A stretch of DNA of 64,000 nucleotides from Pontibacter arcticus (lineage in GTDB: Bacteria; Bacteroidota; Bacteroidia; Cytophagales; Hymenobacteraceae): contig NZ_QMDV01000001.1 in the NCBI RefSeq assembly GCF_003284895.1, forward strand, positions 337,080 through 401,079, read 5' to 3'. The translations under genes and the position numbers were made by a program. The notes under the pieces are model-generated. The model was not told the origin of the DNA and made no database searches. It saw only the letters and a list, made by a program, of their open reading frames with translations. This document shows positions 1-64,000 of the stretch, in pieces (position 1 is the first letter of the stretch; every line of letters starts with the position of its first letter).

Positions 1-1
1 G

Positions 2-1021
2 GAGGCAAACGGGCAAACCGAAACGTATCCGAAAACGGTGAGCCGCATGGACGAGTTCAGCACCACAAAGAAGTACACCAAATTCGGCGACGAAAGTATA
101 AAAGTCTGGAACGAGAAAATCCCGGAAGTTGAACAGGTGGAGATCACCTCTACTTACGATGGCAAAAAAGAGCCTGCGCTTATTTACACTTCTAACACAC
201 CCAAAAAGAAGCCTTTACTTGTTATTTTACACAGCTGGAGCAGCGGGTATCTGCAGCAGGCCAGTATTCCGTATGCTTTGTGGGCCAAAAAGTATGACTG
301 GGTTTTTCTGCAGCCAAACTATCGCGGCAAGTTCGATCATCCGGAGTCTACTGGTTCCGAAATGGCGATACAGGATATTGTGGATGCTGTAAATTTTGCC
401 AAGGGAAATGCTGAAATAGATCCGTCACGCATTTACGTGGTTGGTTCGTCGGGAGGGGCTATGTCGGCTTTGCTGGTGGCGGCGCGGCACCCGAACATTT
501 GGGCGGGCGTGGTGGCCTGGGTACCAATTTATGACTTAGCTGACTGGTATACTTTCAATAAACAATACCCGCACCGTAACTACAACAACCAATTGCTTTC
601 GTCTATCTGCGGCGAACCCTTGCCGGGCACCAAAGCAGGCCGGGAAGCTATCCGCCGCAGCCCAAGCACCTATATGCATTTAGCTAAAGATGTACCGATA
701 TTTATAGCACAAGGCAACATCGATCCGTTGGTATCGCCGGCCCACGCGGTACGTGCCTACAACGCCCTGGCCGATACGGCAGACCAGATTTCCGGAGAGC
801 AGATCATGCACCTGCTTGTGGAAAAAACAACTCCACCCGATTTGGTAACCGATAACCCGGACAGCACTTTTTTTGGCCCGAAAGACCCGAAGGTGATCTT
901 TATGAAAGAATCCGGGAACGTACGGCTGGTGATGTTCGAAGGCGTACACGATATGGCCTATAACCCTACCTTGCTCTGGCTAAACCAGCAACGCAAAAAA
1001 CTACAGGAAAATACGCAGTAA
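2..1021 (+). CDS. Prolyl-oligopeptidase-type alpha/beta hydrolase (S9 family), 5' end cut by window edge
   Basis: The frame is open to the left edge, so the true start lies outside the window. A GTG at 38 is only the first possible internal start. Counting from it, the catalytic Ser lies in GSSGG (136-140), a likely Asp in GNIDP (229) and the His in GVHD (304), in the order expected of an alpha/beta hydrolase triad. The hydrophobic strand ending in LVILHSWSSG fits the oxyanion region. S9 enzymes of this type cleave peptides or esters. The substrate cannot be read from the sequence, and a dienelactone-hydrolase-like or esterase role is possible. A hairpin terminator follows at 1047. Confidence 0.85.
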   Translation, partial: EANGQTETYPKTVSRMDEFSTTKKYTKFGDESIKVWNEKIPEVEQVEITSTYDGKKEPALIYTSNTPKKKPLLVILHSWSSGYLQQASIPYALWAKKYDWVFLQPNYRGKFDHPESTGSEMAIQDIVDAVNFAKGNAEIDPSRIYVVGSSGGAMSALLVAARHPNIWAGVVAWVPIYDLADWYTFNKQYPHRNYNNQLLSSICGEPLPGTKAGREAIRRSPSTYMHLAKDVPIFIAQGNIDPLVSPAHAVRAYNALADTADQISGEQIMHLLVEKTTPPDLVTDNPDSTFFGPKDPKVIFMKESGNVRLVMFEGVHDMAYNPTLLWLNQQRKKLQENTQ

Positions 1022-1046
1022 GTATAAATGCAGTAAAACAGCATAA

Positions 1047-1088
1047 ACATAAATGCCCGGGGAACGCGAATTCTTCGGGCATTTATGT
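1047..1088 (+). terminator. Hairpin terminator after the hydrolase gene
   Basis: Perfect 13-bp arms (1047-1059 and 1076-1088) with a GC-rich core (GCCCG/CGGGC) are followed by a T run. It begins 25 bases after the stop codon. The 1089-1319 stretch beyond it is AT-rich with no other structure that I can support. Confidence 0.7.
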
Positions 1089-1319
1089 TTTCGGTAATAT
1101 AGAGCAGCCTTTTAATTAACAATTTCATCTCATACAAAAGCCTGGTAAATTGCAAATTTTCAAGAGATTTGTTAAAACAGTTACCATACTAATACATATT
1201 CGAAACGCGTTATACTTCAAATTGCTAATGTATTGCTCAACACAAATGAGGTTTTTACAGCCTGCTACTAAAAATTCTAAGCAGCCTGTTCTCCTACCCG
1301 ACTCCGCTTTATCCAAACT

Positions 1320-1511
1320 ATGAAAACGATCATCTTCTTTATTTTATTGGTGATTTTGCTTTTTACAGCAGAAGCCATTTTATCTCTGGAAACCACCATA
1401 CACCCAGAACAAGACAATGACAACCTGATACACGAGTTTATCGTGCTGGTGCTTTGCATGGGAGGCCTTCTTGTAACTGGCAAAAGTATATTCCGGAAGT
1501 ATTCCCGGTAA
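1320..1511 (+). CDS. Possible small two-helix membrane protein (63 aa)
   Basis: The ATG frame encodes a hydrophobic N-terminal helix (about residues 3-22) and a second one (about 42-53), joined by a short polar loop and ending in basic residues. I do not recognise a family. Support is limited to the membrane-protein-like pattern and its position between a terminator and a convergent gene. No ribosome binding site or clear promoter is visible, and an opposite-strand frame overlaps it. It could be spurious. Confidence 0.35.
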   Translation: MKTIIFFILLVILLFTAEAILSLETTIHPEQDNDNLIHEFIVLVLCMGGLLVTGKSIFRKYSR

Positions 1512-1524
1512 AGGGTTTTATACT

Positions 1525-2463
1525 TTACAGCGCTAGGTAAGGCTCCAGTTTTGTGTACAATTCTGATGAGATCAGCTTTATGTTCCTGATTTCGGCCACC
1601 TGCTGATACGGGCCGTGCTGTTCGCGGTAAGCTACAATGGCGCGCGCCACATTAGACGAGATGTAAGGGTGCAGCCTGAGTTCTTCGGCTGTAGCTTTGT
1701 TCAGATCAATCTGAGTTACAGCATTTGCTTTTGGTACGAACGTATACTTTTGCAGGCTATCTACCACCTCCGGGCTAAGGCCGAAAACTTCCTGCACCTG
1801 TGCCATACTCCTGAAACCTCCTAAGCTATTGCGGTACTTAATAATGCGTGCCGAAAGTTTGCTACCGATGCCTCTTATCTGTTTTAGCTGTGTTGTATCG
1901 GCTGTATTAATGTTGAAAGGGGCCAGTACAAATCGTTCTTTTGGTTTGGATTCCCAGTTGGGTGTCGGCCTGGTGCGGGCATCATACTGGTTCCGGTTAT
2001 ACTTGCCGGGTCGCTCAACGGGTAGTTCTATATAAGGGTATAAGCGCTGAAAAACAGAATCGGGAAGGCCGTAGATCTTGCCCAGCTCTGCTTTATAGGT
2101 AAGGTCTCCTACTTTTTTGCGGTAGTTTAAGATACGTTGCGCCAGATATTTGGGCAACCCGAATGCCTGCCATTCTTCTGCACTCAGCTTATTGGGGTTA
2201 AATAGCCGCAGCGGTACAGTTGCCACGGCGTATCTGCTTTTGTAATCAGGTTTTTGTTTGGCTTCCAGCAAGGCAACCAGGCTATCCAGTTTTTGCTGGT
2301 CACTGGCACTTTTGGTGAAGCCGTTATCCGGTTTATAAAACAGGTTAAAAAGAAATGGTGCTGCCGTAAGCAGCACCATTAAGATGATCAGAAACAGAAA
2401 GGCGTTTACTTCGCGCTGCGAAAAGGCAAAATAACGTCTGATCCATTTCCTGAATTTATTCAT
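1525..2463 (-). CDS. Helix-hairpin-helix protein with three ComEA-like repeats, membrane anchored
   Basis: The protein is 312 aa. A short basic N-terminus precedes one transmembrane helix (about 22-42). Three helix-hairpin-helix modules of the ComEA type follow: about 95-155, 185-245 (containing NINTADTTQLKQIRGIGSKL) and 250-310 (containing DLNKATAEELRLHP). Known ComEA proteins bind DNA at the cell surface during uptake. Membrane anchoring fits DNA binding in the periplasm, but no other competence gene lies nearby, so a role in uptake is inference. The third module has HPYISSN where the GIG hairpin is usual. That may weaken its DNA contact. Confidence 0.8.
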   Translation of the reverse strand: MNKFRKWIRRYFAFSQREVNAFLFLIILMVLLTAAPFLFNLFYKPDNGFTKSASDQQKLDSLVALLEAKQKPDYKSRYAVATVPLRLFNPNKLSAEEWQAFGLPKYLAQRILNYRKKVGDLTYKAELGKIYGLPDSVFQRLYPYIELPVERPGKYNRNQYDARTRPTPNWESKPKERFVLAPFNINTADTTQLKQIRGIGSKLSARIIKYRNSLGGFRSMAQVQEVFGLSPEVVDSLQKYTFVPKANAVTQIDLNKATAEELRLHPYISSNVARAIVAYREQHGPYQQVAEIRNIKLISSELYTKLEPYLAL

Positions 2464-2469
2464 ACTTGC

Positions 2470-2631
2470 CTAGTGAGCTACATTCTGACGGGTTAGGTCA
2501 TCATCGTTACCGAGGAAAGAATCCGGCTCAGGCTTAGGAGGCGTATTTAATACTCTGTAAAAAAAGTATAACATTAAGCCCGTTACCAGACTAAGCGTTG
2601 TAAGCATTACAACAAGTGCAGATGTATTCAT
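2470..2631 (-). CDS. MetS-like small membrane partner of the NSS transporter (53 aa)
   Basis: An ATG frame on the minus strand encodes 53 residues beginning MNTSALVVMLTTLSLVTGL. It has a single transmembrane helix (about 5-25) and a polar, acidic, proline-containing tail. It starts 6 bases after the stop of the upstream sodium-dependent transporter gene, so the two are almost certainly cotranscribed and probably translationally coupled. In Corynebacterium, NSS transporters of the MetP type need a small single-helix subunit, MetS, encoded next to them. The size, topology and position here match that arrangement. The functional link is inference, as no sequence search was possible. Confidence 0.7.
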   Translation of the reverse strand: MNTSALVVMLTTLSLVTGLMLYFFYRVLNTPPKPEPDSFLGNDDDLTRQNVAH

Positions 2632-2637
2632 AGCTTT

Positions 2638-4299
2638 TTATATTTTCCCTTCTCTAACTCTTTTTTTATACGCAATATATACCAGCAGGGCGATGCTCAC
2701 GAACACACCAACCAGTAAAAGACGAGACGCATTCACGAAGAACAAGGTATCTTCCAGGTGCTTTATCTTTTCGGTATCCATAGCAGCTATGGCATTGGCC
2801 AGATCTTTTTTCAGGCTTACGTTTCTGATCTTGCTGATGATCGAACTATCGTCCAGTACCCAGTTGCCACTCAGGGCCGCTCCCCAGTCACCACCTTTTG
2901 GCGTAACCAACGAGCCGATAAATACCCAAAGTAAAAGTAACGGCGTTACAAACTTGATAATGAATTTGTAGATGCCCGGTACCTTGATATCGGCGCCGGA
3001 CGTAATCTCGCGCCAGCCTTTTTTCATACCAAATACCCACGCAAACAGGATAGATTCGAAGAGTGCGAACACTACCAGCGATACGGTACCTGCCCAATAG
3101 TCATACTCATCAAATACACCGTAGTTAAAGAAGATTACGGTTGGCAAGCCCAGTACCAATACAATAAGGCCAAACGACCAGGCTGCTGATTTACGTTTCC
3201 AGTTAAATTCATCCTGCAGGAAGCCCATCCATGGTGTACCCATGGCAAGCGAAGACGTGATACCCGCAAAGAACAACAAGCCAAACCACATCATACCGGC
3301 AACAGCGCCCAATATTGGCCCCCACTGCAGGAACAGGTATGGCAATGTTTTAAAGCCAAGGCCCAGGCCACCAAACTGTACAAGTTCTGTTACACGATCG
3401 ATGCCCAGGTATCCAATTGAGATCGGAATTAGGATAGCGCCACCCAGTACAACTTCCACAAACTCGTTCATCCAACCAGCCGACATGGCATTCAGGGCGA
3501 TATCGTCTTTGCCACGCACATAAGAAGCGTAGCAATGCACCGTACCCATCCCTACCGAAAGTGTGAAGAAGATCTGACCGGCAGCTGCCAGCCATACAGA
3601 AGGAGACCATAGTTTGGTATAATCCGGTGTCCAGAGGAAGTTAAGGCCAACAGAGCTATCGTTGATAGCGCCATCTACACCAGCTGAAATTGTAAAGCCT
3701 TTGTAAGCCAGGAAAACACCGAAAAGAATAAGTAACGGCATACCGATTTTGGCAACACGCTCTACACCACCCGCTAAGCCTTTGGAAAGAATCCAGGTGT
3801 TCAGCAGCAAACAGATCAGGAAAAATACGATAGGCTCGTACGGAATTCCCATGGTAGAGGCGTCGAGGTTAACGTAATGGTTAAAGAACTCGGCTACACC
3901 GTTCTGGTCCATGCCATTAAAAGAGCCGAATGCAGAGTGCATCATGTAAGAAAGCGTCCAGGACTCGAGGTAGCAATAATAGGCTGCTACCGCAATGTTC
4001 GTCCAGATACCGAATACGCCAATGTATTTCCAGAAACGGCCTTTGTGCATCGTATCCAGGATAAACGGCGTTGAGTGGTGTCCGAATTTACCACCGAAAC
4101 GGCCCATCGACCATTCGATCCACAGCAATGGGATACCCATTACTAAAAAGCAAACCAGATAAGGGATGATAAAGGCTCCGCCCCCGTTTTGTACTGCTTG
4201 CACCGGAAAACGGAGAAAGTTTCCGAGGCCCACTGCGTTTCCGGCCATAGCCAGAATCAGACCGACGCGCGAACCCCACGATTCTTTGTTAGCACTCAT
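2638..4299 (-). CDS. Sodium-dependent transporter, NSS (SNF) family
   Basis: The protein is 553 aa with about 12 hydrophobic segments. The first helix carries the family hallmark NAVGLGNFLRFP, which forms part of the sodium and substrate site in LeuT-type carriers. IEWSMGRFGGK follows the second helix. NSS proteins import amino acids or related amines with Na+. The substrate is not evident, although a MetS-like gene directly downstream favours a MetP-type amino-acid carrier. The gene contains no copy of the AAGTATA word that is common elsewhere in the window. Confidence 0.9.
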   Translation of the reverse strand: MSANKESWGSRVGLILAMAGNAVGLGNFLRFPVQAVQNGGGAFIIPYLVCFLVMGIPLLWIEWSMGRFGGKFGHHSTPFILDTMHKGRFWKYIGVFGIWTNIAVAAYYCYLESWTLSYMMHSAFGSFNGMDQNGVAEFFNHYVNLDASTMGIPYEPIVFFLICLLLNTWILSKGLAGGVERVAKIGMPLLILFGVFLAYKGFTISAGVDGAINDSSVGLNFLWTPDYTKLWSPSVWLAAAGQIFFTLSVGMGTVHCYASYVRGKDDIALNAMSAGWMNEFVEVVLGGAILIPISIGYLGIDRVTELVQFGGLGLGFKTLPYLFLQWGPILGAVAGMMWFGLLFFAGITSSLAMGTPWMGFLQDEFNWKRKSAAWSFGLIVLVLGLPTVIFFNYGVFDEYDYWAGTVSLVVFALFESILFAWVFGMKKGWREITSGADIKVPGIYKFIIKFVTPLLLLWVFIGSLVTPKGGDWGAALSGNWVLDDSSIISKIRNVSLKKDLANAIAAMDTEKIKHLEDTLFFVNASRLLLVGVFVSIALLVYIAYKKRVREGKI

Positions 4300-4508
4300 A
4301 AATAGAAGTAAAAGTGTTTAGTTTAGGTTGTAATTAAGGTGTCGTGAAATAGAATTAAAGGTACAATTTAGCCAATGGTTTTGATTAACCGAGTTAAAAT
4401 TCAATATTTTTAATATCAGTTAATAAATGGATAAGAAAGTTGGCGAGGTGTTAGGGCCGTTTTTAAATCGATTAAAACCCTGAATTTATACTTTCATAAA
4501 AACCAAAA

Positions 4509-4543
4509 GCCTGAGCGGGTATGAATGTATACTTTGCTCAGGC
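4509..4543 (-). terminator. Terminator for the RmlD-like gene
   Basis: Arms GCCTGAGC and GCTCAGGC (4509-4516, 4536-4543) form the hairpin. On the minus strand a T-rich tail follows. The loop holds a TATACTT word. It lies 18 bases beyond the stop of the minus-strand reductase gene. Confidence 0.65.
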
Positions 4544-4560
4544 TGAAGATGTAGGGGAAG

Positions 4561-5466
4561 TTAAGCTTCTGCCTGCTCGGCTACCATCCGGATACCTTCC
4601 GTGAACGTATGAGGCTTGTACCCCAGTTGGTTTTCTGCTTTGGTGATGATGAAACCGGTACGGGCGGGGCGTTTGGCAGGTTGTGTAAATGTAGAGCCGT
4701 CTGCTTCTTCGATCAGGGAGGTATCCAGTTTAAAATAATCCGCTACCAGCAGTGCCATATCATAAGGCGTCAGCATTTCTTTGCCGGATATGTTGTAAAT
4801 GCCCTCCGCATCTTTTTCGGCGGCAAGCCAGCAGCCCATCGCTAAATCTTCGGCCAGCGTCGGCGTCCGGAACTGATCGGTTACGACTTTAATGGTTTTA
4901 CCTGCACGCAGGCTGTCACGTACCCACAATACAATGTTGGAGCGGCCGTACTCGTGCGCTACGCCATATACCAGTACGGTTCTTAGTATGGCCCATTTGC
5001 AGGAAGCCTGTTTTACAATTTCCTCGGCCTGCAGTTTGGTTTTGCCATAAAAGTTAACCGGGTTTGCTTCGGCTTCTTCGGCGTAAGGGCCTGCTTCGCC
5101 ATCAAAAATAAAGTCGGTGGATACGTGGATCAGGTGTACGTTATACTTTTCGCAGGCAGTTACCAGGTTTTGTACAGCATCGCGGTTTTGGGCTAAAGCG
5201 CCTTCGCGGTCCGTTTCGCATTGGTCTACGTTCGTCATAGCAGCCGTATGGATGATATGCGTCGGCTTGAAAGCGCTTACCACTTCATCAACCTGGGCTG
5301 GGTTGGTTACATCCATCGCCCTGAAAGCGAGGTTAGGGTATAAAGTTGCCAGTTTGTTTTCGCCTCGGCTGGTTGCCAGCAGCTCTACTTCTGTATTCGG
5401 TAATAATAATTTCGCTAGTTTTTGGCCCAGCAAGCCGTTAGAACCTGTAATTAATATCTTTTTCAT
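4561..5466 (-). CDS. RmlD-like NAD(P)-dependent sugar reductase (dTDP-4-dehydrorhamnose reductase family)
   Basis: The protein is 301 aa. The N-terminal Rossmann motif GSNGLLGQ (8-15) binds NAD(P), THIIHTAAMTNVDQCE matches RmlD proteins, and YGKTK supplies the Tyr/Lys catalytic pair of extended SDR enzymes. RmlD proteins reduce dTDP-4-keto-rhamnose. No other rml gene lies nearby, so the substrate may be a different nucleotide sugar. It ends close to its terminator, and its start is 5 bases from the stop of the upstream cyclophilin gene, so the two probably form one transcript. Confidence 0.85.
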   Translation of the reverse strand: MKKILITGSNGLLGQKLAKLLLPNTEVELLATSRGENKLATLYPNLAFRAMDVTNPAQVDEVVSAFKPTHIIHTAAMTNVDQCETDREGALAQNRDAVQNLVTACEKYNVHLIHVSTDFIFDGEAGPYAEEAEANPVNFYGKTKLQAEEIVKQASCKWAILRTVLVYGVAHEYGRSNIVLWVRDSLRAGKTIKVVTDQFRTPTLAEDLAMGCWLAAEKDAEGIYNISGKEMLTPYDMALLVADYFKLDTSLIEEADGSTFTQPAKRPARTGFIITKAENQLGYKPHTFTEGIRMVAEQAEA

Positions 5467-5471
5467 ACTTT

Positions 5472-6119
5472 CTATCGTGTCTGTGGCTGCTGGTTATAGT
5501 CGTATTTATACTTTTTGGCGATCTTCTTTTTCTTGACCTCCTCTACTTTTACCTTCATGGTGATGTTGGAAAGCGGGCGGTCGCGGCCATCTTTTGGTTG
5601 TTCTGCAATTTTATCTACCACATCCAGCCCATCCACTACCTGCCCGAAAACGGTATAAGCTTCATCGAGCATGGGGGTGCCGTCATGGTTCTCCACAATG
5701 TAAAACTGCGAACCGCTGGAGGCACGTGTCGGGTTCGCAAAATCACCCTGACGAGCGGCAGCCACAGCACCGCGCACGTGTTTGTGATACGGTTTTATTT
5801 CGGCCGGAACGGTATAACCCGGGTTTCCGGAACCATCGTTACGCGGGTCTTCGTCTTTGCTGTTAATGTCGCCGCCCTGTATCATAAAGCCATCTATCAC
5901 GCGGTGAAACGTGGTGCCATCATAAAAGCCATCTTTCGCCAGTTTCAGAAAATTGTCTTTGTGCAGCGGGGTGTCGTCAAATAAAATCAGCTTTATCTCG
6001 CCCTGCGGCGTTTCGATTGTGACAAGTTTATCTTTTCCTTTCAGTTTCTGAGCGGAGGCAGCGATTGGCAAAAGTATGATGGCAACGAGCGCCAGCATTG
6101 TTCTGATAAGTGGTTTCAT
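5472..6119 (-). CDS. Exported cyclophilin-type peptidyl-prolyl isomerase
   Basis: The frame is open further upstream, but that extension is encoded by a repeat element. I therefore choose the ATG at 6119, which gives 215 aa with a clean signal peptide (about 1-24, ending IAASAQ). The cyclophilin core includes FHRVIDGFMIQGGD with the catalytic Arg, and SSGSQFYIVE. Cyclophilins speed proline isomerisation. This one should act in the periplasm. The C-terminus is very lysine-rich. It lies 5 bases upstream of the RmlD-like gene. Confidence 0.9.
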   Translation of the reverse strand: MKPLIRTMLALVAIILLPIAASAQKLKGKDKLVTIETPQGEIKLILFDDTPLHKDNFLKLAKDGFYDGTTFHRVIDGFMIQGGDINSKDEDPRNDGSGNPGYTVPAEIKPYHKHVRGAVAAARQGDFANPTRASSGSQFYIVENHDGTPMLDEAYTVFGQVVDGLDVVDKIAEQPKDGRDRPLSNITMKVKVEEVKKKKIAKKYKYDYNQQPQTR

Positions 6120-6237
6120 GGGTGCAAAAGTTTGTTTAATATTCAGGGTTATACCTGGCGCAGAAGGCCGGATGTTCAAATTTACTCTTTTTAGTTTTTG
6201 GTTTATACTTTCCGAGTGATTAACTGAATTTGCAATT

Positions 6238-6347
6238 ACCCACCCCTTACCCCTCCAAGGAGGGGAATTATTCTGCACGAGTAATCCTACAGGTCTAAAT
6301 ATATAATAGATTCTTTATTCCCCTCCTTGGAGGGGTAAGGGGTGGGT
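6238..6347. repeat. 31-bp perfect inverted repeat with 48-bp spacer (G/C-tract repeat element)
   Basis: The left arm 6238-6268 and right arm 6317-6347 are exact reverse complements. Each arm holds runs of C or G and an internal small palindrome (CCCCTCC-AA-GGAGGGG). A diverged second copy lies at 26124-26401 and a shorter relative at 28304-28335. All are intergenic, so this is a dispersed element and not a gene-specific regulator. Folded RNA or DNA would make a long cruciform-like stem. Confidence 0.9.
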
Positions 6348-6547
6348 TTATACTTTGAAGCTAATTAGGATTAACAACCAGCCATTGTTGGTGTTTTCAC
6401 CGACAATCCAATCGCCAGCCTTTCTGCTTGCTGGTGAAAACACGCAGCAAGGGCGAAAGACATCTGCTTTTGGAATGAATGTAAAACAGATTGTTTACCG
6501 GTTAAACGAATCTCAACGTAGCATCAGCCTCTTCGCAGCACTTTTAA
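6348..6547. other. Intergenic stretch with no supported gene
   Basis: An open frame at 6355-6555 on the plus strand has no recognisable domain and ends inside the downstream terminator stem, so I do not call it. The stretch contains a GGTGTTTTCACC palindrome near 6389 with a partial repeat (GGTGAAAACA) near 6431. A TTATACTT word lies at 6348. Confidence 0.5.
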
Positions 6548-6598
6548 AAGTATAAATCCCTGCAACGTCCGGGTGAGAAGTTGCAGGGATTTATACTT
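6548..6598 (-). terminator. Terminator for hemC; stem ends are the AAGTATAA word
   Basis: Perfect 19-bp arms (6548-6566, 6580-6598) surround a 13-base loop. The inner stem is ATCCCTGCAAC/GTTGCAGGGAT. The outer ends of the stem are AAGTATAA and its complement. It lies just beyond the hemC stop codon. Confidence 0.75.
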
Positions 6599-6609
6599 TA
6601 TCAGCGAAT

Positions 6610-7566
6610 TTATACTTCGGTTCGTTGTGCTTTTATACTTCTGAGTATCTCATCGCCGCCTTGTGAAAGTATGGTTTTAGCCAGCTTTACACCAACTGCT
6701 TCGGCTTCTGTAACGGGTGCAGTAAAAGTTTCCTGCAGGTGTGTTTCGCCATCCAGACTTACAATACCGCCGGTTATACTTACGTTGCCATCTTCTGTTA
6801 GTGTAGCCAGGGCAAAAGACGGAATGCTGCAACCGCCTTCCATCGTCCTTAAAAATGCGCGTTCTGCTAAAAGGCGTGTGTGGGTTTCCGGGTGGTCGAG
6901 TGCTGCTTTCAGGCTTTGCTTGATTTCCGGGTCCAGATTGCGGGCACACTCTATGGCTACACTTCCCTGACCGGCGGCCGGTACAAACTCATCCAACGGA
7001 AAATGATGTACGATGAGGTTATCATACTCCATCCGGTATACGCCGGCATAAGCCAGCATCAGCACATCAAACTGGCCGTCTTCCAGCTTCTTCAGGCGTG
7101 TCTGCAGGTTACCTCTCGATTCGGCGGTGCTTACGTTTGGGTAATATTTCTTCAGCAAAGCGCGGCGGCGCGTAGACGAGCTTCCAATCAATACTTTGCT
7201 ATCACGCTCCAGTTTAAAATCAGGGTTAAAAGAAAGGAGTACATCATGCGGTTGCTCGCGCTCCATAAACGCTACCAGTTCCAGATCATCCGGAATAGTA
7301 GATTGTACATCTTTAGCGCTATGCACGGCGATATCTATACTTCCTTCGCGCAGGCCAACTTCCAGTTCTTCCGTAAAAACACCCTTAGACCCCAGTTTAG
7401 CCAGCGATTTATCGAGAATTTGGTCGCCTTTGGTGCTGATGATCACGATCTCGGTTTTTAAGCCGGCAGCCTGCAGCTTTTCGGCTGTGTTTTCTGCCTG
7501 CCACAAGGCCAGCTTGCTACCGCGTGTGCCTATGCGGATCGTTTTAGTTTCTATATCGTTCTGCAT
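6610..7566 (-). CDS. hemC: Porphobilinogen deaminase (hydroxymethylbilane synthase)
   Basis: The protein is 318 aa, the usual length. It joins four porphobilinogen units into hydroxymethylbilane during tetrapyrrole synthesis in the cytoplasm. Cys246 in EGGCSIP is the attachment point of the dipyrromethane cofactor. Other family features are IRIGTRGSKLALWQA at the N-terminus, HSAKDV, and SSSTRRRALL. No other hem gene is adjacent. The stop codon TAA is the end of an AAGTATAA word (6610-6617). Confidence 0.97.
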   Translation of the reverse strand: MQNDIETKTIRIGTRGSKLALWQAENTAEKLQAAGLKTEIVIISTKGDQILDKSLAKLGSKGVFTEELEVGLREGSIDIAVHSAKDVQSTIPDDLELVAFMEREQPHDVLLSFNPDFKLERDSKVLIGSSSTRRRALLKKYYPNVSTAESRGNLQTRLKKLEDGQFDVLMLAYAGVYRMEYDNLIVHHFPLDEFVPAAGQGSVAIECARNLDPEIKQSLKAALDHPETHTRLLAERAFLRTMEGGCSIPSFALATLTEDGNVSITGGIVSLDGETHLQETFTAPVTEAEAVGVKLAKTILSQGGDEILRSIKAQRTEV

Positions 7567-7704
7567 GAAATCTCTCTTTAATGTGCTGATGTGTTAATGT
7601 ATTAATGTGCTGATTATGGATTTGAGAAGCTGGAATTTTAAAGCTCTACCCTGTTCAGCAATCATTAATCTAACAAAGCAGCAATTTAACAATTAACAAT
7701 CAAT
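7567..7704. other. Short intergenic gap, AT-rich repeats
   Basis: It holds degenerate direct repeats of the form TTAATGT / TGTGCTGAT next to the hemC start, and then CAATTTAACAATTAACAATCAATT. Similar simple sequence occurs at 8833-8911 and 57211-57262. I see no gene or hairpin. Confidence 0.5.
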
Positions 7705-8832
7705 TTACCCTTTACGCAGGAAGCTGGCCAGTTGGATGGAGGTATCGACAAATACCATTTTTGGGTTGGCGTTCCGCTCGATGTGGTAATGTGCTTGGCT
7801 TAGTTCTTCGGTTAGCTGGCCTGCGTTAGCGCTGGTTATCACTTTCGAGAACTTCTGAACAAACTCCAGCTCGGCGGGCGGCAGGTAGGTAATCAGGCTA
7901 CTATCCACGCCAAACAACATCACCTTCCGGAACAGGTTGAGTGCGTAGAGTAAAAAGTTTTTCTGGTTCTCGCGGCCTAATGTCTGGAATTTCTCACTCA
8001 TCTCGATCACTTCCGCAAACTTATAACTGTAGCAGAAACGCATCCAATCTGTAAAAAAAGCAAAATAATCGCTGCTGATCTCGGTGGTTAGTTTTGCGGC
8101 TGCACTTAGATTCCCTTCTGACAGTTGCGCAATCTGGTAAGCCGTATTTTGGTCTACAGAAGTATAATGTTGCTGCAGGTAAGCGATCACTTCATCCTCA
8201 GTAAAATTACGGACCTGCACAATCTGCGTGCGCGACGTAATGGTAGCCAGCAACTTTTCCGGTGATTGTGCTACAAGTATAAACAGCGTTTTGGCAGGTG
8301 GCTCTTCCAGCAATTTCAGCAGGGCATTGGCGGCAGACGGGTGCATAAGTTCGGGCAGCCAGATCAGTACAATCTTATAATCGCCTTCAAAAGCTTTCAG
8401 CGAAACCAGTTTTACCAGTTGCCGGCTTTCTTCTTTTGTGATGAGGCCCTGCTTGTTTTCAGCACCGATAAACTGCATCCATTCGTTCAGGCTCTGGTAC
8501 GGGCTGGCAAGTATAAACTCGCGCCACTCATTCAGGAACTTCTGGCTCAGGACATCCTTGGTAACAGATTTAGTACTGGTTACGGGCATCACAAAGTTAA
8601 AATCCGGATGCACCAGCTTGTTCATTTTTGTGCAGCTGCCACACGTTCCACATGAATCGTGGGGCAAACGGTTTTCGCAGTTAATGTAGGTGGCATACGC
8701 CAAAGCCAGCGCCAGATTCGCGCTCCCCTCCGGGCCCAGGAACAGCTGCGCATGCGCCACATGCTGCTGCTGCACCGAGTTTACCAGCAACTGCTTGGTT
8801 TCGTTATGGCCGATTATCTGTGAAAACTGCAC
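7705..8832 (-). CDS. holB: DNA polymerase III delta' subunit (clamp-loader ATPase-like)
   Basis: The protein is 375 aa. The N-terminal AAA+ fold carries a degenerate P-loop (LGPEGSANLALA, lacking the GKT lysine). This is normal for delta', which does not hydrolyse ATP. A zinc module is formed by Cys52, 61, 64 and 67 (CGTCGSC). HPSAANALLKLLEEPP is a family hallmark, and TSRTQIVQV follows. It acts with DnaX and delta to load the sliding clamp. It stands alone between hemC and the GlmU-like gene. Confidence 0.93.
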   Translation of the reverse strand: MQFSQIIGHNETKQLLVNSVQQQHVAHAQLFLGPEGSANLALALAYATYINCENRLPHDSCGTCGSCTKMNKLVHPDFNFVMPVTSTKSVTKDVLSQKFLNEWREFILASPYQSLNEWMQFIGAENKQGLITKEESRQLVKLVSLKAFEGDYKIVLIWLPELMHPSAANALLKLLEEPPAKTLFILVAQSPEKLLATITSRTQIVQVRNFTEDEVIAYLQQHYTSVDQNTAYQIAQLSEGNLSAAAKLTTEISSDYFAFFTDWMRFCYSYKFAEVIEMSEKFQTLGRENQKNFLLYALNLFRKVMLFGVDSSLITYLPPAELEFVQKFSKVITSANAGQLTEELSQAHYHIERNANPKMVFVDTSIQLASFLRKG

Positions 8833-8911
8833 TTTATTTAATTACGAATTAAGAATTACGAGTTAAGAATTGACTATTTGAAACAACAATCAACAATGTA
8901 ACAATCAACAA

Positions 8912-10114
8912 TTAAACTTTATCCCAGACCCTGTACTGCTGTGTCTGCTCGAACACGTAGGCAAGTATGGCCTGCTCTGTTTCGTCGAAGGGTTTGCTGC
9001 GGCGCTCCATTACTTTTTCGGCCACTTCGTAGGCTTTGCGCAACTGAAACGTCTCGAAACCCGAAGCACCGCCCCAGCTAAACGACGGCACAAAATTACG
9101 CGGGAAACCCGAGCCAAAAATATTCGCGCTTACACCTACTACCGTACCTGTATTAAACATGGTATTGATGCCGCACTTGCTGTGGTCGCCCATAATTAAG
9201 CCGCAAAACTGCAGACCGGTATTCTTGAAACCGCCTTTTGCGTAGTTCCAGAGCTTAACCGCTGCGTAGTTATTTTTCAGGTTGGAGTTGTTGGTATCGG
9301 CACCCAGGTTGCACCACTCGCCTATCACAGAGTTACCCAGGAAACCATCGTGCCCTTTGTTGGTATACCCGAAAATAACCGAATTGCTTATCTCACCGCC
9401 TACTTTGGAGTAGGGCCCCACGGTAATGTCGCCGCGCATTTTGGCACCCATGTTCACGTGGCTGCCTTCGCATAACGCAAACGGCCCTTTTATAAGAGAG
9501 CCTTCCTGCACCTGTGCGTTTTTGCCAATGTAAATTGGTCCGTCTTCGGCATTCAGTACAGCGGCTTTTATACTCGCACCTTCTTCTATAAAGATATTTT
9601 CTTCGCCGTAAACAGCCGTATACTTATCTGTGATGGGTTGGCTTGTGCGGCCATCGGTTATTAAGTTAAAGTCTGCGCGTATCTGTTTACCATTCAGGCT
9701 AAAGATTTCCCACACGTCTTTTATAAGCGTACAATTACTTGTTTCGCGGCTACCAACCGGGCTGTAATTCAACAACAACTCTACTTCATTCAGATTCAGG
9801 CTATCACCGTTCAAAGCGATCAGGGTGCCCTGCTGGTAAAGTGCCTCGCCTAGTTTCAGATCCAGAATCTCGTTTACAAGCGCATCATCCGGGCAAACAG
9901 CTCCATTTACATAGATGTTATTGGAGGCCATATGCAGGGTATACTTTTGCTGCAGATAAGGCTGCGTAAGGTACGATGCGGTTACGCCCATGTGCCTGCG
10001 CCATTTTTCTGCAATGGTCAGTATACCTATTCTGATTTCGGCCACCGGCCTTGTGAACGTGAGCGGCAACAGGTTTTGCCTGATCGTAGGGTCATCAAAT
10101 AAGATAATGTTCAT
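8912..10114 (-). CDS. GlmU-like protein (Bacteroidota-type putative sugar nucleotidyltransferase with left-handed beta-helix)
   Basis: The protein is 400 aa. The N-terminal half starts MNIILFDDPTIRQNLLPLTFTR and resembles nucleotidyltransferase folds, but it lacks the G-x-G-T-R-M signature, so uridyl- or thymidylyl-transfer is doubtful. From about residue 170 to 345 there are hexapeptide-type turns (IYIGKNAQVQEGSLIKG, VNMGAKMRGDITVG) typical of a left-handed beta-helix. HDGFLGNSVIGEWCNLGADTNNSN resembles the GlmU acyltransferase region. The family is widespread in Bacteroidota. The substrate is unknown to me. Confidence 0.8.
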   Translation of the reverse strand: MNIILFDDPTIRQNLLPLTFTRPVAEIRIGILTIAEKWRRHMGVTASYLTQPYLQQKYTLHMASNNIYVNGAVCPDDALVNEILDLKLGEALYQQGTLIALNGDSLNLNEVELLLNYSPVGSRETSNCTLIKDVWEIFSLNGKQIRADFNLITDGRTSQPITDKYTAVYGEENIFIEEGASIKAAVLNAEDGPIYIGKNAQVQEGSLIKGPFALCEGSHVNMGAKMRGDITVGPYSKVGGEISNSVIFGYTNKGHDGFLGNSVIGEWCNLGADTNNSNLKNNYAAVKLWNYAKGGFKNTGLQFCGLIMGDHSKCGINTMFNTGTVVGVSANIFGSGFPRNFVPSFSWGGASGFETFQLRKAYEVAEKVMERRSKPFDETEQAILAYVFEQTQQYRVWDKV

Positions 10115-10154
10115 AGTTTGCCCGGGAGATTGGTGTTTACTGCACGAAAATAAA

Positions 10155-10185
10155 AAAGTCTTCCCGAATAATACGAGAAGACTTT
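10155..10185 (-). terminator. Terminator for rpmE2
   Basis: Arms AAAGTCTTC and GAAGACTTT are followed on the minus strand by a T-rich tail. It lies about 30 bases after the L31 stop codon. Confidence 0.6.
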
Positions 10186-10216
10186 CTTTTTAAAACGTTT
10201 TAACCGGTTATACCGC

Positions 10217-10462
10217 TTATTTTTTTGTATAACGTTTGTTGAATTTCTCAACACGACCGGCAGTATCAACGAAGATGTTTTTGCCTGTGTAGAATGGGTG
10301 TGAGGCAGAAGAAACTTCCACTTTAATTACAGGATACTCGTTTCCATCTTCCCAAGTTATTTTCTCATCCGAATTCATGGTTGAGCGAGTTAGGAATTTG
10401 AAATCACTTGTCATGTCCTGGAAAACAACCTTTCTGTATTCTGGGTGAATGCCTTTTCTCAT
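10217..10462 (-). CDS. rpmE2: 50S ribosomal protein L31, type B (zinc-free)
   Basis: The protein is 81 aa and starts [16 protein letters not shown]. It contains [11 protein letters not shown] and ends RVEKFNKRY, all standard for L31. There is no CxxC zinc motif, which marks the zinc-independent type B form. Bacteroidota commonly carry this form. It has its own promoter-like box upstream (10504-10511) and a terminator downstream. Confidence 0.95.
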
Positions 10463-10503
10463 TATTATAAACGTTAATTAACCTTAATTTCTATATCGGA
10501 CTG

Positions 10504-10511
10504 CAAAATTA
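10504..10511 (-). promoter_or_regulatory. Bacteroidota -7 box (TAATTTTG) for rpmE2
   Basis: On the minus strand TAATTTTG matches the TAnnTTTG consensus of the primary sigma factor of this phylum. It lies about 42 bases before the L31 start codon. Confidence 0.6.
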
Positions 10512-10647
10512 ACAAGTTTTCCGGAAAGTAAAATGCTTATAGCTAAATTATTTTACACTTCCTTTAAAATATAGCCGCAGCAAAGAATATCTTCTTAAAT
10601 TTGTTTACTGCCAAAGGCGCAGTATATCCTTTAAAAGCCTCTGAATC

Positions 10648-11163
10648 ATGACACCAGCCACACTTCCCAACAATCTCATACTTGATAAGGCACAGATCGA
10701 GCAAAAGATCAAACGGATCGCCTACGAGATTTATGAGCGCAATTTTGAAGAAGAAGAACTGGTATTGGCCGGCATTTATCCAAACGGAAACACCCTTGCC
10801 GAAATGCTGGCAGCGCAACTACGTGCCATCTCGCCGTTAAAAGTACAGCTTTTAAAACTTACTTTAAATAAAACATCTCCTTTAGTTGATCCTGTTGAGA
10901 TAGAGCCGCAATATTTCAGTTTAACTGATATGCCCGTTGTGCTGACGGATGATGTACTGAACACTGGCCGCACGCTGGCGTATGCACTCCATACTTTACT
11001 GCAGCATAATCCTAAGAAGATTGAAGTAGCCACGCTGGTAGACCGCCATCACCCGCAGTTTCCGGTGGCCGCGACCTATACCGGCTACTCGCTTGCTACC
11101 ACGCTGCACGAGCATGTAGTAGTGGTTCTGAAAGAAAATGAAATAGCAGCTTACCTGCAGTAA
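10648..11163 (+). CDS. PyrR-like phosphoribosyltransferase
   Basis: The protein is 171 aa. VVLTDDVLNTGRTLAYAL (about 93-110) is the PRPP-binding loop, and LVDRHHPQFPV resembles the LVDRGHRELP segment of PyrR. PyrR proteins have uracil phosphoribosyltransferase activity and, in Firmicutes, also regulate pyr mRNA. I see no pyr genes or RNA target here, so only the enzyme-like activity is supported. The udk gene 0.8 kb downstream also serves pyrimidine salvage. A 31-base gap leads to rdgB, which suggests cotranscription. Confidence 0.8.
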   Translation: MTPATLPNNLILDKAQIEQKIKRIAYEIYERNFEEEELVLAGIYPNGNTLAEMLAAQLRAISPLKVQLLKLTLNKTSPLVDPVEIEPQYFSLTDMPVVLTDDVLNTGRTLAYALHTLLQHNPKKIEVATLVDRHHPQFPVAATYTGYSLATTLHEHVVVVLKENEIAAYLQ

Positions 11164-11194
11164 CAAGTTATACTTTAGATCATACTTATTTACC

Positions 11195-11773
11195 ATGACC
11201 GAACTTTGCTTTGCCACCAATAACCGCAAGAAAACCGAAGAAGTAAGCCAGATGCTGGAAGGCAAGTATAAATTACTGACGCTGGAAGATATTGGCTGCC
11301 ACGAAGAACTGGCCGAAGACCAGGATACCCTGGAAGGAAACTCGCGCCAGAAGGCAGAACAGGTATGGCAAAAGTATAACATCAGCTGCTTTGCCGATGA
11401 TACCGGCCTGGAAGTGGAAGCTCTGAACGGAGCCCCCGGCGTGTACTCGGCGCGTTATGCCGGCCCACAGCGCCGCGACAGCGACAACATCCAACACCTG
11501 CTTAAAAATATGCAAGGCCAGCAAAACAGGAAAGCCCGCTTCCGTACCTCTATTACCTTGATTTTAAACGGAGAGCAGCAGCAATTCGAAGGCATCGTGA
11601 ACGGGCATATTACAGAAGAGTTAAAAGGCGACAAAGGCTTTGGCTACGATCCGGTTTTTGTGCCCGAAGGATTCGATAAAACATTTGCCCAAATGAGCCC
11701 GGAAGAGAAAAATGCCATCAGCCACCGTGGCCGCGCCGTACAAAAACTGGTAGATTTTCTGAAGGCTGTTTAA
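11195..11773 (+). CDS. rdgB: Non-canonical purine NTP pyrophosphatase (RdgB/HAM1)
   Basis: The protein is 192 aa. N-terminal FATNNRKKTEE binds the triphosphate, and DDTGLEVEALNGAPGVYSAR and KGFGYDPVF are family signatures. SHRGRAVQKL closes the active site. It hydrolyses ITP, XTP and dITP to monophosphates so that deaminated purines stay out of nucleic acids. It lies 31 bases after the PyrR-like gene in the same direction. A TTTATACTTTG word follows the stop codon by a few bases. Confidence 0.95.
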   Translation: MTELCFATNNRKKTEEVSQMLEGKYKLLTLEDIGCHEELAEDQDTLEGNSRQKAEQVWQKYNISCFADDTGLEVEALNGAPGVYSARYAGPQRRDSDNIQHLLKNMQGQQNRKARFRTSITLILNGEQQQFEGIVNGHITEELKGDKGFGYDPVFVPEGFDKTFAQMSPEEKNAISHRGRAVQKLVDFLKAV

Positions 11774-11905
11774 ATTTCCCCGGATTTATACTTTGCACTG
11801 CGTACCAGTAGGGTGCGAAGAAGAAAGAAGTATAAAAAAGTGGGAAAGTAGGCGGTTCGGATCAAATATTTATGGTCGGCTGCAGGCCTTTTCTGCTTAA
11901 AGTCT

Positions 11906-11913
11906 TACTTTTG
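11906..11913 (+). promoter_or_regulatory. -7 box (TACTTTTG) for udk-trkA
   Basis: TACTTTTG fits TAnnTTTG and lies 22 bases before the udk ATG, which gives a very short leader. Confidence 0.6.
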
Positions 11914-11935
11914 TAACCTGAAACTAAAGCTTCCA

Positions 11936-12556
11936 ATGCAAAAGCCATTTATCGTCGGGATTACGGGAGGTAGTGCTTCAGGCAAAACCACTTTCTTAAA
12001 TAAATTACTTGCCTCATTTGCACCTGAGGATATCTGCCTGATATCGCAGGACAATTATTATAAATCACGGGAATTTCAGTTACAGGACCACAACGGCGTT
12101 ACCAACTTCGATCTGCCTTCCTGCATAGACGACGAGGCCTACGCCCGCGACATTCTTAAAGTTAGCCAGGGCGAAACCGTACAGCGCACCGAGTATACCT
12201 TTAACAACCCCAATGTTATACCCAAGCAACTCGAATTTAAGCCTGCCCCGATCATTGTAGTAGAAGGCATCTTCGTTTTCTATTTCGAAGAGATTGCCCG
12301 CTTAATGGATCTCAAACTATACATCGACGCCAAAGAATACATTAAACTGCAGCGCCGCATTATCCGCGATAAAGTAGAGCGTGGCTATGACCTGGATGAT
12401 GTACTTTACCGTTACACACACCATGTAGCCCCTACTTACGAAAAGTATATCAAGCCGTATAAAAACGATGCGGACATTATTATCCCGAACAATAACCATT
12501 TTGAAAAGGGCCTTGCCGTAGTTACCACTTTCCTGAATACGAAACTCAACGTATGA
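11936..12556 (+). CDS. udk: Uridine kinase
   Basis: The protein is 206 aa. The P-loop GITGGSASGKTTF (8-20) starts the protein, SQDNYYKS and NFDLPSCID follow, and VVEGIFVF matches the VEGI segment of the family. It phosphorylates uridine and cytidine in pyrimidine salvage in the cytoplasm. Its stop codon overlaps the start of the next gene by 4 bases (ATGA), so translation of the two is coupled. Confidence 0.93.
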   Translation: MQKPFIVGITGGSASGKTTFLNKLLASFAPEDICLISQDNYYKSREFQLQDHNGVTNFDLPSCIDDEAYARDILKVSQGETVQRTEYTFNNPNVIPKQLEFKPAPIIVVEGIFVFYFEEIARLMDLKLYIDAKEYIKLQRRIIRDKVERGYDLDDVLYRYTHHVAPTYEKYIKPYKNDADIIIPNNNHFEKGLAVVTTFLNTKLNV

Positions 12557-13245
12557 AACACAAATTCGCAGTAATCGGCCTTGGCATATTTGGTAATTCC
12601 ATAGCCCGTACGCTGGCTGAGCGCGGCGCAGAAGTGCTAGCTATTGATAACTCGGAAGATCATGTGGAGGATATCAAGGACGACGTAGCCTATGCCGTTA
12701 CCCTGGATGCCACCGACCTGCGTGCCCTGGAAGCTCAGAATATCCAGGATATGGATGCAGTGGTAGTGGCAATTGGAGAAGATTTCGAAGCCCTGCTTAT
12801 TACGACAGCCAATCTCCAGGAGCTCAAAATAAAGCGTGTTATTACGCGGGCATCCAATAACCAGCAGCGCCGCATCCTCGAAAAAATGGGTGTGCAGGAA
12901 ATCCTGTCACCGGAAGGTGAAGTAGGTAAAACAGTGGCAGAGCGCCTGCTGCAACCAAGCATGCGCACTTTTTTGCCCTTACCCGATAACTATGAGATCG
13001 TGGAGATCCATACGCCAAAAGGTGTGGCCAATAAAAGCCTGTCCCAGATATCGCTGCGCGAAAAGTATAACCTCAACCTGATCACGATCAAACGCTTTTT
13101 TGAGGAGATAAAAGACGGAAAACCAACGCAGGTCGAGCACATCATCGGTGTTCCGAAAGCTGACACCGTTATCTATCCTACTGATATCCTGCTCCTTATC
13201 GGAAAAAAACACGATATCAAGCGCTTTATCGAGATAAACAGCTAA
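12553..13245 (+). CDS. TrkA/KtrA-type potassium channel regulator (RCK_N + RCK_C)
   Basis: The protein is 230 aa. A Rossmann domain begins with FAVIGLGIFGNSIARTL and has an Asp (AIDNSE) at the end of strand 2, so it should bind NAD(H) or another adenine nucleotide. A C-terminal RCK_C-like domain covers about 140-225 (IHTPKGVANKSLSQISLR, IYPTDILLLIGKK). Such proteins form gating rings on Trk/Ktr K+ transporters. No ktrB/trkH gene is in the window, so the partner must be elsewhere. It is coupled to udk by a 4-base overlap. Confidence 0.88.
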   Translation: MKHKFAVIGLGIFGNSIARTLAERGAEVLAIDNSEDHVEDIKDDVAYAVTLDATDLRALEAQNIQDMDAVVVAIGEDFEALLITTANLQELKIKRVITRASNNQQRRILEKMGVQEILSPEGEVGKTVAERLLQPSMRTFLPLPDNYEIVEIHTPKGVANKSLSQISLREKYNLNLITIKRFFEEIKDGKPTQVEHIIGVPKADTVIYPTDILLLIGKKHDIKRFIEINS

Positions 13246-13272
13246 GCCGTACTCTTTTTTAAGAAAAATAGT

Positions 13273-13280
13273 TACATTTG
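13273..13280 (+). promoter_or_regulatory. -7 box (TACATTTG) immediately before the 13290 gene
   Basis: TACATTTG matches TAnnTTTG. With the usual 6-7 base spacing, transcription would begin at about 13286-13288, only 2-4 bases before the ATG at 13290. That predicts an almost leaderless mRNA. Confidence 0.6.
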
Positions 13281-13289
13281 TAGCTATTC

Positions 13290-13661
13290 ATGCTCAACAC
13301 TAAAACCATAACCTCCCATTTCAGGCATCTTTTGATGTCAGTTACCTTGCTTTGGGCACTTGTGCTTAATGGGCAGGAAGTGGTGGCTTATGCCGGTTCG
13401 GTGCCTGGCACAACGCAGCAAACAAACTCAAAATTTGCTGTACCTTCCGAAGATTCCAAAACAGTTGTAAAACAGAAAGTATCGCTGGAGGCAACCACCT
13501 CTTTTGTGGCCCTCAACTTACAGCAAGCCTTAGAGCCGGTACCTTTTCCTGTTTTCGCTTCCACAGCTCATGACATTCTGCCTGCCCATACTTCGGTACC
13601 GCGTGGCGCCAGTTTTGTGCAGCAATTGTTTCCGGTTACCATACAACCAAACGCTCCCTAA
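13290..13661 (+). CDS. Hypothetical exported protein (123 aa)
   Basis: The N-terminal basic stretch and hydrophobic segment (about 13-35, LLMSVTLLWALVLNG) look like a signal peptide or a single anchor. The rest is low in complexity and rich in Val, Pro, Ser and Thr, with no domain that I recognise. A strong promoter-like box sits directly before the start codon, which supports expression. A weak hairpin at 13695-13724 lacking a T tract follows. The function is unknown. Confidence 0.6.
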   Translation: MLNTKTITSHFRHLLMSVTLLWALVLNGQEVVAYAGSVPGTTQQTNSKFAVPSEDSKTVVKQKVSLEATTSFVALNLQQALEPVPFPVFASTAHDILPAHTSVPRGASFVQQLFPVTIQPNAP

Positions 13662-13803
13662 ACAGCTTTCGCAGCTTCTATTCTTTTCTTACTGCTAATG
13701 CCTCTCTTCTGAAACCGGCATTAGGGTAAGCATCCGCACAACTTATACTTTGTGCACCTTCAACTTTTTATCTTATTTATTATACTTTATCTATCTATCA
13801 ACA

Positions 13804-16761
13804 ATGCGGAATAAAACCTTTATTATTGTTCTGACAGTGATCGTATCGGTGCTTTGCCTGTACTACCTGTCGTTTTCGCTTATCTCGCGCAACGTGCAAA
13901 AGGACGCCGAAGCCTACGCGACGGATGCACAAGGCAATGTAGACATGGCCAGAAAGCAGACTTACCTGGATTCTATCTGGAAAGAGCCTGTGTTCATGAA
14001 CTATACCTATCAGGAAATTAAAGACAACGAGCTTGGCCTGGGCCTTGACCTGAAAGGTGGTATGCACGTGGTACTGGAAGTTTCTCCGATCGAGATCATC
14101 AAATCACTTTCCAACAACAGCAAAGACCCTAACTTCCTGAAAGCGCTGGACCGCGCCAAAGAACTTCAGAAAAACAGCAACCAGAGCTTCACTACCCTTT
14201 TTGGCGAGGCTTACCGCGAAGTAGAACCAAACGGCCGCCTGAGCAGAATCTTCTCTACATCAGCTAACCGTGGCAAGATCAGCTTCGATTCTTCTAACGA
14301 CGAAGTAATTAATGTGATCGACAAAGAAGTGGAAGATGCGATCGATCGCTCTTTTAACATCCTGCGTACCCGTATCGATAAATTTGGTGTAAACCAGCCA
14401 AACATCCAGCGCCTGAAAGGCAGTGGCCGTATCCAGATCGAGTTACCAGGTATTGACAACCCGGACCGTGTGCGTAACCTGTTACAAGGTATGGCTAACC
14501 TGGAGTTCTGGGAAGTATGGTCGCCGCAAGAGTATAGCCCATACTTTGCACAACTGAACGATTACTTAACAAAACAGCAGAGAGCCGGCAAAACAACTGC
14601 TGCTGCACCAAAAGCTGATGATGCGTTAGCCGCAGCCGCTGCTACAGATACTACCGCAGATGTACTGGCACAAGCTGCCGGCGACTCTACTGCCATTGCC
14701 AAAAATACGCCAGCTGCCAACGAAGCTTCTACGCTTGATTCGCTTGCTGACGCACAAGGTGGCGCTTTAGCTAATCTGTTCACACAGATGCCAGGTGGCT
14801 TAGGTGCCAACGTGCGCGATACTGCCCGAATCAACGAAATTTTCGCAAGACCGGAAGTACGCGCAATCTTCCCTCCTAACATGAAGTTCTTATGGGGTGT
14901 TAAGCCGGTTGAAGGTGATAACCGCCAGGCTTTTGTAGAGTTTTATGCCATCAAAAAAGGACGCGACGGCAAAGCACCAATGGGTGGCGACGGTATTAAC
15001 GATGCCCGCCAGGATTTCGACCAGACAGGCCGTCCGGAAATTACCATGACCATGAACCCGACCGGCTCTAAGCGCTGGGCGCGTTTAACAGGCGAGAACG
15101 TAGGCCGCCAGGTTGCAATCGTGCTTGATAACTATGTATACTCTGCGCCGGTAGTGCAGGGCGAGATTACAGGTGGTAACTCTTCTATTTCTGGTAACTT
15201 CACCATCGAGGAAGCGCAGGATTTAGCAAACATCCTGAAAGCTGGTAAGATGCCGGCTCCAACCCGTATCGTGGAAGAAGCAGTTGTTGGTCCGTCATTG
15301 GGTCAGGAAGCTATCAACCAGGGCTTACTTTCTACTATCGCCGGTTTAATTGTAGTGGTTGTGTTTATGATCGCTTACTACCAGCGTGGTGGTTTTATTG
15401 CTGACTTAGCCCTTGTGTTCAACGTTTTCTTTATACTTGGTATCCTGGCACAGTTTAATGCTGCGCTAACATTGCCTGGTATTGCCGGTATCGTGCTCAC
15501 GCTGGGTATGGCCGTAGATGCGAACGTACTTATTTTTGAGCGTATGCGCGAAGAGATGACCAAAGGGCTCGGTATCCGCAACGCAATTGATAAAGGATAT
15601 GAAAAAGCATTCTCTACTATTTTGGATGCGAACGTTACTACCTTCCTGGTAGGTTTTATACTTTACTTCTTCGGCTCTGGTCCGGTAAAAGGCTTTGCCA
15701 TTACGCTGATGTTAGGTATCGCTACTTCATTCTTCACATCAGTATTTATCTCCAGAATTCTTGTTGAGAATACATTCAGAAAAAGAGGAACGCTTAACTT
15801 CTCGTCTTCATTTGCAGACAAGCTTTTTAAGAACATTAAGTTTGATGCCATGAAGTTAAGCAGGCCTGCTTATATCCTATCGATTGGAGTTATTGCCTTT
15901 GGCTTTATTGCCATGTACATTAACGGTGGCCCTAACCTGGGTGTAGACTTTAAAGGTGGCCGTTCTTATGTGGTTAACTTCGATCAGGCTGTACCAGCTT
16001 CTGATGTGCGTACGGCGCTTTTAGATGAGTTTGGTGAAGCCGGCACAGAAGTTAAAACGTATGGCGCCTCTAACCGCCTGAAAATAACAACCAGCTTCCT
16101 GGCTGATAACGAAGATGTGCAAGCAGACAAGCAGGTAGAAACAGCCCTTCTGAAAGGTTTGGAGCAATACAGCAACCAGAACCCTGAAATCCTGAGCTCT
16201 GCTAAAGTTGGTGCTACGATGGCCGATGATATTCAGCGTACTTCGCTTATCTCTATGTTGCTTTCGCTGGTTGGTATCTTCCTTTATGTTATACTTCGTT
16301 TTGGTAAGTGGCAGTTCAGTTTGGGTGGTGTTGTAGCCTTGCTGCACGATGCACTCATGATCATTGCTGTATTCTCTATCCTTGATCTGTTCGGAATTTC
16401 TTATGAAATGGACCAGGTGTTTATTGCGGCCATCCTGACGATCATCGGTTTCTCTATTAACGATACGGTGGTAATCTTCGACCGTATCCGCGAAAACCTG
16501 AACGAGAACCCACGTGCTGCAGTAAAAGATATCATCAGCCCTGCCCTGATCTCTACGTTCAGCCGTACCATCATCACGTCTACTACCCTGTTATTCGTGG
16601 TGCTTGTGCTGTTCTTCTTCGGTGGCGAGGTGCTGCGTGGTTTCTCACTGGCCATGATCATCGGTATTATAGCAGGTACTTATTCTTCCCTGTTCATTGC
16701 AGCACCGCTTATCGTGGACACTACAAAAACATTGAAGCCGAATGCAGCTGTTACAGCTTAA
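13804..16761 (+). CDS. secDF: Fused protein translocase subunit SecDF
   Basis: The protein is 985 aa from the ATG at 13804. The frame is open to a TTG at 13750, but the ATG gives the expected N-terminal helix (RNKTFIIVLTVIVSVLCL). The SecD half has GLDLKGGMHVVLEV and the conserved TM motif AVDANVLIFERMREE. The SecF half has GVDFKGGRSYVV and SINDTVVIFDRIREN. An Ala/Thr/Asp-rich segment around residues 260-330 is a variable insertion in the P1 periplasmic domain. SecDF uses the proton motive force to help preprotein release on the periplasmic side. A terminator follows at 16785. Confidence 0.97.
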   Translation: MRNKTFIIVLTVIVSVLCLYYLSFSLISRNVQKDAEAYATDAQGNVDMARKQTYLDSIWKEPVFMNYTYQEIKDNELGLGLDLKGGMHVVLEVSPIEIIKSLSNNSKDPNFLKALDRAKELQKNSNQSFTTLFGEAYREVEPNGRLSRIFSTSANRGKISFDSSNDEVINVIDKEVEDAIDRSFNILRTRIDKFGVNQPNIQRLKGSGRIQIELPGIDNPDRVRNLLQGMANLEFWEVWSPQEYSPYFAQLNDYLTKQQRAGKTTAAAPKADDALAAAAATDTTADVLAQAAGDSTAIAKNTPAANEASTLDSLADAQGGALANLFTQMPGGLGANVRDTARINEIFARPEVRAIFPPNMKFLWGVKPVEGDNRQAFVEFYAIKKGRDGKAPMGGDGINDARQDFDQTGRPEITMTMNPTGSKRWARLTGENVGRQVAIVLDNYVYSAPVVQGEITGGNSSISGNFTIEEAQDLANILKAGKMPAPTRIVEEAVVGPSLGQEAINQGLLSTIAGLIVVVVFMIAYYQRGGFIADLALVFNVFFILGILAQFNAALTLPGIAGIVLTLGMAVDANVLIFERMREEMTKGLGIRNAIDKGYEKAFSTILDANVTTFLVGFILYFFGSGPVKGFAITLMLGIATSFFTSVFISRILVENTFRKRGTLNFSSSFADKLFKNIKFDAMKLSRPAYILSIGVIAFGFIAMYINGGPNLGVDFKGGRSYVVNFDQAVPASDVRTALLDEFGEAGTEVKTYGASNRLKITTSFLADNEDVQADKQVETALLKGLEQYSNQNPEILSSAKVGATMADDIQRTSLISMLLSLVGIFLYVILRFGKWQFSLGGVVALLHDALMIIAVFSILDLFGISYEMDQVFIAAILTIIGFSINDTVVIFDRIRENLNENPRAAVKDIISPALISTFSRTIITSTTLLFVVLVLFFFGGEVLRGFSLAMIIGIIAGTYSSLFIAAPLIVDTTKTLKPNAAVTA

Positions 16762-16784
16762 CATTCCCTGAAATACATGAAATA

Positions 16785-16820
16785 AAAAAGCGGCCGGAGT
16801 TTATACTTCGGCCGCTTTTT
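16785..16820 (+). terminator. secDF terminator with TTATACTT in the loop
   Basis: Perfect 12-bp arms (AAAAAGCGGCCG and its complement) are followed by a T tract. The 12-base loop is almost entirely the TTTATACTT word. Confidence 0.85.
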
Positions 16821-16888
16821 ATTTTTTGTATAAAGTTTAAACCTACTGCCAGTTTATACTTCTATTAGTTGCTTTCTGGATTGCCTGT

Positions 16889-16932
16889 AAAACAAAACAG
16901 CCAGCCTATAAATAGGCTGGCTGTTTTGTTTT
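16889..16932. terminator. Long bidirectional hairpin between secDF and nfu
   Basis: Perfect 20-bp arms (16889-16908, 16913-16932) have core CAGCCAGCCTA and end in A/T runs on both sides, so it can act on either strand. It most likely terminates the minus-strand Nfu gene. TATACTT words at 16932 and 16941 follow it. Confidence 0.8.
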
Positions 16933-16945
16933 ATACTTTATATAC

Positions 16946-17563
16946 TTATACGGTTACGCCATCGGCAACAACTTCTGTTACTTCCGGTACCATACGCTTC
17001 AATAAGTTCTCGATGCCGGCTTTAAGCGTTACCGTAGCAGATGGGCAGCCGCTGCACGAGCCTTGCAAGTGTACCGTTACAACACCTTTATCATACGACT
17101 TAAACGATATGTTACCGCCATCCTGCTCTACCGCCGGGCGAACATAGTTGTTAAGCAGATCGATAATTTTCTTTGAGATCGCTTCGTCTTCTTCAGAAGC
17201 TACGCTGCCATCGGCGTTTGTAGTCTGAGGCCCTGCTTTAGCACTGAAACCTTCGTTAAAAACCGGTCCGCCTGCTTCTGTGTAAGATTTCAGGAACGTA
17301 CGCAGTTCGGGGATCAGTTTTACCCACTCTATATCCGAGTTTTTGGTTACGGTTACAAAGTTGCTGGCAATAAATACACGCGATACATAATCAAAGTTGA
17401 AAAGCTCCTGCGCCAACGGCGATTCCATAGCGCTTTCAAGGTTTGGATAATCAACGCTCTGGCCTTCCGGCAACAAAACAGCGTTCATTACAAATTTCAT
17501 CGATTCAGGGTTCGGGCTGGCTTCCGCGTAAACAGACACCATTTTTTCTTTATTATCTATCAT
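16946..17563 (-). CDS. Nfu-type iron-sulfur scaffold/carrier protein
   Basis: The protein is 205 aa. The N-terminal Nfu_N domain (about 15-98; ASPNPESMKFVMN) is followed by a linker and the NifU C-terminal domain (about 128-203), with the cluster-binding CxxC at Cys170 and Cys173 (GSCSGCPSA). Such proteins carry 4Fe-4S clusters to apo-enzymes in the cytoplasm. No suf or isc genes are adjacent. A -7 box lies at 17611-17618 on the same strand. Confidence 0.93.
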   Translation of the reverse strand: MIDNKEKMVSVYAEASPNPESMKFVMNAVLLPEGQSVDYPNLESAMESPLAQELFNFDYVSRVFIASNFVTVTKNSDIEWVKLIPELRTFLKSYTEAGGPVFNEGFSAKAGPQTTNADGSVASEEDEAISKKIIDLLNNYVRPAVEQDGGNISFKSYDKGVVTVHLQGSCSGCPSATVTLKAGIENLLKRMVPEVTEVVADGVTV

Positions 17564-17610
17564 GTTAATATCTCTTTAGATTAAAACTTTCGACTATGTC
17601 TTAAAGTTTC

Positions 17611-17618
17611 CAAAATTA
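17611..17618 (-). promoter_or_regulatory. -7 box (TAATTTTG) for the Nfu gene
   Basis: It matches TAnnTTTG on the minus strand, about 48 bases before the start codon. Confidence 0.5.
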
Positions 17619-17714
17619 AGTATTATTTCTGAGAAGTATATACGATCCCATACGTAAGCATCAATGTTGTAACGCGCAAAGCAGACCACTGCTAGCTATT
17701 TATACTCGAAAATG

Positions 17715-17722
17715 TATCTTTG
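17715..17722 (+). promoter_or_regulatory. -7 box (TATCTTTG) for the antiporter gene
   Basis: TATCTTTG followed by CAGCG is a near-ideal Bacteroidota promoter core, about 45 bases before the ATG at 17767. Confidence 0.7.
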
Positions 17723-17766
17723 CAGCGCGGTTAAATTTCTGACTTTCCTAACCCCACTCACTTAAC

Positions 17767-19155
17767 ATGCTAACTAATTTTATTTTACTGGCACAGGCTC
17801 AACATGAAGTTGCTGTTTACCTGATCATACCTTTCCTGCTGCTGATAGGCATGATCGCCAGTGGCCCTGTGTTGTTCGGCCATTTCTGGGAGCACAATTA
17901 TAAGAAAGTTGCCGTAACGCTTGGCCTTACCGTGCTTGCCTATTACTTGTTCGTATTGCAGGACCAGCACATGCCGATTCATACTTTTTTTGAATATGCT
18001 TCCTTCGCTATACTTTTAAGTTCGCTATACATTGCAGCCGGCGGCATCTACATCAATATAAATGCCAGCGCTACACCTGCCATGAATGTGGCTTTAATGG
18101 CATTAGGCGCCGTGATGGCCAATATCATAGGCACGACCGGTGCTTCGCTGCTGCTGATCAGGCCTTTTATCCGGCTTAACATTCACCGTATCAAATCTTA
18201 CCAGATCGTATTTTTTATCTTTATAGTAAGTAATGCCGGCGGCTTGCTGACACCACTCGGTGATCCTCCGCTTTTTATTGGCTTTCTGAAAGGCGTACCG
18301 TTTTTCTGGACATTGCAGCATTTGTTTGTCCCTTGGTTATTGGCCATTGCTGCCCTATGCCTGATCTTTTTTGTAGTGGATAGCCGCAATAAACTATCGA
18401 ACTATGCACCACGCCCCGAAGTTATTGCGGCCAACGAAGCCAAAACAGAATTTTATATCAGTGGCAAGCGCAATCTGCTTTGGCTTGCCATTATTATTGG
18501 TGCCATTTTCCTGGACCCGAATGTGATCGATGGCCTGCCGCATATCTATTATGATGGCAATAAGTTCTCTTTTTTACGTGAGATCATTCAGCTAACAGCA
18601 GCTTTCCTGTGCTACCGCAATTCAGATAAAACAGCGCTTGCCGGTAACCATTTTACGTTCGGCCCTATTCTGGAAGTGGTGTTCCTGTTTTTTGGTATCT
18701 TCTTTACGATGATGCCGGCACTGCAACTATCAGCCAAAATCGCTTCGTCTCCTGAATATTCGCAGTATATCACGCCTAACTTTTTGTATTGGGCTACAGG
18801 CTCGCTTTCAGGCTTTTTAGATAACGCACCAACCTATGCCAACTTCTTGTCTTTAGCAATGGCAAAGTATGATATGGCACAGAACAATGTGATGGAAGTA
18901 CGGCAGTTTGCCACTGGCACTGGTCTTGAACCGGGTACGATCATATTGCTGGAAGCCATCTCGCTGGCATCTGTTCTTTTCGGAGCGTTTACTTACATTG
19001 GTAACGGCCCTAACTTTATGGTGAAAGCCATTGCAGAAAGCGCTGGCATTAAGATGCCTTCTTTCTTTGCTTATGTATTTAAATACTCTATCCCGTTCCT
19101 GTTGCCTGTTCTTATCCTGATCTGGTACCTGGTAGTAGAGCTGAAGTTGTTTTAA
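17767..19155 (+). CDS. Sodium:proton antiporter-like membrane carrier (ion transporter superfamily)
   Basis: The protein is 462 aa with about 11-12 hydrophobic helices. NIIGTTGASLLLIRP and NAGGLLTPLGDPPLFIGF are the paired re-entrant-type motifs typical of the ArsB/NhaD/CitMHS superfamily. SGFLDNAPTYANFLSLA and YIGNGPNFMVKAIAE form the matching second-half elements. Bacteroidota homologues are usually labelled sodium:proton antiporter. The ion specificity here is inference. It has its own promoter and a strong terminator. Confidence 0.85.
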   Translation: MLTNFILLAQAQHEVAVYLIIPFLLLIGMIASGPVLFGHFWEHNYKKVAVTLGLTVLAYYLFVLQDQHMPIHTFFEYASFAILLSSLYIAAGGIYININASATPAMNVALMALGAVMANIIGTTGASLLLIRPFIRLNIHRIKSYQIVFFIFIVSNAGGLLTPLGDPPLFIGFLKGVPFFWTLQHLFVPWLLAIAALCLIFFVVDSRNKLSNYAPRPEVIAANEAKTEFYISGKRNLLWLAIIIGAIFLDPNVIDGLPHIYYDGNKFSFLREIIQLTAAFLCYRNSDKTALAGNHFTFGPILEVVFLFFGIFFTMMPALQLSAKIASSPEYSQYITPNFLYWATGSLSGFLDNAPTYANFLSLAMAKYDMAQNNVMEVRQFATGTGLEPGTIILLEAISLASVLFGAFTYIGNGPNFMVKAIAESAGIKMPSFFAYVFKYSIPFLLPVLILIWYLVVELKLF

Positions 19156-19172
19156 TAAAAGTATACGTATAG

Positions 19173-19204
19173 AAAAGCCGCTCCTGCTTACAGGGGCGGC
19201 TTTT
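19173..19204 (+). terminator. Terminator after the antiporter gene
   Basis: Arms AAAAGCCGC and GCGGCTTTT with an extended inner pairing are followed by a run of T. An AAGTATA word lies just before it. Confidence 0.8.
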
Positions 19205-19252
19205 TTTATTTAAACCGATTTCTGTTTATATTGAATAATACAAAGCTCCGCG

Positions 19253-19570
19253 ATGCAATTACTCAGGTTACATTTTATGTTCTACAGAAGCCTCCTAAGC
19301 TTTATGCTTCCATTTACACTGTTGGTAAGTATACTAAGCCTGGCCTTTGCAGAGCATAGGATTATTGGTTTTATAAATGCTTTCAGTATCAGTCTGCTTA
19401 CCGGTAGTTTTATACTTGCTTTATACTTTTACGAACAGCGTTACCAAAATCAATATTACTTTTATCATAACCAGGGCATCAGTAAGATGGGGCTTATAGT
19501 TGGTGCTTATCTTTTTAATGTAGCACTTGTGTTTGTGTTATTCATCCTCAAACTATACCTGTATGCCTGA
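19253..19570 (+). CDS. Small membrane protein paired with an ABC ATPase (105 aa)
   Basis: The protein is 105 aa with three predicted helices (about 12-34, 38-59 and 82-104) and a polar loop rich in Tyr and Gln (YEQRYQNQYYFYHNQG). Its final 8 bases overlap the start of the ABC ATPase gene, so the two are translationally coupled and likely form a complex. I do not recognise a family. With only three helices it is much smaller than a normal permease. It may be the whole membrane part of a minimal exporter, or an accessory to permeases encoded elsewhere. Confidence 0.75.
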   Translation: MQLLRLHFMFYRSLLSFMLPFTLLVSILSLAFAEHRIIGFINAFSISLLTGSFILALYFYEQRYQNQYYFYHNQGISKMGLIVGAYLFNVALVFVLFILKLYLYA

Positions 19571-20240
19571 AAACGAACTGCAGGCTGACAGCATTTTATA
19601 CCGTATTAAAGAACGGCAGCTGCTTACGGATATTTACATTAGCTGCAAAACAGGGGAAATTGTAGGCTTATTGGGCCGGAACGGCTGTGGCAAATCGACA
19701 TTGCTCAAAATCATTTTCGGAACATTACTCACAGATAACAAGCACATCCGAATAAACGGACAGGTATATCCAGCACCTTATAAACAGAAGAACCTGCTGG
19801 CGTATCTCCCCCAACAAGATTTCCTGCCTGCAACTATCAGGTTAAACAAAATTGTAGATCTATACTTTTATGAACCTGAAAAAAAGGAGGCGGTAAAACA
19901 AAACGAACGGGTACAAAAGCTCTTAAATAATTATCCAAACCAATTATCTAAAGGTGAGTTACGCTATTTTGAGTTACTCCTGTTACTGCAGCTGGATGTA
20001 AAATTCCTGTTATTGGATGAGCCTTTCTCTGGTGTAGAGCCGCTGTATGCCGAACGGATCGAAGAACTTTTAAATTCGCACCTCGGCACCAAAGGCTTTA
20101 TTATTACAGACCATGATTACCGTTCTGTATGGCGTGTTAGCAACAGAATTATACTTTTAGCCAACGGCGCTTGCAGGCCAGTTACTCATGAGCAAGAACT
20201 GGCGGAATGGGGTTATATCCCGGCAAACGACTTCAGTTAA
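19563..20240 (+). CDS. ABC transporter ATP-binding protein
   Basis: The protein is 225 aa from the ATG at 19563. The upstream in-frame region belongs to the neighbour's coding sequence. Walker A is GLLGRNGCGKSTLL, the Q-loop is YLPQQDF, and the signature is LSKGELRYFE (a variant of LSGGQ). Walker B is KFLLLDEPF and the H-loop His is in IITDHDYRSV. All catalytic elements are present, so it should hydrolyse ATP. It is coupled to the 105-aa membrane protein. The substrate is unknown. The YRSVWRVSNRIILLANG ending resembles LptB/LivF-like ATPases. Confidence 0.88.
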   Translation: MPENELQADSILYRIKERQLLTDIYISCKTGEIVGLLGRNGCGKSTLLKIIFGTLLTDNKHIRINGQVYPAPYKQKNLLAYLPQQDFLPATIRLNKIVDLYFYEPEKKEAVKQNERVQKLLNNYPNQLSKGELRYFELLLLLQLDVKFLLLDEPFSGVEPLYAERIEELLNSHLGTKGFIITDHDYRSVWRVSNRIILLANGACRPVTHEQELAEWGYIPANDFS

Positions 20241-20250
20241 AATTCCGCAT

Positions 20251-21330
20251 TTATACTTTACTCGCCTGCTGTCGCATTACGAAATCTGCCAGTACTAAAG
20301 CGGCCATGGCATCTACAATAGGCACGGCACGCGGCAGCACACAGGGGTCGTGGCGGCCTTTGCCAACCAGCATAATTTCTTCGCCGGCATCGTTAATGGT
20401 TTGCTGGGGCTGCAGAATGGTAGCTACAGATTTAAACGCGACATTAAAGTAAATATCCTGCCCGTTGCTGATGCCACCCTGTATGCCGCCGGAGTTATTG
20501 GTACGTGTTTTTATAGCGCCGTTTTCATCGGTAAAAAACTGATCGTTGTGCTCGGAACCGCGCATTTTTACGCCTTCAAAACCGCTGCCATATTCAAAGC
20601 CTTTCACGGCATTTATACTTAGCATCGCCTTGCCCAGTTCGGCGTGCAGCTTATCAAATACAGGTTCGCCTAAGCCGGCCGGCGTGCCGGTTATCACGCA
20701 GCTCACTACACCGCCTACCGTATCCAGGTTATCGCGCACTTCTTCGATCAGGCTGATCATACGGGCAGCTGTTTCGCTATCGGGGCAGCGCACGATGTTG
20801 CTGTCAATCTGATTCAGGTCGAGTTGGGTGTACGGTTTTTCCAGCTTTATACTTCCCACCTGCGCTACATACGACTTTATGCTGATGCCATACTTCTGCA
20901 ACAACTTTGCAGCTAAAACACCCGCCGCTACCCGGGCAACGGTTTCGCGGGCAGAACTGCGGCCTCCTCCCCTGTAGTCGCGCAGGCCATACTTGGCGGT
21001 ATAAGTATAATCGGCATGCGATGGCCGAAAAGCGTGCTCGATGTGGCTGTAATCGTGGCTTGCCTGGTCTTTATTATTTACAACAAGCGTAATAGGCGTG
21101 CCCAGCGTCTTTCCTTCAAAAATACCTGAAAGTATGGTGGCTTTATCTTCCTCTTTGCGCGGCGTAGTTATACTTGACTGGCCGGGCCTGCGACGATCCA
21201 GGGCGTGCTGTATTTCTTCCAGGCTGATGTCGAGGCCAGCCGGGCAACCATCTATAATAACACCAACTGCCGCCCCATGCGATTCGCCGAAGGTTGTGAT
21301 CCGGAAAAGTTTTCCGTAGGAATTGCTCAT
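20251..21330 (-). CDS. aroC: Chorismate synthase
   Basis: The protein is 359 aa. The signatures [39 protein letters not shown] and [18 protein letters not shown] are all intact. It converts 5-enolpyruvylshikimate-3-phosphate to chorismate with reduced FMN. The start overlaps the end of the BatD-like gene by 4 bases, an odd coupling of metabolism with a membrane protein. The TAA stop is part of an AAGTATAA word (20251-20258). Confidence 0.97.
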
Positions 21331-22802
21331 ACTTTATTTTTTTTCAGAAACACAAACGTACCTACCGCCAGCAACACTACCAACACGATGTTGGCATATC
21401 TTCTGATTTCGTTTGCCTGGTTAAGGCTTTGCAGTTTAGTGTCTTCGTTTTCGATGATGTTATAGAAATCTCCCAGGTCCCTGGAAAGCACCAGCGCGTC
21501 AGTATCCTGCAGGCCTGTTACCTGCACCTGCACCGTCGGCCGAAGTGTATCGTAGGCTGCCGTTTCCGGGTTAAAATAAATTAGTCCGAGGGCATCCGCC
21601 AGTTTAAAGGTACCCGGCTCGCGTGGCATAATGTTGTAAGCAAACGTTTTGGCACCTACTACTTGCCCGTTGCGCCGGGTAATATCCTGTCGCACATCCG
21701 GCGGGTAAAAGTCCAGCTCAATCGGGTTTGCTGGCACAGGTGGCATCAGGGCATCAAAATTACCTTCGCCTGTTACGGTAAACTGGTAATTAAAGCTTTT
21801 GCCAACCGGCACTTTGCGGGCAGATAATTTTTGCTGGATACTATACACGCCCACCGGCACTACGTCGCGCAATGGGTGCGGCGGCAACTGTTTTACGCCT
21901 ACCACTTTTTCCCTCGAATAAAAGGTCTTAAAGCCTTCCTGCCGGTCTTCTTCCAGCAGATTCGGGTTTTTGGCCACTTTATACTTAATCATCCGCAGTT
22001 CTAAGGCCGGAAACCTAACAGGCTCCAGGTTAAGGGGGTATAATACGGCTTCGTAAAACTTAAACCGCAGGTAGGGTTCGCCTTTCACCAACACGTTTTC
22101 TGGCGTTATTTCCGTAAAATCAAAGGCTTCTTCCCAGGAATTAGGCTGCTTCAGTTGCCGGACGATGCCGGTTAATTGATTTGCAAAATCATGAAAATCG
22201 AGGAGTTGCTGGTCTTTTTCGGCCAGGTAAAAGTATAGCACCACATTTACACCTTCGCCTACAAATACCTCTTTTTTATTTGTATATATCGTCAGGAACG
22301 CATTGTCTTCTTTCGAGATAAATTCCGGTTCCTGTTCCACCACCGGGTCAGTGGTTTCGTTCAGCGCGTTCAGGTCGGGTAGATTTATACTTTGCGGGCC
22401 ATTGGCAGGCGCAGGTACAATTTTTATACTTGCGCCGGGGCTTTGCACAGTTTGCCCGTTCACTTTCATGGTAAAGGGCCGAAGTGTAAAATCTCCTTCA
22501 TCGAGGGCTGCGTAATTCTGCGTGATGGTCAGGATGGTAGTGGTTTCGCCGGCGGTGGTAATGGTTTTGGTAGTGCTGTAGCGGCTGCTTTTCTTAAAAC
22601 CTTCTATCTCCGGAAACGGCGTATAGTCTTTTAAAGGCTGGTTCTGCAGCCTGATTGAGACGGTATAATACTGGTTAATGGGCAACGGGCTTTTGCCAAG
22701 TTCGATGCTGATCTGCTGCCCTTGCGCAGGTAGCACAAGCACTTGTACAAGTATAAACAGCAAAGTAAAAAAACGCATAAACGGGCTCCGGATTTGGTGC
22801 AA
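21327..22802 (-). CDS. BatD-like exported membrane protein
   Basis: The protein is 491 aa, or 483 if the second ATG at 22778 is used. The second start gives the cleaner signal peptide ([21 protein letters not shown]). The body is beta-rich, with repeats of Ig-like character ([27 protein letters not shown]) as in BatD proteins. One C-terminal helix follows ([18 protein letters not shown]). BatD usually sits in an operon with moxR and batA-C/E, linked to aerotolerance in Bacteroides. Here it is alone, and a MoxR gene lies 22 kb away. Confidence 0.8.
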
Positions 22803-23124
22803 CCTTCAACTAAGGTATAAAAAACTATTTTCGCAATTTTTCAGGCTGATTTATACTTCACATTTTCAGCAGCAGCAAGTATACCTGTCCGCTTTTATAC
22901 TTTAGTGATCCCATTTATACTTCAAAAAACGCTTCCCAGCTTACTCTGTTTGGCTCATTTTTTCTTCTCAGACTGGCAGCAGTCAAATAAATTTAAAACT
23001 GCCTAAATCCGGTCTTTTAGCTGCAGCGTAGGTCAGCTACATTGCCAGTTATACAACAGCGGATTTTAAGCCCGATTCAGAACTGGTAAACGATACTATC
23101 CATCAACACTAAACTTTTACGATT
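22803..23124. other. Intergenic region with a cluster of TATACTT words
   Basis: Four AAGTATA/TATACTT words fall within 72 bases (22851, 22877, 22895 and 22915), in both orientations. The remainder, up to the ferritin-like gene, holds its presumed promoter, but no clear TAnnTTTG box. I see no gene. Confidence 0.6.
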
Positions 23125-23865
23125 ATGGAGAAAATTAACCAGCCTGAAGAAAATGAAGGCGGCATTAGCAAAGCTTTAAAAGCCCAGATGCAACGACGTA
23201 CCTTCTTCCGGTATGCAGGTGCTTCAGCTGCCGCTGCTACATTATTACTTACTACCTCTTGCGATGACGACGATGACCAGATAGATCCGCTGCCACCTGT
23301 TGGAGATGCCGTTGACCTGGGCTCCGGCGATGTGGGCATTCTGAACTACGCCTATGCGTTGGAACAACTCGAAGCGGCTTTCTACACGCAAGTTATCGCA
23401 ACCAAGTATGCCGGCATGACGGCTGCAGAAACGCAGTTACTAACCGATATCCGCGACCATGAAATAGCCCACCGCGAGTTCTTTAAGGCCGCACTTGGAA
23501 ACAATGCAATTCCGGGCCTGGAAGTAAACTTTACTAAGATCAATTTTAACGACAGAGCCAGCGTATTAGGCACCGCCAAAGCCTTTGAAGACCTGGGCGT
23601 ATCGGCTTACAACGGCGCAGGCCAGTTATTTACAGATACCGGCGTTGGCTTAACTTACCTTACGCTGGCAGGTAAAATTGTATCTGTGGAAGCACGCCAT
23701 GCAGCTGCCATCCGCGATCTGCTGAATCCATTATCGAAAGATTTTTCGGGTGATGATGTGGTAGATGCCAAAGGCCTGGACGTATCCCGGACGCCGATGG
23801 AAGTACTGACCATTGCCGCTGATTACATTAAAACAAAAATTAACGCGAACAACTTACCTAAATAA
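23125..23865 (+). CDS. Exported ferritin-like domain protein with Tat-type signal
   Basis: The protein is 246 aa. The N-terminus carries QRRTFFRYAGASAAAATLLL, a twin-arginine-like signal, ending in TTSC, which may be a lipobox. An acidic linker and a four-helix ferritin-like domain (about 75-225) follow. Metal-ligand candidates are in LEQLEAAFY, DHEIAHREFF and SVEARHAA. Proteins of this type are found in envelopes of Bacteroidota. Iron or manganese binding is likely, but the activity is unknown. A homologous gene starts 13 bases downstream. Confidence 0.85.
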   Translation: MEKINQPEENEGGISKALKAQMQRRTFFRYAGASAAAATLLLTTSCDDDDDQIDPLPPVGDAVDLGSGDVGILNYAYALEQLEAAFYTQVIATKYAGMTAAETQLLTDIRDHEIAHREFFKAALGNNAIPGLEVNFTKINFNDRASVLGTAKAFEDLGVSAYNGAGQLFTDTGVGLTYLTLAGKIVSVEARHAAAIRDLLNPLSKDFSGDDVVDAKGLDVSRTPMEVLTIAADYIKTKINANNLPK

Positions 23866-23877
23866 CCGAACAGCACT

Positions 23878-24684
23878 ATGAATATTCTTAAACTAATTCA
23901 GGACATTGAGAAAGCTGACCCGGAAGTATACGGTCGGTTGGATTCGCGCAGAGCGGCCTTTAAAAACATAAGTGGTTTCAGTAAAAAGATAGCTGTTGCT
24001 GCTGTGCCGTTGGCGCTAGGCTCCTTGTTTACAAAGGCTTACGGCCAATCGAACAACGCTATTGTGGATACGCTGCAATTTGCACTTACTTTAGAATACC
24101 TGGAAGATGAGTTTTACCGTTTAGGCCTGGCCTCTTCTACAGCAGTTGCTGCTGCCAACCGCCCAGTTATCGAGCAGATCAGCAAGCACGAAGCGGCACA
24201 CGTAAAGTTTTTACAGGATACCCTCAGATCGCTTAACGCTACACCGGTACCTAAGCCTACTTTCGACTTCTCGGCCGGTGGCGCTTTTGCCGATTGGAAC
24301 ACAAACCCAGCTACTTTCCTGGCTCTAGCTCAGGCGTTTGAAGATACCGGCGTACGTGCTTATAAGGGGCAGGCTGGTAATTTAATAGCCAGCAGTGCGG
24401 TGTTAACAGCTGCCCTGCAAATACACTCCGTAGAAGCGCGCCACGCAGCTGAAATACGAAAAATACGTGGTTTAAAGAGCTGGATAACCGGGAATGAACG
24501 TGGAGCAGGAATGCCTGCTCCAACACAAGCAGTATATAATGGCGAAGAAGTAACTACCCAGGCTACGGTTAATATTGCTTCTGGCGGAATTTCTGTAGGA
24601 GCGGCCTCCGAAGCGTTTGATGAACCTTTGGAAAAACAAGCTGTTCTGGATATTGCCAACTTGTTTATTGTACAGCCACGCTAG
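23878..24684 (+). CDS. Second exported ferritin-like domain protein
   Basis: The protein is 268 aa. After an amphipathic N-terminus there is a hydrophobic signal segment (about 36-58, KIAVAAVPLALGSLFTKAYGQ). The ferritin-like domain (about 65-200) has the same pattern as its neighbour: LEYLEDEFYRLGL, KHEAAHVKFL and SVEARHAAEIR. An extra C-terminal tail of about 65 residues is unlike the partner. The two genes are 13 bases apart, share a terminator and probably arose by duplication. Confidence 0.85.
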   Translation: MNILKLIQDIEKADPEVYGRLDSRRAAFKNISGFSKKIAVAAVPLALGSLFTKAYGQSNNAIVDTLQFALTLEYLEDEFYRLGLASSTAVAAANRPVIEQISKHEAAHVKFLQDTLRSLNATPVPKPTFDFSAGGAFADWNTNPATFLALAQAFEDTGVRAYKGQAGNLIASSAVLTAALQIHSVEARHAAEIRKIRGLKSWITGNERGAGMPAPTQAVYNGEEVTTQATVNIASGGISVGAASEAFDEPLEKQAVLDIANLFIVQPR

Positions 24685-24702
24685 TTATTGATACCTTATT
24701 TA

Positions 24703-24735
24703 GAAAAGAGGACCTGAAGATCAGGCCCTCTTTTC
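24703..24735 (+). terminator. Terminator after the ferritin-like pair
   Basis: The arms are GAAAAGAGG and CCCTCTTTTC with inner pairing CTGA/TCAG, followed by a T-rich stretch. Confidence 0.7.
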
Positions 24736-24853
24736 TGGTTTTGAGGGCTTGTATTATGGTAACAAAAAATATTTAATTTCTTTACCCGGAACCTGTCACT
24801 TTAGCGGATTATCTGCGTATTGCAAAGTATAATTTTTATTACTTAAACGAACC

Positions 24854-25051
24854 ATGTTAGAATATATGAAGACCATTTTGCTGAAGGTTAGCTTCGACAA
24901 AATGCTGTTTGAAAAGGAACTTAGAAAATCTTTTAAATTTTTAGCGGCAGATGAGCTGACGCAATTTAAGCAGTGGTGTTATACCGAGTTCTCGGATGTA
25001 TACCATCGCATTCTGAACAACGTATTTTCCAAGTGCCCAAGTATAGCTTAA
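24854..25051 (+). CDS. Small conserved-looking hypothetical protein (65 aa)
   Basis: A second ATG five codons in (24869) gives [24 protein letters not shown]. The protein is charged and probably helical, with [23 protein letters not shown] in the middle and no signal or membrane helix. I recall similar short proteins in Cytophagales but cannot verify that here. The last four bases overlap the end of the convergent queG gene. No domain is known to me. Confidence 0.6.
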
Positions 25052-25986
25052 TCATTTTCAGGGGGTTGCTGCAAAAACTGAATGTTACGCAGCAGCCCTT
25101 TGTACCCTGTCCGCTTCACTGCTGATTTCTTGAAAAGCTGCGAAAACACTTCCTGCGTCAGCTCCTGCCAATCGTTTGTTTTCATGTTTTTAAGTTCGGG
25201 ATGCGCGTTAAAGGCCGGCTCCTGGTGTGGCTTACTGAAACGGTTCCACGGACATACATCCTGGCAGATATCACAACCAAACACCCAGTTTCCGAATTTC
25301 CCGTTCATTTCCTGCGGCAGTTGGTCTTTCAGCTCGATGGTAAAGTATGAAATGCACTTGCTGCCATCCACCACATAAGGCGCTACTATCGCATCGGTCG
25401 GGCAGGCATCCAGGCAACGGGTACACGAGCCGCAATAATCTTTTATCGGCCCATCATATTCCAGTTCTAAATCAATAATCAGCTCCGCAATAAAGTAAAA
25501 GCTGCCTACTTGCGGTGTAATTAAGTTTGAGTTTTTGCCTATCCAACCCAGTCCGCTTTTTTTAGCCCAGGCCTTGTCCAGCACCGGCGCCGAATCCACG
25601 AAGCAGCGGCCACCCACCTCTCCTATTTCTTCATTGATAAGGTCCAGTAAGGTTTTCAGCTTGTCTTTTATCACAAAATGATAATCGGTGCCATACGCAT
25701 ACTTTGATATTTTAAGCGTATCGGTTTCGGGCTGCTTTTCTTCCGGATAGTAGTTGAGCAGCAAGGATACCACAGATTTGGCACCATCTACCAGCAGACG
25801 CGGATCCAGGCGCTTATCGAAATGGTTTTCCATGTAGTGCATCTGGCCGTGCATGTGCTGGTTCAGCCAGCTCTCCAGGCGCGGCGCTTCCTCCTCCAGA
25901 AAATCAGCCTTGGAAATGCCGCAATACATAAAGCCTAGCTCCTGTGCTTTTTGTTTGATGAAATGGGTGTATTGCGCTTTGTTCAA
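25048..25986 (-). CDS. queG: Epoxyqueuosine reductase
   Basis: The protein is 312 aa. Two 4Fe-4S clusters are evident from [12 protein letters not shown] and [13 protein letters not shown]. The cobalamin-binding N-terminal half has [15 protein letters not shown] and GYGTDYH-like segments ([13 protein letters not shown]). [12 protein letters not shown] contains the proposed catalytic Asp. It performs the last step of queuosine synthesis in tRNA, reducing epoxyqueuosine with B12. No other que gene is adjacent. A -7 box lies at 26027-26034. Confidence 0.95.
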
Positions 25987-26026
25987 AATTTATACTTCAG
26001 AGCTCGGTTTATACTTTGAGGAAGAA

Positions 26027-26034
26027 CAAAATTA
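26027..26034 (-). promoter_or_regulatory. -7 box (TAATTTTG) for queG
   Basis: It matches TAnnTTTG on the minus strand, about 41 bases before the start codon. Two TATACTT words lie between it and the gene. Confidence 0.5.
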
Positions 26035-26123
26035 CAGAGAAATAAATCCGTTTCGTAGAATCACGCAGCAAAGGTTTATACTTACTAACTCAAGTTGCGA
26101 TCTACTGTATTGTATAGGTGTAA

Positions 26124-26401
26124 ACCCACCCCTGACCCCCAATGCCGTCAACTTAAGGTAAAGGATCTTCCGGACATCCATATCCCTGTATCAAAATTTT
26201 AACTATTAGGTATGAAACTGAAGCGGCCAGAGGCCGCAGGTAGCTCACACTCGCCAGAGGCGAGCGAGGGCAAAAATCTTAAGTTGACGACATTGCCCCT
26301 GACCGCTCCAAGGAGGGGAATTTTGATTTACGATTACAAAAAATAACTCAAAAATTACTCTTACAGAACAAATTCCCCTCCTCGGAGGGGTTGGGGTGGG
26401 T
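26124..26401. repeat. Second copy of the C/G-tract inverted repeat, interrupted by an insertion
   Basis: The right arm (26371-26401) is an intact relative of the 31-bp arm at 6317-6347. The left arm is split into 26124-26137 and 26305-26322 by a 158-bp insert flanked by CCCCTGACC on both sides. Removing the insert restores an arm that pairs with the right arm apart from a few mismatches. Confidence 0.8.
26138..26295. mobile_element. MITE-like 158-bp element with 18-bp terminal inverted repeats
   Basis: The ends CAATGCCGTCAACTTAAG (26140-26157) and CTTAAGTTGACGACATTG (26278-26295) are inverted repeats with one mismatch. CCCCTGACC at 26129-26137 and 26296-26304 looks like a 9-base target duplication. 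Inside are two small hairpins sharing the loop sequence CCAGAGG (26223-26237 and 26250-26264). It has no coding capacity, so it would be non-autonomous. The parent transposon is not in the window. Confidence 0.7.
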
Positions 26402-26441
26402 AAATCGCAACTAGAGTTTACTAGTAAAGTACTCAAATGCA

Positions 26442-26469
26442 AAAAGCAGGCTCCGGAAAGCCTGCTTTT
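26442..26469 (-). terminator. Terminator for ruvB
   Basis: Arms AAAAGCAGGC and GCCTGCTTTT (26442-26451, 26460-26469) lie directly beyond the ruvB stop. Confidence 0.7.
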
Positions 26470-26474
26470 ATACG

Positions 26475-27515
26475 TTACTCCTCAGCAAACAAACCGCCGC
26501 CGGTAACATGCTGCGGCGGAATTTTACCTAAGTGACGGTAAGCAGCTTCGGTTGCTTCGCGGCCGCGGGCGGTGCGCTTAATATAACCTTCCTGAATCAG
26601 GAACGGCTCGTATACTTCTTCGATGGTTTCTGCTTCCTCGCCGCAGGCTGTTGCGATGGTTGAGATACCAACCGGGCCACCTTTATACTTATCGATGATG
26701 CAGGAGAGAATTCGTTTGTCCATATCATCCAAACCGTTGTGGTCTACATCCAGCGCATGCAGAGCAAACTTTGCAATTTCTACGGTGATGGTGCCATCGC
26801 CTTTTATCTGGGCAAAATCGCGGGTACGGCGCAGCAGGTTGTTCGCAATACGCGGTGTGCCACGGCTGCGGCGGGCAATCTCGAAAGCAGCATCATCGTG
26901 TATAGGTGCACCCAGCAGAGCCGACGAACGTTTTACAATGGAAGTTAACAACTCGGCATCGTAATACTCCAAACGGCTGTTAATACTGAAACGGGCACGC
27001 AACGGCGCTGTCAGCAAACCGGAACGTGTGGTTGCACCGATCAGGGTAAACGGATTCAAACTGATTTGTACAGAACGCGCATTAGGACCGGAATCGAGCA
27101 TGATATCGATCTTGTAATCCTCCATCGCCGAGTACAGGTACTCTTCCACGATTGGGTTGAGGCGGTGGATCTCGTCAATGAACAGTACATCGTTTGCATC
27201 GAGGTTCGTGAGCAAACCCGCCAGGTCGCTGGGCTTATCCAGTACCGGCCCGGATGTCATTTTGATGCCTGCGTTCAGTTCAGAAGCAATAATATGCGAT
27301 AGTGTGGTTTTACCCAGGCCCGGAGGTCCGTGCAATAATACGTGGTCCAGCGCTTCGCCACGGCGGCGGGCGGCGAGCACAAATATTTTCAGGTTCTCAA
27401 CAATTTTGGCCTGCCCTGTAAAATCGCTGAAACTGAGCGGGCGCAGCGCTTTATCTATGTCCTTTTCGGCGGGCGACATGTAGTCGTTTTCGCCGGTCAG
27501 ATAATCTTCTCTCAT
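26475..27515 (-). CDS. ruvB: Holliday junction branch-migration helicase RuvB
   Basis: The protein is 346 aa. Walker A is [10 protein letters not shown], Walker B is LFIDEIHRL, sensor 1 lies in [17 protein letters not shown] and the C-terminal winged helix ends in [14 protein letters not shown]. With RuvA and RuvC it moves and resolves Holliday junctions. Neither partner is adjacent, which is common in this phylum. The start [19 protein letters not shown] agrees with family length. Confidence 0.97.
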
Positions 27516-27606
27516 GGTATAAGTAATACTTTTTATAAACCGGAAGCGTGTGCAGGTATAATAGATTTATACTTTGTTTCGCTCCATTTACAGCTTCGAA
27601 TTTACG

Positions 27607-27614
27607 TAATTTTG
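27607..27614 (+). promoter_or_regulatory. -7 box (TAATTTTG) upstream of the PLD nuclease gene
   Basis: It matches TAnnTTTG on the plus strand, about 113 bases before the start at 27727. A matching box for ruvB on the other strand may lie at 27640-27647 (TAGATTTG), making this a divergent promoter region. Confidence 0.45.
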
Positions 27615-27726
27615 CTAATTATTTTATACTTTTATTATACAAATCTAACCTTATTAGCAAAGCATTTGCCATAGCTTTACTTTAAGAGAACCAAGAGTAA
27701 CTTACGGCGGCTAAAATAAGAAATAC

Positions 27727-28233
27727 ATGCACCCAAGTCATCAAAAAATTACCAGTCATGCTTTTTTCAGTCCGGGAGATGCTTGCCTGAACGCTATCAT
27801 CAGCGCTATCGAAGCAACCAGGAAAACGATGAAGATCTGTGTTTTTACGATCAGTGACGACCGTATTTCGGAAGCCATTGTGCTGGCTCACCGGCGCGGC
27901 GTACGTATCAAGATCATTACGGATAATACAAAACTGCATGATATGGGCTCCGATATAAGGGAATTAGCTGCAAAAGGCCTGCATGTGCGCATCGATAAAA
28001 CACGCAGCCACATGCACCATAAGTTTGCCATTTTCGACGAAGCCAGCGTACTGACCGGCAGCTACAACTGGACCCGAAGCGCCGCCCTCTACAACCACGA
28101 AAATGTACTGATAACCGATAACATCAGTATTGTGCAGGACTACAGCCGGGAGTTTGACAGGCTTTGGGAAAGTATGATTTCCTACAAACCACAAGGAAAA
28201 TTCAGAGACCAACCTGACGAAGAAATCAGCTAA
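27727..28233 (+). CDS. Phospholipase D-like nuclease, single HKD motif
   Basis: The protein is 168 aa. One HxKxxxxD motif (His97, Lys99, Asp104 in HHKFAIFD) is followed by the typical GSYNWTRSA. A single HKD and short length match Nuc-type endonucleases, which act as dimers. There is no signal peptide, so it is probably cytoplasmic, unlike exported Nuc. The closest functional neighbour is ruvB on the opposite strand. A role in DNA or RNA processing is inference. Confidence 0.85.
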   Translation: MHPSHQKITSHAFFSPGDACLNAIISAIEATRKTMKICVFTISDDRISEAIVLAHRRGVRIKIITDNTKLHDMGSDIRELAAKGLHVRIDKTRSHMHHKFAIFDEASVLTGSYNWTRSAALYNHENVLITDNISIVQDYSREFDRLWESMISYKPQGKFRDQPDEEIS

Positions 28234-28264
28234 AACGGCCTTGACCATTGTTACTTAAAGTATA

Positions 28265-28292
28265 AAAGGCAGCCACTTTCGTAGCTGCCTTT
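28265..28292 (+). terminator. Terminator after the PLD nuclease gene
   Basis: Arms AAAGGCAGC and GCTGCCTTT have a 10-base loop. An AAGTATAA word lies directly before the stem. Confidence 0.75.
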
Positions 28293-28303
28293 GTTGTAAT
28301 AAG

Positions 28304-28335
28304 TCCTCCCCTGTTTTTAGGGGAGGATTGGGAGG
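28304..28335. repeat. Short relative of the C/G-tract repeat
   Basis: TCCTCCCCT (28304-28312) and AGGGGAGGA (28319-28327) form a hairpin, followed by TTGGGAGGGG. The composition resembles the arms at 6238 and 26371. It lies between two convergent genes and could also terminate the minus-strand dehydrogenase gene. Confidence 0.5.
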
Positions 28336-28337
28336 GG

Positions 28338-29516
28338 TTATTTAAACGCCTGAATGCCGGTAATATCGGCACCTGTTATCAGCAAATGAATATCGTGCGT
28401 TCCTTCGTAAGTGATCACAGATTCCAGGTTCATCATGTGGCGCATGATCGGGTACTCGCCTGTAATGCCCATACCGCCGTGTATCTGACGAGCAATCTGG
28501 GTGATGCGCAGCGCCATGTCTACGTTATTGCGTTTGGCCATCGATATTTGCTGGGTAGTGGCTTTGCCTTCGTTCATGAGCATGCCTAAGCGCCAGGCCA
28601 AAAGCTGTGCTTTGGTAATTTCAGTCAGCATTTCGGCCAGTTTTTTCTGTGTCAGCTGGAATGCGCCAATTGGTTTATCGAATTGAATGCGCTCTTTGCT
28701 ATACTTCAGAGCCGATTCGTAGCAATCGATGGCAGCACCAATTGCACCCCACGAAATGCCATAACGGGCAGAGTCCAGGCAACCAAGTGGTCCTTTTAAG
28801 CCATCTATGTTCGGTAACAGGTTTTCTTTGGGTACTTTCACGTTATCAAAAACCAGTTCGCCGGTACAGCTGGCGCGTAAGCTCCATTTGTTGTGTATCT
28901 CTGGCGTTGTAAAGCCTTCCATGCCGCGCTCCACAATTACGCCTTTAATGCGGCCTTCATCGTTCTTCGCCCATACTACCGCTACCTGGCACTCCGGCGA
29001 GTTAGAAATCCACATTTTAGCACCGTTCAGCAAATAATGGTCGCCCATGTCTTTGATGGTGGTCATCATGCCGCCTGGGTTTGAGCCGTGGTCCGGTTCT
29101 GTTAAACCAAAGCAGCCCAGCCACTCGCCGCTGGCCAGTTTCGGTAGGTATTTATTGCGTTGCTCCTCAGAGCCATACTTGTAGATGGGGTACATGACCA
29201 AAGAGCCCTGCACCGATGCCGTAGAACGCATACCGGAGTCGCCGCGCTCGATTTCCTGCATGATAATGCCATAGCTGATATAATCGAGGCCGCCCCCGCC
29301 ATACTCGGTTGGTATAGTCGGGCCGAAAGCACCTACATCGCCAAACTTCTTTACAATTTCGGAAGGGAAATGTGCATCCTGCGCCCATTGTTCGATGTAA
29401 GGAGAAATTTCACGCTTCACAAAATCGCGCATTGTCTGGCGGATCAGTCTGTGTTCCTCGGTCAGGAGGTCGTCTATGTTATAATAATCAGGCGCGCCGG
29501 TAGATTCGTAAGCCAT
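28338..29516 (-). CDS. Acyl-CoA dehydrogenase, glutaryl-CoA dehydrogenase-like
   Basis: The protein is 392 aa. GCFGLTEPDHGSNPGGM and WISNSPECQVAVVWAK bind FAD and substrate. SVITYEGTHDIH carries the catalytic Glu at about position 371. IHGGMGITGEYPIMRHMMNLE matches glutaryl-CoA dehydrogenases, which oxidise and decarboxylate glutaryl-CoA to crotonyl-CoA in lysine and tryptophan breakdown. An ALDH7-type enzyme at the right edge could also belong to lysine catabolism. The substrate remains an inference. Confidence 0.88.
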   Translation of the reverse strand: MAYESTGAPDYYNIDDLLTEEHRLIRQTMRDFVKREISPYIEQWAQDAHFPSEIVKKFGDVGAFGPTIPTEYGGGGLDYISYGIIMQEIERGDSGMRSTASVQGSLVMYPIYKYGSEEQRNKYLPKLASGEWLGCFGLTEPDHGSNPGGMMTTIKDMGDHYLLNGAKMWISNSPECQVAVVWAKNDEGRIKGVIVERGMEGFTTPEIHNKWSLRASCTGELVFDNVKVPKENLLPNIDGLKGPLGCLDSARYGISWGAIGAAIDCYESALKYSKERIQFDKPIGAFQLTQKKLAEMLTEITKAQLLAWRLGMLMNEGKATTQQISMAKRNNVDMALRITQIARQIHGGMGITGEYPIMRHMMNLESVITYEGTHDIHLLITGADITGIQAFK

Positions 29517-29549
29517 AGTTCTGTTTTAAGATGTTGGAATGAGTAGATG

Positions 29550-29557
29550 CAAAGTTA
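29550..29557 (-). promoter_or_regulatory. -7 box (TAACTTTG) for the acyl-CoA dehydrogenase gene
   Basis: It matches TAnnTTTG on the minus strand, 34 bases before the start codon. Confidence 0.6.
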
Positions 29558-29696
29558 GAATTTTCGGGTAAAGTAGCTATTTATAACGCCACAAAAAGAA
29601 ATCAGCACCCAGAAGTCTTCGGCAAAGTATAAACCGGACAGAATAGCTCCGACTGGAAAGCATTGTCTCTTCCAAAGTATAAATCATCCTCAAAAC

Positions 29697-29727
29697 AAAA
29701 AGCCCCACCAGTGAGGCAGGGCTTTTT
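29697..29727 (-). terminator. Terminator for the TonB-dependent receptor gene
   Basis: Arms AAAAAGCCC and GGGCTTTTT (29697-29705, 29719-29727) sit about 27 bases beyond the receptor stop codon. The 29558-29696 gap also holds two AAGTATA words. Confidence 0.75.
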
Positions 29728-29753
29728 TACGTAATCAATAATTCTATCTAACA

Positions 29754-32210
29754 TTAAAACTTTACTCCAAACGAAAGTAAAAAGTTGCGTGTAGCCTGCG
29801 GATAATAAAAATTATAATCGCTGCGGGCAGGCAGGTTGTCGAACCTGCTGCTGTACGTATACCCGTTAGCCTCATACTTGGTATTAAGTACGTTATTAAC
29901 CAGCAGGGCAATTTCCATTTCGTTCACAAAAACCGGTTTTAAAGTATAGCGCAGGCGCAGGTCGGCTACCTGGTAACCGTTCAGTTTGCGGTTTTCGCTG
30001 CTGGTGTTATCTAAATATTGCTTGCTTACGGTTTTATAAATAAAGGCCGCTCTTAAGCCTGTCACCGGTTGTACTTCCAGTAAATGCGACGAGATGATTT
30101 CCGGAGAAAAAGCAATGTCTGCTTCTTTGTAAATAGTTACTTCCTCGCCGGACGGGTTGTAATCCTGGTCGTTGTCGTAGCTGTAAACTGTTTCCGAGTA
30201 ATTTCTGATCTTGTTACGACTAACGGTCAGGTTGCTGCCCAGCGTTACCAGTTTGTGCAGTTGTACCTGGGCTGCCAGTTCGAGGCCGGTGCGGTAGCTG
30301 TTTTTGATGTTGGTACGCAATCCTGTTCCTACATCGTTCAGCTGGCCGGTTAGCACCAGTTGGTTTTTGTAATCCATGTAGTAAAAGTTGGCATCGAAGG
30401 TAAAAGGCATACTTCCGTTACGGCGCAAACGGTAACCGGCTTCCCAGTTGTAAAGCGTTTCCGGTTTTGGCGTGATGCCGTTCTGCTCATCGGATTGGGT
30501 ACGGTCTGTAAAATCTGAGCGGACCGGCTCGCGGTTGCCTACGGCAAAGGAGGCATATATACTTTGGTTCTCATTTAAAGTATAAGTTGCGCCGGCTTTC
30601 GGGTTGATAAAGTTGTAACTCGCTTGCTGCGTTACGTCGCGGTTATCATCATCGGTGCCTTCGAGTTCGTAATTAACGGTGCGGTACTGCAAATCTCCGA
30701 ATAAACTCAGGTCTTCGGTTAACTGGTACGTTGCTTTCCCGAAAATATTGAAATCGGTTTTAAGGGCGTTTCCAAAGTAATAACGCTGCCGTATCTGGCT
30801 GTTGGATGCGTAACGCGCCCAGATAATTTCGCCGTAATGGTCGCCATCATACTGGTTGACAGCGCCGCCGAGCGTTGCGTCCAGTTTGCCATTTTCCGAA
30901 GTATAATTTAACGCATACGTAGCGCCGTAAAAATAATTATCGAGCCACTTCTGCCGGATCAGGTCGGTGCGCGTTATACTTTCTGTACCTAGTACAACCG
31001 GTGCCAGGCCGTAATTAGCTAACCGCTGAGACTCTTTGTACTGCTCGTAATAGCCACGCCCACGGGTAAAATGGAACGCGCCGCCCAGGTTAAGCCGTGG
31101 TGCCAGATCTTTGGAGTAATGCAGTTGGTAATGGTCCTGCTGGTAGTTGTCGGTTTCGTTGTCGTAAAAGGCTTCGTTTCCGTTGGCATCGGTGTACAAA
31201 CCAGTGGAGTTATAGGTGCGGTCGGTTTCCAGTTTGCTCTCCTCCAGTCCGTTCCAGGCCTGGTATGTTTTTTCCTGACCCGAGAAGGTAATGAATTTCA
31301 GCATACCGGTTTTGCCATGATAGCCCGCCGAGAAATAATAGGACTTCAGATCAGAGAAAGCGCGGTCGATGTAGCCATCCGAGGATACTTTAGACAGGCG
31401 GCCATCTACTGTAAATTTATCGTTCAGCAAGCCGGAGCCAAACGAAACGGTGTGTTTCCAGGTGTTGAAAGAGCCGTATGTGTTCTGCGTTTCGGCGTAC
31501 GCTTCGCGGTTCAGGCCCATGGTCCGGATATTCATACTTGCTCCGAAAGCGCCGCCGCCGTTTGTAGATGTTCCTACGCCGCGCTGCACCTGTATATCCT
31601 GGATAGAAGACGCCAGATCAGGCATGTTCACGAAGAAAGCACCATGGCTCTCGGCATCGTTCACCGGAATACCGTTTACTGTCACATTGATGCGCGTAAT
31701 ATCGGACCCACGGATGCGAATGCCTGTATAGCCCACGCCAGCGCCTGCGTCAGAATTTACCACTACAGAAGGTGTTCGTTCCAATAAATAAGGCAGATCC
31801 TGCCCGAAATTCTGTTCTGCGATCTGCTCTTTAGTAACGTTGGTAAAAGTGGTTCCTGTTTTTTCGTTTGCCCGGATGGCTGATACTACTACCTCGCCTG
31901 CCTGCAGCGAGGCGCGCTGTAAATGTACTTCGAATAAGCCGGTTTGCGGCAGGGTAACTGTTACCTGTTTTTTATCGAACCCTACAAAACTGACCTGTAA
32001 CGTATAAGTTCCGGCCTGCAGCTCCTGGAATTCGAAAAGGCCGTTGGCATCTGATACGGTGCCTTTGCCCGCACCTTGGAGTTGGATGGTAGCGCCTGCC
32101 AGCAGTTCGTTTTTAGCTGCATCGCGTACCTGGCCGCTCAGAGTATACTGGGCAAGCAACTGCAATGGAAACAGCAAAGTAGCCGCCATTACAAAAAGTA
32201 ATTTTTTCAT
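29754..32210 (-). CDS. TonB-dependent outer-membrane receptor, probable thiamine uptake
   Basis: The protein is 818 aa. The signal peptide (1-20) is followed by a carboxypeptidase-regulatory-like domain (about 21-100; LSGQVRDAAKNELLAGATIQ), a plug (about 115-235; RIRGSDITRINVTVNGIPVND) and a 22-strand-type barrel ending in a terminal Phe (SFGVKF). Receptors of this class import ligands using TonB energy. The leader holds a TPP riboswitch, so the likely ligand is thiamine or a derivative. In Bacteroidota such THI-controlled receptors are a described thiamine-uptake class. A PnuC/PnuT-family transporter lies 2.6 kb upstream. Confidence 0.9.
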   Translation of the reverse strand: MKKLLFVMAATLLFPLQLLAQYTLSGQVRDAAKNELLAGATIQLQGAGKGTVSDANGLFEFQELQAGTYTLQVSFVGFDKKQVTVTLPQTGLFEVHLQRASLQAGEVVVSAIRANEKTGTTFTNVTKEQIAEQNFGQDLPYLLERTPSVVVNSDAGAGVGYTGIRIRGSDITRINVTVNGIPVNDAESHGAFFVNMPDLASSIQDIQVQRGVGTSTNGGGAFGASMNIRTMGLNREAYAETQNTYGSFNTWKHTVSFGSGLLNDKFTVDGRLSKVSSDGYIDRAFSDLKSYYFSAGYHGKTGMLKFITFSGQEKTYQAWNGLEESKLETDRTYNSTGLYTDANGNEAFYDNETDNYQQDHYQLHYSKDLAPRLNLGGAFHFTRGRGYYEQYKESQRLANYGLAPVVLGTESITRTDLIRQKWLDNYFYGATYALNYTSENGKLDATLGGAVNQYDGDHYGEIIWARYASNSQIRQRYYFGNALKTDFNIFGKATYQLTEDLSLFGDLQYRTVNYELEGTDDDNRDVTQQASYNFINPKAGATYTLNENQSIYASFAVGNREPVRSDFTDRTQSDEQNGITPKPETLYNWEAGYRLRRNGSMPFTFDANFYYMDYKNQLVLTGQLNDVGTGLRTNIKNSYRTGLELAAQVQLHKLVTLGSNLTVSRNKIRNYSETVYSYDNDQDYNPSGEEVTIYKEADIAFSPEIISSHLLEVQPVTGLRAAFIYKTVSKQYLDNTSSENRKLNGYQVADLRLRYTLKPVFVNEMEIALLVNNVLNTKYEANGYTYSSRFDNLPARSDYNFYYPQATRNFLLSFGVKF

Positions 32211-32281
32211 TTAAAAAAGTAAGAAAATTGAAACATACAGAACCACCAGGGGTCGGCATCCTGCTATAAAATGTTTCCCTC

Positions 32282-32356
32282 GTTTTCCCTTCGCCGGCAT
32301 TACCCGGATCAGGTTCAATGGGTATGATCTCAGCCCGTTATTATAAGGCACCCCTA
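32282..32356 (-). promoter_or_regulatory. TPP riboswitch (THI element)
   Basis: On the minus strand the conserved blocks appear in order: GGGGTGCC, GGCTGAGA, ATACCC, GAACCTGATC, GGGTAATGCCGGCG and AGGGAA. These are the hallmarks of the thiamine-pyrophosphate aptamer. It sits between the -7 box and the receptor ATG, with about 70 bases left for the expression platform. No strong terminator hairpin is obvious in that gap, so control may act on translation. Confidence 0.95.
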
Positions 32357-32364
32357 AACTGCTG

Positions 32365-32372
32365 CAAAGGTA
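32365..32372 (-). promoter_or_regulatory. -7 box (TACCTTTG) driving the TPP riboswitch
   Basis: TACCTTTG followed by CAGCAG is a perfect TAnnTTTG match. Transcription would start right at the 5' edge of the riboswitch. Confidence 0.75.
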
Positions 32373-32590
32373 GGGCGTTTTTTGGGAGAATAAAAAGGAG
32401 AAATTGTAGTAAGGCGAAATAACTCGTAACACCGGGCAAAAGGCGCCTGTATTTTTTCTGCTTTATAGGATAACCCCTTGCCCGCAACCTACGTTGAAAT
32501 CTATAATAGGCATGATTTCCTGCAAGTATAAACTTCGCCTTGCCCCAAATCGCTGCCCGCCTAAACCTAATTTAGTTAAGTGTAAACGCA

Positions 32591-32839
32591 ATGATGATCA
32601 GCATTTTATACACGTTGGCCTTACTTACGATACTGGCATATTATGCATTCTCGCCTCAAAAGCAGCTTAAACGTCCGCCTACCTCGGGCAACGACGATGA
32701 CGGCGGCGAACCGCTTGGCGATGACCTGCCAGATCTTGACCTACCGCCCGGCATATCATTACCTATAAATGATTTCGAACCGGAATACGCCCCCTTGCGA
32801 CTTACTTTTCTGCGGATGCCTGAGCCTTCGCTAAACTAA
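32591..32839 (+). CDS. Small membrane-anchored hypothetical protein (82 aa)
   Basis: An N-terminal hydrophobic helix (about 2-21, MISILYTLALLTILAYYAF) is followed by an acidic, Pro/Asp/Gly-rich tail (DLPDLDLPPGISLP). No known domain is seen. A very strong terminator 13 bases after its stop codon supports a real transcript. The single-helix-plus-acidic-tail design resembles the 53-aa MetS-like protein at 2470, but no transporter is adjacent. Confidence 0.6.
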   Translation: MMISILYTLALLTILAYYAFSPQKQLKRPPTSGNDDDGGEPLGDDLPDLDLPPGISLPINDFEPEYAPLRLTFLRMPEPSLN

Positions 32840-32852
32840 TTTACCTGTAAGC

Positions 32853-32896
32853 AAAAAAATCCCTGCTACTTCTTAAAGTGTAGCAGGGATTTTTTT
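32853..32896. terminator. Bidirectional terminator between small gene and epimerase gene
   Basis: Perfect 17-bp arms (32853-32869, 32880-32896) with A and T runs at the ends can serve the plus-strand small gene and the convergent epimerase gene. Confidence 0.85.
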
Positions 32897-32924
32897 GTGT
32901 GCTTAGGGCACTGCGTTTATACTT

Positions 32925-33800
32925 TTAGAAAACGGTTATTGAGAAGGTCCGCTCAAAGGTTTCGGCAGGGCGCAGCGCGTTTATACCTTCTTTTTCCTGT
33001 AGCTCGCCGCTATCACCTACGCTGCTGGCAATACCGCACCATGGCTCGATGCACACGTAAGGCGACGGCCCCGGCTTAGCCCAGATACCTAAGTATGGAA
33101 AACCTTCAAAAGCCAGCTCAATGCGCCGCTGGTTGGTACGGTTGGCTAAGGTTACTTTTTCTGATTTCGGGTTTTTGAAGACAATCGCGTCTTTATCAAA
33201 GTATGAATGCTGTAAAGGCAGGATATTAGTTTGGTCCAGCAGCAACTCGGCTTCTCCGTTCAGTAAACCGTTTTCGTTTAACAAATAGCGACTCAGAGTT
33301 TCTTCGTGTTCAAACTCCAGGTAATAATCCTCATACTTTTCGTTGGGGTAAAGCGGGACGTTAAAACCCGGATGCGCGCCCAAACCAAAGTATAACATCT
33401 GCTTATCGGTATTTGTGAGCTGGTAGGTAACAAAAAGCTTATTCTCTTCGAGGCGGTACGCGATCAGGAAACGAAACTCGAATGGGTAAACAGCCAGTGT
33501 TTCGTCATCATACTTCAGCTGGAAAACGAGTTTGTTTTTAGACGAATCTATTAATTCGAACTCGCGGTGCCGCGCGAAACCGTGGCGCGGTAACTGGTAC
33601 GTTTTCCCCTCAAAAGTATAGGCCTGGTTTGGAAGCTCGCCTACCACCGGAAACAGGTTGGGTGCATGTGCGGCCCATACAGCAGGATCGGCCTGCCAGA
33701 TCAGTTCCAGGTTTTCGTCTGTTTTAATGAAGTGCTGCAATTCGGCTCCCAGGCTCTCGACTGCCACCTTAAAAGTATCGTTCTGAAGAAAGTATAACAT
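32925..33800 (-). CDS. Aldose 1-epimerase family protein
   Basis: The protein is 291 aa. It shows the galactose-mutarotase fold pattern: ELIWQADPAVW near the N-terminus, RHGFARHREFE with the catalytic-type His, GAHPGFNVPL with the second His, and ICIEPWCGI-type ending (VCIEPWCG). Family members interconvert anomers of sugars, and LacX-like members act on unknown sugars. It lies 8 bases after the kinase-like gene and probably shares its transcript, with no obvious functional link. Confidence 0.85.
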   Translation of the reverse strand: MLYFLQNDTFKVAVESLGAELQHFIKTDENLELIWQADPAVWAAHAPNLFPVVGELPNQAYTFEGKTYQLPRHGFARHREFELIDSSKNKLVFQLKYDDETLAVYPFEFRFLIAYRLEENKLFVTYQLTNTDKQMLYFGLGAHPGFNVPLYPNEKYEDYYLEFEHEETLSRYLLNENGLLNGEAELLLDQTNILPLQHSYFDKDAIVFKNPKSEKVTLANRTNQRRIELAFEGFPYLGIWAKPGPSPYVCIEPWCGIASSVGDSGELQEKEGINALRPAETFERTFSITVF

Positions 33801-33808
33801 AGTTGGTT

Positions 33809-34336
33809 TTACAAAAGATTGTGTTCTCGGAGCAGGGCATCCACGTGTTCCTGCGCCAGTTGTTCGCGGGCTTGCTCGTGGCCTGTTATCTCTACAAACC
33901 TAACGCCCAGTTGCTGTAATTCGCGTTTGTACCAGTCGTAAAAAAACTGGCGCAGGTGCGGGTGCTCGCGTTGCGGATCAGGCTCCCAGGGCAAATCAAC
34001 GCCCATGAGCAGGTAAAGGTTATAGGCTTGCTGCTGTAATTTTTCTTCGATCCAGTCGGGGCAATGGCCAAAAGCGTGTTTGCTCCATATTTTAAGTACC
34101 AGCAGATCGGTATCGCAAAATAAAAGTTTGCGGGCCTGTTGGGCTGTTTCGGCTTCCAGGGCCAGTTGGCCGCGGGCAATGGCTTCGATGTCTTTTAAAG
34201 TATAAGCGCGGCCCAGATGCCCGATATACTGCCGTGCATACTCGGGCACCCAAGCGGTTTGATAGTGTGCGGCCAGCTTTTGAGACAACGTGGATTTACC
34301 TGTAGACTCCGGACCGGTAATGGCAATTTTCAACAT
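33809..34336 (-). CDS. NadR-like P-loop kinase (ribosylnicotinamide-kinase fold)
   Basis: The protein is 175 aa. The P-loop GPESTGKS (8-15) and EYARQYIGHLG are typical of the kinase domain of NadR. FCDTDLLVLKIW includes the likely acidic catalytic pair. Stand-alone copies of this domain accompany PnuC-family vitamin transporters in Bacteroidota and trap the imported vitamin by phosphorylation. Here the nearest such transporter is at 34763-35398 on the same strand. The nearby TPP riboswitch makes thiamine a possible substrate instead of nicotinamide riboside. That is inference. Confidence 0.8.
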   Translation of the reverse strand: MLKIAITGPESTGKSTLSQKLAAHYQTAWVPEYARQYIGHLGRAYTLKDIEAIARGQLALEAETAQQARKLLFCDTDLLVLKIWSKHAFGHCPDWIEEKLQQQAYNLYLLMGVDLPWEPDPQREHPHLRQFFYDWYKRELQQLGVRFVEITGHEQAREQLAQEHVDALLREHNLL

Positions 34337-34423
34337 AAAGTAACAATACTGCTGCGGTGCGCCTTAAAGGTAGGTATTTGAAATGTGATTCTGGCAGCCG
34401 GCGTACGCTCGAAAAGTATGGGC

Positions 34424-34453
34424 AAAAAAAAAGCTGCCCGTTCTGGGCAGCTG
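34424..34453 (-). terminator. Terminator after the 58-aa gene
   Basis: Arms AGCTGCCC and GGGCAGCT (34432-34439, 34445-34452) are followed on the minus strand by nine T residues, starting 5 bases after the stop codon. Confidence 0.85.
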
Positions 34454-34457
34454 GTCT

Positions 34458-34634
34458 CTAACTTTCCGAAAAACTATATCCGAAAAAGTTATAGACTTTG
34501 ATGATCTTAGGATTTTGATCGCCTTGTTGTGCAAAACAGACTTGTTTAGGATTTTCGTCCGGAGACTCGTATCCCCATTTCATCCGGTTTACATACTTTA
34601 ATTCTTCAGGCAATTCGAGTTTACGTTTTTGCAT
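34458..34634 (-). CDS. Small hypothetical protein (58 aa)
   Basis: An ATG frame starting MQKRKLELPEELKYVNRMKW encodes 58 soluble, charged residues with one Cys and aromatic residues near the end (VYNFFGYSFSES). It ends directly before a strong intrinsic terminator and lies 128 bases downstream of the PnuC/PnuT-like gene on the same strand, so it is probably the last gene of that unit. I do not recognise the family, and it has no signal or membrane helix. Confidence 0.65.
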   Translation of the reverse strand: MQKRKLELPEELKYVNRMKWGYESPDENPKQVCFAQQGDQNPKIIKVYNFFGYSFSES

Positions 34635-34762
34635 GGTGCTACAGGGTTACACTGTTGAACATGTCAGCCTTATATCGGAGGCTTAGCCCGAAGTAAATCA
34701 CATTAGAATTGTACGCAAACCTAAGCCCTCAGATTAGAACAAAACCAAGTATATACAGCACG

Positions 34763-35398
34763 CTAACAAGCATTTAATGGTGTAACAGCGTTTTGAGATT
34801 GTATATATTCTTTTTTCCAGTCGATATATCCTTTGGTAGCCAATATCAGGAAAACAAAGTATAGAAAGCTGGTTAGATAGAGATCTTTATAATAATAAAT
34901 ACCTACGTATACAGCATCCACGGCCAGCCAGAGTAACCAGTTTTCCAGTTTTTTGCGGGCCATCATCCAGTACCCGATAAGGCTAACTGCTGTTGTAGCC
35001 GAATCAATGTAAGATAGGTCGGCGTTCGTGAAATTCTCAAGAAAGTAGCCCAGTACTGCTGTAAACAAAACACCCAGTATAGCCGAAAGTATAAATTCCT
35101 GTTTGGTAATCCTGCTCACTTTTATTTCAGAATGGTTTTTGCCTCCGTAGCGCCAGCTGTACCACCCGTAAATGCTTGTAAAGAAATAAAAAATCTGCAG
35201 CCCCATATCAGCATACAGGCGCACGTCATAAAATATCCAGACATACATGGCCACACTTACTAAACCCAGCAGCCACGTACCAATGTGCTGTTTAGCTGCC
35301 AGCCACACGCCGGCTATACCTGTAATTACCCCAATTACTTCTACCAGGCTCATGGCCTGCAGTGCTTCTGTTAAATTATTCAGGATATCTGTTATCAT
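34763..35398 (-). CDS. PnuC/PnuT-family vitamin transporter
   Basis: The protein is 211 aa with about seven hydrophobic helices and many aromatic residues, as is usual for this family. GWYSWRYGG and NWLLWLAVDAVYVGIYYYKDLYLTS match the paired substrate-site helices of Pnu transporters. They move nicotinamide riboside (PnuC), thiamine (PnuT) or riboflavin (PnuX) across the inner membrane by facilitated diffusion followed by phosphorylation. A TPP-controlled outer-membrane receptor 2.6 kb away favours PnuT, but no riboswitch precedes this gene itself. Confidence 0.85.
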   Translation of the reverse strand: MITDILNNLTEALQAMSLVEVIGVITGIAGVWLAAKQHIGTWLLGLVSVAMYVWIFYDVRLYADMGLQIFYFFTSIYGWYSWRYGGKNHSEIKVSRITKQEFILSAILGVLFTAVLGYFLENFTNADLSYIDSATTAVSLIGYWMMARKKLENWLLWLAVDAVYVGIYYYKDLYLTSFLYFVFLILATKGYIDWKKEYIQSQNAVTPLNAC

Positions 35399-35435
35399 AC
35401 TTGCTTCTGCTTTCGTAGCAGACCATCTGATTTTG

Positions 35436-35443
35436 TAAGTTTG
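35436..35443 (+). promoter_or_regulatory. -7 box (TAAGTTTG) for the rhodanese gene
   Basis: It matches TAnnTTTG followed by CAGCC, 57 bases before the start at 35501. Confidence 0.55.
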
Positions 35444-35500
35444 CAGCCTGATTGAATAATGGCCGGCTTCGTAAAAAGGCTGGTGTAAAGATAAAGAGTT

Positions 35501-35818
35501 ATGAATGAGATTACCGTACAGGAACTGAAAGATATGCTGGCCCGCAACAACAAGCTGCAGCTACTGGATGTGCGCGAACCCTCCGAATTTGAAATATGTA
35601 ACCTGGGCGGCGAGCTGATTCCGTTGGGCGATCTGCCAAAACAAACCAGCCGCATCCGACGGGATATACCTGTGGTAGTAGTATGCCATCATGGGTTCCG
35701 GAGCGCGCAGGCCATTCATTACCTTACCCAACGCCTGGGCTTCGAAAACCTGCTTAACCTAAAAGGCGGCATCCATGCGTGGGCTGTGCAGATAGACAAA
35801 ACAATGGCACAATACTGA
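35501..35818 (+). CDS. Rhodanese-like sulfurtransferase (single domain)
   Basis: The protein is 105 aa. The active-site loop CHHGFRS has Cys62 as the persulfide-carrying residue, and LLDVREPSEFE and LKGGIHAWA are family signatures. It is a single-domain rhodanese of the GlpE/ThiF-associated size. It could move sulfur in cofactor synthesis. Closeness to vitamin-uptake genes is suggestive only, and it is transcribed away from them. Confidence 0.92.
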   Translation: MNEITVQELKDMLARNNKLQLLDVREPSEFEICNLGGELIPLGDLPKQTSRIRRDIPVVVVCHHGFRSAQAIHYLTQRLGFENLLNLKGGIHAWAVQIDKTMAQY

Positions 35819-37484
<1,666 letters not shown>

Positions 37485-37510
37485 GCTTTAGCCTGATTTA
37501 TACTTTGTTG

Positions 37511-37551
37511 TGCCATGTGTTTGTTCATACTTTATGAACAGACACATGGCA
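37511..37551 (+). terminator. guaB terminator
   Basis: A long stem (TGCCATGTGT pairing with ACACATGGCA, then TGTTCATA with TATGAACA) is followed by a T-rich tail (CTTCCTTTTT). Confidence 0.75.
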
Positions 37552-37695
37552 CTTCCTTTTTAAAAGTCCGTGAGGCTATAGTCAACAATTTTTCAGGGTT
37601 TGGCGTAGGAGTATTTTTTTAGTACCTTTCAGCATATTTTATGCTTTAATAACCATATCCTTTCGCAGCAAAAACTACAAACGGGTATCCGTTTT

Positions 37696-39759
37696 ATGTT
37701 ATACAAAACAAACGCAAAATCACTTTCGATCTTAACGGCCATAATCAGCTGGGCGCTGTTATTAGCCAGCATTCTGCTTTCTGTTGAGAGCACGCGGCAG
37801 GCCGGTACCGTAAAACTGGTATTGCCTTATATAGATAACTTGCTGATTGTGGTATTTATAGTGGCCGTTTTTGTATCCCAGCGCCTCAGCACCGAATCTC
37901 TGAAAGGAATAGATTTTATAAGTTACCTCTGGAATTTATTTTCCAAAGCAGGCGTGGCCGCTTACCTGAGCGTTGCGTTATACCTGGGCTATCGTTTATC
38001 CACGAGTTATGCCAACCTGAGTTCCCCGTTGCTGCTCCATATCGTGTACCATATTAACTTCGGGATGCTGGTGCTGTTCCTGGCGAAGGCTTTTTACATC
38101 TGGCGGCAACTGTTGCTCTACCATAAAAGCCGTTTCCTGCAGATTGCCTGGGATTGGTTTGAGTTGTTGCTGGGCGCTACCCTCCTTCTTACGCTGCTCA
38201 ACTTTAATTATACCAGCTTTATCTTTTTGCCGCTGCTGGCTTTACTGGGCATCTACATTCTGTTTTTATGCACCAATTTAAAGTGGGTTGCCTTTCTCAA
38301 TTTCAATAACAAAAGCCGCTCGCTTATACTTTTAGGTGCCATCCTTTTGAGTTGCTACATTTTCGCGCGCTTCTTTTATCAATTATCCGGTAGCCCCGAA
38401 CTTGTAATTGATTATACCGATGTCGGGTTTCTGCTGCTGGCTATGCTGTTTGTGGGTACCTATACCTTGGCGGCTTTCCTTGTATCGCTGTTCAGTTTGC
38501 CAACTTCCAGCGTTTTCGAGCAGAAGAGCGAAGACCTGCTTAATTTCCAGCGCCTCAGCCAGTCTATCCAGCAAGGGCAAAGCGAAGCGCAGGTGTATGA
38601 TATGTTGTTCGAAAGTACCATAAAAGCTGCCGATGCCAGTGCTGCCTGGTTTGAAGTGATCAGGAACAGCGAGCCTGAAGTAACGCATCTGCTCAATATC
38701 AACAACGAGCAAACCGACCGCATCCGCCATCTGCTGCTGGCTTATAACATCCATAACATCGATTACATCAACAATAACCTGGACCGCAACCCTGGCTTCC
38801 GGGAATTGCTGCTGCCCTGGAAATCGCTGATCATACTTCCGATCAAATCCAAAAAGCATCTTTCCGGCGCTTTATACCTGCTGAAGGATATTGAGCAGGG
38901 TTTTGACCGTGAAACCGTAAACGTGCTCCGGACTTTTACGAGCCAGACCATACTTACTATCGAAAACCTGCGTTTAGTAACAGAATCGTTACAGAACGAG
39001 CGCTACAAAGAGGAACTCAAAATTGCTACCCAGGTACAGGAAAGCCTGATTCCGAAAACATTTCCGGCCGATAGCTGGTTTGAAATAAGTACGCATTCGG
39101 CGGCGGCAAAAGAAGTGGGCGGCGATTTTTACGACTTCCTGCAACTAAGCGAATCCCGGATCGCTATCATCATCGGCGATGTATCGGGTAAAGGTATTTC
39201 GGCGGCCTTCCATATGGCACAGATGAAAGGTATTTTTCATGGCCTTATGCAGCAGGACATGGCACCAAGCGAGTTTATGAAACAAGCCAACAGTGCTTTA
39301 AGCCGCTGCTTAGAGAAAACATCTTTTATCACTTCGGCCCTTTACATTATAGATTACCGCATGAAAGGCTTTGTGTTTGCACGCGCCGGCCATTGCCATA
39401 CGTTATACTATAATGCCATGATGGATGATGTGTTCTATTTCCAGACGGAAGGGCTCGGACTGGGCATTATCCGGGATAAGAGCTATAATAACCACGTAAA
39501 AGAGATGTATTACGATTACAACCCCGGCGATGTAATGGTAATTTATACGGATGGTATTGTAGAGGCCCGGAATGCGAAAAACGATGAGTACGGCGAGGAC
39601 AGGCTGAAGTATATGCTTTCGCAGACTTACCACCTCGAGGCAGAAGACATCAAATACGCGATCATAAACGACCTGCAGGATTTTACCGGCCCAGATAACC
39701 TGTATGATGACCAGACGTTACTCGTGATAAAATTCAAACTTACTCAACCTAACGAGTAG
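37696..39759 (+). CDS. Membrane-bound PP2C-type phosphatase (RsbU/SpoIIE-like) with GAF domain
   Basis: The protein is 687 aa. The N-terminal 265 residues hold about eight hydrophobic helices, residues 290-430 form a GAF-like sensor domain, and 455-680 form a PP2C phosphatase. GGDFYDF and GDVSGKGISAAFHMA carry metal-binding Asp residues, and VIYTDGIVEARN completes the site. Such enzymes dephosphorylate an anti-anti-sigma factor. The next two genes encode exactly that factor and its kinase. The membrane part suggests that it senses an envelope signal. Confidence 0.9.
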   Translation: MLYKTNAKSLSILTAIISWALLLASILLSVESTRQAGTVKLVLPYIDNLLIVVFIVAVFVSQRLSTESLKGIDFISYLWNLFSKAGVAAYLSVALYLGYRLSTSYANLSSPLLLHIVYHINFGMLVLFLAKAFYIWRQLLLYHKSRFLQIAWDWFELLLGATLLLTLLNFNYTSFIFLPLLALLGIYILFLCTNLKWVAFLNFNNKSRSLILLGAILLSCYIFARFFYQLSGSPELVIDYTDVGFLLLAMLFVGTYTLAAFLVSLFSLPTSSVFEQKSEDLLNFQRLSQSIQQGQSEAQVYDMLFESTIKAADASAAWFEVIRNSEPEVTHLLNINNEQTDRIRHLLLAYNIHNIDYINNNLDRNPGFRELLLPWKSLIILPIKSKKHLSGALYLLKDIEQGFDRETVNVLRTFTSQTILTIENLRLVTESLQNERYKEELKIATQVQESLIPKTFPADSWFEISTHSAAAKEVGGDFYDFLQLSESRIAIIIGDVSGKGISAAFHMAQMKGIFHGLMQQDMAPSEFMKQANSALSRCLEKTSFITSALYIIDYRMKGFVFARAGHCHTLYYNAMMDDVFYFQTEGLGLGIIRDKSYNNHVKEMYYDYNPGDVMVIYTDGIVEARNAKNDEYGEDRLKYMLSQTYHLEAEDIKYAIINDLQDFTGPDNLYDDQTLLVIKFKLTQPNE

Positions 39760-39772
39760 ACAAACGTAACTT

Positions 39773-40117
39773 ATGTCCATGAAAATAACCAACGAAATCA
39801 AAGACGCTACCATCATCATGACGCTTGATGGTGAACTCGATGCCAGCTCCTCTGTAGTGTTAGACGAAGAGCTTTCCGATCCGGAAATTATGAAATACCA
39901 CAAGATTCTGGTTGATTGCAAAAACCTGCATTACATCTCCTCGGCCGGTCTGGGCGTATTTATTTCTCATTTGCAGCGCTTCGAAGATGCTCAGATCAAG
40001 CTCATCTTTTTTAACATGCAGGATAAAGTTCGTAACGTTTTCGAAATCTTAGGACTGGATCTGCTGATGACGATCGTGGGAGACTACGAGGAAGCCACTA
40101 CTATTGCTAATGAATAA
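39773..40117 (+). CDS. STAS anti-anti-sigma factor (RsbV-like)
   Basis: The protein is 114 aa. The phosphorylated Ser is in HYISSAGLGVF (Ser56 or Ser57), and the fold matches SpoIIAA/RsbV. It starts 13 bases after the phosphatase gene and overlaps the kinase gene by 8 bases. When dephosphorylated, it should bind the RsbW-like kinase and free that kinase's target. Confidence 0.92.
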   Translation: MSMKITNEIKDATIIMTLDGELDASSSVVLDEELSDPEIMKYHKILVDCKNLHYISSAGLGVFISHLQRFEDAQIKLIFFNMQDKVRNVFEILGLDLLMTIVGDYEEATTIANE

Positions 40118-40520
40118 CTCCATCCGGGTAGAATGTTCTAAGAAAAACCTGAAGCTTATACGTGATTTCGTGACGGATTACCTGCAAGCGCACAACTTGT
40201 CGGATATCCTGATGAACCAGATCGTATTAGCAGTGGATGAGATATGCGCCAACCTCATCATACACGCCAACCACGAAGACCCCAGTAAATACATTACCCT
40301 GGTAGTGGATAAGCAGAAAGACGGTGTTCGGTTTGAGATAACAGACAACGGAGCCGCCTTCCAGCGCACCAACTACAAAGAGCCGGACATAAACGAAAAT
40401 ATCCGTGTGGGCAAAAAAGGCGGCGTTGGCGTGGCGCTCGTAAACCGGATAATGGATAAAGTAGAATTCAAATCCAACGGCACCAAAAACACCTGCCTGC
40501 TTTACAAAAAAATAGCGTAA
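40110..40520 (+). CDS. RsbW-like anti-sigma kinase (GHKL ATPase)
   Basis: The protein is 136 aa from the ATG at 40110. The frame could also open at a TTG two codons earlier. The N-box DEICANLIIHAN and the ATP-lid residues ITDNGAAF and GGVGVALVNRIMDKVEF place it among the RsbW/SpoIIAB GHKL kinases. It phosphorylates the STAS partner and would sequester a sigma factor or other regulator. No sigma gene is adjacent, so its target is unknown. Confidence 0.9.
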   Translation: MNNSIRVECSKKNLKLIRDFVTDYLQAHNLSDILMNQIVLAVDEICANLIIHANHEDPSKYITLVVDKQKDGVRFEITDNGAAFQRTNYKEPDINENIRVGKKGGVGVALVNRIMDKVEFKSNGTKNTCLLYKKIA

Positions 40521-40683
40521 CCCCTCCGCAGGCAATATTAAGTATCCCCTATACGTTTCGGGAACAATATCATTAACAATAGCATTATAGTTATGTTTTT
40601 TGACTCATCTGTCAGAAAAAATAATTAAAATTGCATGGCTCGCGTTGAGCCGGATAAACTTTAGGTTTGTTTTAAATTTACTT

Positions 40684-42996
40684 ATGCGCAGCAACCACTT
40701 ACTTGTTGCGGCAGCTGCCCTGCTTATAGCAGGCTGTACCGCAACCAAGAAGAACGACAAAAAAGAACCCGCTATTGCTACGCTGGGCACCCAGCCAATT
40801 TCTGCAACAGAGTTCCGGTATGTTTACGAAAAGAATAACGGCGACAACGAAGATGCCTATTCCAAACAAAGCATTACTGACTACCTGAACCTTTACACCA
40901 ATTTTAAGCTGAAAGTACTTGAAGCCGAGAAAAACGGTTTAGATACCACGATGGCTTTTAAGCGTGAACTGGAAGGGTATAAAGAACAACTGGCACAGCC
41001 CTACCTAACAGATAAAAGCGTTACCGACCAATTAGTAAAAGAAGCTTACGAGCGCCTGAAGCAGGAAATCAACGCTTCGCATATCCTAATTGGTTTACCA
41101 AACGATGCTGCCCCGCAAGATACGCTGGCAGCCTATAACCAGGTACTGGCCCTGCGTGAACGAGCACTTGGCGGCGAAGATTTTGCAAAGCTGGCAAGAG
41201 AGTTTTCACAGGATCCGTCTGCCGCTGAGAACGGTGGCAACCTGGGTTATTTTACGTCTATGCAAATGGTGTATCCTTTCGAGGATGCTGCTTATAAACT
41301 AAACGAAGGCGATGTATCGATGCCGGTACGTACGCGTTTCGGCTATCACCTGATCAAAGTAAACGATAAACGAGCGGCGCTGGGCGAAGTAAAAGTAGCG
41401 CATATCATGGTACGCGCCATGCCCGGTATTCCAAAAGCAGACTCGTTAGCAGCTAAGCAGCGCGTAGATGCTATTTACAAGCGTGTACAACGCAAAGAAA
41501 GCTGGGAAAAACTGGTAGCAGAGTTTTCAGAAGATGCCAACTCGGCTTCGAATGGCGGCGACCTGCCCTGGTTCGGAACAGGCCGTATGATCCCTGCTTT
41601 TGAAGAAGCTGCGTTTGCCCTCGGTAAGGCCGGTGAAATATCAAAGCCTGTCTACACGCCTTATGGCTGGCATATTATAAAACTGGTGGATAAGCGCGGC
41701 CTCCCTCCTTACGAGGACATGGAGCAAAACCTGCGCAACAAAATAGCCAAAGACTCGCGCTCGGAACTAAATAAAACGGCCTTCCTGAAGCGTATCAAAA
41801 CAGAAAATAACTTTACGGAAGTTGCCGCTACCAAAACCACAGCATTAAGCAAAGCTGATAAACAATTACTGGGAGCTAATTGGGATTTTGATCAGGAAGA
41901 TAAAGCACTGAAGCAGACTTTGTTCACGATACAGGGCAAACCTTATACAATAAAAGACTTTTATACGTACGCAAAAACACAGCAACGCCCACGCACTACA
42001 GGCACACCGGAACATGCCATGACGTTGCTGTATGATGAATATGTAAACCAAAGCCTGCTGGAGTACGAGAAAGCTAACCTCGAAAACAAACATACTGACT
42101 ACCGCATGCTGGTACAGGAATACCACGACGGTATCTTATTGTTTCAGTTGATGGATGAGAAAGTATGGTCTAAGGCTGTAGAAGATACGGTTGGCTTGAA
42201 AACTTATTTCGAGCAGAACCGTGAAAAGTATAAATGGACCGAACGTGCGCAAGCTATTGTGATCAGTGCGGCAAATAAAGACTTACTGACGCAGGCACAG
42301 AAACAACTGGCGCAACGCCGTTACCCGGTGCGTACTTCCAACATCACGGATATTCTTTTTGAAGCAGGCAAGACCGAACTTAGCAGAGAAGCAAGTGCCA
42401 AACTAAACGAACTGGCCGATTTACTGAGAAACAACCCATCGTTGTCGCTTACCATAAACGGCCATGGCGATGCACGCGAGCTGGCTGCAAACAAAGAAGT
42501 AGCCTGGCGCAGAGCTGCCGCAGCTAAAACTTATTTAATGGAGCAAAGCGTAGCAGCTGCCAGCCAGATCCTGACAAATGATGCGGGCAAAACCAAACAG
42601 GCTGGCCCGGATAATACTGAAACTGGCCGCCGCCGCAACCGCCGTGTATCCTTTACACTGTACTCTTCCGACCTGGGAGCCCTGGCTGATAACCTGAATG
42701 CGAGCAACCCGCTGGCTGTACAGATCTCAGAAAAGAAATTCCAGAAAGGCGAGAACAAAGCGCTGGATGCTGTAAACTGGCAGCCCGGCACCTATACTTT
42801 ACAACAGAATGGCCGCGAGTACCTGATCATTATAGAGAATGTGCTAGCACCTGCTTATAAGCAACTGAACGAAGTACGTGGCCTGGCCATTTCGGATTAC
42901 CAGAATTACCTGGAGCAGCAGTGGATAAACGAACTCCGCGAAAAGTACCCGGTTAAGATCAGGGAAGACGAAGTAGAGAAGCTCACTAAAAAATAA
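40684..42996 (+). CDS. Lipoprotein with two PpiC-type isomerase domains and an OmpA-like domain
   Basis: The protein is 770 aa from ATG 40684. The upstream extension of the frame lacks a signal sequence. The lipobox LIAGC (Cys18) makes it a lipoprotein. Parvulin domains lie at about 129-229 (ASHILIGLP) and 236-336 (VAHIMVRAMPG). At about 555-660 an OmpA C-terminal-like segment follows (ILFEAGKTELSREASAKLNEL, GHGDARELAANKEVAWRRA), which usually binds peptidoglycan. A last domain of about 100 residues closes the protein. It likely folds outer-membrane proteins while tethered to the wall. Confidence 0.82.
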   Translation: MRSNHLLVAAAALLIAGCTATKKNDKKEPAIATLGTQPISATEFRYVYEKNNGDNEDAYSKQSITDYLNLYTNFKLKVLEAEKNGLDTTMAFKRELEGYKEQLAQPYLTDKSVTDQLVKEAYERLKQEINASHILIGLPNDAAPQDTLAAYNQVLALRERALGGEDFAKLAREFSQDPSAAENGGNLGYFTSMQMVYPFEDAAYKLNEGDVSMPVRTRFGYHLIKVNDKRAALGEVKVAHIMVRAMPGIPKADSLAAKQRVDAIYKRVQRKESWEKLVAEFSEDANSASNGGDLPWFGTGRMIPAFEEAAFALGKAGEISKPVYTPYGWHIIKLVDKRGLPPYEDMEQNLRNKIAKDSRSELNKTAFLKRIKTENNFTEVAATKTTALSKADKQLLGANWDFDQEDKALKQTLFTIQGKPYTIKDFYTYAKTQQRPRTTGTPEHAMTLLYDEYVNQSLLEYEKANLENKHTDYRMLVQEYHDGILLFQLMDEKVWSKAVEDTVGLKTYFEQNREKYKWTERAQAIVISAANKDLLTQAQKQLAQRRYPVRTSNITDILFEAGKTELSREASAKLNELADLLRNNPSLSLTINGHGDARELAANKEVAWRRAAAAKTYLMEQSVAAASQILTNDAGKTKQAGPDNTETGRRRNRRVSFTLYSSDLGALADNLNASNPLAVQISEKKFQKGENKALDAVNWQPGTYTLQQNGREYLIIIENVLAPAYKQLNEVRGLAISDYQNYLEQQWINELREKYPVKIREDEVEKLTKK

Positions 42997-43004
42997 ATTT
43001 ACAG

Positions 43005-43034
43005 AAGGGCTGGCTTATTTTATTGCTGGCCCTT
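43005..43034 (+). terminator. Terminator after the PpiC-OmpA gene
   Basis: AAGGGC pairs with GCCCTT, and adjacent bases extend the stem with wobble pairs. A T run follows. Confidence 0.6.
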
Positions 43035-43164
43035 TTGTTGTTTCGCGGTTTTATACTTATAATGAGCTAATTACAGCTCAAAACACCGAACAAAAAATTT
43101 ACCCAAGTATAGAATCAGAATAAAGCCGTAATTTGCGCGTTGTTTTAAAACGCTTGCTTGTAAA

Positions 43165-44541
43165 ATGCCCATAACCTTGAAAAAGAACAAGATTTCCCTT
43201 CAACTAGTGTATACGGCCGTGTGCTTTATACTTACCTCGGCCACTGCTTTTGCCCAGGCACCCGTGCAGCGCAAGGTAGATGGTATCATTGCTAAAATAA
43301 ACAACCACATTGTACTGCGTTCCGATCTGGAATTTGGCTACCAGCAATACCTTGCCCAAACCAAACAGCAGCCAAATAACAACCTTAAATGCGAGGTTTT
43401 AAAATCGTTGGTGCAGGATAAATTATTGCTTGCCCGTGCCGAAGTTGACTCTGTAACAGTAGAGGAAACGATGGTAACCAATGAGCTGGACCGCCGCGTG
43501 GAGTACCTGACAGCGCAAGCTGGCGGAGCAGAACGACTGGAGCAATACTACAACAAAAGTATAAAGCAACTGAAAGACGATCTGCGCCGCACGGTAAGAG
43601 AGCAAATGGTGATGCAGAAGATGCAGAGCGAGATAACGAGTAAGGTGACGGTAACACCAAAAGAGATCAAGCGTTATTTCAGCACGATTCCGGCAGATAG
43701 CCTGCCATACTTTTCAAGTGAGGTGGAGCTTGGCCAGATCGTGAAGTTTGCACAAATCAGCAAAACACAAAAGCAGAAAGCACGCCAGCAGTTAGAAGAC
43801 CTGAAGAAACGTATACTTGCCGGTGAAGATTTTGCGACGCTGGCAAAACAATATTCACAAGACCCGGGATCGGCAGCGGCAGGCGGCGAGCTTGGATTTT
43901 TCAAGAAAAAAGAACTGGTACCAGAGTACGAAGCAGCCGCCTTACGCCTGGAGCCGGGCCAGATGTCTAATGTGATCGAATCTCAGTTTGGTTTCCACTT
44001 AATACAATTGATCGAGCGCAAAGGCCAGGAATTTAACACCCGCCATATCCTTTTAAAGCCGGAAACAGCCACCGTAGATATGGAAGAAGCCATTGTGGCC
44101 CTCGACAGCATCCGCACTTTAATTAAAAGTGACAGCATTACGTTTGCAAAAGCTGCCAAAGACAACTCAGACGATAAGGCTACAAAAGATAACGGCGGCA
44201 TACTGCAGAACAGAAACGATGGCAGCACCTACATATCCATGGAGCAAGTTGATCCTTCTATTTTCTTTGTGATCGATACGATGGAAGTTGGTGATATTAC
44301 AAAGCCCTTGCCTTATGTAACCGAAGATGGCAAACAAGCCGTTCGCATTCTTTACCTGAAAGCGAAATCTACACCGCACCAGGCAAATCTAACTGACGAT
44401 TACCAGCGTATTGCTACAGCAGCCATTAACCAGAAACGCGAAAAAGCGGTAGACGATTGGTTCAAGAAGAACTTTGATACCGTGTTTATCGAGATCGATC
44501 CGGAGTTTGACAGCTGTAAAGTACTGCAGCTAACCCAATAA
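43165..44541 (+). CDS. SurA-like periplasmic chaperone / peptidyl-prolyl isomerase
   Basis: The protein is 458 aa. The signal peptide ends near ATAFAQA (about 30). A SurA N-terminal helical domain (RKVDGIIAKINNHIVLRSDLEFG) is followed by parvulin domains at about 186-285 and 288-395. SurA escorts barrel proteins across the periplasm. The gene lies directly after another PpiC protein and 8 bases before a MoxR gene. Together they form an outer-membrane folding cluster. Confidence 0.88.
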   Translation: MPITLKKNKISLQLVYTAVCFILTSATAFAQAPVQRKVDGIIAKINNHIVLRSDLEFGYQQYLAQTKQQPNNNLKCEVLKSLVQDKLLLARAEVDSVTVEETMVTNELDRRVEYLTAQAGGAERLEQYYNKSIKQLKDDLRRTVREQMVMQKMQSEITSKVTVTPKEIKRYFSTIPADSLPYFSSEVELGQIVKFAQISKTQKQKARQQLEDLKKRILAGEDFATLAKQYSQDPGSAAAGGELGFFKKKELVPEYEAAALRLEPGQMSNVIESQFGFHLIQLIERKGQEFNTRHILLKPETATVDMEEAIVALDSIRTLIKSDSITFAKAAKDNSDDKATKDNGGILQNRNDGSTYISMEQVDPSIFFVIDTMEVGDITKPLPYVTEDGKQAVRILYLKAKSTPHQANLTDDYQRIATAAINQKREKAVDDWFKKNFDTVFIEIDPEFDSCKVLQLTQ

Positions 44542-44549
44542 CCTACTTT

Positions 44550-45515
44550 ATGAAGCAATTTTCCTCTGACAAAGAAGCAGCAGATGCCTTGCATCAGGCG
44601 TACCATACCCTTACATCCGAGATCTCTAAAGTTATTATAGGGCAGGAAGATGTGGTCAGGTTAGTTTTAACAGCTGTTTTTTGTCAGGGGCATTGCTTGT
44701 TAGTGGGCGTTCCGGGCCTCGCCAAAACCCTGCTTATCCAAACCATTGCTTCATCTTTGGATATGAGCTTTAACCGGGTGCAGTTTACTCCGGACCTGAT
44801 GCCATCCGATATTGTTGGAGCCGAAACACTGGACAAGGACCGTAACTTTAACTTTGTGACAGGCCCGATCTTCGCTAATATTATCTTAGCTGACGAGATT
44901 AACCGAACACCCCCTAAAACTCAGGCAGCGCTACTCGAGGCCATGCAGGAACACGCCGTTACGGTAGCAGGCCACCGGTATACCTTGCCAAAACCGTTTT
45001 TTGTACTGGCAACCCAAAACCCGATCGAGCAGGAAGGCACGTATCCCCTACCCGAAGCCCAACTCGATCGCTTTATGTTCAACATCATGCTGGGCTATCC
45101 GAGCTACGAATCGGAACTCCAGATCGTAAAAAATACAACCGGCGCCTTACAGCAATCCCTGAACAAAATTTTACACGCAGATGATATTCTGGCATTCCAG
45201 CAATTGGTGCGCCGCGTGCCTGTAGTAGATAATGTAGTGGAGTATGCCGTTAAACTGGTTCATAAAACACGCCCCGACCAACCACACGGTTCTACACTTG
45301 CAAACCAGTATTTAGAGTGGGGAGCGGGCCCGCGCGCTTCACAACACCTTATTATAGGGGCCAAGTGCAACGCCATTCTTAACGGCAAGTATAGCCCGGA
45401 TATTGAAGATGTGCAGGCCGTAGCACTTCCTATATTGCGCCACCGCATTGTGCGCAACTTCAAAGCCGAAGCAGAAGGCATCACCGTAGAAAAGATTATC
45501 CAGGATCTGCTGTAA
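44550..45515 (+). CDS. MoxR family AAA+ ATPase
   Basis: The protein is 321 aa. Walker A is GVPGLAKT (53-60), Walker B is ILADEINRTPPKTQAALLEAMQE, and NPIEQEGTYPLPEAQLDRF is the MoxR signature. MoxR proteins act as chaperones with VWA-domain partners. No VWA or Bat gene follows here, while a BatD-like gene is 22 kb away. It lies 8 bases after the SurA-like gene. Confidence 0.93.
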   Translation: MKQFSSDKEAADALHQAYHTLTSEISKVIIGQEDVVRLVLTAVFCQGHCLLVGVPGLAKTLLIQTIASSLDMSFNRVQFTPDLMPSDIVGAETLDKDRNFNFVTGPIFANIILADEINRTPPKTQAALLEAMQEHAVTVAGHRYTLPKPFFVLATQNPIEQEGTYPLPEAQLDRFMFNIMLGYPSYESELQIVKNTTGALQQSLNKILHADDILAFQQLVRRVPVVDNVVEYAVKLVHKTRPDQPHGSTLANQYLEWGAGPRASQHLIIGAKCNAILNGKYSPDIEDVQAVALPILRHRIVRNFKAEAEGITVEKIIQDLL

Positions 45516-45592
45516 CGTATACATCAGTTCAGCTCTTTTCTTTTACGCATGTTATCAGGCACGCCAGTAATTGGATGTAAGCCAAATTGGTG

Positions 45593-45600
45593 TAATTTTG
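45593..45600 (+). promoter_or_regulatory. -7 box (TAATTTTG) that fixes the start of the next gene
   Basis: It matches TAnnTTTG and is followed by CAACG. It lies inside the longer open frame that begins at 45571, so the ATG at 45634, 33 bases downstream, is the likely true start. Confidence 0.6.
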
Positions 45601-45633
45601 CAACGATCTATTTTTTATCTAACCCTCATACTT

Positions 45634-46059
45634 ATGGAAGCGGCTGCTTTATACTTTCGCTTTAAAGATAACCTGGCTACAATTATTGGTGCGCTCAACA
45701 GCCCATTAGAAGTACGCTCGATGCCCTACAATATTTCTATCCCCCTGGAAGTAGAGTTGTTTGCTGATATCATGCGCCTGCACGGCCTGCAATTTAATTC
45801 TGATAAGCAGGCCGCAGCCCGTTTACAGGATTTGCAGCAGTGGTACGCCCAGCACGAGGAAAGTATAAACCAGATAATGCACCGCGTGCTCGAAGATAAA
45901 AAGGCGATGATGAAAACCGCCACCGGCGTTGTATTGCAAAAAGAGATGCTGATCAGGAGACTGGAGTATTTTAACGAAACAGCCCATACGCTGCAAGTAA
46001 TGATGACCCAGCAGCAACTGCACAGCCCGAAACATTTTGTATATCCTTTCTTAAATTAA
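45634..46059 (+). CDS. Hypothetical soluble protein (141 aa)
   Basis: From the ATG at 45634 (MEAAALYFRFKDNLATII) it encodes 141 aa with no signal or membrane helix. The second half is largely helical and charged, with a probable coiled coil around 60-120 (KQAAARLQDLQQWYAQHEES). I do not recognise a family. A longer frame starts at 45571, but a promoter box inside it argues for the shorter form. A perfect 26-bp palindromic terminator follows. Confidence 0.65.
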   Translation: MEAAALYFRFKDNLATIIGALNSPLEVRSMPYNISIPLEVELFADIMRLHGLQFNSDKQAAARLQDLQQWYAQHEESINQIMHRVLEDKKAMMKTATGVVLQKEMLIRRLEYFNETAHTLQVMMTQQQLHSPKHFVYPFLN

Positions 46060-46064
46060 TAAGT

Positions 46065-46120
46065 AAAGTATAAAAAGAGAAAAGCCAGCTTAACAGCTGG
46101 CTTTTCTCTTTTTATACTTT
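46065..46120. terminator. Perfect 26-bp inverted repeat, bidirectional terminator
   Basis: Arms 46065-46090 and 46095-46120 are exact complements with a 4-base loop. The core is AAAAGCCAGC, and the outer ends are AAAGTATAA. It separates two convergent genes. Confidence 0.85.
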
Positions 46121-46131
46121 AGGCCATCCTT

Positions 46132-46995
46132 TTATTTCCGAATGGAAGTATGGCCGTCTTTGGAGTGCTTTAATTCCAGTTCACCGTCAGGTTGCTTTTT
46201 CATGGATGCATCTGCTTCGGTGCCCACGCCGCCTTTTGCTACCGTAATGCCGCCATCTACCATATAAAGCGCGCCCGTTACATAAGATGCTTCCTCCGAA
46301 GCCAGGAACAAGTATACATTCGCTACTTCTTCGGGTGTACCTCTACGGCCCATCGGCGTGGCTTCTTTCATGGTCTTCACCATCTTGCTATCCATTGGGC
46401 CGGTGCTGTCATGGGTCCAGGCAGTATCAATCGGGCCAGGGCCTACAATATTGCAGCGTACCCCAAACTGCGCCTGCTCTACGGCCAGGCCTTTCATAAA
46501 AGCATGTATAAATCCTTTGGTGCCGCCATAAGGAGAATTTTGCGCAATCCCGATCATGCCAGCTTCCGAGCCTGCCGATACAATATTTCCTTTCGTTTTA
46601 TGCAGCTCTGGCAACGCCGCTTTCGACATCTGGAAAGCTGAGTGGATGTTGTTCTTGAGCATGTACTCAAACCCTTCAGTCGTATAATCCTGCAGCAAGT
46701 TCACTTCCGGGAAAACGCCTGCGTTGTTGATCAGGATATCCAATTTACCAAATTGTTTTACGGCCAGTTCCACACAGCTTTTCGCGTTTGCCTCCGAAGA
46801 AATATCGCGACTAAAGGCAATAGCTGCGCCGCCTTGTTCCATGATATCTTTTGCTACCTGCTCCACCGGATCTTCCGGAAAACCGGCTACTACTACACTT
46901 GCTCCTTCGGCAGCAAATTTCTTGGCAATGGCCTCGCCAATACCTGTTCCGCCACCGGTTACAATGGCTACTTTACCTTCTAATCTGTTTCCCAT
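46132..46995 (-). CDS. Short-chain dehydrogenase/reductase (glucose 1-dehydrogenase-like)
   Basis: The protein is 287 aa. The cofactor motif TGGGTGIGEA (14-23), the NNAG motif in ILINNAGVFPE, the catalytic Ser in VSAGSEAG, and YGGTK with Tyr and Lys are intact. YMVDGGITVA matches the classical SDR C-terminus. An extra charged tail of about 30 residues (KHSKDGHTSIRK at the end) is unusual. The substrate cannot be told. Confidence 0.85.
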   Translation of the reverse strand: MGNRLEGKVAIVTGGGTGIGEAIAKKFAAEGASVVVAGFPEDPVEQVAKDIMEQGGAAIAFSRDISSEANAKSCVELAVKQFGKLDILINNAGVFPEVNLLQDYTTEGFEYMLKNNIHSAFQMSKAALPELHKTKGNIVSAGSEAGMIGIAQNSPYGGTKGFIHAFMKGLAVEQAQFGVRCNIVGPGPIDTAWTHDSTGPMDSKMVKTMKEATPMGRRGTPEEVANVYLFLASEEASYVTGALYMVDGGITVAKGGVGTEADASMKKQPDGELELKHSKDGHTSIRK

Positions 46996-47146
46996 AGTTG
47001 TGTTATATTTTTAGATGATGATGCGGCACGTATACTTTACCAAAGTATGGAATTGTAAAAAACACAGATAACACACGTTATCAGCTTTTTAACGTATACT
47101 TGATTTTGCACTCATACTTATACCTATAACTTTAAAGAAGCGTTTC

Positions 47147-47782
47147 ATGAGCTTTTTATATAATACCCTCGCTACTTCTTTTGAAGATCGCATCGAAACT
47201 CCGCATCTTATTTTAAGACCTTATGAAGAAGGCGATGAAGTAGATTTTATACAGCTGATGCAGGAAAATACCTCAGAGCTTGGCCCTGTCTTTAAAGGGC
47301 GCGCCGCCCGTGTGCATATCCTGGAAGATGCCCGCATGCAGGTAAAACAGTTGCGAACCGATTGGGACAACCGGAAAACATTTGAGTTTGGCGTATGGCA
47401 GAAAGAAACCAGTAAATATATAGGAGCCATCGCCCTGAATAACCTGGACAGAAGTATACCCAAAGCGGAGCTCGGTTTATACTTTACACGGCCTTCGGAG
47501 ATGCAGCCATTTATACAGGAAGCGATTACAGAAGTGATCCGGTTTGGTTTTGATAAGCTTGGCCTGAATAAAATATTTTTGCGTTGCACCGCCTTCAATG
47601 ATTATTATGGAGCACTGGCAACAGACAGCGGCTTTGTGAAAGAAGGTATTTTGCGCTGCGATTTCAGGGGGGCCGATACAACCGAACTGCTCGATTTAAA
47701 TTACTACGGTCTTACCCGCCCTGATTATGAAGAAGCTTTTAATACGAAGGATTTAGAGCACCACAAACCAAGTATAAATTAG
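47147..47782 (+). CDS. GNAT-family N-acetyltransferase (RimJ/RimL-like)
   Basis: The protein is 211 aa. ETPHLILRPYEEGD at the N-terminus and FGVWQKETSKYIGAIALN followed by KAELGLYFTRPSEMQ match the RimJ/RimL branch. LGLNKIFLRCTAFNDYYGALATDSGFVKEG covers the acetyl-CoA site. It may acetylate a ribosomal protein or a small amine. It ends within a convergent gene by 4 bases. Confidence 0.85.
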   Translation: MSFLYNTLATSFEDRIETPHLILRPYEEGDEVDFIQLMQENTSELGPVFKGRAARVHILEDARMQVKQLRTDWDNRKTFEFGVWQKETSKYIGAIALNNLDRSIPKAELGLYFTRPSEMQPFIQEAITEVIRFGFDKLGLNKIFLRCTAFNDYYGALATDSGFVKEGILRCDFRGADTTELLDLNYYGLTRPDYEEAFNTKDLEHHKPSIN

Positions 47783-48930
47783 CGCTTCGGTTTCGCCACA
47801 AAGAAGCCGGTATCAAAAGTAAGGTAGATAGAATTAGCAAATTCGAGTTGCGGGTTGTTAAAGTCATATACAGGTTCCAGGCGCAGCGTCAGGTCCAGGC
47901 CCTCCATTAACCGGATATCCTTCATTAACCGAAGTATAAGCAGGCGGCGTTTTTCTTCCACATAACCCGCATTTTTGTACGTCGTAGATACAGCCTGGTA
48001 AAGTTGCCCACCCCGGTTTGCCATATACCGGTTGCCCTCCCAGTAGCTCAGCATCACATCCTGGTATTTTGTATCGATGCCGGCATTCAGGTAATAGCCG
48101 TATCCATCCTGGTAAATGTACCGATACTCATTCGAGAAATCTTTGTACCCCACCAGATAGTTTTTAGTATAGATGCGGTGCACGATACCTTTACTATACT
48201 CTTTTTCAATTTCGAGGCCTAATGCTCCGTTTGCTACTGTCAGCAAAGGCAACTCGGACGCATCGATCTGGCCGCCCCGGTGCTGCGCCGTAAACTGAAC
48301 CGGGAGTGTAATGCGTATGCTATCGCCGCCGCCTTTCTTATCATCCATCTCCAGCAACTTTAATCCTATGCTTGCTCCGCCAAATACATCTTCCTGGTCA
48401 TCTTCTGCCCTGTACAGCATATTGCTCCACTCCAGCCAGGCATCCAGTTTTACCCGGTCGCTTTGCAGCAAATACTGAATACCGTTTTCGATTCGGTTAG
48501 TAAATACGCGTTCGAAATCGTATAAAGGTTCGATGTAGCCATGGTTGAGATTGCCTTCAAGTGTTCCGAAAAGAAAGGCGTGGTTCTGTTTCTGTATTTT
48601 AATGGTGAAGGTGGGCTGAATATTTTCGTAGCCGCTGCTGCCAAAGTCTTTTTGCAACAGTGCACCCGCCTCTATGCGTACAAACTCCGACGGAAAATAA
48701 GTTAGGCGAGGGTTTAAATGGTAGCCAAACAAAGTATAACCATCGGCTATGTTATTGAAATATTCGTTATTTTTTGAGAAGCCCAGGACGTGCAAATTAA
48801 ACCTAAGCTCATTAGCATTTTTAGGATTGACAGGTAGCTTTTGTTCAAGCGCCGAATTATTAAGCTGGCCGATACACAACGAGCTGTTGAGTAAAATAAA
48901 AAAAGTGAAAATAATCTTAGATACACGCAT
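47779..48930 (-). CDS. Hypothetical outer-membrane beta-barrel protein
   Basis: The protein is 383 aa from the ATG at 48930, which gives a clean signal peptide (MRVSKIIFTFFILLNSSLCIGQ). The longer frame to 49011 adds a hydrophobic stretch that breaks that signal. The body has alternating hydrophobic residues and many aromatic residues (YNNIADGYTLFGYH-like, IYQDGYGYYLNAGID), typical of a membrane barrel, and ends in basic residues instead of Phe. I do not recognise a family. Confidence 0.7.
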   Translation of the reverse strand: MRVSKIIFTFFILLNSSLCIGQLNNSALEQKLPVNPKNANELRFNLHVLGFSKNNEYFNNIADGYTLFGYHLNPRLTYFPSEFVRIEAGALLQKDFGSSGYENIQPTFTIKIQKQNHAFLFGTLEGNLNHGYIEPLYDFERVFTNRIENGIQYLLQSDRVKLDAWLEWSNMLYRAEDDQEDVFGGASIGLKLLEMDDKKGGGDSIRITLPVQFTAQHRGGQIDASELPLLTVANGALGLEIEKEYSKGIVHRIYTKNYLVGYKDFSNEYRYIYQDGYGYYLNAGIDTKYQDVMLSYWEGNRYMANRGGQLYQAVSTTYKNAGYVEEKRRLLILRLMKDIRLMEGLDLTLRLEPVYDFNNPQLEFANSIYLTFDTGFFVAKPKR

Positions 48931-49094
48931 AAATAATGATAAATAAAGGCACAAATTAGCAATTCGGTTTGTTGTAATCAGACAGCAGAAAGCAGCTAAA
49001 ATAATTAGCAAAATAGACGTACGCTTTTTTGCATATTGCTGCCGGAAGTTGTAATTTCACCTTAATATAAAGAAGCAAATTAATTAACACACAC

Positions 49095-50144
49095 ATGAGC
49101 GTAAGCAACGAAAAACTTAAGGCCCTGCAGCTAACCATAGACAAGCTTGACAAGACCTACGGTAAAGGTACTGTAATGAAGTTAAGCGATAACCGCGTAG
49201 AAGATGTACCGGCTATTTCTACAGGTTCGCTAGGGCTTGATATAGCTTTGGGTATTGGTGGTTTACCACGTGGCCGTGTCATCGAAATATATGGCCCGGA
49301 ATCATCTGGTAAAACTACGCTTACTATGCACGCCATTGCCGAAGCACAAAGAAAAGGTGGCCTGGCTGCATTTATTGATGCGGAGCACGCATTCGATCAG
49401 GCTTACGCCAAAAAGCTTGGGATTGATACAGAAAATCTTTTGATCTCTCAGCCAGATAATGGCGAGCAGGCACTTGAAATTGCAGATCACCTGATCCGTT
49501 CCGGCGCTATTGATATTATTGTAATTGACTCTGTTGCTGCACTGGTTCCGAAAAGCGAACTCGAAGGCGATATGGGTGATAGCAAAATGGGCCTTCAGGC
49601 GCGTTTAATGTCGCAGGCATTACGTAAACTGACCGGTACTATCAACAAAACAGGATGCTGCTGTATTTTCATCAACCAGCTTCGCGAGAAGATCGGGGTG
49701 ATGTTCGGTAATCCGGAAACAACTACGGGTGGTAATGCCCTTAAATTCTACGCTTCCGTTCGTCTGGATATCCGTCGTATCGGCCAGATCAAAGAAAGCG
49801 CAGATAACATTACCGGTAACCGCACCCGCGTTAAGGTGGTAAAAAATAAAGTAGCGCCTCCGTTTAAAGTGGTTGAGTTTGATATCATGTACGGCGAAGG
49901 TATTTCTAAGGTAGGCGAGATTCTGGACCTTGGTGTTGAATTCGGCATCATTCAGAAATCAGGCTCTTGGTTCTCTTACAACGGAAGCAAGTTAGGCCAG
50001 GGCCGTGATGGCGTAAAACAACTGTTGCTGGATAACCCGGAACTACAGGAAGAATTGGAAGAAAAAGTAAGAGCGTTTGTGAAAGGCGATCCGGATGCAG
50101 CCGCTGCTGCGCTGGAGGATGCTGCCGCCGCAACTGCAGAATGA
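49095..50144 (+). CDS. recA: Recombinase RecA
   Basis: The protein is 349 aa. The P-loop GPESSGKT (67-74), [40 protein letters not shown] and the acidic, Ala-rich C-terminus are all conserved. It drives homologous pairing and SOS autocleavage. It is monocistronic, with a strong terminator. The gene holds no AAGTATA word. Confidence 0.98.
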
Positions 50145-50169
50145 ACTCTTTTTAATCAGGATAAGTAAT

Positions 50170-50204
50170 AAAAAAGGTGCTACCGAAATTGTAGCACCTT
50201 TTTT
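50170..50204 (+). terminator. recA terminator
   Basis: Perfect 14-bp arms (AAAAAAGGTGCTAC and its complement) have a T tract. Confidence 0.85.
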
Positions 50205-50316
50205 ATTGTTACTGAGTTGAATAGATTTATTTATCTACCTAACTTAGTTAAAAGATAGGTGCTTGGTATAAAACTTGTAATACAAAAAGCATCACCTGTC
50301 TAATTTGCGAGATCAT

Positions 50317-51123
50317 ATGAAAAGGATATTCCCTGTTCTGTTAATAGCTCTGTTAATTTCTGTCGGTTTTGTAACCAAAGACAGAATGCGCAGCGTGCCT
50401 AACGAGAGTTTTTCGAATGGCGAGGTACTGAAGTATAAAGTACACTATGGCCTTATTACCGCTGCCGAAGCTGTGATTGATACATCGCCTGAATTACATT
50501 ACGTGAACGGCCGTGCCTGCTACCGCGCTACGGTGAATGGCAAAACCACGAGTTCTTTTGACCTGTTTATACGCATCCGCGATACGTGGCAATCTTACAT
50601 TGATACGGCAGCCATACTTCCGCAACGCTCTTACCGGAACATACAGGAAGGCAGTTACAGAAAACGCGAAACTGTTGATTTCGACCATTACAAGAATACA
50701 GCTTTTGTAGCTTACAAGAAGAAGAAAGAAGAAAAATCCGGCAGCTACAAAACAGCTGATAATGTGCAGGATATTGTAAGTGGTATTTATTACCTCCGCA
50801 CGCTCAACTTCGATAAAATGAAAGCAGGCGAAAAAGTAAACGTAAGAGGCTTTTTTGATGAAGAGAACTTCGATATGGAAGTAACTTTTAAAGGCCGCGA
50901 AACGGTTAGCACCAAAGCGGGTAATATCCGGGCGTTAAAGCTTGTACCTACCATGCCTGATAATAAAATGTTTAAAGGCGAGAACGCAATCACCTTATAC
51001 TTGTCTGATGATAAAAACAAGATACCGGTGCTGATACAGGCCGAGATGTTGGTTGGCTCTGTTAAAGTGAACCTGTACGAGTATAAAAACCTGAAACACA
51101 AAACATTATTAGCCAATAAATAA
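50317..51123 (+). CDS. DUF3108 domain envelope protein
   Basis: The protein is 268 aa from ATG 50317. A TTG four codons earlier is in frame. An N-terminal hydrophobic segment (about 3-18) acts as signal or anchor. The DUF3108-type core includes FSNGEVLKYKVHYGLITAAEA and DNVQDIVSGIYYLRTLNF. Known members are periplasmic or outer-membrane associated, with no assigned reaction. The stop codon overlaps the A-run of the terminator. Confidence 0.82.
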   Translation: MKRIFPVLLIALLISVGFVTKDRMRSVPNESFSNGEVLKYKVHYGLITAAEAVIDTSPELHYVNGRACYRATVNGKTTSSFDLFIRIRDTWQSYIDTAAILPQRSYRNIQEGSYRKRETVDFDHYKNTAFVAYKKKKEEKSGSYKTADNVQDIVSGIYYLRTLNFDKMKAGEKVNVRGFFDEENFDMEVTFKGRETVSTKAGNIRALKLVPTMPDNKMFKGENAITLYLSDDKNKIPVLIQAEMLVGSVKVNLYEYKNLKHKTLLANK

Positions 51124-51155
51124 AAAAAGGCCGGTTGCACAACCGGCCTTTTTTT
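51122..51155 (+). terminator. Terminator after the DUF3108 gene
   Basis: Perfect 15-bp arms (core GGCCGGTT) have a four-base loop and a T run. A TATACTT word follows closely. Confidence 0.85.
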
Positions 51156-51240
51156 ATTTATACTTCAGCCAGCAACAACCTGGTATGTTAACAAACTATT
51201 AAGCTTTTGTTACAACAAATTATATTGCCACGAATGCTAT

Positions 51241-51248
51241 TACCTTTG
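51241..51248 (+). promoter_or_regulatory. -7 box (TACCTTTG) for the two-component pair
   Basis: It matches TAnnTTTG and is followed directly by an AAGTATAA word. The leader to the ATG at 51343 would be about 88 bases. Confidence 0.55.
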
Positions 51249-51342
51249 AAGTATAAATAAGGCTGATAAAGCGACGTAAGTATAAAATATAAGCTTGAAG
51301 TTGGCCTGATGAACATACCTTAACTCTTTAATTTCCTACAGC

Positions 51343-52032
51343 ATGCAACCTACATCACACTACAAAGTACTGGTAGTAGACGACGACCCGGACATCGTTG
51401 AAATGCTGCAATACAACCTTACCCGCGAAGGATACGACGTAGCACAGGCCGAAAATGGTTTAAAAGCAATTGCCGAAGCACAAACGTTTAAGCCGGATAT
51501 TATTCTGATGGATGTGATGATGCCGCAACTCGATGGTATTGCCGCCTGTCGCCAGCTGAGGGAGTTTAGTCATTTCCGGAACACGCATATCATCTTTTTA
51601 ACTGCGCGCTCCGAAGAGTTTTCGGAGGTGGCCGCTTTCGATGCCGGTGCCGATGATTTTATAACCAAGCCTATCAAGCCGCGTGCTTTGCTTAGCCGCC
51701 TGGCCGCATTTACCCGCCGCGAAACTGCCCAGGAAGAACAGGATAAAGTAATTGACATAGCTGGTATGCGCATCGATCGTGTTAGCTTTGCAGTGTATAA
51801 AGGCGAAGAAAAGATAACGCTTCCGAAAAAAGAATTTGAGCTACTTGCTTTTCTGGCTGCTACGCCCAACAAGGTATTTACCCGCGAAGAACTGCTGCAC
51901 AATGTATGGGGAAGCGATGTATATGTAATTGCCCGTACCGTGGATGTGCACATCCGGAAAGTGCGCGAAAAAATAGGCGAAGACAATATTAAAACAATTA
52001 AAGGTGTAGGCTACAAGTTTAACACCGATTAG
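51343..52032 (+). CDS. Response regulator, OmpR/PhoB family
   Basis: The protein is 229 aa. The receiver domain has acidic residues VVDDDPD near the start, the phospho-acceptor Asp57 in IILMDVMMP, and Lys in ITKPIKP. A winged-helix DNA-binding domain covers about 130-228 (LPKKEFELLAFLA, VWGSDVYVIARTVDVHIRKVR). It lies 3 bases before its kinase gene. The target genes are unknown. Similarity to PhoB suggests but does not prove phosphate control. Confidence 0.93.
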   Translation: MQPTSHYKVLVVDDDPDIVEMLQYNLTREGYDVAQAENGLKAIAEAQTFKPDIILMDVMMPQLDGIAACRQLREFSHFRNTHIIFLTARSEEFSEVAAFDAGADDFITKPIKPRALLSRLAAFTRRETAQEEQDKVIDIAGMRIDRVSFAVYKGEEKITLPKKEFELLAFLAATPNKVFTREELLHNVWGSDVYVIARTVDVHIRKVREKIGEDNIKTIKGVGYKFNTD

Positions 52033-52035
52033 CAA

Positions 52036-53076
52036 ATGAACTTAAACTCCCGTACGCTTGCTTTTTTAACTTCATTGGCGGTGGCTTTGGTGCTTACCGC
52101 CTTTCTTGCTTTTGCTGATCGCTTTTCGTCGCAGGGCTGGCTGGCCGCTTTGGTCGTGGTTTTTATAAGTAGCTTTTTGCTGGTGCGCTATTCTTACGAG
52201 TCGCTGGTGTTCCGGGAGATAAAAAATGTATACTCCAGCATCGAAAAAATCAGAAAGCAGGATTTCCGGAAAACAGAATCCCGCTCCTCATTCACCACCA
52301 ATCCGCTCGAAAAAATAAAAGATGAGATCTATCTGATCACGGAGCAGAAACAACAGGAGATTGATGAACTGAAACGCTTGCAACTATTGCGGAGCGATTT
52401 TCTGGCAGATGTATCGCACGAGCTGAAAACACCCATATTTGCTGCCCAGGGCTTTATTCATACGTTGTTGGATGGCGCCATGGACGACATAAACGTACGG
52501 GATAAGTTTTTGCTGAAAGCCGCTAAAAGCCTGGACAACCTGGATGCACTAGTACTTGACCTGATCAATATTGCGCAACTGGAACGCGGTGTGGTCAAAA
52601 TGCAGAAACAGAATTTTGATGCCGTACCGCTTGTGCGCGAAATTTTCGAACAACTGGAACAGAAAGCCACCGAAAGCCAGATAAAACTGCACCTGGAAGC
52701 AGCGCCACAAGAACAGATCATACTTTACGCAGACCGCAACCGCATCCGGCAGGTACTCATTAACCTGATTGATAATGCCATCAAGTATGGAAAAAAAGGC
52801 GGAAACATCTGGGTGCTGTTTGATGAAGGCAAGAAAAAGTATACGATCACGGTAAAAGACGATGGCAAAGGCATTGCCCAGGAACACATCAACCGTATTT
52901 TCGAACGCTTCTACCGCATCGATAAAAGCCGCGCCCGCGATACCACCAGCACCGGTCTTGGCCTGGCCATCTGCAAACATATCATAGAAGCACACAAATC
53001 GTTTATAGCCGTAAAAAGTGAGGTTGGCAAAGGCTCTACTATGGCCTTTAAGTTGCAGCGCGAAAAGAAGGTTTAG
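52036..53076 (+). CDS. Sensor histidine kinase (PhoR-like)
   Basis: The protein is 346 aa. Two N-terminal helices (about 8-26 and 35-52) have almost no periplasmic loop, so the signal is probably sensed in the membrane or cytoplasm. His128 in DVSHELKTP is phosphorylated. Catalytic boxes are NLIDNAIKYG (N), VKDDGKGIA (G1), and TSTGLGLAICKHI (G2). It pairs with the regulator 3 bases upstream. Confidence 0.93.
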   Translation: MNLNSRTLAFLTSLAVALVLTAFLAFADRFSSQGWLAALVVVFISSFLLVRYSYESLVFREIKNVYSSIEKIRKQDFRKTESRSSFTTNPLEKIKDEIYLITEQKQQEIDELKRLQLLRSDFLADVSHELKTPIFAAQGFIHTLLDGAMDDINVRDKFLLKAAKSLDNLDALVLDLINIAQLERGVVKMQKQNFDAVPLVREIFEQLEQKATESQIKLHLEAAPQEQIILYADRNRIRQVLINLIDNAIKYGKKGGNIWVLFDEGKKKYTITVKDDGKGIAQEHINRIFERFYRIDKSRARDTTSTGLGLAICKHIIEAHKSFIAVKSEVGKGSTMAFKLQREKKV

Positions 53077-53163
53077 TTGCTAAGTTGATCCTTGAGAGCT
53101 TAAAAAAGCCACGCTAAGATGTTACCGCGCTCAGCAATTCAACCATCCAACAATTATTATCAG

Positions 53164-53171
53164 TATCTTTG
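53164..53171 (+). promoter_or_regulatory. -7 box (TATCTTTG) before the RluA-family gene
   Basis: It matches TAnnTTTG followed by CAG. The predicted transcript start (about 53178) falls inside the longer open frame starting at 53169 and favours a start further downstream. Confidence 0.65.
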
Positions 53172-53225
53172 CAGTATGTGGAGCAACGTTTACCCACACC
53201 TGAACAAAGTATAGTAGCGCAAAAG

Positions 53226-53942
53226 ATGAAATACCCGGTTTTTGAAGACCTGATTATATTTGAGAACGACGATTATCTGATCGTGAATAAGCCTCCTTAC
53301 CTGGCCACGCTTGAAGACCGTACCCCTAATACCACCAACTTATTGAAGTTAGCACGCCAGTATAACCCTGATTTGCAGGCTGCCCACCGCCTCGATAAAG
53401 ATACATCCGGTTGCCTGGCTTTTGCCAAAAACGCCGAAGCGTACCGCCACCTTTCGATGCAGTTCGAGCACCGCCAGGTTTATAAAGTGTACCATGCCGT
53501 GGCTTGGGGTATTCATAAATTTGAGGATGAACTGGTGAGCCGTGCCATTTTACCAAGTGCCAAAGGCGTAGCCAAACTTACACCAAAAGGCAAACCCGCC
53601 GAAACATACTTTACTACCCTCGAAAATTTTAACCGCCACACCCTGCTGGAATGCATGCCCGTAACCGGCCGACTGCACCAGATACGTGTGCACCTGGCGT
53701 ACAAAGGCGCTCCTATTGTAGGCGATGAGTTGTACGGTGGCGAAAACGTATACTTAAGCACGCTGAAAAGAGGCTTTAACCTGAAGCAGCAAACTGAAGA
53801 GCAACCGCTCATTAAACGCTTTGCGCTGCACTCGTTTACGCTTGGGTTTACTTTATTAAATGGCGAACCGATCAAGATCGAAGCGCCTTATCCAAAAGAT
53901 TTTGCTGTGCTTGTAAAGCAGCTGCGCCAATATTCAAGGTAG
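53226..53942 (+). CDS. RluA-family pseudouridine synthase
   Basis: The protein is 238 aa from ATG 53226. The alternative GTG at 53178 would coincide with the predicted transcript start. The catalytic Asp58 lies in HRLDKDTSGCLAFAK, and VYHAVAWG and GRLHQIRVHLAYKGAPIVGDELYGG are typical. It isomerises uridine in rRNA or tRNA; which base is not clear. There is no S4 domain, unlike RluC/RluD. Confidence 0.9.
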   Translation: MKYPVFEDLIIFENDDYLIVNKPPYLATLEDRTPNTTNLLKLARQYNPDLQAAHRLDKDTSGCLAFAKNAEAYRHLSMQFEHRQVYKVYHAVAWGIHKFEDELVSRAILPSAKGVAKLTPKGKPAETYFTTLENFNRHTLLECMPVTGRLHQIRVHLAYKGAPIVGDELYGGENVYLSTLKRGFNLKQQTEEQPLIKRFALHSFTLGFTLLNGEPIKIEAPYPKDFAVLVKQLRQYSR

Positions 53943-53944
53943 AT

Positions 53945-53967
53945 TTATACTTAAATTTAAAGTATAA
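53945..53967. repeat. Inverted pair of TTATACTT/AAGTATAA words
   Basis: TTATACTT at 53945-53952 and AAGTATAA at 53960-53967 face each other across a 7-base AT spacer just after the RluA stop codon and before the terminator. Confidence 0.8.
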
Positions 53968-53970
53968 TAG

Positions 53971-53997
53971 AAAGCCCCGGTTTAGTGCCGGGGCTTT
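53971..53997. terminator. Bidirectional terminator between RluA and quinone oxidoreductase genes
   Basis: Arms AAAGCCCCGG and CCGGGGCTTT (53971-53980, 53988-53997) have T on one side and A on the other. Confidence 0.85.
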
Positions 53998-54002
53998 TTG
54001 TT

Positions 54003-54986
54003 TTAAGCGGATACTTTGAGAACGATTTTTCCGATATTTTTATTTGCTTCCATGTAGCGGTGTGCTTCGGCTGCTTCTTCCCAATCAAAAACAGAATCCA
54101 CGACCGGTTTTATTTCCCCGCTTTCGAAGTAAGGCATCGTAAACTGGCTCATCTCCTGCGTTAGTTTTGCCTGGTAGGCCGGTGTACGCGAACGTAACGT
54201 AGAACCTATCACCTGAAGCCTTTTTACTAATATTTGTCGCAGATCGAACTCCTGTACTTTACCGCCACCCATGCTGGCAAGTATAACCAATCGTCCGTCG
54301 GTTCGCAGGCAGTTGATGTTCTGCTGAAAGTATGGCCCGGAAATAAAATCGATGATCACGTCTACGCCTTCGTTGTTGGTATGTGTTAATACTTCTGTTT
54401 CGAAAGATGTCTTTGTATAATCAATGGCTTTGTTCGCGCCCAGCTCTAAACAGGCCTGTATTTTTTGTGATGATGCCGTAACGAGCACCTCTGCTCCTAT
54501 GGCCCGCGCTAATTGAATGGCTGCTGTGCCTACGCCGCTTGCGCCGGCATGTACCAGTACACGTTCGCCGGCCTGTAACTTGCCCAGCCAAACCAGCGCC
54601 TGGTAAGCAGTTAAAAACACTTCAGGTATAGCAGTGGCTTCTTCCATACTTAAGTTTTCGGGAACAGGCATGGCCATGGCTTCGTTTATCACAGCAAATT
54701 CTGCATAACCGCCGCCCGGTAATAAACCGAATACCTTATCGCCTTTTTTATACTTCGTACAAGCTGCGCCAGTTTCTACTACTTCGCCTGCAATCTCTAA
54801 CCCCAACAACGGACTAGCACCTTTCGGAGCCGGGTACTTGCCTTGGCGCTGTAAGGTATCGGCACGGTTAAGCGCGGTAGCGTGTACTTTTACCAGCAAC
54901 TCATCTGGCTTTGGCTGCGGTTTTTCATATTCCCCAGGTATGAGTTCTTCCGGCCCGCCGGGTTGTTTTACAAGTATGGCTTTCAT
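54003..54986 (-). CDS. NAD(P)H:quinone oxidoreductase, zinc-free MDR family
   Basis: The protein is 327 aa. The GroES-like N-terminus has LNRADTLQRQGKYPAPKG, and the Rossmann part has VHAGASGVGTAAIQLARAIG. No zinc-binding cysteines are present, as in the QOR/PIG3 group. It would reduce quinones or enones with NADPH in the cytoplasm. It ends just beyond the shared terminator. Confidence 0.88.
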   Translation of the reverse strand: MKAILVKQPGGPEELIPGEYEKPQPKPDELLVKVHATALNRADTLQRQGKYPAPKGASPLLGLEIAGEVVETGAACTKYKKGDKVFGLLPGGGYAEFAVINEAMAMPVPENLSMEEATAIPEVFLTAYQALVWLGKLQAGERVLVHAGASGVGTAAIQLARAIGAEVLVTASSQKIQACLELGANKAIDYTKTSFETEVLTHTNNEGVDVIIDFISGPYFQQNINCLRTDGRLVILASMGGGKVQEFDLRQILVKRLQVIGSTLRSRTPAYQAKLTQEMSQFTMPYFESGEIKPVVDSVFDWEEAAEAHRYMEANKNIGKIVLKVSA

Positions 54987-55020
54987 CGTTTTTTGTTGGT
55001 TTCTTACTTTATACTTGATT

Positions 55021-55191
55021 TTATTCTCTTCGGATAGCTTCTACAGGGTTTAGCCTGGCAGCGCGCATAGCAGGATACGTCCCGAACAAAATTTCAATCA
55101 GAATGGCGACGATGGTTATAAGTATAAAAGTGTCGGAAGTATAAGCTGCCTGAAAAGGGACAGCTAAGGAATATTCCATAATATGCATCAT
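55021..55191 (-). pseudogene. C-terminal remnant of an FtsX/MacB-type ABC permease
   Basis: The minus-strand frame from ATG 55191 to the TAA at 55021 encodes about 56 residues. Its last 45 or so (AYTSDTFILITIVAILIEIL, then FGTYPAMRAARLNPVEAIRR) match the final helix and PARxAARLxPxEAIR tail of MacB/FtsX-family permeases. The frame upstream is open only to a TAG near 55277, so the rest of a permease (normally 400-800 aa) is missing. It seems to be the end of a deleted gene. The 55192-55365 stretch shows no other feature. Confidence 0.65.
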
Positions 55192-55365
55192 ACTTCCAAA
55201 TACAGCAAACTCAGAAAATAATGGTATAGCTTTACTATAATAGAAATCCCTTGCCTGTTGACTATATGTATTCTAAAACGGCAGTAAAGTACAGAATGTG
55301 AACGTGCTATTTAACTGATTCACGGTAATTTACAAGACATAGTTGCATAAGAAATAAAATGCGGT

Positions 55366-55373
55366 TATCTTTG
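55366..55373 (+). promoter_or_regulatory. Promoter of the rplM-rpsI operon (-7 TATCTTTG)
   Basis: TATCTTTG matches TAnnTTTG, and a TTG at 55343-55345 lies 20 bases upstream, which fits the -33 element. The leader to the rplM ATG is about 55 bases. Confidence 0.75.
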
Positions 55374-55435
55374 TGTCCATTTTAGAGAACCGAAATAACA
55401 ATTTTCATTAAATAAATCGCTTACAACCACCAAAA

Positions 55436-55885
55436 ATGGATCATTTAAGTTATAAAACCCTGTACGTTAACAAAGCTTCAGCCAACAAAGGCTGGGTGAT
55501 TGTTGATGCCGGGCAAGGAAACTTGGGTCGTGTGGCATCGGAAGTTGCCAAGATCCTGAAGGGCAAACACAAGCCTTCATACACTCCTAACGCTGACTGC
55601 GGCGACAACGTGATCATTATCAATTCTGATAATGTACGTTTCTCAGGCCGTAAGTGGGATCAGAAGTATTATTTGACACACACGGGTTACCCAGGTGGTC
55701 AGAGAAAAACTTCTCCACGTGAGCTAAAGGCTAAATCTTCTACACTGCTTGTAGAGCGCGCTGTTCGTGGCATGTTGCCTAAAAACAGACTTGGCGCCGA
55801 GCTGTTTAGAAATCTTCATGTTTTTACAGGAAGCGAGCATCCATTTGCAGCTCAGCAGCCTAAAGAATTAACCCTCAACATCTAA
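55436..55885 (+). CDS. rplM: 50S ribosomal protein L13
   Basis: The protein is 149 aa. GNLGRVASEVAKILKGKHKPSY, GDNVIIINSDNVRFSGRKWDQKYYLTHTGYPGG and ERAVRGMLPKNRLGAELFRNL-type residues are the L13 core. It heads the L13-S9 operon with a standard promoter. The rpsI start is 5 bases after its stop codon. Confidence 0.98.
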   Translation: MDHLSYKTLYVNKASANKGWVIVDAGQGNLGRVASEVAKILKGKHKPSYTPNADCGDNVIIINSDNVRFSGRKWDQKYYLTHTGYPGGQRKTSPRELKAKSSTLLVERAVRGMLPKNRLGAELFRNLHVFTGSEHPFAAQQPKELTLNI

Positions 55886-55890
55886 TTTTA

Positions 55891-56277
55891 ATGGAAATTA
55901 TCAATACATCTGGTAGAAGAAAAACCTCGGTGGCTCGTATCTATGTGACGGCCGGGCAAGGGAATATCACTATTAACGGTAAAGATATCAAGGCATACTT
56001 CCCTAACGAAGTACTGCAGACTATAGTTAATCAGCCGTTTCAAACCTTGGATCTGATTGGCAAGTACGATGTTACTGCTAATTTAAAAGGTGGTGGTGTA
56101 AGCGGCCAGGCTGAAGCACTAAGACTTGCTATCGCAAAAGCACTGGTAGTAGAAAACGCCGAGTCTAAATCAGCTCTTCGTAAGGAAGGCTTCATTACGC
56201 GTGACCCACGTATGGTTGAGCGTAAGAAATTCGGTAGACGTAAAGCACGTCGTTCATTCCAGTTCAGTAAACGTTAA
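55891..56277 (+). CDS. rpsI: 30S ribosomal protein S9
   Basis: The protein is 128 aa. GRRKTSVARIYVT at the start, GGGVSGQAEALRLAIAKAL in the middle and the basic tail ending KARRSFQFSKR, which reaches the P-site tRNA, are all present. It is coupled to rplM. Confidence 0.98.
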   Translation: MEIINTSGRRKTSVARIYVTAGQGNITINGKDIKAYFPNEVLQTIVNQPFQTLDLIGKYDVTANLKGGGVSGQAEALRLAIAKALVVENAESKSALRKEGFITRDPRMVERKKFGRRKARRSFQFSKR

Positions 56278-56298
56278 TATTTTAGGTGTATCAACAAC

Positions 56299-57066
56299 AT
56301 GGCAAGCACTAATTATAAAGAATTATTGGAGGCAGGTGTTCACTTTGGCCACCTTACCCGTAAATGGGATCCGAAAATGGCTCCGTACATCTTCATGGAG
56401 AAGAACGGAATTCACATTATCGACCTGAACAAGACGCTGGTTGCAATTGATGAAGCTACGGCTGCTATCAGAAACATTGCAAAATCCGGCCGCAAAATTT
56501 TATTCGTTGCTACTAAAAAGCAAGCACAGGATATCGTTGCGGAAGAAGCAAAGCGTCTTAAAATGCCTTATGTTACCGATCGTTGGTTAGGCGGTATGCT
56601 TACTAACTTCGCTACTGTGCGTAAGTCTCTTAAGAAAATGTCTACTATCGATAAGATGGTAAAAGACAACACAGCGTATGCAGCGATTGCAAAGCGTGAA
56701 AGATTAATGCTTTCCCGTGAGCGTGAGAAACTGGAAAGAGTATTAGGCGGTATCGCTGATCTTTCAAGGCTGCCAGCAGCTCTTTTCATCGTTGACGTGA
56801 AGCGTGAGCACATCGCTGTTAAAGAAGCGCACAAATTGAATTTGCCAGTTTTCGCTATCTGCGATACAAACTCTAACCCAGAGACTGTAGACTTCCCTAT
56901 CCCGGCGAACGATGATGCTTCAAAATCAATTTCTCTTATCGTGTCTCTGATCGGTAAGGCTATTGAGGATGGCTTATCTGAGCGTAAAGTGGACAAAGAA
57001 GAAACTGAGCGTAAGCGTTCTGAAGAAGAAGGCATCAAAGCTAAGCAAGAAGCAGACGAACAATAA
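56299..57066 (+). CDS. rpsB: 30S ribosomal protein S2
   Basis: The protein is 255 aa. LLEAGVHFGHLTRKWDPKMAPYIF, VTDRWLGGMLTNFATVRKS and ICDTNSNPETVDFPIPANDDA are family hallmarks. The tail is rich in Lys and Glu. It lies 21 bases after rpsI with no terminator between, so it probably joins the same operon. Confidence 0.98.
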   Translation: MASTNYKELLEAGVHFGHLTRKWDPKMAPYIFMEKNGIHIIDLNKTLVAIDEATAAIRNIAKSGRKILFVATKKQAQDIVAEEAKRLKMPYVTDRWLGGMLTNFATVRKSLKKMSTIDKMVKDNTAYAAIAKRERLMLSREREKLERVLGGIADLSRLPAALFIVDVKREHIAVKEAHKLNLPVFAICDTNSNPETVDFPIPANDDASKSISLIVSLIGKAIEDGLSERKVDKEETERKRSEEEGIKAKQEADEQ

Positions 57067-57091
57067 GACGTTGTTCCCATTGCTATAATAC

Positions 57092-57132
57092 CAAACTGAA
57101 CATTGGGCAACACTGCTTCAATGTTCAGTTTG
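57092..57132 (+). terminator. Internal hairpin between rpsB and tsf
   Basis: Perfect 14-bp arms (57092-57105, 57119-57132) are followed by TTTTAG. It may partly terminate rpsB transcripts, so tsf would be partly independent. The 57133-57262 rest is AT-rich, with TTAATTATTAATTCGTAATTCTTAATTA repeats. Confidence 0.6.
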
Positions 57133-57262
57133 TTTTAGGGAAGTAGTAACTACTTAATACAAGCTTAACAGCCTAATTAGGTATACCTTAACAGGAATCA
57201 GTTAATTTCCCTCCCTAGTGGAATTCTTAATTATTAATTCGTAATTCTTAATTATAAAAATC

Positions 57263-58096
57263 ATGGCTATTACAGCACAAGACGTTAATAAACTACGCCA
57301 GGAAACAGGCGCTGGTATGATGGATTGCAAGAAAGCGCTTACTGAAGCTAACGGCGACTTTGAAGCAGCAAAAGATATTCTGCGTAAAGCAGGTCAGAAA
57401 ATTGCAAGCAAGCGTGCCGATAACGTTACTTCAGAAGGTATTGTACTGACGCAAGTGAGCGAAGATGGCAAATCTGGTAAAGTAGTTGCTATTGCCTGCG
57501 AAACTGAGCCGGTATCTAAAGTTGAAGACTTTAAGACACTTGCACAAGCCGTATTAAATGCTGCCGTTTCTACGAACGCTGCTTCTAAAGAAGAATTATT
57601 AGCTACACCACAAGCGGATGGCCGTGCGTTGGAAGACCACATCACTGACCTGATGGGTAAAATCGGTGAGAAGATCGATGTTGTTTCTTACCAGACGGTT
57701 ACAGCTGACCAGGTAGTTGCTTACAATCACTCTAATGGTAAATTAGGTGTATTGGTAGCGCTTAACAACACAAACGGTACAGATGTAACTGAAGTTGGTA
57801 AAGACGTAGCAATGCAAATTGCTGCCATGAAGCCAATTGCTTTGGATAAAGACGGTGTTGATTCTGCTACCATCGAGCGTGAAATCGAGATTGGTAAAGA
57901 GCAAGCGCGTGCGGAAGGCAAACCAGAGAACATGCTGGAAAAAATTGCGCAAGGCAAACTGAACAAATTCTACAAAGAAAGCACGTTGTTAAACCAGGAG
58001 TTCGTAAAGGATTCTTCGTTAACCATCGCGCAGCTGCTTGAAAAAACAAGCAAAGGCTTAACTGTATCTGAGTTCAAGCGTGTAGCGATCGGTTAA
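57263..58096 (+). CDS. tsf: Translation elongation factor Ts
   Basis: The protein is 277 aa. The UBA-like N-terminus (DVNKLRQETGAGMMDCKKAL), the TDF-type core contacting EF-Tu and the two-lobed central domain are present. The family's usual length is 270-300 aa. It exchanges GDP on EF-Tu. It stands 196 bases after rpsB, with a hairpin between. Confidence 0.98.
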   Translation: MAITAQDVNKLRQETGAGMMDCKKALTEANGDFEAAKDILRKAGQKIASKRADNVTSEGIVLTQVSEDGKSGKVVAIACETEPVSKVEDFKTLAQAVLNAAVSTNAASKEELLATPQADGRALEDHITDLMGKIGEKIDVVSYQTVTADQVVAYNHSNGKLGVLVALNNTNGTDVTEVGKDVAMQIAAMKPIALDKDGVDSATIEREIEIGKEQARAEGKPENMLEKIAQGKLNKFYKESTLLNQEFVKDSSLTIAQLLEKTSKGLTVSEFKRVAIG

Positions 58097-58115
58097 TTCA
58101 ACCCATATTCATAAC

Positions 58116-58145
58116 AAAAAAGCCCGCTCTTGAGTGGGCTTTTTT
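58116..58145. terminator. Terminator after tsf
   Basis: Arms AAAAAAGCCC and GGGCTTTTTT surround an inner CTC/GAG pairing. It can act on both strands. Confidence 0.85.
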
Positions 58146-58229
58146 GTTTAATAGCTTTACTGATACTTAATCCAAGTATGGATTCTTAGCTGTTGTTTCA
58201 AATAGAGTTGAATCCAGTACTAAAAACAA

Positions 58230-58475
58230 CTATGCGTTATTCCGCCGCATCGTACTTACAAATGCGTCGCGCATATCTACAAAACGGTTTACAACGGCTT
58301 CAATAAATTCTTCGTCCAGCAACGCTTTCGCGCCTTCATCACCCATTACTTCGGTTTCTTCTATTTTATAGATCTGCTCAAAATTGGCTTTCTCCAGCTT
58401 CAGAATATACTTGCCGTTATAAGAGTGCAAGGTAATTTTAACGTGTGGATTCGAAATATCGGCTACTACTCTCAT
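58230..58475 (-). CDS. Small conserved-looking hypothetical protein (81 aa)
   Basis: The protein is soluble and starts MRVVADISNPHVKITLHSYN, with FEQIYKIEETEVMGDEGAKALL and ending FVSTMRRNNA. Strand-then-helix pattern is likely. I believe similar short proteins are common in Bacteroidota, but I do not know a function. It lies 91 bases downstream of the MutS-family gene on the same strand. Confidence 0.65.
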   Translation of the reverse strand: MRVVADISNPHVKITLHSYNGKYILKLEKANFEQIYKIEETEVMGDEGAKALLDEEFIEAVVNRFVDMRDAFVSTMRRNNA

Positions 58476-58566
58476 AAATTTAATGTGCTAGTGAGTTAAT
58501 TTGTTGATACGCTAAAGTATAGAATAGAGTCTTTTGTCCTAAGTCAAAAAAATCTTTTGTCAGAAT

Positions 58567-60384
58567 TTATACTTGCTCTTCGATGGCAATGCCCATTAAT
58601 TGCATCAGTTTGCTTGCATTAAAGCTTCGACAAATGCCAGGCGTTAACTTATAATCAAAGTTGATCTCGTTGCCGGTAATGGTGCTGTTGAAGCTGTAAT
58701 TTTTCACGCTGTCGGGTAGCTCCTCCTCCATCGCGCCCAGTTCAAGGTCGTGGGTGGAGATGAGGCCCGAAGTATGGCGCTGGTGTAATTGCCGGATCAG
58801 GGTCATGGCACCTAAGTGGCGGTCGCGGGAGTTGGTGCCTTTCAATATTTCATCGAGCAGATAAAAGACCGGTTGCCCCAGTTCTGTTAGCTCCAATAGC
58901 ATACGCAGTCGCTTCAGTTCGGCATAGAAAGACGATGTATTCTCGGCGAGGTTATCTACAGTGCGCATGGCCGTATATACCTGTGCAGGTGCTACTTTCA
59001 GACGTGTGGCACAGGCAGGCGCGCCTGTAAAAGCCAGTACCATGTTTATGCCAATGGTACGCAGGAAAGTAGTTTTCCCTGACATATTAGAACCTGTTAC
59101 TACCATCGTTTTACCGGCACCTTGCATCTCAAAATCATTGGCTACCGCAGAAACCGAGAAAATAAGCGGATGCGCCAGCTGCTGCGCCCGAAACTCGAAA
59201 GGCTGCTCGCTTAACTCCGGAATGGCATACTGCGGATGGGCATGCTGAAAGGCGGCTATACTTGCCAAAGCTTCAAACTCGGCTAGCACCACAAGCGCAC
59301 TTTCGACCTGCTCCAGGTGCTTTGCTTTCCAGGTTTCGAGGCGATAGATCCAGTAGAAATCCCACATCAGAATCGAGTTCAGGAAAAAAGCCATCAACGT
59401 ACTCAATCGCCACGAAAAGAAATCGATGATATTAGCCAGTTTGTTGATGGCAACGGAAGCTTTTATACGTTGGTGTTGGTGCAAATCTGCCTGCAGCTGC
59501 TGTAATCTTGGGGAAGTAAAAGTATGGTGTTCGATCTGTTTCAGCTGCAACGTATAACTACGCATCGCTTCGTAAATGCTGATGCTGTTTTCGTAATACT
59601 CATCGCGCTGGACAGCAAACCGGTAAGCAAGTATAAACTGAACCAAAATAAAAGCTGTCGGGATGTACCCGCTAAACCCGTACGCCCACAGTATAATAGC
59701 ACCTATCGTTAGTACCGGAAGTATAAATAACAGCACTTTCAGCCAGCCATATTTCGGGTAAAACGAGTGGTTCCGGAACCAGTTTATAAACGTGTCTGCG
59801 GGCTTCAGGGTGTGTTTGTAATGCCTGGGCAGAGCCAGAAAATACTGCAGCCAATCCAGTTTGCTTTCGGTTGCCAGCTCTGCTACGGCTTCCTGGCGCT
59901 GTTTTATTTCTATTGCGGGGGCAGCCTGTTGCAACCAGCCGGCCAGTTTATACTTTCCTATACTTGTAACTGACCTGTTCACTAACTGGAAAAGCGAGTT
60001 CTGTCCGAAAATATCAAGATCCGAAGTATAAGCATGCTGGGCATTAATAAAGTCATCGCCACCATCGAAAGCTGTTAGTTTGCCTTGCAGGCGGGCGTTC
60101 TCTTCTTCGTTTAATTTCCGGGTTAGTTGCAGTTGCTTATACTTAAAATCGAGGCGTGCATGCCAGCGCAGCACAACGGTAAACAAAATATAAAATCCAA
60201 GTATAGAAAGTATACCGTACGCATTTTGCCCGGAATTAAAGAAATGATAGGCTACTGCAACACCCGCCATAAACACGCCCAGGCGCAGCCACGATACTGT
60301 ACTCGATTTGCCCGATGCTTTTTTCTCCTGTTGCCCGAACTGCAGGGCCCGGTCTGTAAATAATTGTTTTCTGCTTTCGCTCAC
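58567..60384 (-). CDS. MutS-family ATPase (membrane-segment type)
   Basis: The protein is 605 aa. The C-terminal MutS ATPase domain has Walker A TGSNMSGKTTFLRTIG, Walker B VFYLLDEILKGTNSRDR and SGLISTHDLELG. The N-terminal part contains hydrophobic helices (about 30-70 and 215-250), so it may be membrane-bound. True MutS and MutS2 lack such helices. It has no mismatch-binding domain, so mismatch repair is unlikely. The TAA stop is part of an AAGTATAA word (58567-58574). Confidence 0.85.
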   Translation of the reverse strand: MSESRKQLFTDRALQFGQQEKKASGKSSTVSWLRLGVFMAGVAVAYHFFNSGQNAYGILSILGFYILFTVVLRWHARLDFKYKQLQLTRKLNEEENARLQGKLTAFDGGDDFINAQHAYTSDLDIFGQNSLFQLVNRSVTSIGKYKLAGWLQQAAPAIEIKQRQEAVAELATESKLDWLQYFLALPRHYKHTLKPADTFINWFRNHSFYPKYGWLKVLLFILPVLTIGAIILWAYGFSGYIPTAFILVQFILAYRFAVQRDEYYENSISIYEAMRSYTLQLKQIEHHTFTSPRLQQLQADLHQHQRIKASVAINKLANIIDFFSWRLSTLMAFFLNSILMWDFYWIYRLETWKAKHLEQVESALVVLAEFEALASIAAFQHAHPQYAIPELSEQPFEFRAQQLAHPLIFSVSAVANDFEMQGAGKTMVVTGSNMSGKTTFLRTIGINMVLAFTGAPACATRLKVAPAQVYTAMRTVDNLAENTSSFYAELKRLRMLLELTELGQPVFYLLDEILKGTNSRDRHLGAMTLIRQLHQRHTSGLISTHDLELGAMEEELPDSVKNYSFNSTITGNEINFDYKLTPGICRSFNASKLMQLMGIAIEEQV

Positions 60385-60408
60385 GTTGTAATGGGTATTA
60401 GCTTTTTG

Positions 60409-60831
60409 TTAGATAGTTGCGATGCACTTTAACTCTATCGCAATAGGTGTGGGTAGTTTATTGATTTCTACTGTAGTACGGCAAGGCTGGTTTTCTTTAA
60501 AATAGTCGGCGTAAATGCGGTTATAGGTGGCAAAATCGTCCTTCATGTTCGTTAGATAAACGGTAACATCTATCAGTTGGTCCCAGCCAGAACCCGCTTC
60601 CTCTAAAATATAACGCACATTCCGGAATACAGAATGGCACTGCGCCTCGATGTCATAAGAAAGTATAGTACCCGCTTCATCTAACTCAACGCCAGGTATC
60701 TTTTTACTTCCGCGCTCGCGGGGCCCTACGCCAGACAAAAAAAGCAAATTGCCTACTTTGCGGGCATGTGGGTAAAGCCCGACTGGCTCAGGCGCTTTAG
60801 AAGAATTCAGGATTTCTTTTTCGTTAGCCAT
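60409..60831 (-). CDS. RidA/YjgF family protein (enamine/imine deaminase)
   Basis: The protein is 140 aa. LFLSGVGPRERGSKKIPG near the start and FKENQPCRTTVEINKLPTPIAIELKCIA match RidA proteins. The key Arg is in PCRTTVE. The usual role is hydrolysis of reactive enamines released by PLP enzymes. It lies 24 bases before the MutS-family gene and likely shares its transcript. Confidence 0.9.
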   Translation of the reverse strand: MANEKEILNSSKAPEPVGLYPHARKVGNLLFLSGVGPRERGSKKIPGVELDEAGTILSYDIEAQCHSVFRNVRYILEEAGSGWDQLIDVTVYLTNMKDDFATYNRIYADYFKENQPCRTTVEINKLPTPIAIELKCIATI

Positions 60832-60891
60832 TGTGGTTTACGTTTGTTCTATCCTTAAAATTAAACAATAAACCCGAACTTCATTTAAAAC

Positions 60892-60920
60892 AAAAAGACC
60901 GACTTTAGAGCCGGCCTTTT
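60892..60920. terminator. Imperfect hairpin between RidA gene and surface-protein gene
   Basis: AAAAAGACCG pairs with CGGCCTTTT-type sequence with one mismatch. It lies directly beyond the stop at 60962 of the upstream gene. Confidence 0.5.
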
Positions 60921-60961
60921 GTTACATTAAACACAAACACGTTTTATAAACACACCATATA

Positions 60962-62125
60962 TTATTCCGAAAACTGTACATCACCAAACTTGGAGTTGAT
61001 ACTGATCAGCCCTTTGGAGGAAGTGCCGCCGAACCGGCCTTTGTACTCTGCTGAAGTATGATCTTTGACAAGTGACGTTATATTCACTAAAGATTTATCG
61101 TAGTTAAAGCTACCGAACTTCACATTTACATCGAAGTTAAAAGCGGCCTTGTTCTCGAAGTTTAACACTACTGGCGTAAAACCAATATCCAGGTTGATCT
61201 TGCGGATATCTTTGTTGATGTTATCTACCCGGAATGTGCCATACTTCACTTCCATGTTCAGTTCATCGCTTAACTTACCCAGTTTAAAATCGCTGAACTT
61301 TGAGAAGCCCTGCAGGCCGTTGGTGCCCTCGATCTGCATATTACCATACGATACTTCTACATTGCCCTGGTTTATAAAACCGCAGTTGCCAGCGCCATAC
61401 GCTACTTTCACAGAGTTCCCGACATTACTTAAGTTACCTGTCTTAAGCGAGCCATACTTCACGTTCAGGTCTGCTTTTCCTTTCAGCGCGGATACGTACG
61501 CATCGCCAAATGTCTGTTTCAGTTTCAGTGCGTTTTCGGCTGGCATGTGTACCGTATAATTTATCTCGAAGCTCTTGTTGTTGCTTTGCACAATTTTCAT
61601 AGGCGCAATATCCGTTTTAATGGCGATGCTCTTGCCTTCGCGGGTATCTTTAACAGAGATCAGATCCAGTATTTCCTGGGCTTTGCTGTCGGTGCTGGCG
61701 CGAGTAATAATTTCTACCTTCACCTGTATTTCGTTGCGTGGCCAGGTATTTACGTGTATTCTTCCAAATCTATTATCGAGACTTAATAGGTCTGCGGTTG
61801 TTACTTTGTAGGTTTTATCAAAGGTTTTGCGCTTCTCCGCAGCAAACATAACAGCCTCTTCCTCGCTTGGCGCCGGCTGATCCTGCGTACTTCTGGCTGG
61901 CTGTGTTTGGTTAGGACCGCTAACACGGTATCTGGTTATCTTAGGCTGATGTTGTGCTTCTACGAACTTTGCAAGGGCAACAAGTTCGGTGAGCTGCTGT
62001 CCGTTTATATTTACCACAACAGGGCAAGGAGGCGCTGGCGCTGGCTGCTGGCCAACTGTAACCAGTGGCAGAAACAGCCCGGCTAAGAGCAGGTAGCATA
62101 TAGATCTATACATTCGTTTTTTCAT
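60962..62125 (-). CDS. Exported beta-repeat surface protein (putative adhesin-like, DUF4097 type)
   Basis: The protein is 387 aa. Signal peptide (about 4-26), then a spacer rich in Pro and Gln, and from about 115 to the end a series of short beta strands (INTWPRNEIQVKVEII, KLKQTFGDAYVSALKGKADLN, LNMEVKYGTFRVDNINKDIR). This pattern matches DUF4097/adhesin-type beta-solenoids. Its start lies within the upstream anti-sigma gene by 20 bases. It is likely the output or sensor partner of the sigma/anti-sigma pair. Confidence 0.72.
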   Translation of the reverse strand: MKKRMYRSICYLLLAGLFLPLVTVGQQPAPAPPCPVVVNINGQQLTELVALAKFVEAQHQPKITRYRVSGPNQTQPARSTQDQPAPSEEEAVMFAAEKRKTFDKTYKVTTADLLSLDNRFGRIHVNTWPRNEIQVKVEIITRASTDSKAQEILDLISVKDTREGKSIAIKTDIAPMKIVQSNNKSFEINYTVHMPAENALKLKQTFGDAYVSALKGKADLNVKYGSLKTGNLSNVGNSVKVAYGAGNCGFINQGNVEVSYGNMQIEGTNGLQGFSKFSDFKLGKLSDELNMEVKYGTFRVDNINKDIRKINLDIGFTPVVLNFENKAAFNFDVNVKFGSFNYDKSLVNITSLVKDHTSAEYKGRFGGTSSKGLISINSKFGDVQFSE

Positions 62126-62741
62126 TGGTTTGGGTTTCTGAAGTAGGCTGTAGCGTTTCTTTGTTGATGTTCTGAAGTATTTCCAGTTGGTGGTTTAGCA
62201 CTTGCGTCCGGATTCGCAGGTTTTGAATCATCGCTTCTACCACTCGTTCGGTATTCGGGGTTGATAGTAATTGTTTTTTCAGCTGGTTATAGCTGCTGTC
62301 CAGACGGGCGAGTTCACGATCTATTTCGTTTGTACCGTCGAGGCCGAGTACTTTTAAATCATAGGCACTTAATCTTTTCTCTTTTTCTTCTATCTGATTG
62401 ATATAGTATACTTCAGCATCTGCCAGTTCAGGGGCAATGTTCCGGATAGTGGCAGGCTGCACAGTAGCCAGGTTATTGGCAGTTTCAGGTACGTTAAGCT
62501 TTGCTAAGTATAAAGTCAGTCCGCAGCCCAGCAGCAACAAGATGGCAGCTGCCACGCGCATCAGCATCATATCAGCAGTAAGGCTGCCGTGCCCGCCAAA
62601 ATTAAACTTGATAACTTTTGTAGTTTCTTTCTGCGGAGGCGGAATCTGCTGACAGATCTGCTGCCATAATTCCGGCCGAGGCTCGAAAACATCGAATTCC
62701 TCCCGGTTCTCGCTCACAAATTTCTTTAATCTATCTTCCAT
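62106..62741 (-). CDS. Putative anti-sigma factor, single-pass membrane protein
   Basis: The protein is 211 aa. A cytoplasmic N-terminus with FEPRPELWQQICQQIPPP (about 20-37) resembles anti-sigma helices. One transmembrane helix follows (about 70-90, VAAAILLLLGCGLTLYL), then a periplasmic coiled-coil-like region (about 115-200, EIDRELARLDSSYNQLKKQL). It starts 24 bases after the ECF sigma gene and overlaps the next gene, so the three form an operon. Confidence 0.75.
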   Translation of the reverse strand: MEDRLKKFVSENREEFDVFEPRPELWQQICQQIPPPQKETTKVIKFNFGGHGSLTADMMLMRVAAAILLLLGCGLTLYLAKLNVPETANNLATVQPATIRNIAPELADAEVYYINQIEEKEKRLSAYDLKVLGLDGTNEIDRELARLDSSYNQLKKQLLSTPNTERVVEAMIQNLRIRTQVLNHQLEILQNINKETLQPTSETQTNEKTNV

Positions 62742-62765
62742 GGTATTCGTTCTCGGTTTATACTT

Positions 62766-63323
62766 TTAAGCTACTAACTGTGGCTCCCGCATAATATCTA
62801 TTAACTTTTTCCGGGCCCTGCTGTACTGCGATTTAGACGTTGACTCCGATATTTTGAGAATCTCCCCTATTTCTGCATGGTCGTATCCTTCCAGCAAGTA
62901 TAAAGTCAGCACAATCCGGTAGCCTTCCGGCAGTTTCTGGATGGCGGCACGCACTTTTTCTACCTGCCACTCCATATCATCTTCATCTACCTGGTCCGGT
63001 ATTTCGCCGGCTTCCCGCTCATCCAGCGCAACAACTTCTTCGCGGCGCTTGCGGATGGCGTTGATCGAGGCATTTACAACAATCCGTTTCAGCCAGCTGC
63101 CAAAAGATGCTTCGCCTTTGTAGCTATGCATGTTTTTAAAAGCGCTGATAAAGGCTTCCTGCAGCACATCTTCGGCTTCGGCATAATCGTTGGTGATGCG
63201 CATGCACACGTTAAACATAGCTTTGGAGTATAGCTTATACAGCTCGTACTGTGCACGATTTTCGCCATTCCTGCACCGCTCGATCACGTGCTGGTTAACG
63301 TCCTGATAGCTGATTTTCTCCAA
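62766..63323 (-). CDS. ECF-type RNA polymerase sigma factor
   Basis: The protein is 185 aa. Region 2 (about 18-90; DYAEAEDVLQEAFISAFKNM) and region 4 (about 125-178; LPEGYRIVLTLYLLEGYDHAEIGEIL) are typical of sigma-70 ECF proteins. The anti-sigma candidate follows. It probably autoregulates, but I see no consensus promoter for it. The TAA stop directly precedes an AAGTATAA word. Confidence 0.93.
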   Translation of the reverse strand: MEKISYQDVNQHVIERCRNGENRAQYELYKLYSKAMFNVCMRITNDYAEAEDVLQEAFISAFKNMHSYKGEASFGSWLKRIVVNASINAIRKRREEVVALDEREAGEIPDQVDEDDMEWQVEKVRAAIQKLPEGYRIVLTLYLLEGYDHAEIGEILKISESTSKSQYSRARKKLIDIMREPQLVA

Positions 63324-63581
63324 TGTGTTTGTGTTTGCGTAATTCTAAAACTAAACCTCCGATCTCTGCCTTCTGCTCATCTTCCTCTCTTTTTCAACTT
63401 CTGCATTAAAGACACGCGCAATTGCATTTGGTTGCACCTAATTGCAAAAATTCTTTTTCTTTTCAACTATACTTTCATTCCATCGACCAAACCAGCCAGC
63501 ATATCTGCCAGTTTTTATTTTATTGTTGTGATCCGACCTACTCCAAATCAGAAATTTCATTTCAGAAATCATACTTCATAA
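63324..63581. other. Intergenic region upstream of the sigma factor gene
   Basis: No gene is supported. Short repeats of AATTGCA/TGCAATT type occur around 63418-63446. It should hold the sigma operon promoter. Confidence 0.4.
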
Positions 63582-63613
63582 AAAAAGCCGGTCCTCTACA
63601 GAACCGGCTTTTT
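63582..63613. terminator. Terminator for the aldehyde dehydrogenase gene
   Basis: Arms AAAAAGCCGGT and ACCGGCTTTTT enclose a short loop. Two abutting TTATACTT words follow at 63612-63627. Confidence 0.8.
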
Positions 63614-63627
63614 ATACTTTTATACTT
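63612..63627. repeat. Tandem pair of TTATACTT words
   Basis: TTATACTT occurs twice back to back (63612-63619, 63620-63627), between the dehydrogenase stop and its terminator. Confidence 0.9.
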
Positions 63628-63642
63628 TAAAAAAACGGATAA

Positions 63643-64000
63643 TTAGTCCATTATTTTAAAGGTGATACCTTGTGCCAATGGCAGCTCACGGCCATAGTTG
63701 ATCGTGTTTGTCTGGCGGCGCATGTAAATTCTCCAGGCATCAGATCCCGACTCACGGCCACCGCCGGTATCTTTCTCACCACCAAATGCACCGCCTATTT
63801 CAGCACCGGATGTACCAATGTTCACGTTGGCAATTCCGCAATCCGATCCCCAATGCGTCAGGAAAGCCTCTGTCTCCAATAAATTGGTAGAGAAAATAGA
63901 AGACGAAAGGCCTTGCTTCACACCATTCTGTAGCTCGATGGCGTTTTCTACATCGCCGCTATACTTCAGCAAGTATAAAATCGGTGCAAATGTTTCTTCC
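63643..64000 (-). CDS. Aldehyde dehydrogenase, ALDH7-like, 5' part outside the window
   Basis: Only the C-terminal 118 residues or so are visible, and the frame runs past the right edge. [20 protein letters not shown] and [20 protein letters not shown] are diagnostic of the ALDH7 group (alpha-aminoadipic semialdehyde dehydrogenase). These oxidise an aldehyde of lysine breakdown with NAD. The catalytic Cys lies upstream, beyond the window. Confidence 0.9.

Follow-up and report, generated by a model that had tools for sequence, protein, structure and literature searches.

The DNA considered here, a stretch of 64,000 bases from Pontibacter arcticus (the window), raises the question of why one short word, AAGTATA, should occur in it so often and what process might keep it there. 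A preliminary description of this DNA had noted the excess and offered three options for it: a DNA-uptake word, a site for a binding protein or for chromosome organisation, or a remnant of mobile-element activity.

Abundance and form of the word

The window carries 154 copies of AAGTATA (Table 1), whilst 100 dinucleotide shuffles of the same sequence gave a mean of 9.46 (sd 3.00, maximum 16). A count of 7-mers against Markov backgrounds, a check that had been suggested for the full genome, places AAGTATA first of the 7,810 strand-merged 7-mers in the window with backgrounds of order 1, 2, 3 and 4. The over-representation is larger than first noted (154 against 9.5 expected), the 20 copies originally counted in one dense stretch were recounted as exactly 20, and the presence of words in genes and in intergenic DNA, in both orientations, is borne out. 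Across the whole genome (3,771,860 bases, completeness 99.94) there are 8,844 copies, 4,403 forward and 4,441 reverse, against 429 (209 + 220) of the reversed word. It is apparent that the excess is strong genome-wide, on both strands and in coding as well as intergenic DNA, with densities of up to 3 words per kb.

Base or codon composition had been named as an explanation that would refute the observation, yet the word survives this comparison, as 832 coding copies are seen in 34 stretches from 15 genomes of the AAG dialect where the proteins and the codon usage of those genomes predict 106.1, with coding classes taken from simple ORF calls of at least 100 or 120 amino acids. Neither protein sequence nor codon usage accounts for the excess, with the cognate word of a dialect 8- to 12-fold above this expectation and other dialect words at most 3.1-fold. 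The secDF gene illustrates the point made earlier that the word uses ATA for isoleucine despite the dominance of ATT and ATC: the gene has 5 ATA, 31 ATT and 50 ATC codons, and of the four words in it those at 15432, 15657 and 16290 fall in the ATA-reading phase and hold three of the five ATA codons.

Table 1. Words and associated features in the 64,000-base window
Feature	Positions	Strand	Remarks
Full set of 154 AAGTATA words	1..64000	69 on +, 85 on -	in and between genes
Dense stretch of the preliminary description, 20 words	19001..23000	6 on +, 14 on -	
secDF	13750..16761	+	NCBIfam NF009585 SecDF equivalog, 1292.8 bits, cut-off 1037
Four secDF words	13781, 15432, 15657, 16290		read TATACTT on +
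Coding word example	15657..15663	-	GGTTTTATACTTTA context
Two same-orientation words	16932..16947	-	9 bases apart, just 3' of secDF
Two same-orientation words	59949..59965	-	10 bases apart
Two same-orientation words	60199..60214	+	9 bases apart
Two same-orientation words	63613..63627	-	8 bases apart
Divergent word pair	63960..63977	both	TATACTT then AAGTATA

The preferred sequence reads approximately AAAGTAT(A>G)(A>>C,G>>T)A, a consensus that extends beyond AAGTATA by one base on its 5' side and two on its 3' side. AAGTATG is in excess too, with 62 copies in the window and a level 5.3-fold over that in word-less relatives. AAGTATA is indeed non-palindromic, as first described, and the AAC dialect is partly palindromic, with a palindrome-like AACTATAGTT form and 28 overlapping convergent pairs among 315 sites. 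Spacing is clumped and uneven (CV 1.37, 1.39 and 1.18), and pairs 8-20 bases apart are direct in 85 cases, convergent in 11 and divergent in 9. The words have no single position relative to genes, which rules out a promoter or terminator element, and they are densest between convergent genes. Some tandem copies were seen by eye, with no tally, behind terminator-like T tracts. A first hint that A tracts flank the Pontibacter word in helical phase vanished once sites near another word were excluded.

Dialects, turnover and chromosome bias

Comparison with relatives, which had also been proposed as a check, found the word present as dialects. Among 49 genomes 18 carry AAGTATA, 12 AGGTATA, 4 AACTATA and 4 both AAG and AAC words, with 11 having none of the three; the fiftieth genome (G079) is left out of this table, though its locus L014 carries AAG. 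Examples are P. mucosus for AAG, P. roseus for AGG, P. populi for AAC and P. pamirensis for the species with none, and the AAG+AAC genomes are G027, G032, G043 and G046. The dialects have TATA in common, and one of the 11 'none' genomes (G042) prefers TATATA, going by three 20-kb stretches of which one is without it. In a secDF tree, built from 43 of 73 loci plus the window with the other 30 loci distant or short, the AGG species group in a single clade (support 99) with P. ruber, still AAG, as their sister, and the AAC and AAG+AAC species together form another (support 99). In this one tree, dialects with a common core track phylogeny; several lineages have lost the word and others have changed its spelling, all inside one genus.

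Aligned sites show the respelling directly. Where P. ruber has an AAG word, the aligned site has AGG in its stead in 5/19, 9/23, 5/17 and 5/19 cases for four AGG species, whereas three comparisons between AAG species give 0/41, 1/37 and 0/20. P. fetidus, which has both words, has 24 of 33 aligned AAG words in common with an AAG species, whilst its AAC-only relatives keep 4/33, 5/35 and 5/30. Species differ at words by point substitutions, with indels in only 3/185, 1/173, 8/138, 7/196 and 3/127 aligned words.

The words are conserved beyond neutral expectation when retention of the same six bases followed by A (the word) is set against the same six bases followed by C or T. AAG cores were kept in 856/1075 cases against 38/82 for the control (loss 0.30 of control), AGG cores in 436/563 against 10/62 (0.14) and AAC cores in 150/211 against 8/21 (0.35), though these pairwise counts are unpolarised and reuse some species, so their p-values are optimistic. 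The protection is specific to the dialect, as within the AGG clade AAGTATA is kept in 36/95 cases, comparable to the forms ending in C (8/27) and T (26/58), and is thus without protection there. Our own arithmetic from the loss ratios gives a scaled strength near 2 to 3. The polarised counts are unfavourable: triplets give 93 word losses to 24 gains, with a filter that favours losses, whereas control words are balanced or gain-rich (losses to gains 146:153, 86:122 and 26:34), and present-day decay of the words is possible. Gains with at least two changes at once make up 7/24 for words and 86/309 for control words, no excess in what are small numbers. In noncoding triplets raw loss is near that of the control (AAG 8/56 against 30/276, AGG 6/48 against 18/106).

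Words are biased towards the chromosome. In four word genomes the secondary, plasmid-like contigs hold 59 words in 173.8 kb against 846 in 500 kb of main contigs, the latter plainly chromosomal in G001, G020 and G021 (4.7-5.0 Mb) and assumed to be so for contigs C4 and C5 of G000; with G000 left out, the secondary contigs have 38 words in 133.8 kb and the main contigs 692 in 440 kb. The words are enriched in core DNA and scarce in recently acquired DNA, going by one acquired island of 38.5 kb with 0.52 words per kb against 2.58 alongside, with a counter-example in 7 kb of P. mucosus that were classed as unaligned and carry 2.43 words per kb. Around one chromosome, sampled over 400 kb, 346 of 648 words (53%) lie on the leading strand and 302 on the lagging, which is not a significant bias (p = 0.09).

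Uptake signal or another process

By analogy with known systems, AAGTATA may act as a DNA uptake (self-recognition) signal propagated through a biased exchange of own-kind DNA, a reading to which we give about even odds (roughly 0.5). A putative reader, probably a protein of the outer membrane or else another transfer protein, would favour DNA with NNN-TATA, with NNN being species-specific (AAG, AGG, AAC and perhaps YTA). Own-kind DNA bearing the word would then replace homologous word-less alleles, copies would accumulate at all places where the encoded protein allows it, and words would decay after a change or loss of the reader. If the reader drifted, AAG could give way to AGG, partly in place, and a second reader could add AAC words to AAG words, the latter of which could then be lost. 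We infer that a protein reader exists and that uptake with homologous replacement is the biased step. Of the three options first offered the uptake word is the best supported, by dialects on a common core that track the tree, by the fixation bias and by the scarcity on plasmid-like contigs and one island, though the type IV pilus, the machine known to read such words, is missing. Clumped direct pairs also count against it, because uptake of one site per fragment needs none, as do the surplus of losses over gains and the lack of excess in multi-change gains.

A site for a chromosomal DNA-binding protein, be it a nucleoid organiser or a repair or defence factor, with copies kept by weak direct selection, is unlikely but has the most to be said for it among the alternatives. 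Protection and gain suit any fixation bias, selection included, and the direct clusters within 20 bases and the palindrome-like AAC form would suit a binding protein, whilst loss and respelling within one genus are odd for a protein needing thousands of sites and secondary contigs of the same cells are without the excess. The second of the original options stands as a rival reading, and the part of it that resembles Chi or KOPS is disfavoured. In general, Chi and KOPS sites are conserved and show a strand bias. A short, non-palindromic, over-represented word with 53% of its copies on the leading strand would fit a strand-oriented repair or segregation signal of this or another type, but the strand bias is not significant, the composition is A+T-rich, several lineages are without the word and dialects change within the genus, which makes such a signal very improbable.

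It is also improbable that, in the manner of HIP1, a methyltransferase and a linked repair bias create or keep the word with dialects following methyltransferase specificity. Cyanobacterial alternate HIPs are described as paired with matching methyltransferases (PMC4390886), but the Pontibacter word is non-palindromic, the secondary contigs of the same cells show no excess, and neither of two methyltransferase families, out of several, followed the word across the 50 genomes. PF01555 is found in 31; the genomes without it include the whole AAC set of four (G018, G030, G037 and G044), two AGG genomes (G003 and G011) and two AAG genomes (G039 and G023). PF07669 is found in 47 (46 above cut-off), including 9 of the 11 'none' genomes, with patchy strong matches, and both families were set aside as candidates. 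A drive on the donor side, with word DNA packed preferentially by a gene-transfer agent, a vesicle or some carrier of that sort, would likewise produce the dialects, the bias to the chromosome and the bias in fixation, and is quite improbable. Extremely improbable is an origin in mutation bias, base composition, codon usage or mobile-element remnants without any fixation bias: ordinary point substitutions do drive word turnover, and noncoding raw loss is near control, but the cognate excess over protein and codon usage, the loss at 0.14-0.35 of matched control and the lack of conserved flanks around words speak against it. The third of the original options, a mobile-element remnant, is ruled out by the shortness of the consensus, by differences that are point substitutions with few indels between species, and by the absence of conserved flanks or insertions.

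Returning to the uptake reading, its machinery was sought in the same genomes. No type IV pilus or type II secretion ATPase was found in the 50 genomes, where PF00437 gave matches of only 19-26 bits over about 40-66 residues and was above cut-off in three; because pilus ATPases are missing the word is not classed as a DUS. ComEC is present in 50/50 genomes, 'none' species included, and so was rejected as a discriminator, although in three of the word genomes (G009, G018 and G022) it is apparently truncated or disrupted. The neighbourhood of comEC in 18 of the 50 genomes, compared as gene clusters without HMM naming, held nothing exclusive to word genomes. DUF5689, the domain of the Riemerella protein RA0C_RS04920, occurs in 22/50 genomes in three kinds (eight ORFs of 417-450 aa, four of 413 aa and ten in frames of about 1100-1300 aa), and was rejected as the reader since no kind is present in all word genomes; one of the 417-450 aa ORFs, in locus L132, adjoins a SusD-like gene. 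Neither DUF5689 in the 50 genomes nor the comEC surroundings in the 18 provided a candidate reader gene.

Known systems and the meaning of the word

Dialect-bearing uptake words have been described for two proteobacterial families using type IV pili (PMC3630211, PMC12616744). The DUS dialects of Neisseria are reported to have a common core (PMC3630211), and the DUS to be core-enriched, absent from recently acquired genes and under a 2Nes of about 4 (PMC2397512). As far as these accounts describe the DUS of Neisseriaceae, the Pontibacter word is like it in being short, non-palindromic and present in thousands of copies on both strands, in having dialects with a common core that follow phylogeny, two of them in some genomes, and in being core-enriched and scarce in acquired DNA with a scaled fixation bias of a few units. 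It differs in its length (7-9 bases against the 10-12 of DUS), in being denser, with clumped direct copies, and in the lack of a type IV pilus or ComP-like reader, uptake here being argued by analogy; DUS gains by several changes at once are also reported (PMC2397512), which in the Pontibacter word show no excess over control. The Pasteurellaceae USS is described as genome-wide, on both strands and in two dialects (PMC12616744), and the Pontibacter word resembles it in being genome-wide, on both strands and in dialects, and differs in having no AT tracts and no pilus genes. A sister genus carries an unrelated genome-wide element of 29 bases that resembles the USS layout of a core and two AT tracts as given in that source. 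AGGCAATG was rejected as a Rufibacter word, 150 family genomes each having between 172 and 498 copies of it.

Like HIP1 and the alternate HIPs, as presented in PMC4390886, the Pontibacter word is very dense, replaced by other words in some species and lost elsewhere, but HIPs are palindromes tied to methyltransferases, whereas it is no palindrome and follows neither PF01555 nor PF07669. Pilus-free transformation is reported within the Bacteroidota for Riemerella (PMC8459023), and Riemerella columbina is reported to favour its own DNA (PMC7965970). Pontibacter belongs to the same phylum and likewise has ComEC and no pilus homologues. It differs in that no convincing word emerges for Riemerella from PMC7965970, where the k-mers of Table 3 are A-rich strings, and the Riemerella receptor genes have no recognised Pontibacter counterpart that follows the word.

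A wider and more tentative proposal, which we hold possible at somewhat less than even odds, is that Bacteroidota own a pilus-free, sequence-specific system of DNA uptake or exchange with a fast-evolving receptor, with at least four dialects in Pontibacter, two readers coexisting in some species and a system of the same kind with an unrelated 29-base signal in the sister genus. If this is true, self-DNA recognition arose independently in a pilus-free group, and the word would give a handle on a Bacteroidota outer-membrane DNA receptor, whose gene would be expected in word species, missing or broken in 'none' lineages, altered at dialect switches and perhaps doubled in AAG+AAC species. Even without uptake, some process drives thousands of sites per genome with a target that has switched within one genus, which makes molecular drive versus selection testable.

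Abundance and genomic distribution

AAGTATA occurs 154 times on the two strands of the window, against a mean of 9.46 (sd 3.00, largest 16) in 100 dinucleotide shuffles, and it ranks first of 7,810 strand-merged 7-mers there under Markov orders 1 to 4; the preliminary description's count of 20 copies at 19001-23000 was recovered exactly. The whole 3.77 Mb genome has 8,844 copies and 429 of the word with its letters reversed. The broader consensus is approximately AAAGTAT(A>G)(A>>C,G>>T)A, with information reaching one base 5' and two bases 3' of the word.

Base and codon composition had been named at the outset as the account that might dispose of the excess, but it does not explain it. When proteins are fixed and codons are drawn according to the usage of the genomes concerned, 106.1 coding copies are expected in a set of 34 stretches, taken from 15 AAG-dialect genomes (those rich in AAGTATA), and 832 are found. 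Of all contexts in which synonymous choice allows the word, 30% use it, and in one phase the share is 68%. The remark that the word keeps ATA codons in secDF despite codon preference was right, since 3 of the 5 ATA codons of the window's secDF fall within words.

The word is found in coding and noncoding DNA and on both strands, its density peaks between convergent genes, and no promoter-like position relative to genes was found. In twenty samples taken at even intervals along the 4.98-Mb main contig of genome G021, the leading strand had 346 words and the lagging strand 302, with strands assigned from GC skew. Spacing is clumped (CV 1.18 to 1.39), and pairs 8-20 bases apart are usually in direct orientation (85, against 11 convergent and 9 divergent).

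It is apparent that secondary contigs are poor in the word, those of four word-bearing genomes (G000:C6, from the window's own genome, G021:C2, G001:C2 and G020:C2) carrying 59 words in 173.8 kb against 846 in 500 kb of their main contigs, or 0.8 to 3.2 times the expectation from base composition against 10.4 to 16.3 times. A 38.5-kb island of P. chinhatensis likewise has 0.52 words per kb against 2.58 in aligned DNA, although P. mucosus offers a counter-example, with 2.43 words per kb in 7 kb classed as unaligned. The 139-kb contig G000:C6 (sampled as L154 and L156) looks like a 74.3 kb circular plasmid assembled about 1.9 times, because it repeats itself after 74,337 bases with 14,337 of 14,337 bases identical. 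Three Pontibacter genomes have plasmid-like contigs with tandem repeats of one common 14-base unit, TTAATAAGTAAGAA, which may be replication iterons or a partition site.

Features by genome (G) or sampled stretch (L)
Feature	Source	Location	Detail
Longest stretch without words	window	55144-58405	3.3 kb
TTAATAAGTAAGAA array	L160	6056-6316	18.6 copies
TTAATAAGTAAGAA array	L155	6587-6670	
TTAATAAGTAAGAA array	L166	15066-15290	
Double-word genome	G043		AAG:AAC 10,614:3,531
Double-word genome	G032		AAG:AAC 9,116:6,094
Double-word genome	G027		AAG:AAC 7,552:8,118
Double-word genome	G046		AAG:AAC 5,110:11,674
Sister-genus element of ~29 bases	G080	L112, L190-L200	
Sister-genus element of ~29 bases	G085	L113, L201-L205	

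Dialects and their change

SecDF relatives place the window's genome in Pontibacter (family Hymenobacteraceae), a genus of which 50 genomes, the window's own among them, were analysed. Within the genus the AAGTATA count runs from 770 to 11,818, and 30 genomes from other families of the same order show between about 0.4-fold and 1.8-fold of their controls. At the 23-kb secDF loci many AAGTATA-poor species are instead rich in AGGTATA or AACTATA. Assigned by whole-genome counts at a cut-off of 0.8 words per kb, 49 genomes divide into 18 AAG, 12 AGG, 4 AAC, 4 with both AAG and AAC, and 11 with none of these, the double-word genomes forming a graded series (Table) and the four AAC genomes standing at about 2,000:13,000. 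The observed to expected coding ratio of the cognate word is 7.8 (AAG), 11.8 (AAC) and 10.9 (AGG), and 8.4 and 7.4 at two double-word loci, against just 1.1 to 3.1 for non-cognate dialect words; cognate density in the three pure groups is 3.8 to 7.4 per kb in noncoding and 1.3 to 1.8 in coding DNA.

Several of the 11 genomes with none of these words have a residual two- to four-fold excess of AAGTATA. Also among the 11 is G042, where 60 kb hold 99 TATATA sites and about 23 are expected; the excess, in the forms TATATATA, TATATAAA and CTATATAG, is located in stretches L129 and L171 and missing from L170, and is perhaps a fourth dialect. G036, another of the 11, has a weak, broad GGTATA after A or G (in 63 kb, 49 strand hits of AGGTATA and 46 of GGGTATA; L037, L206, L207), either a decaying AGG dialect or the mark of a looser reader, that is, of the proposed word-recognising protein.

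A secDF tree with 44 rows, of which 41 are Pontibacter-side and 3 outgroup, groups the AGG species in one clade (support 99), whose sister P. ruber is still AAG, and the AAC and double-word species in another (support 99). The five dialect labels need 8 changes against a shuffled mean of 23.5. AAG would be the simplest ancestral state. AAG words of P. ruber read AGG in place in four AGG species at 5/19, 9/23, 5/17 and 5/19 sites, compared with 0/41, 1/37 and 0/20 between AAG species. In-place switches from AAG to AAC are rare (2/33, 3/35, 3/30), thus AAC looks like an added word. P. fetidus, which has both words, has 24 of 33 aligned AAG words in common with the AAG species P. vulgaris, and AAC-only relatives keep 4/33, 5/35 and 5/30, therefore AAG words survive in genomes where they are abundant and disappear from the others.

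Conservation of words between species

When P. flavimaris is compared with P. chinhatensis or P. mucosus (about 85% identity over aligned bases), retention is 66 to 71% for aligned words and 40 to 44% for control words of equal composition. Between P. chinhatensis and P. mucosus (93.6%) the figures are 81 to 87% and 69 to 71%. A closer control compares identical six bases followed by A, which makes the word, or by C/T, which does not; in these unpolarised comparisons word loss is 0.30 (AAG), 0.14 (AGG) and 0.35 (AAC) of the control, and cores one base off change into the core before A at 8, 4 and 9 times the frequency found before C/T. AAGTATA has no protection in the AGG clade (36/95 kept), and in word-less species (12/28) protection is not clear. 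Differences between species are substitutions at all positions, with few indels. Pure mutation bias would not lower word loss, whereas any fixation bias, be it selection or biased exchange, predicts such conservation, and its scaled strength would be about 2 to 3. Contrary to fixation bias, polarised triplets gave 93 losses of words against 24 gains (control words 146:153, 86:122 and 26:34), and raw noncoding loss in triplets is nearly the same for words (14/110) as for controls (54/416), which also fits poorly with protection. The gain filter requires identical non-words in two species and noncoding DNA that aligns is unusually conserved, therefore both triplet results are biased against the word, but words may now be decaying in the sampled lineages.

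A putative exchange mechanism and related elements

DNA uptake sequences (DUS) of Neisseria have dialects around a common core (PMC3630211), and are enriched in core genes and missing from recently acquired ones, with 2Nes of about 4 (PMC2397512). The Pontibacter word resembles them in combining common-core dialects, core enrichment, scarcity in acquired DNA and a fixation bias. From this likeness the word is proposed to spread because DNA of the cell's own kind would be preferentially exchanged, with homologous replacement putting word-bearing alleles in place and the specificity of the putative reader drifting. It would then work like a DUS, yet without a defining part, the pilus reader, and it is not filed as one because that reader was tested for and is missing: the type IV pilus ATPase family gave just short, weak matches in the 50 genomes, which rules out a standard pilus. 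Within the phylum, pilus-free transformation is described for Riemerella anatipestifer, which requires ComEC, DprA, RecA and ComF together with four proteins that have no homologue in known machinery (PMC8459023); R. columbina favours its own DNA, although the k-mers given for it are A-rich strings only (PMC7965970).

The search for the reader did not find it: comEC is present in 50 of 50 genomes and so does not discriminate, and its neighbourhood in 18 genomes has no feature common to word genomes alone. It looks shortened or interrupted in G009, G018 and G022 (frames of 314, 561 and 431 aa, about 700 elsewhere), all word-bearing. DUF5689 proteins are patchy across genomes and were rejected, as were two methyltransferase families whose distribution does not track the word. 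In openly licensed papers no mention of AAGTATA was found, TATACTT appeared in two unrelated papers, and AAGTATAA and TTATACTT were not found; nothing joined 'DNA uptake sequence', Bacteroidetes and 'overrepresented', Pontibacter methylome gave unrelated work only, and the top-ranked papers on Pontibacter or competence, on uptake signals or Bacteroidota, and on Hymenobacteraceae or over-represented motifs held nothing on this word.

Other elements occur in the family. Rufibacter ruber (L034) and genus g35 (L125-L128) have a symmetric TTTT-n14/15-AAAA element, GTTTT...AAAAC, with 26 strand hits against 2.4 expected and 64 against 12.8, and with further A tracts stepped about 12-13 bases. In a sister genus AAACGCTA occurs 1,777 times in G080 and 659 in G085, its reversed word 130 and 129 times, and in seven other genomes there are 76 to 285 copies. 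The full element is about 29 bases, AAAACGSTATSSTTTTnnnsnnAAAAAST (181 sites, 240 kb). Its T tract lies about 10-11 bases from its A tract, and its density is 0.45 per kb in coding and 2.65 in noncoding DNA. When one half of the G080 DNA served to build a profile, site density was 0.85 per kb in the held-out half and 0.61 in G085; Pontibacter and four further sets gave 0 to 0.05, and resampled sequence no more than 0.05. This layout is like that of the uptake signal sequences of Pasteurellaceae, which are described as extending up to 32 nt, with two AT-rich regions in addition to a 9-nt core (PMC12616744). By this argument, one from layout, the sister-genus element raises the likelihood of uptake for the family.
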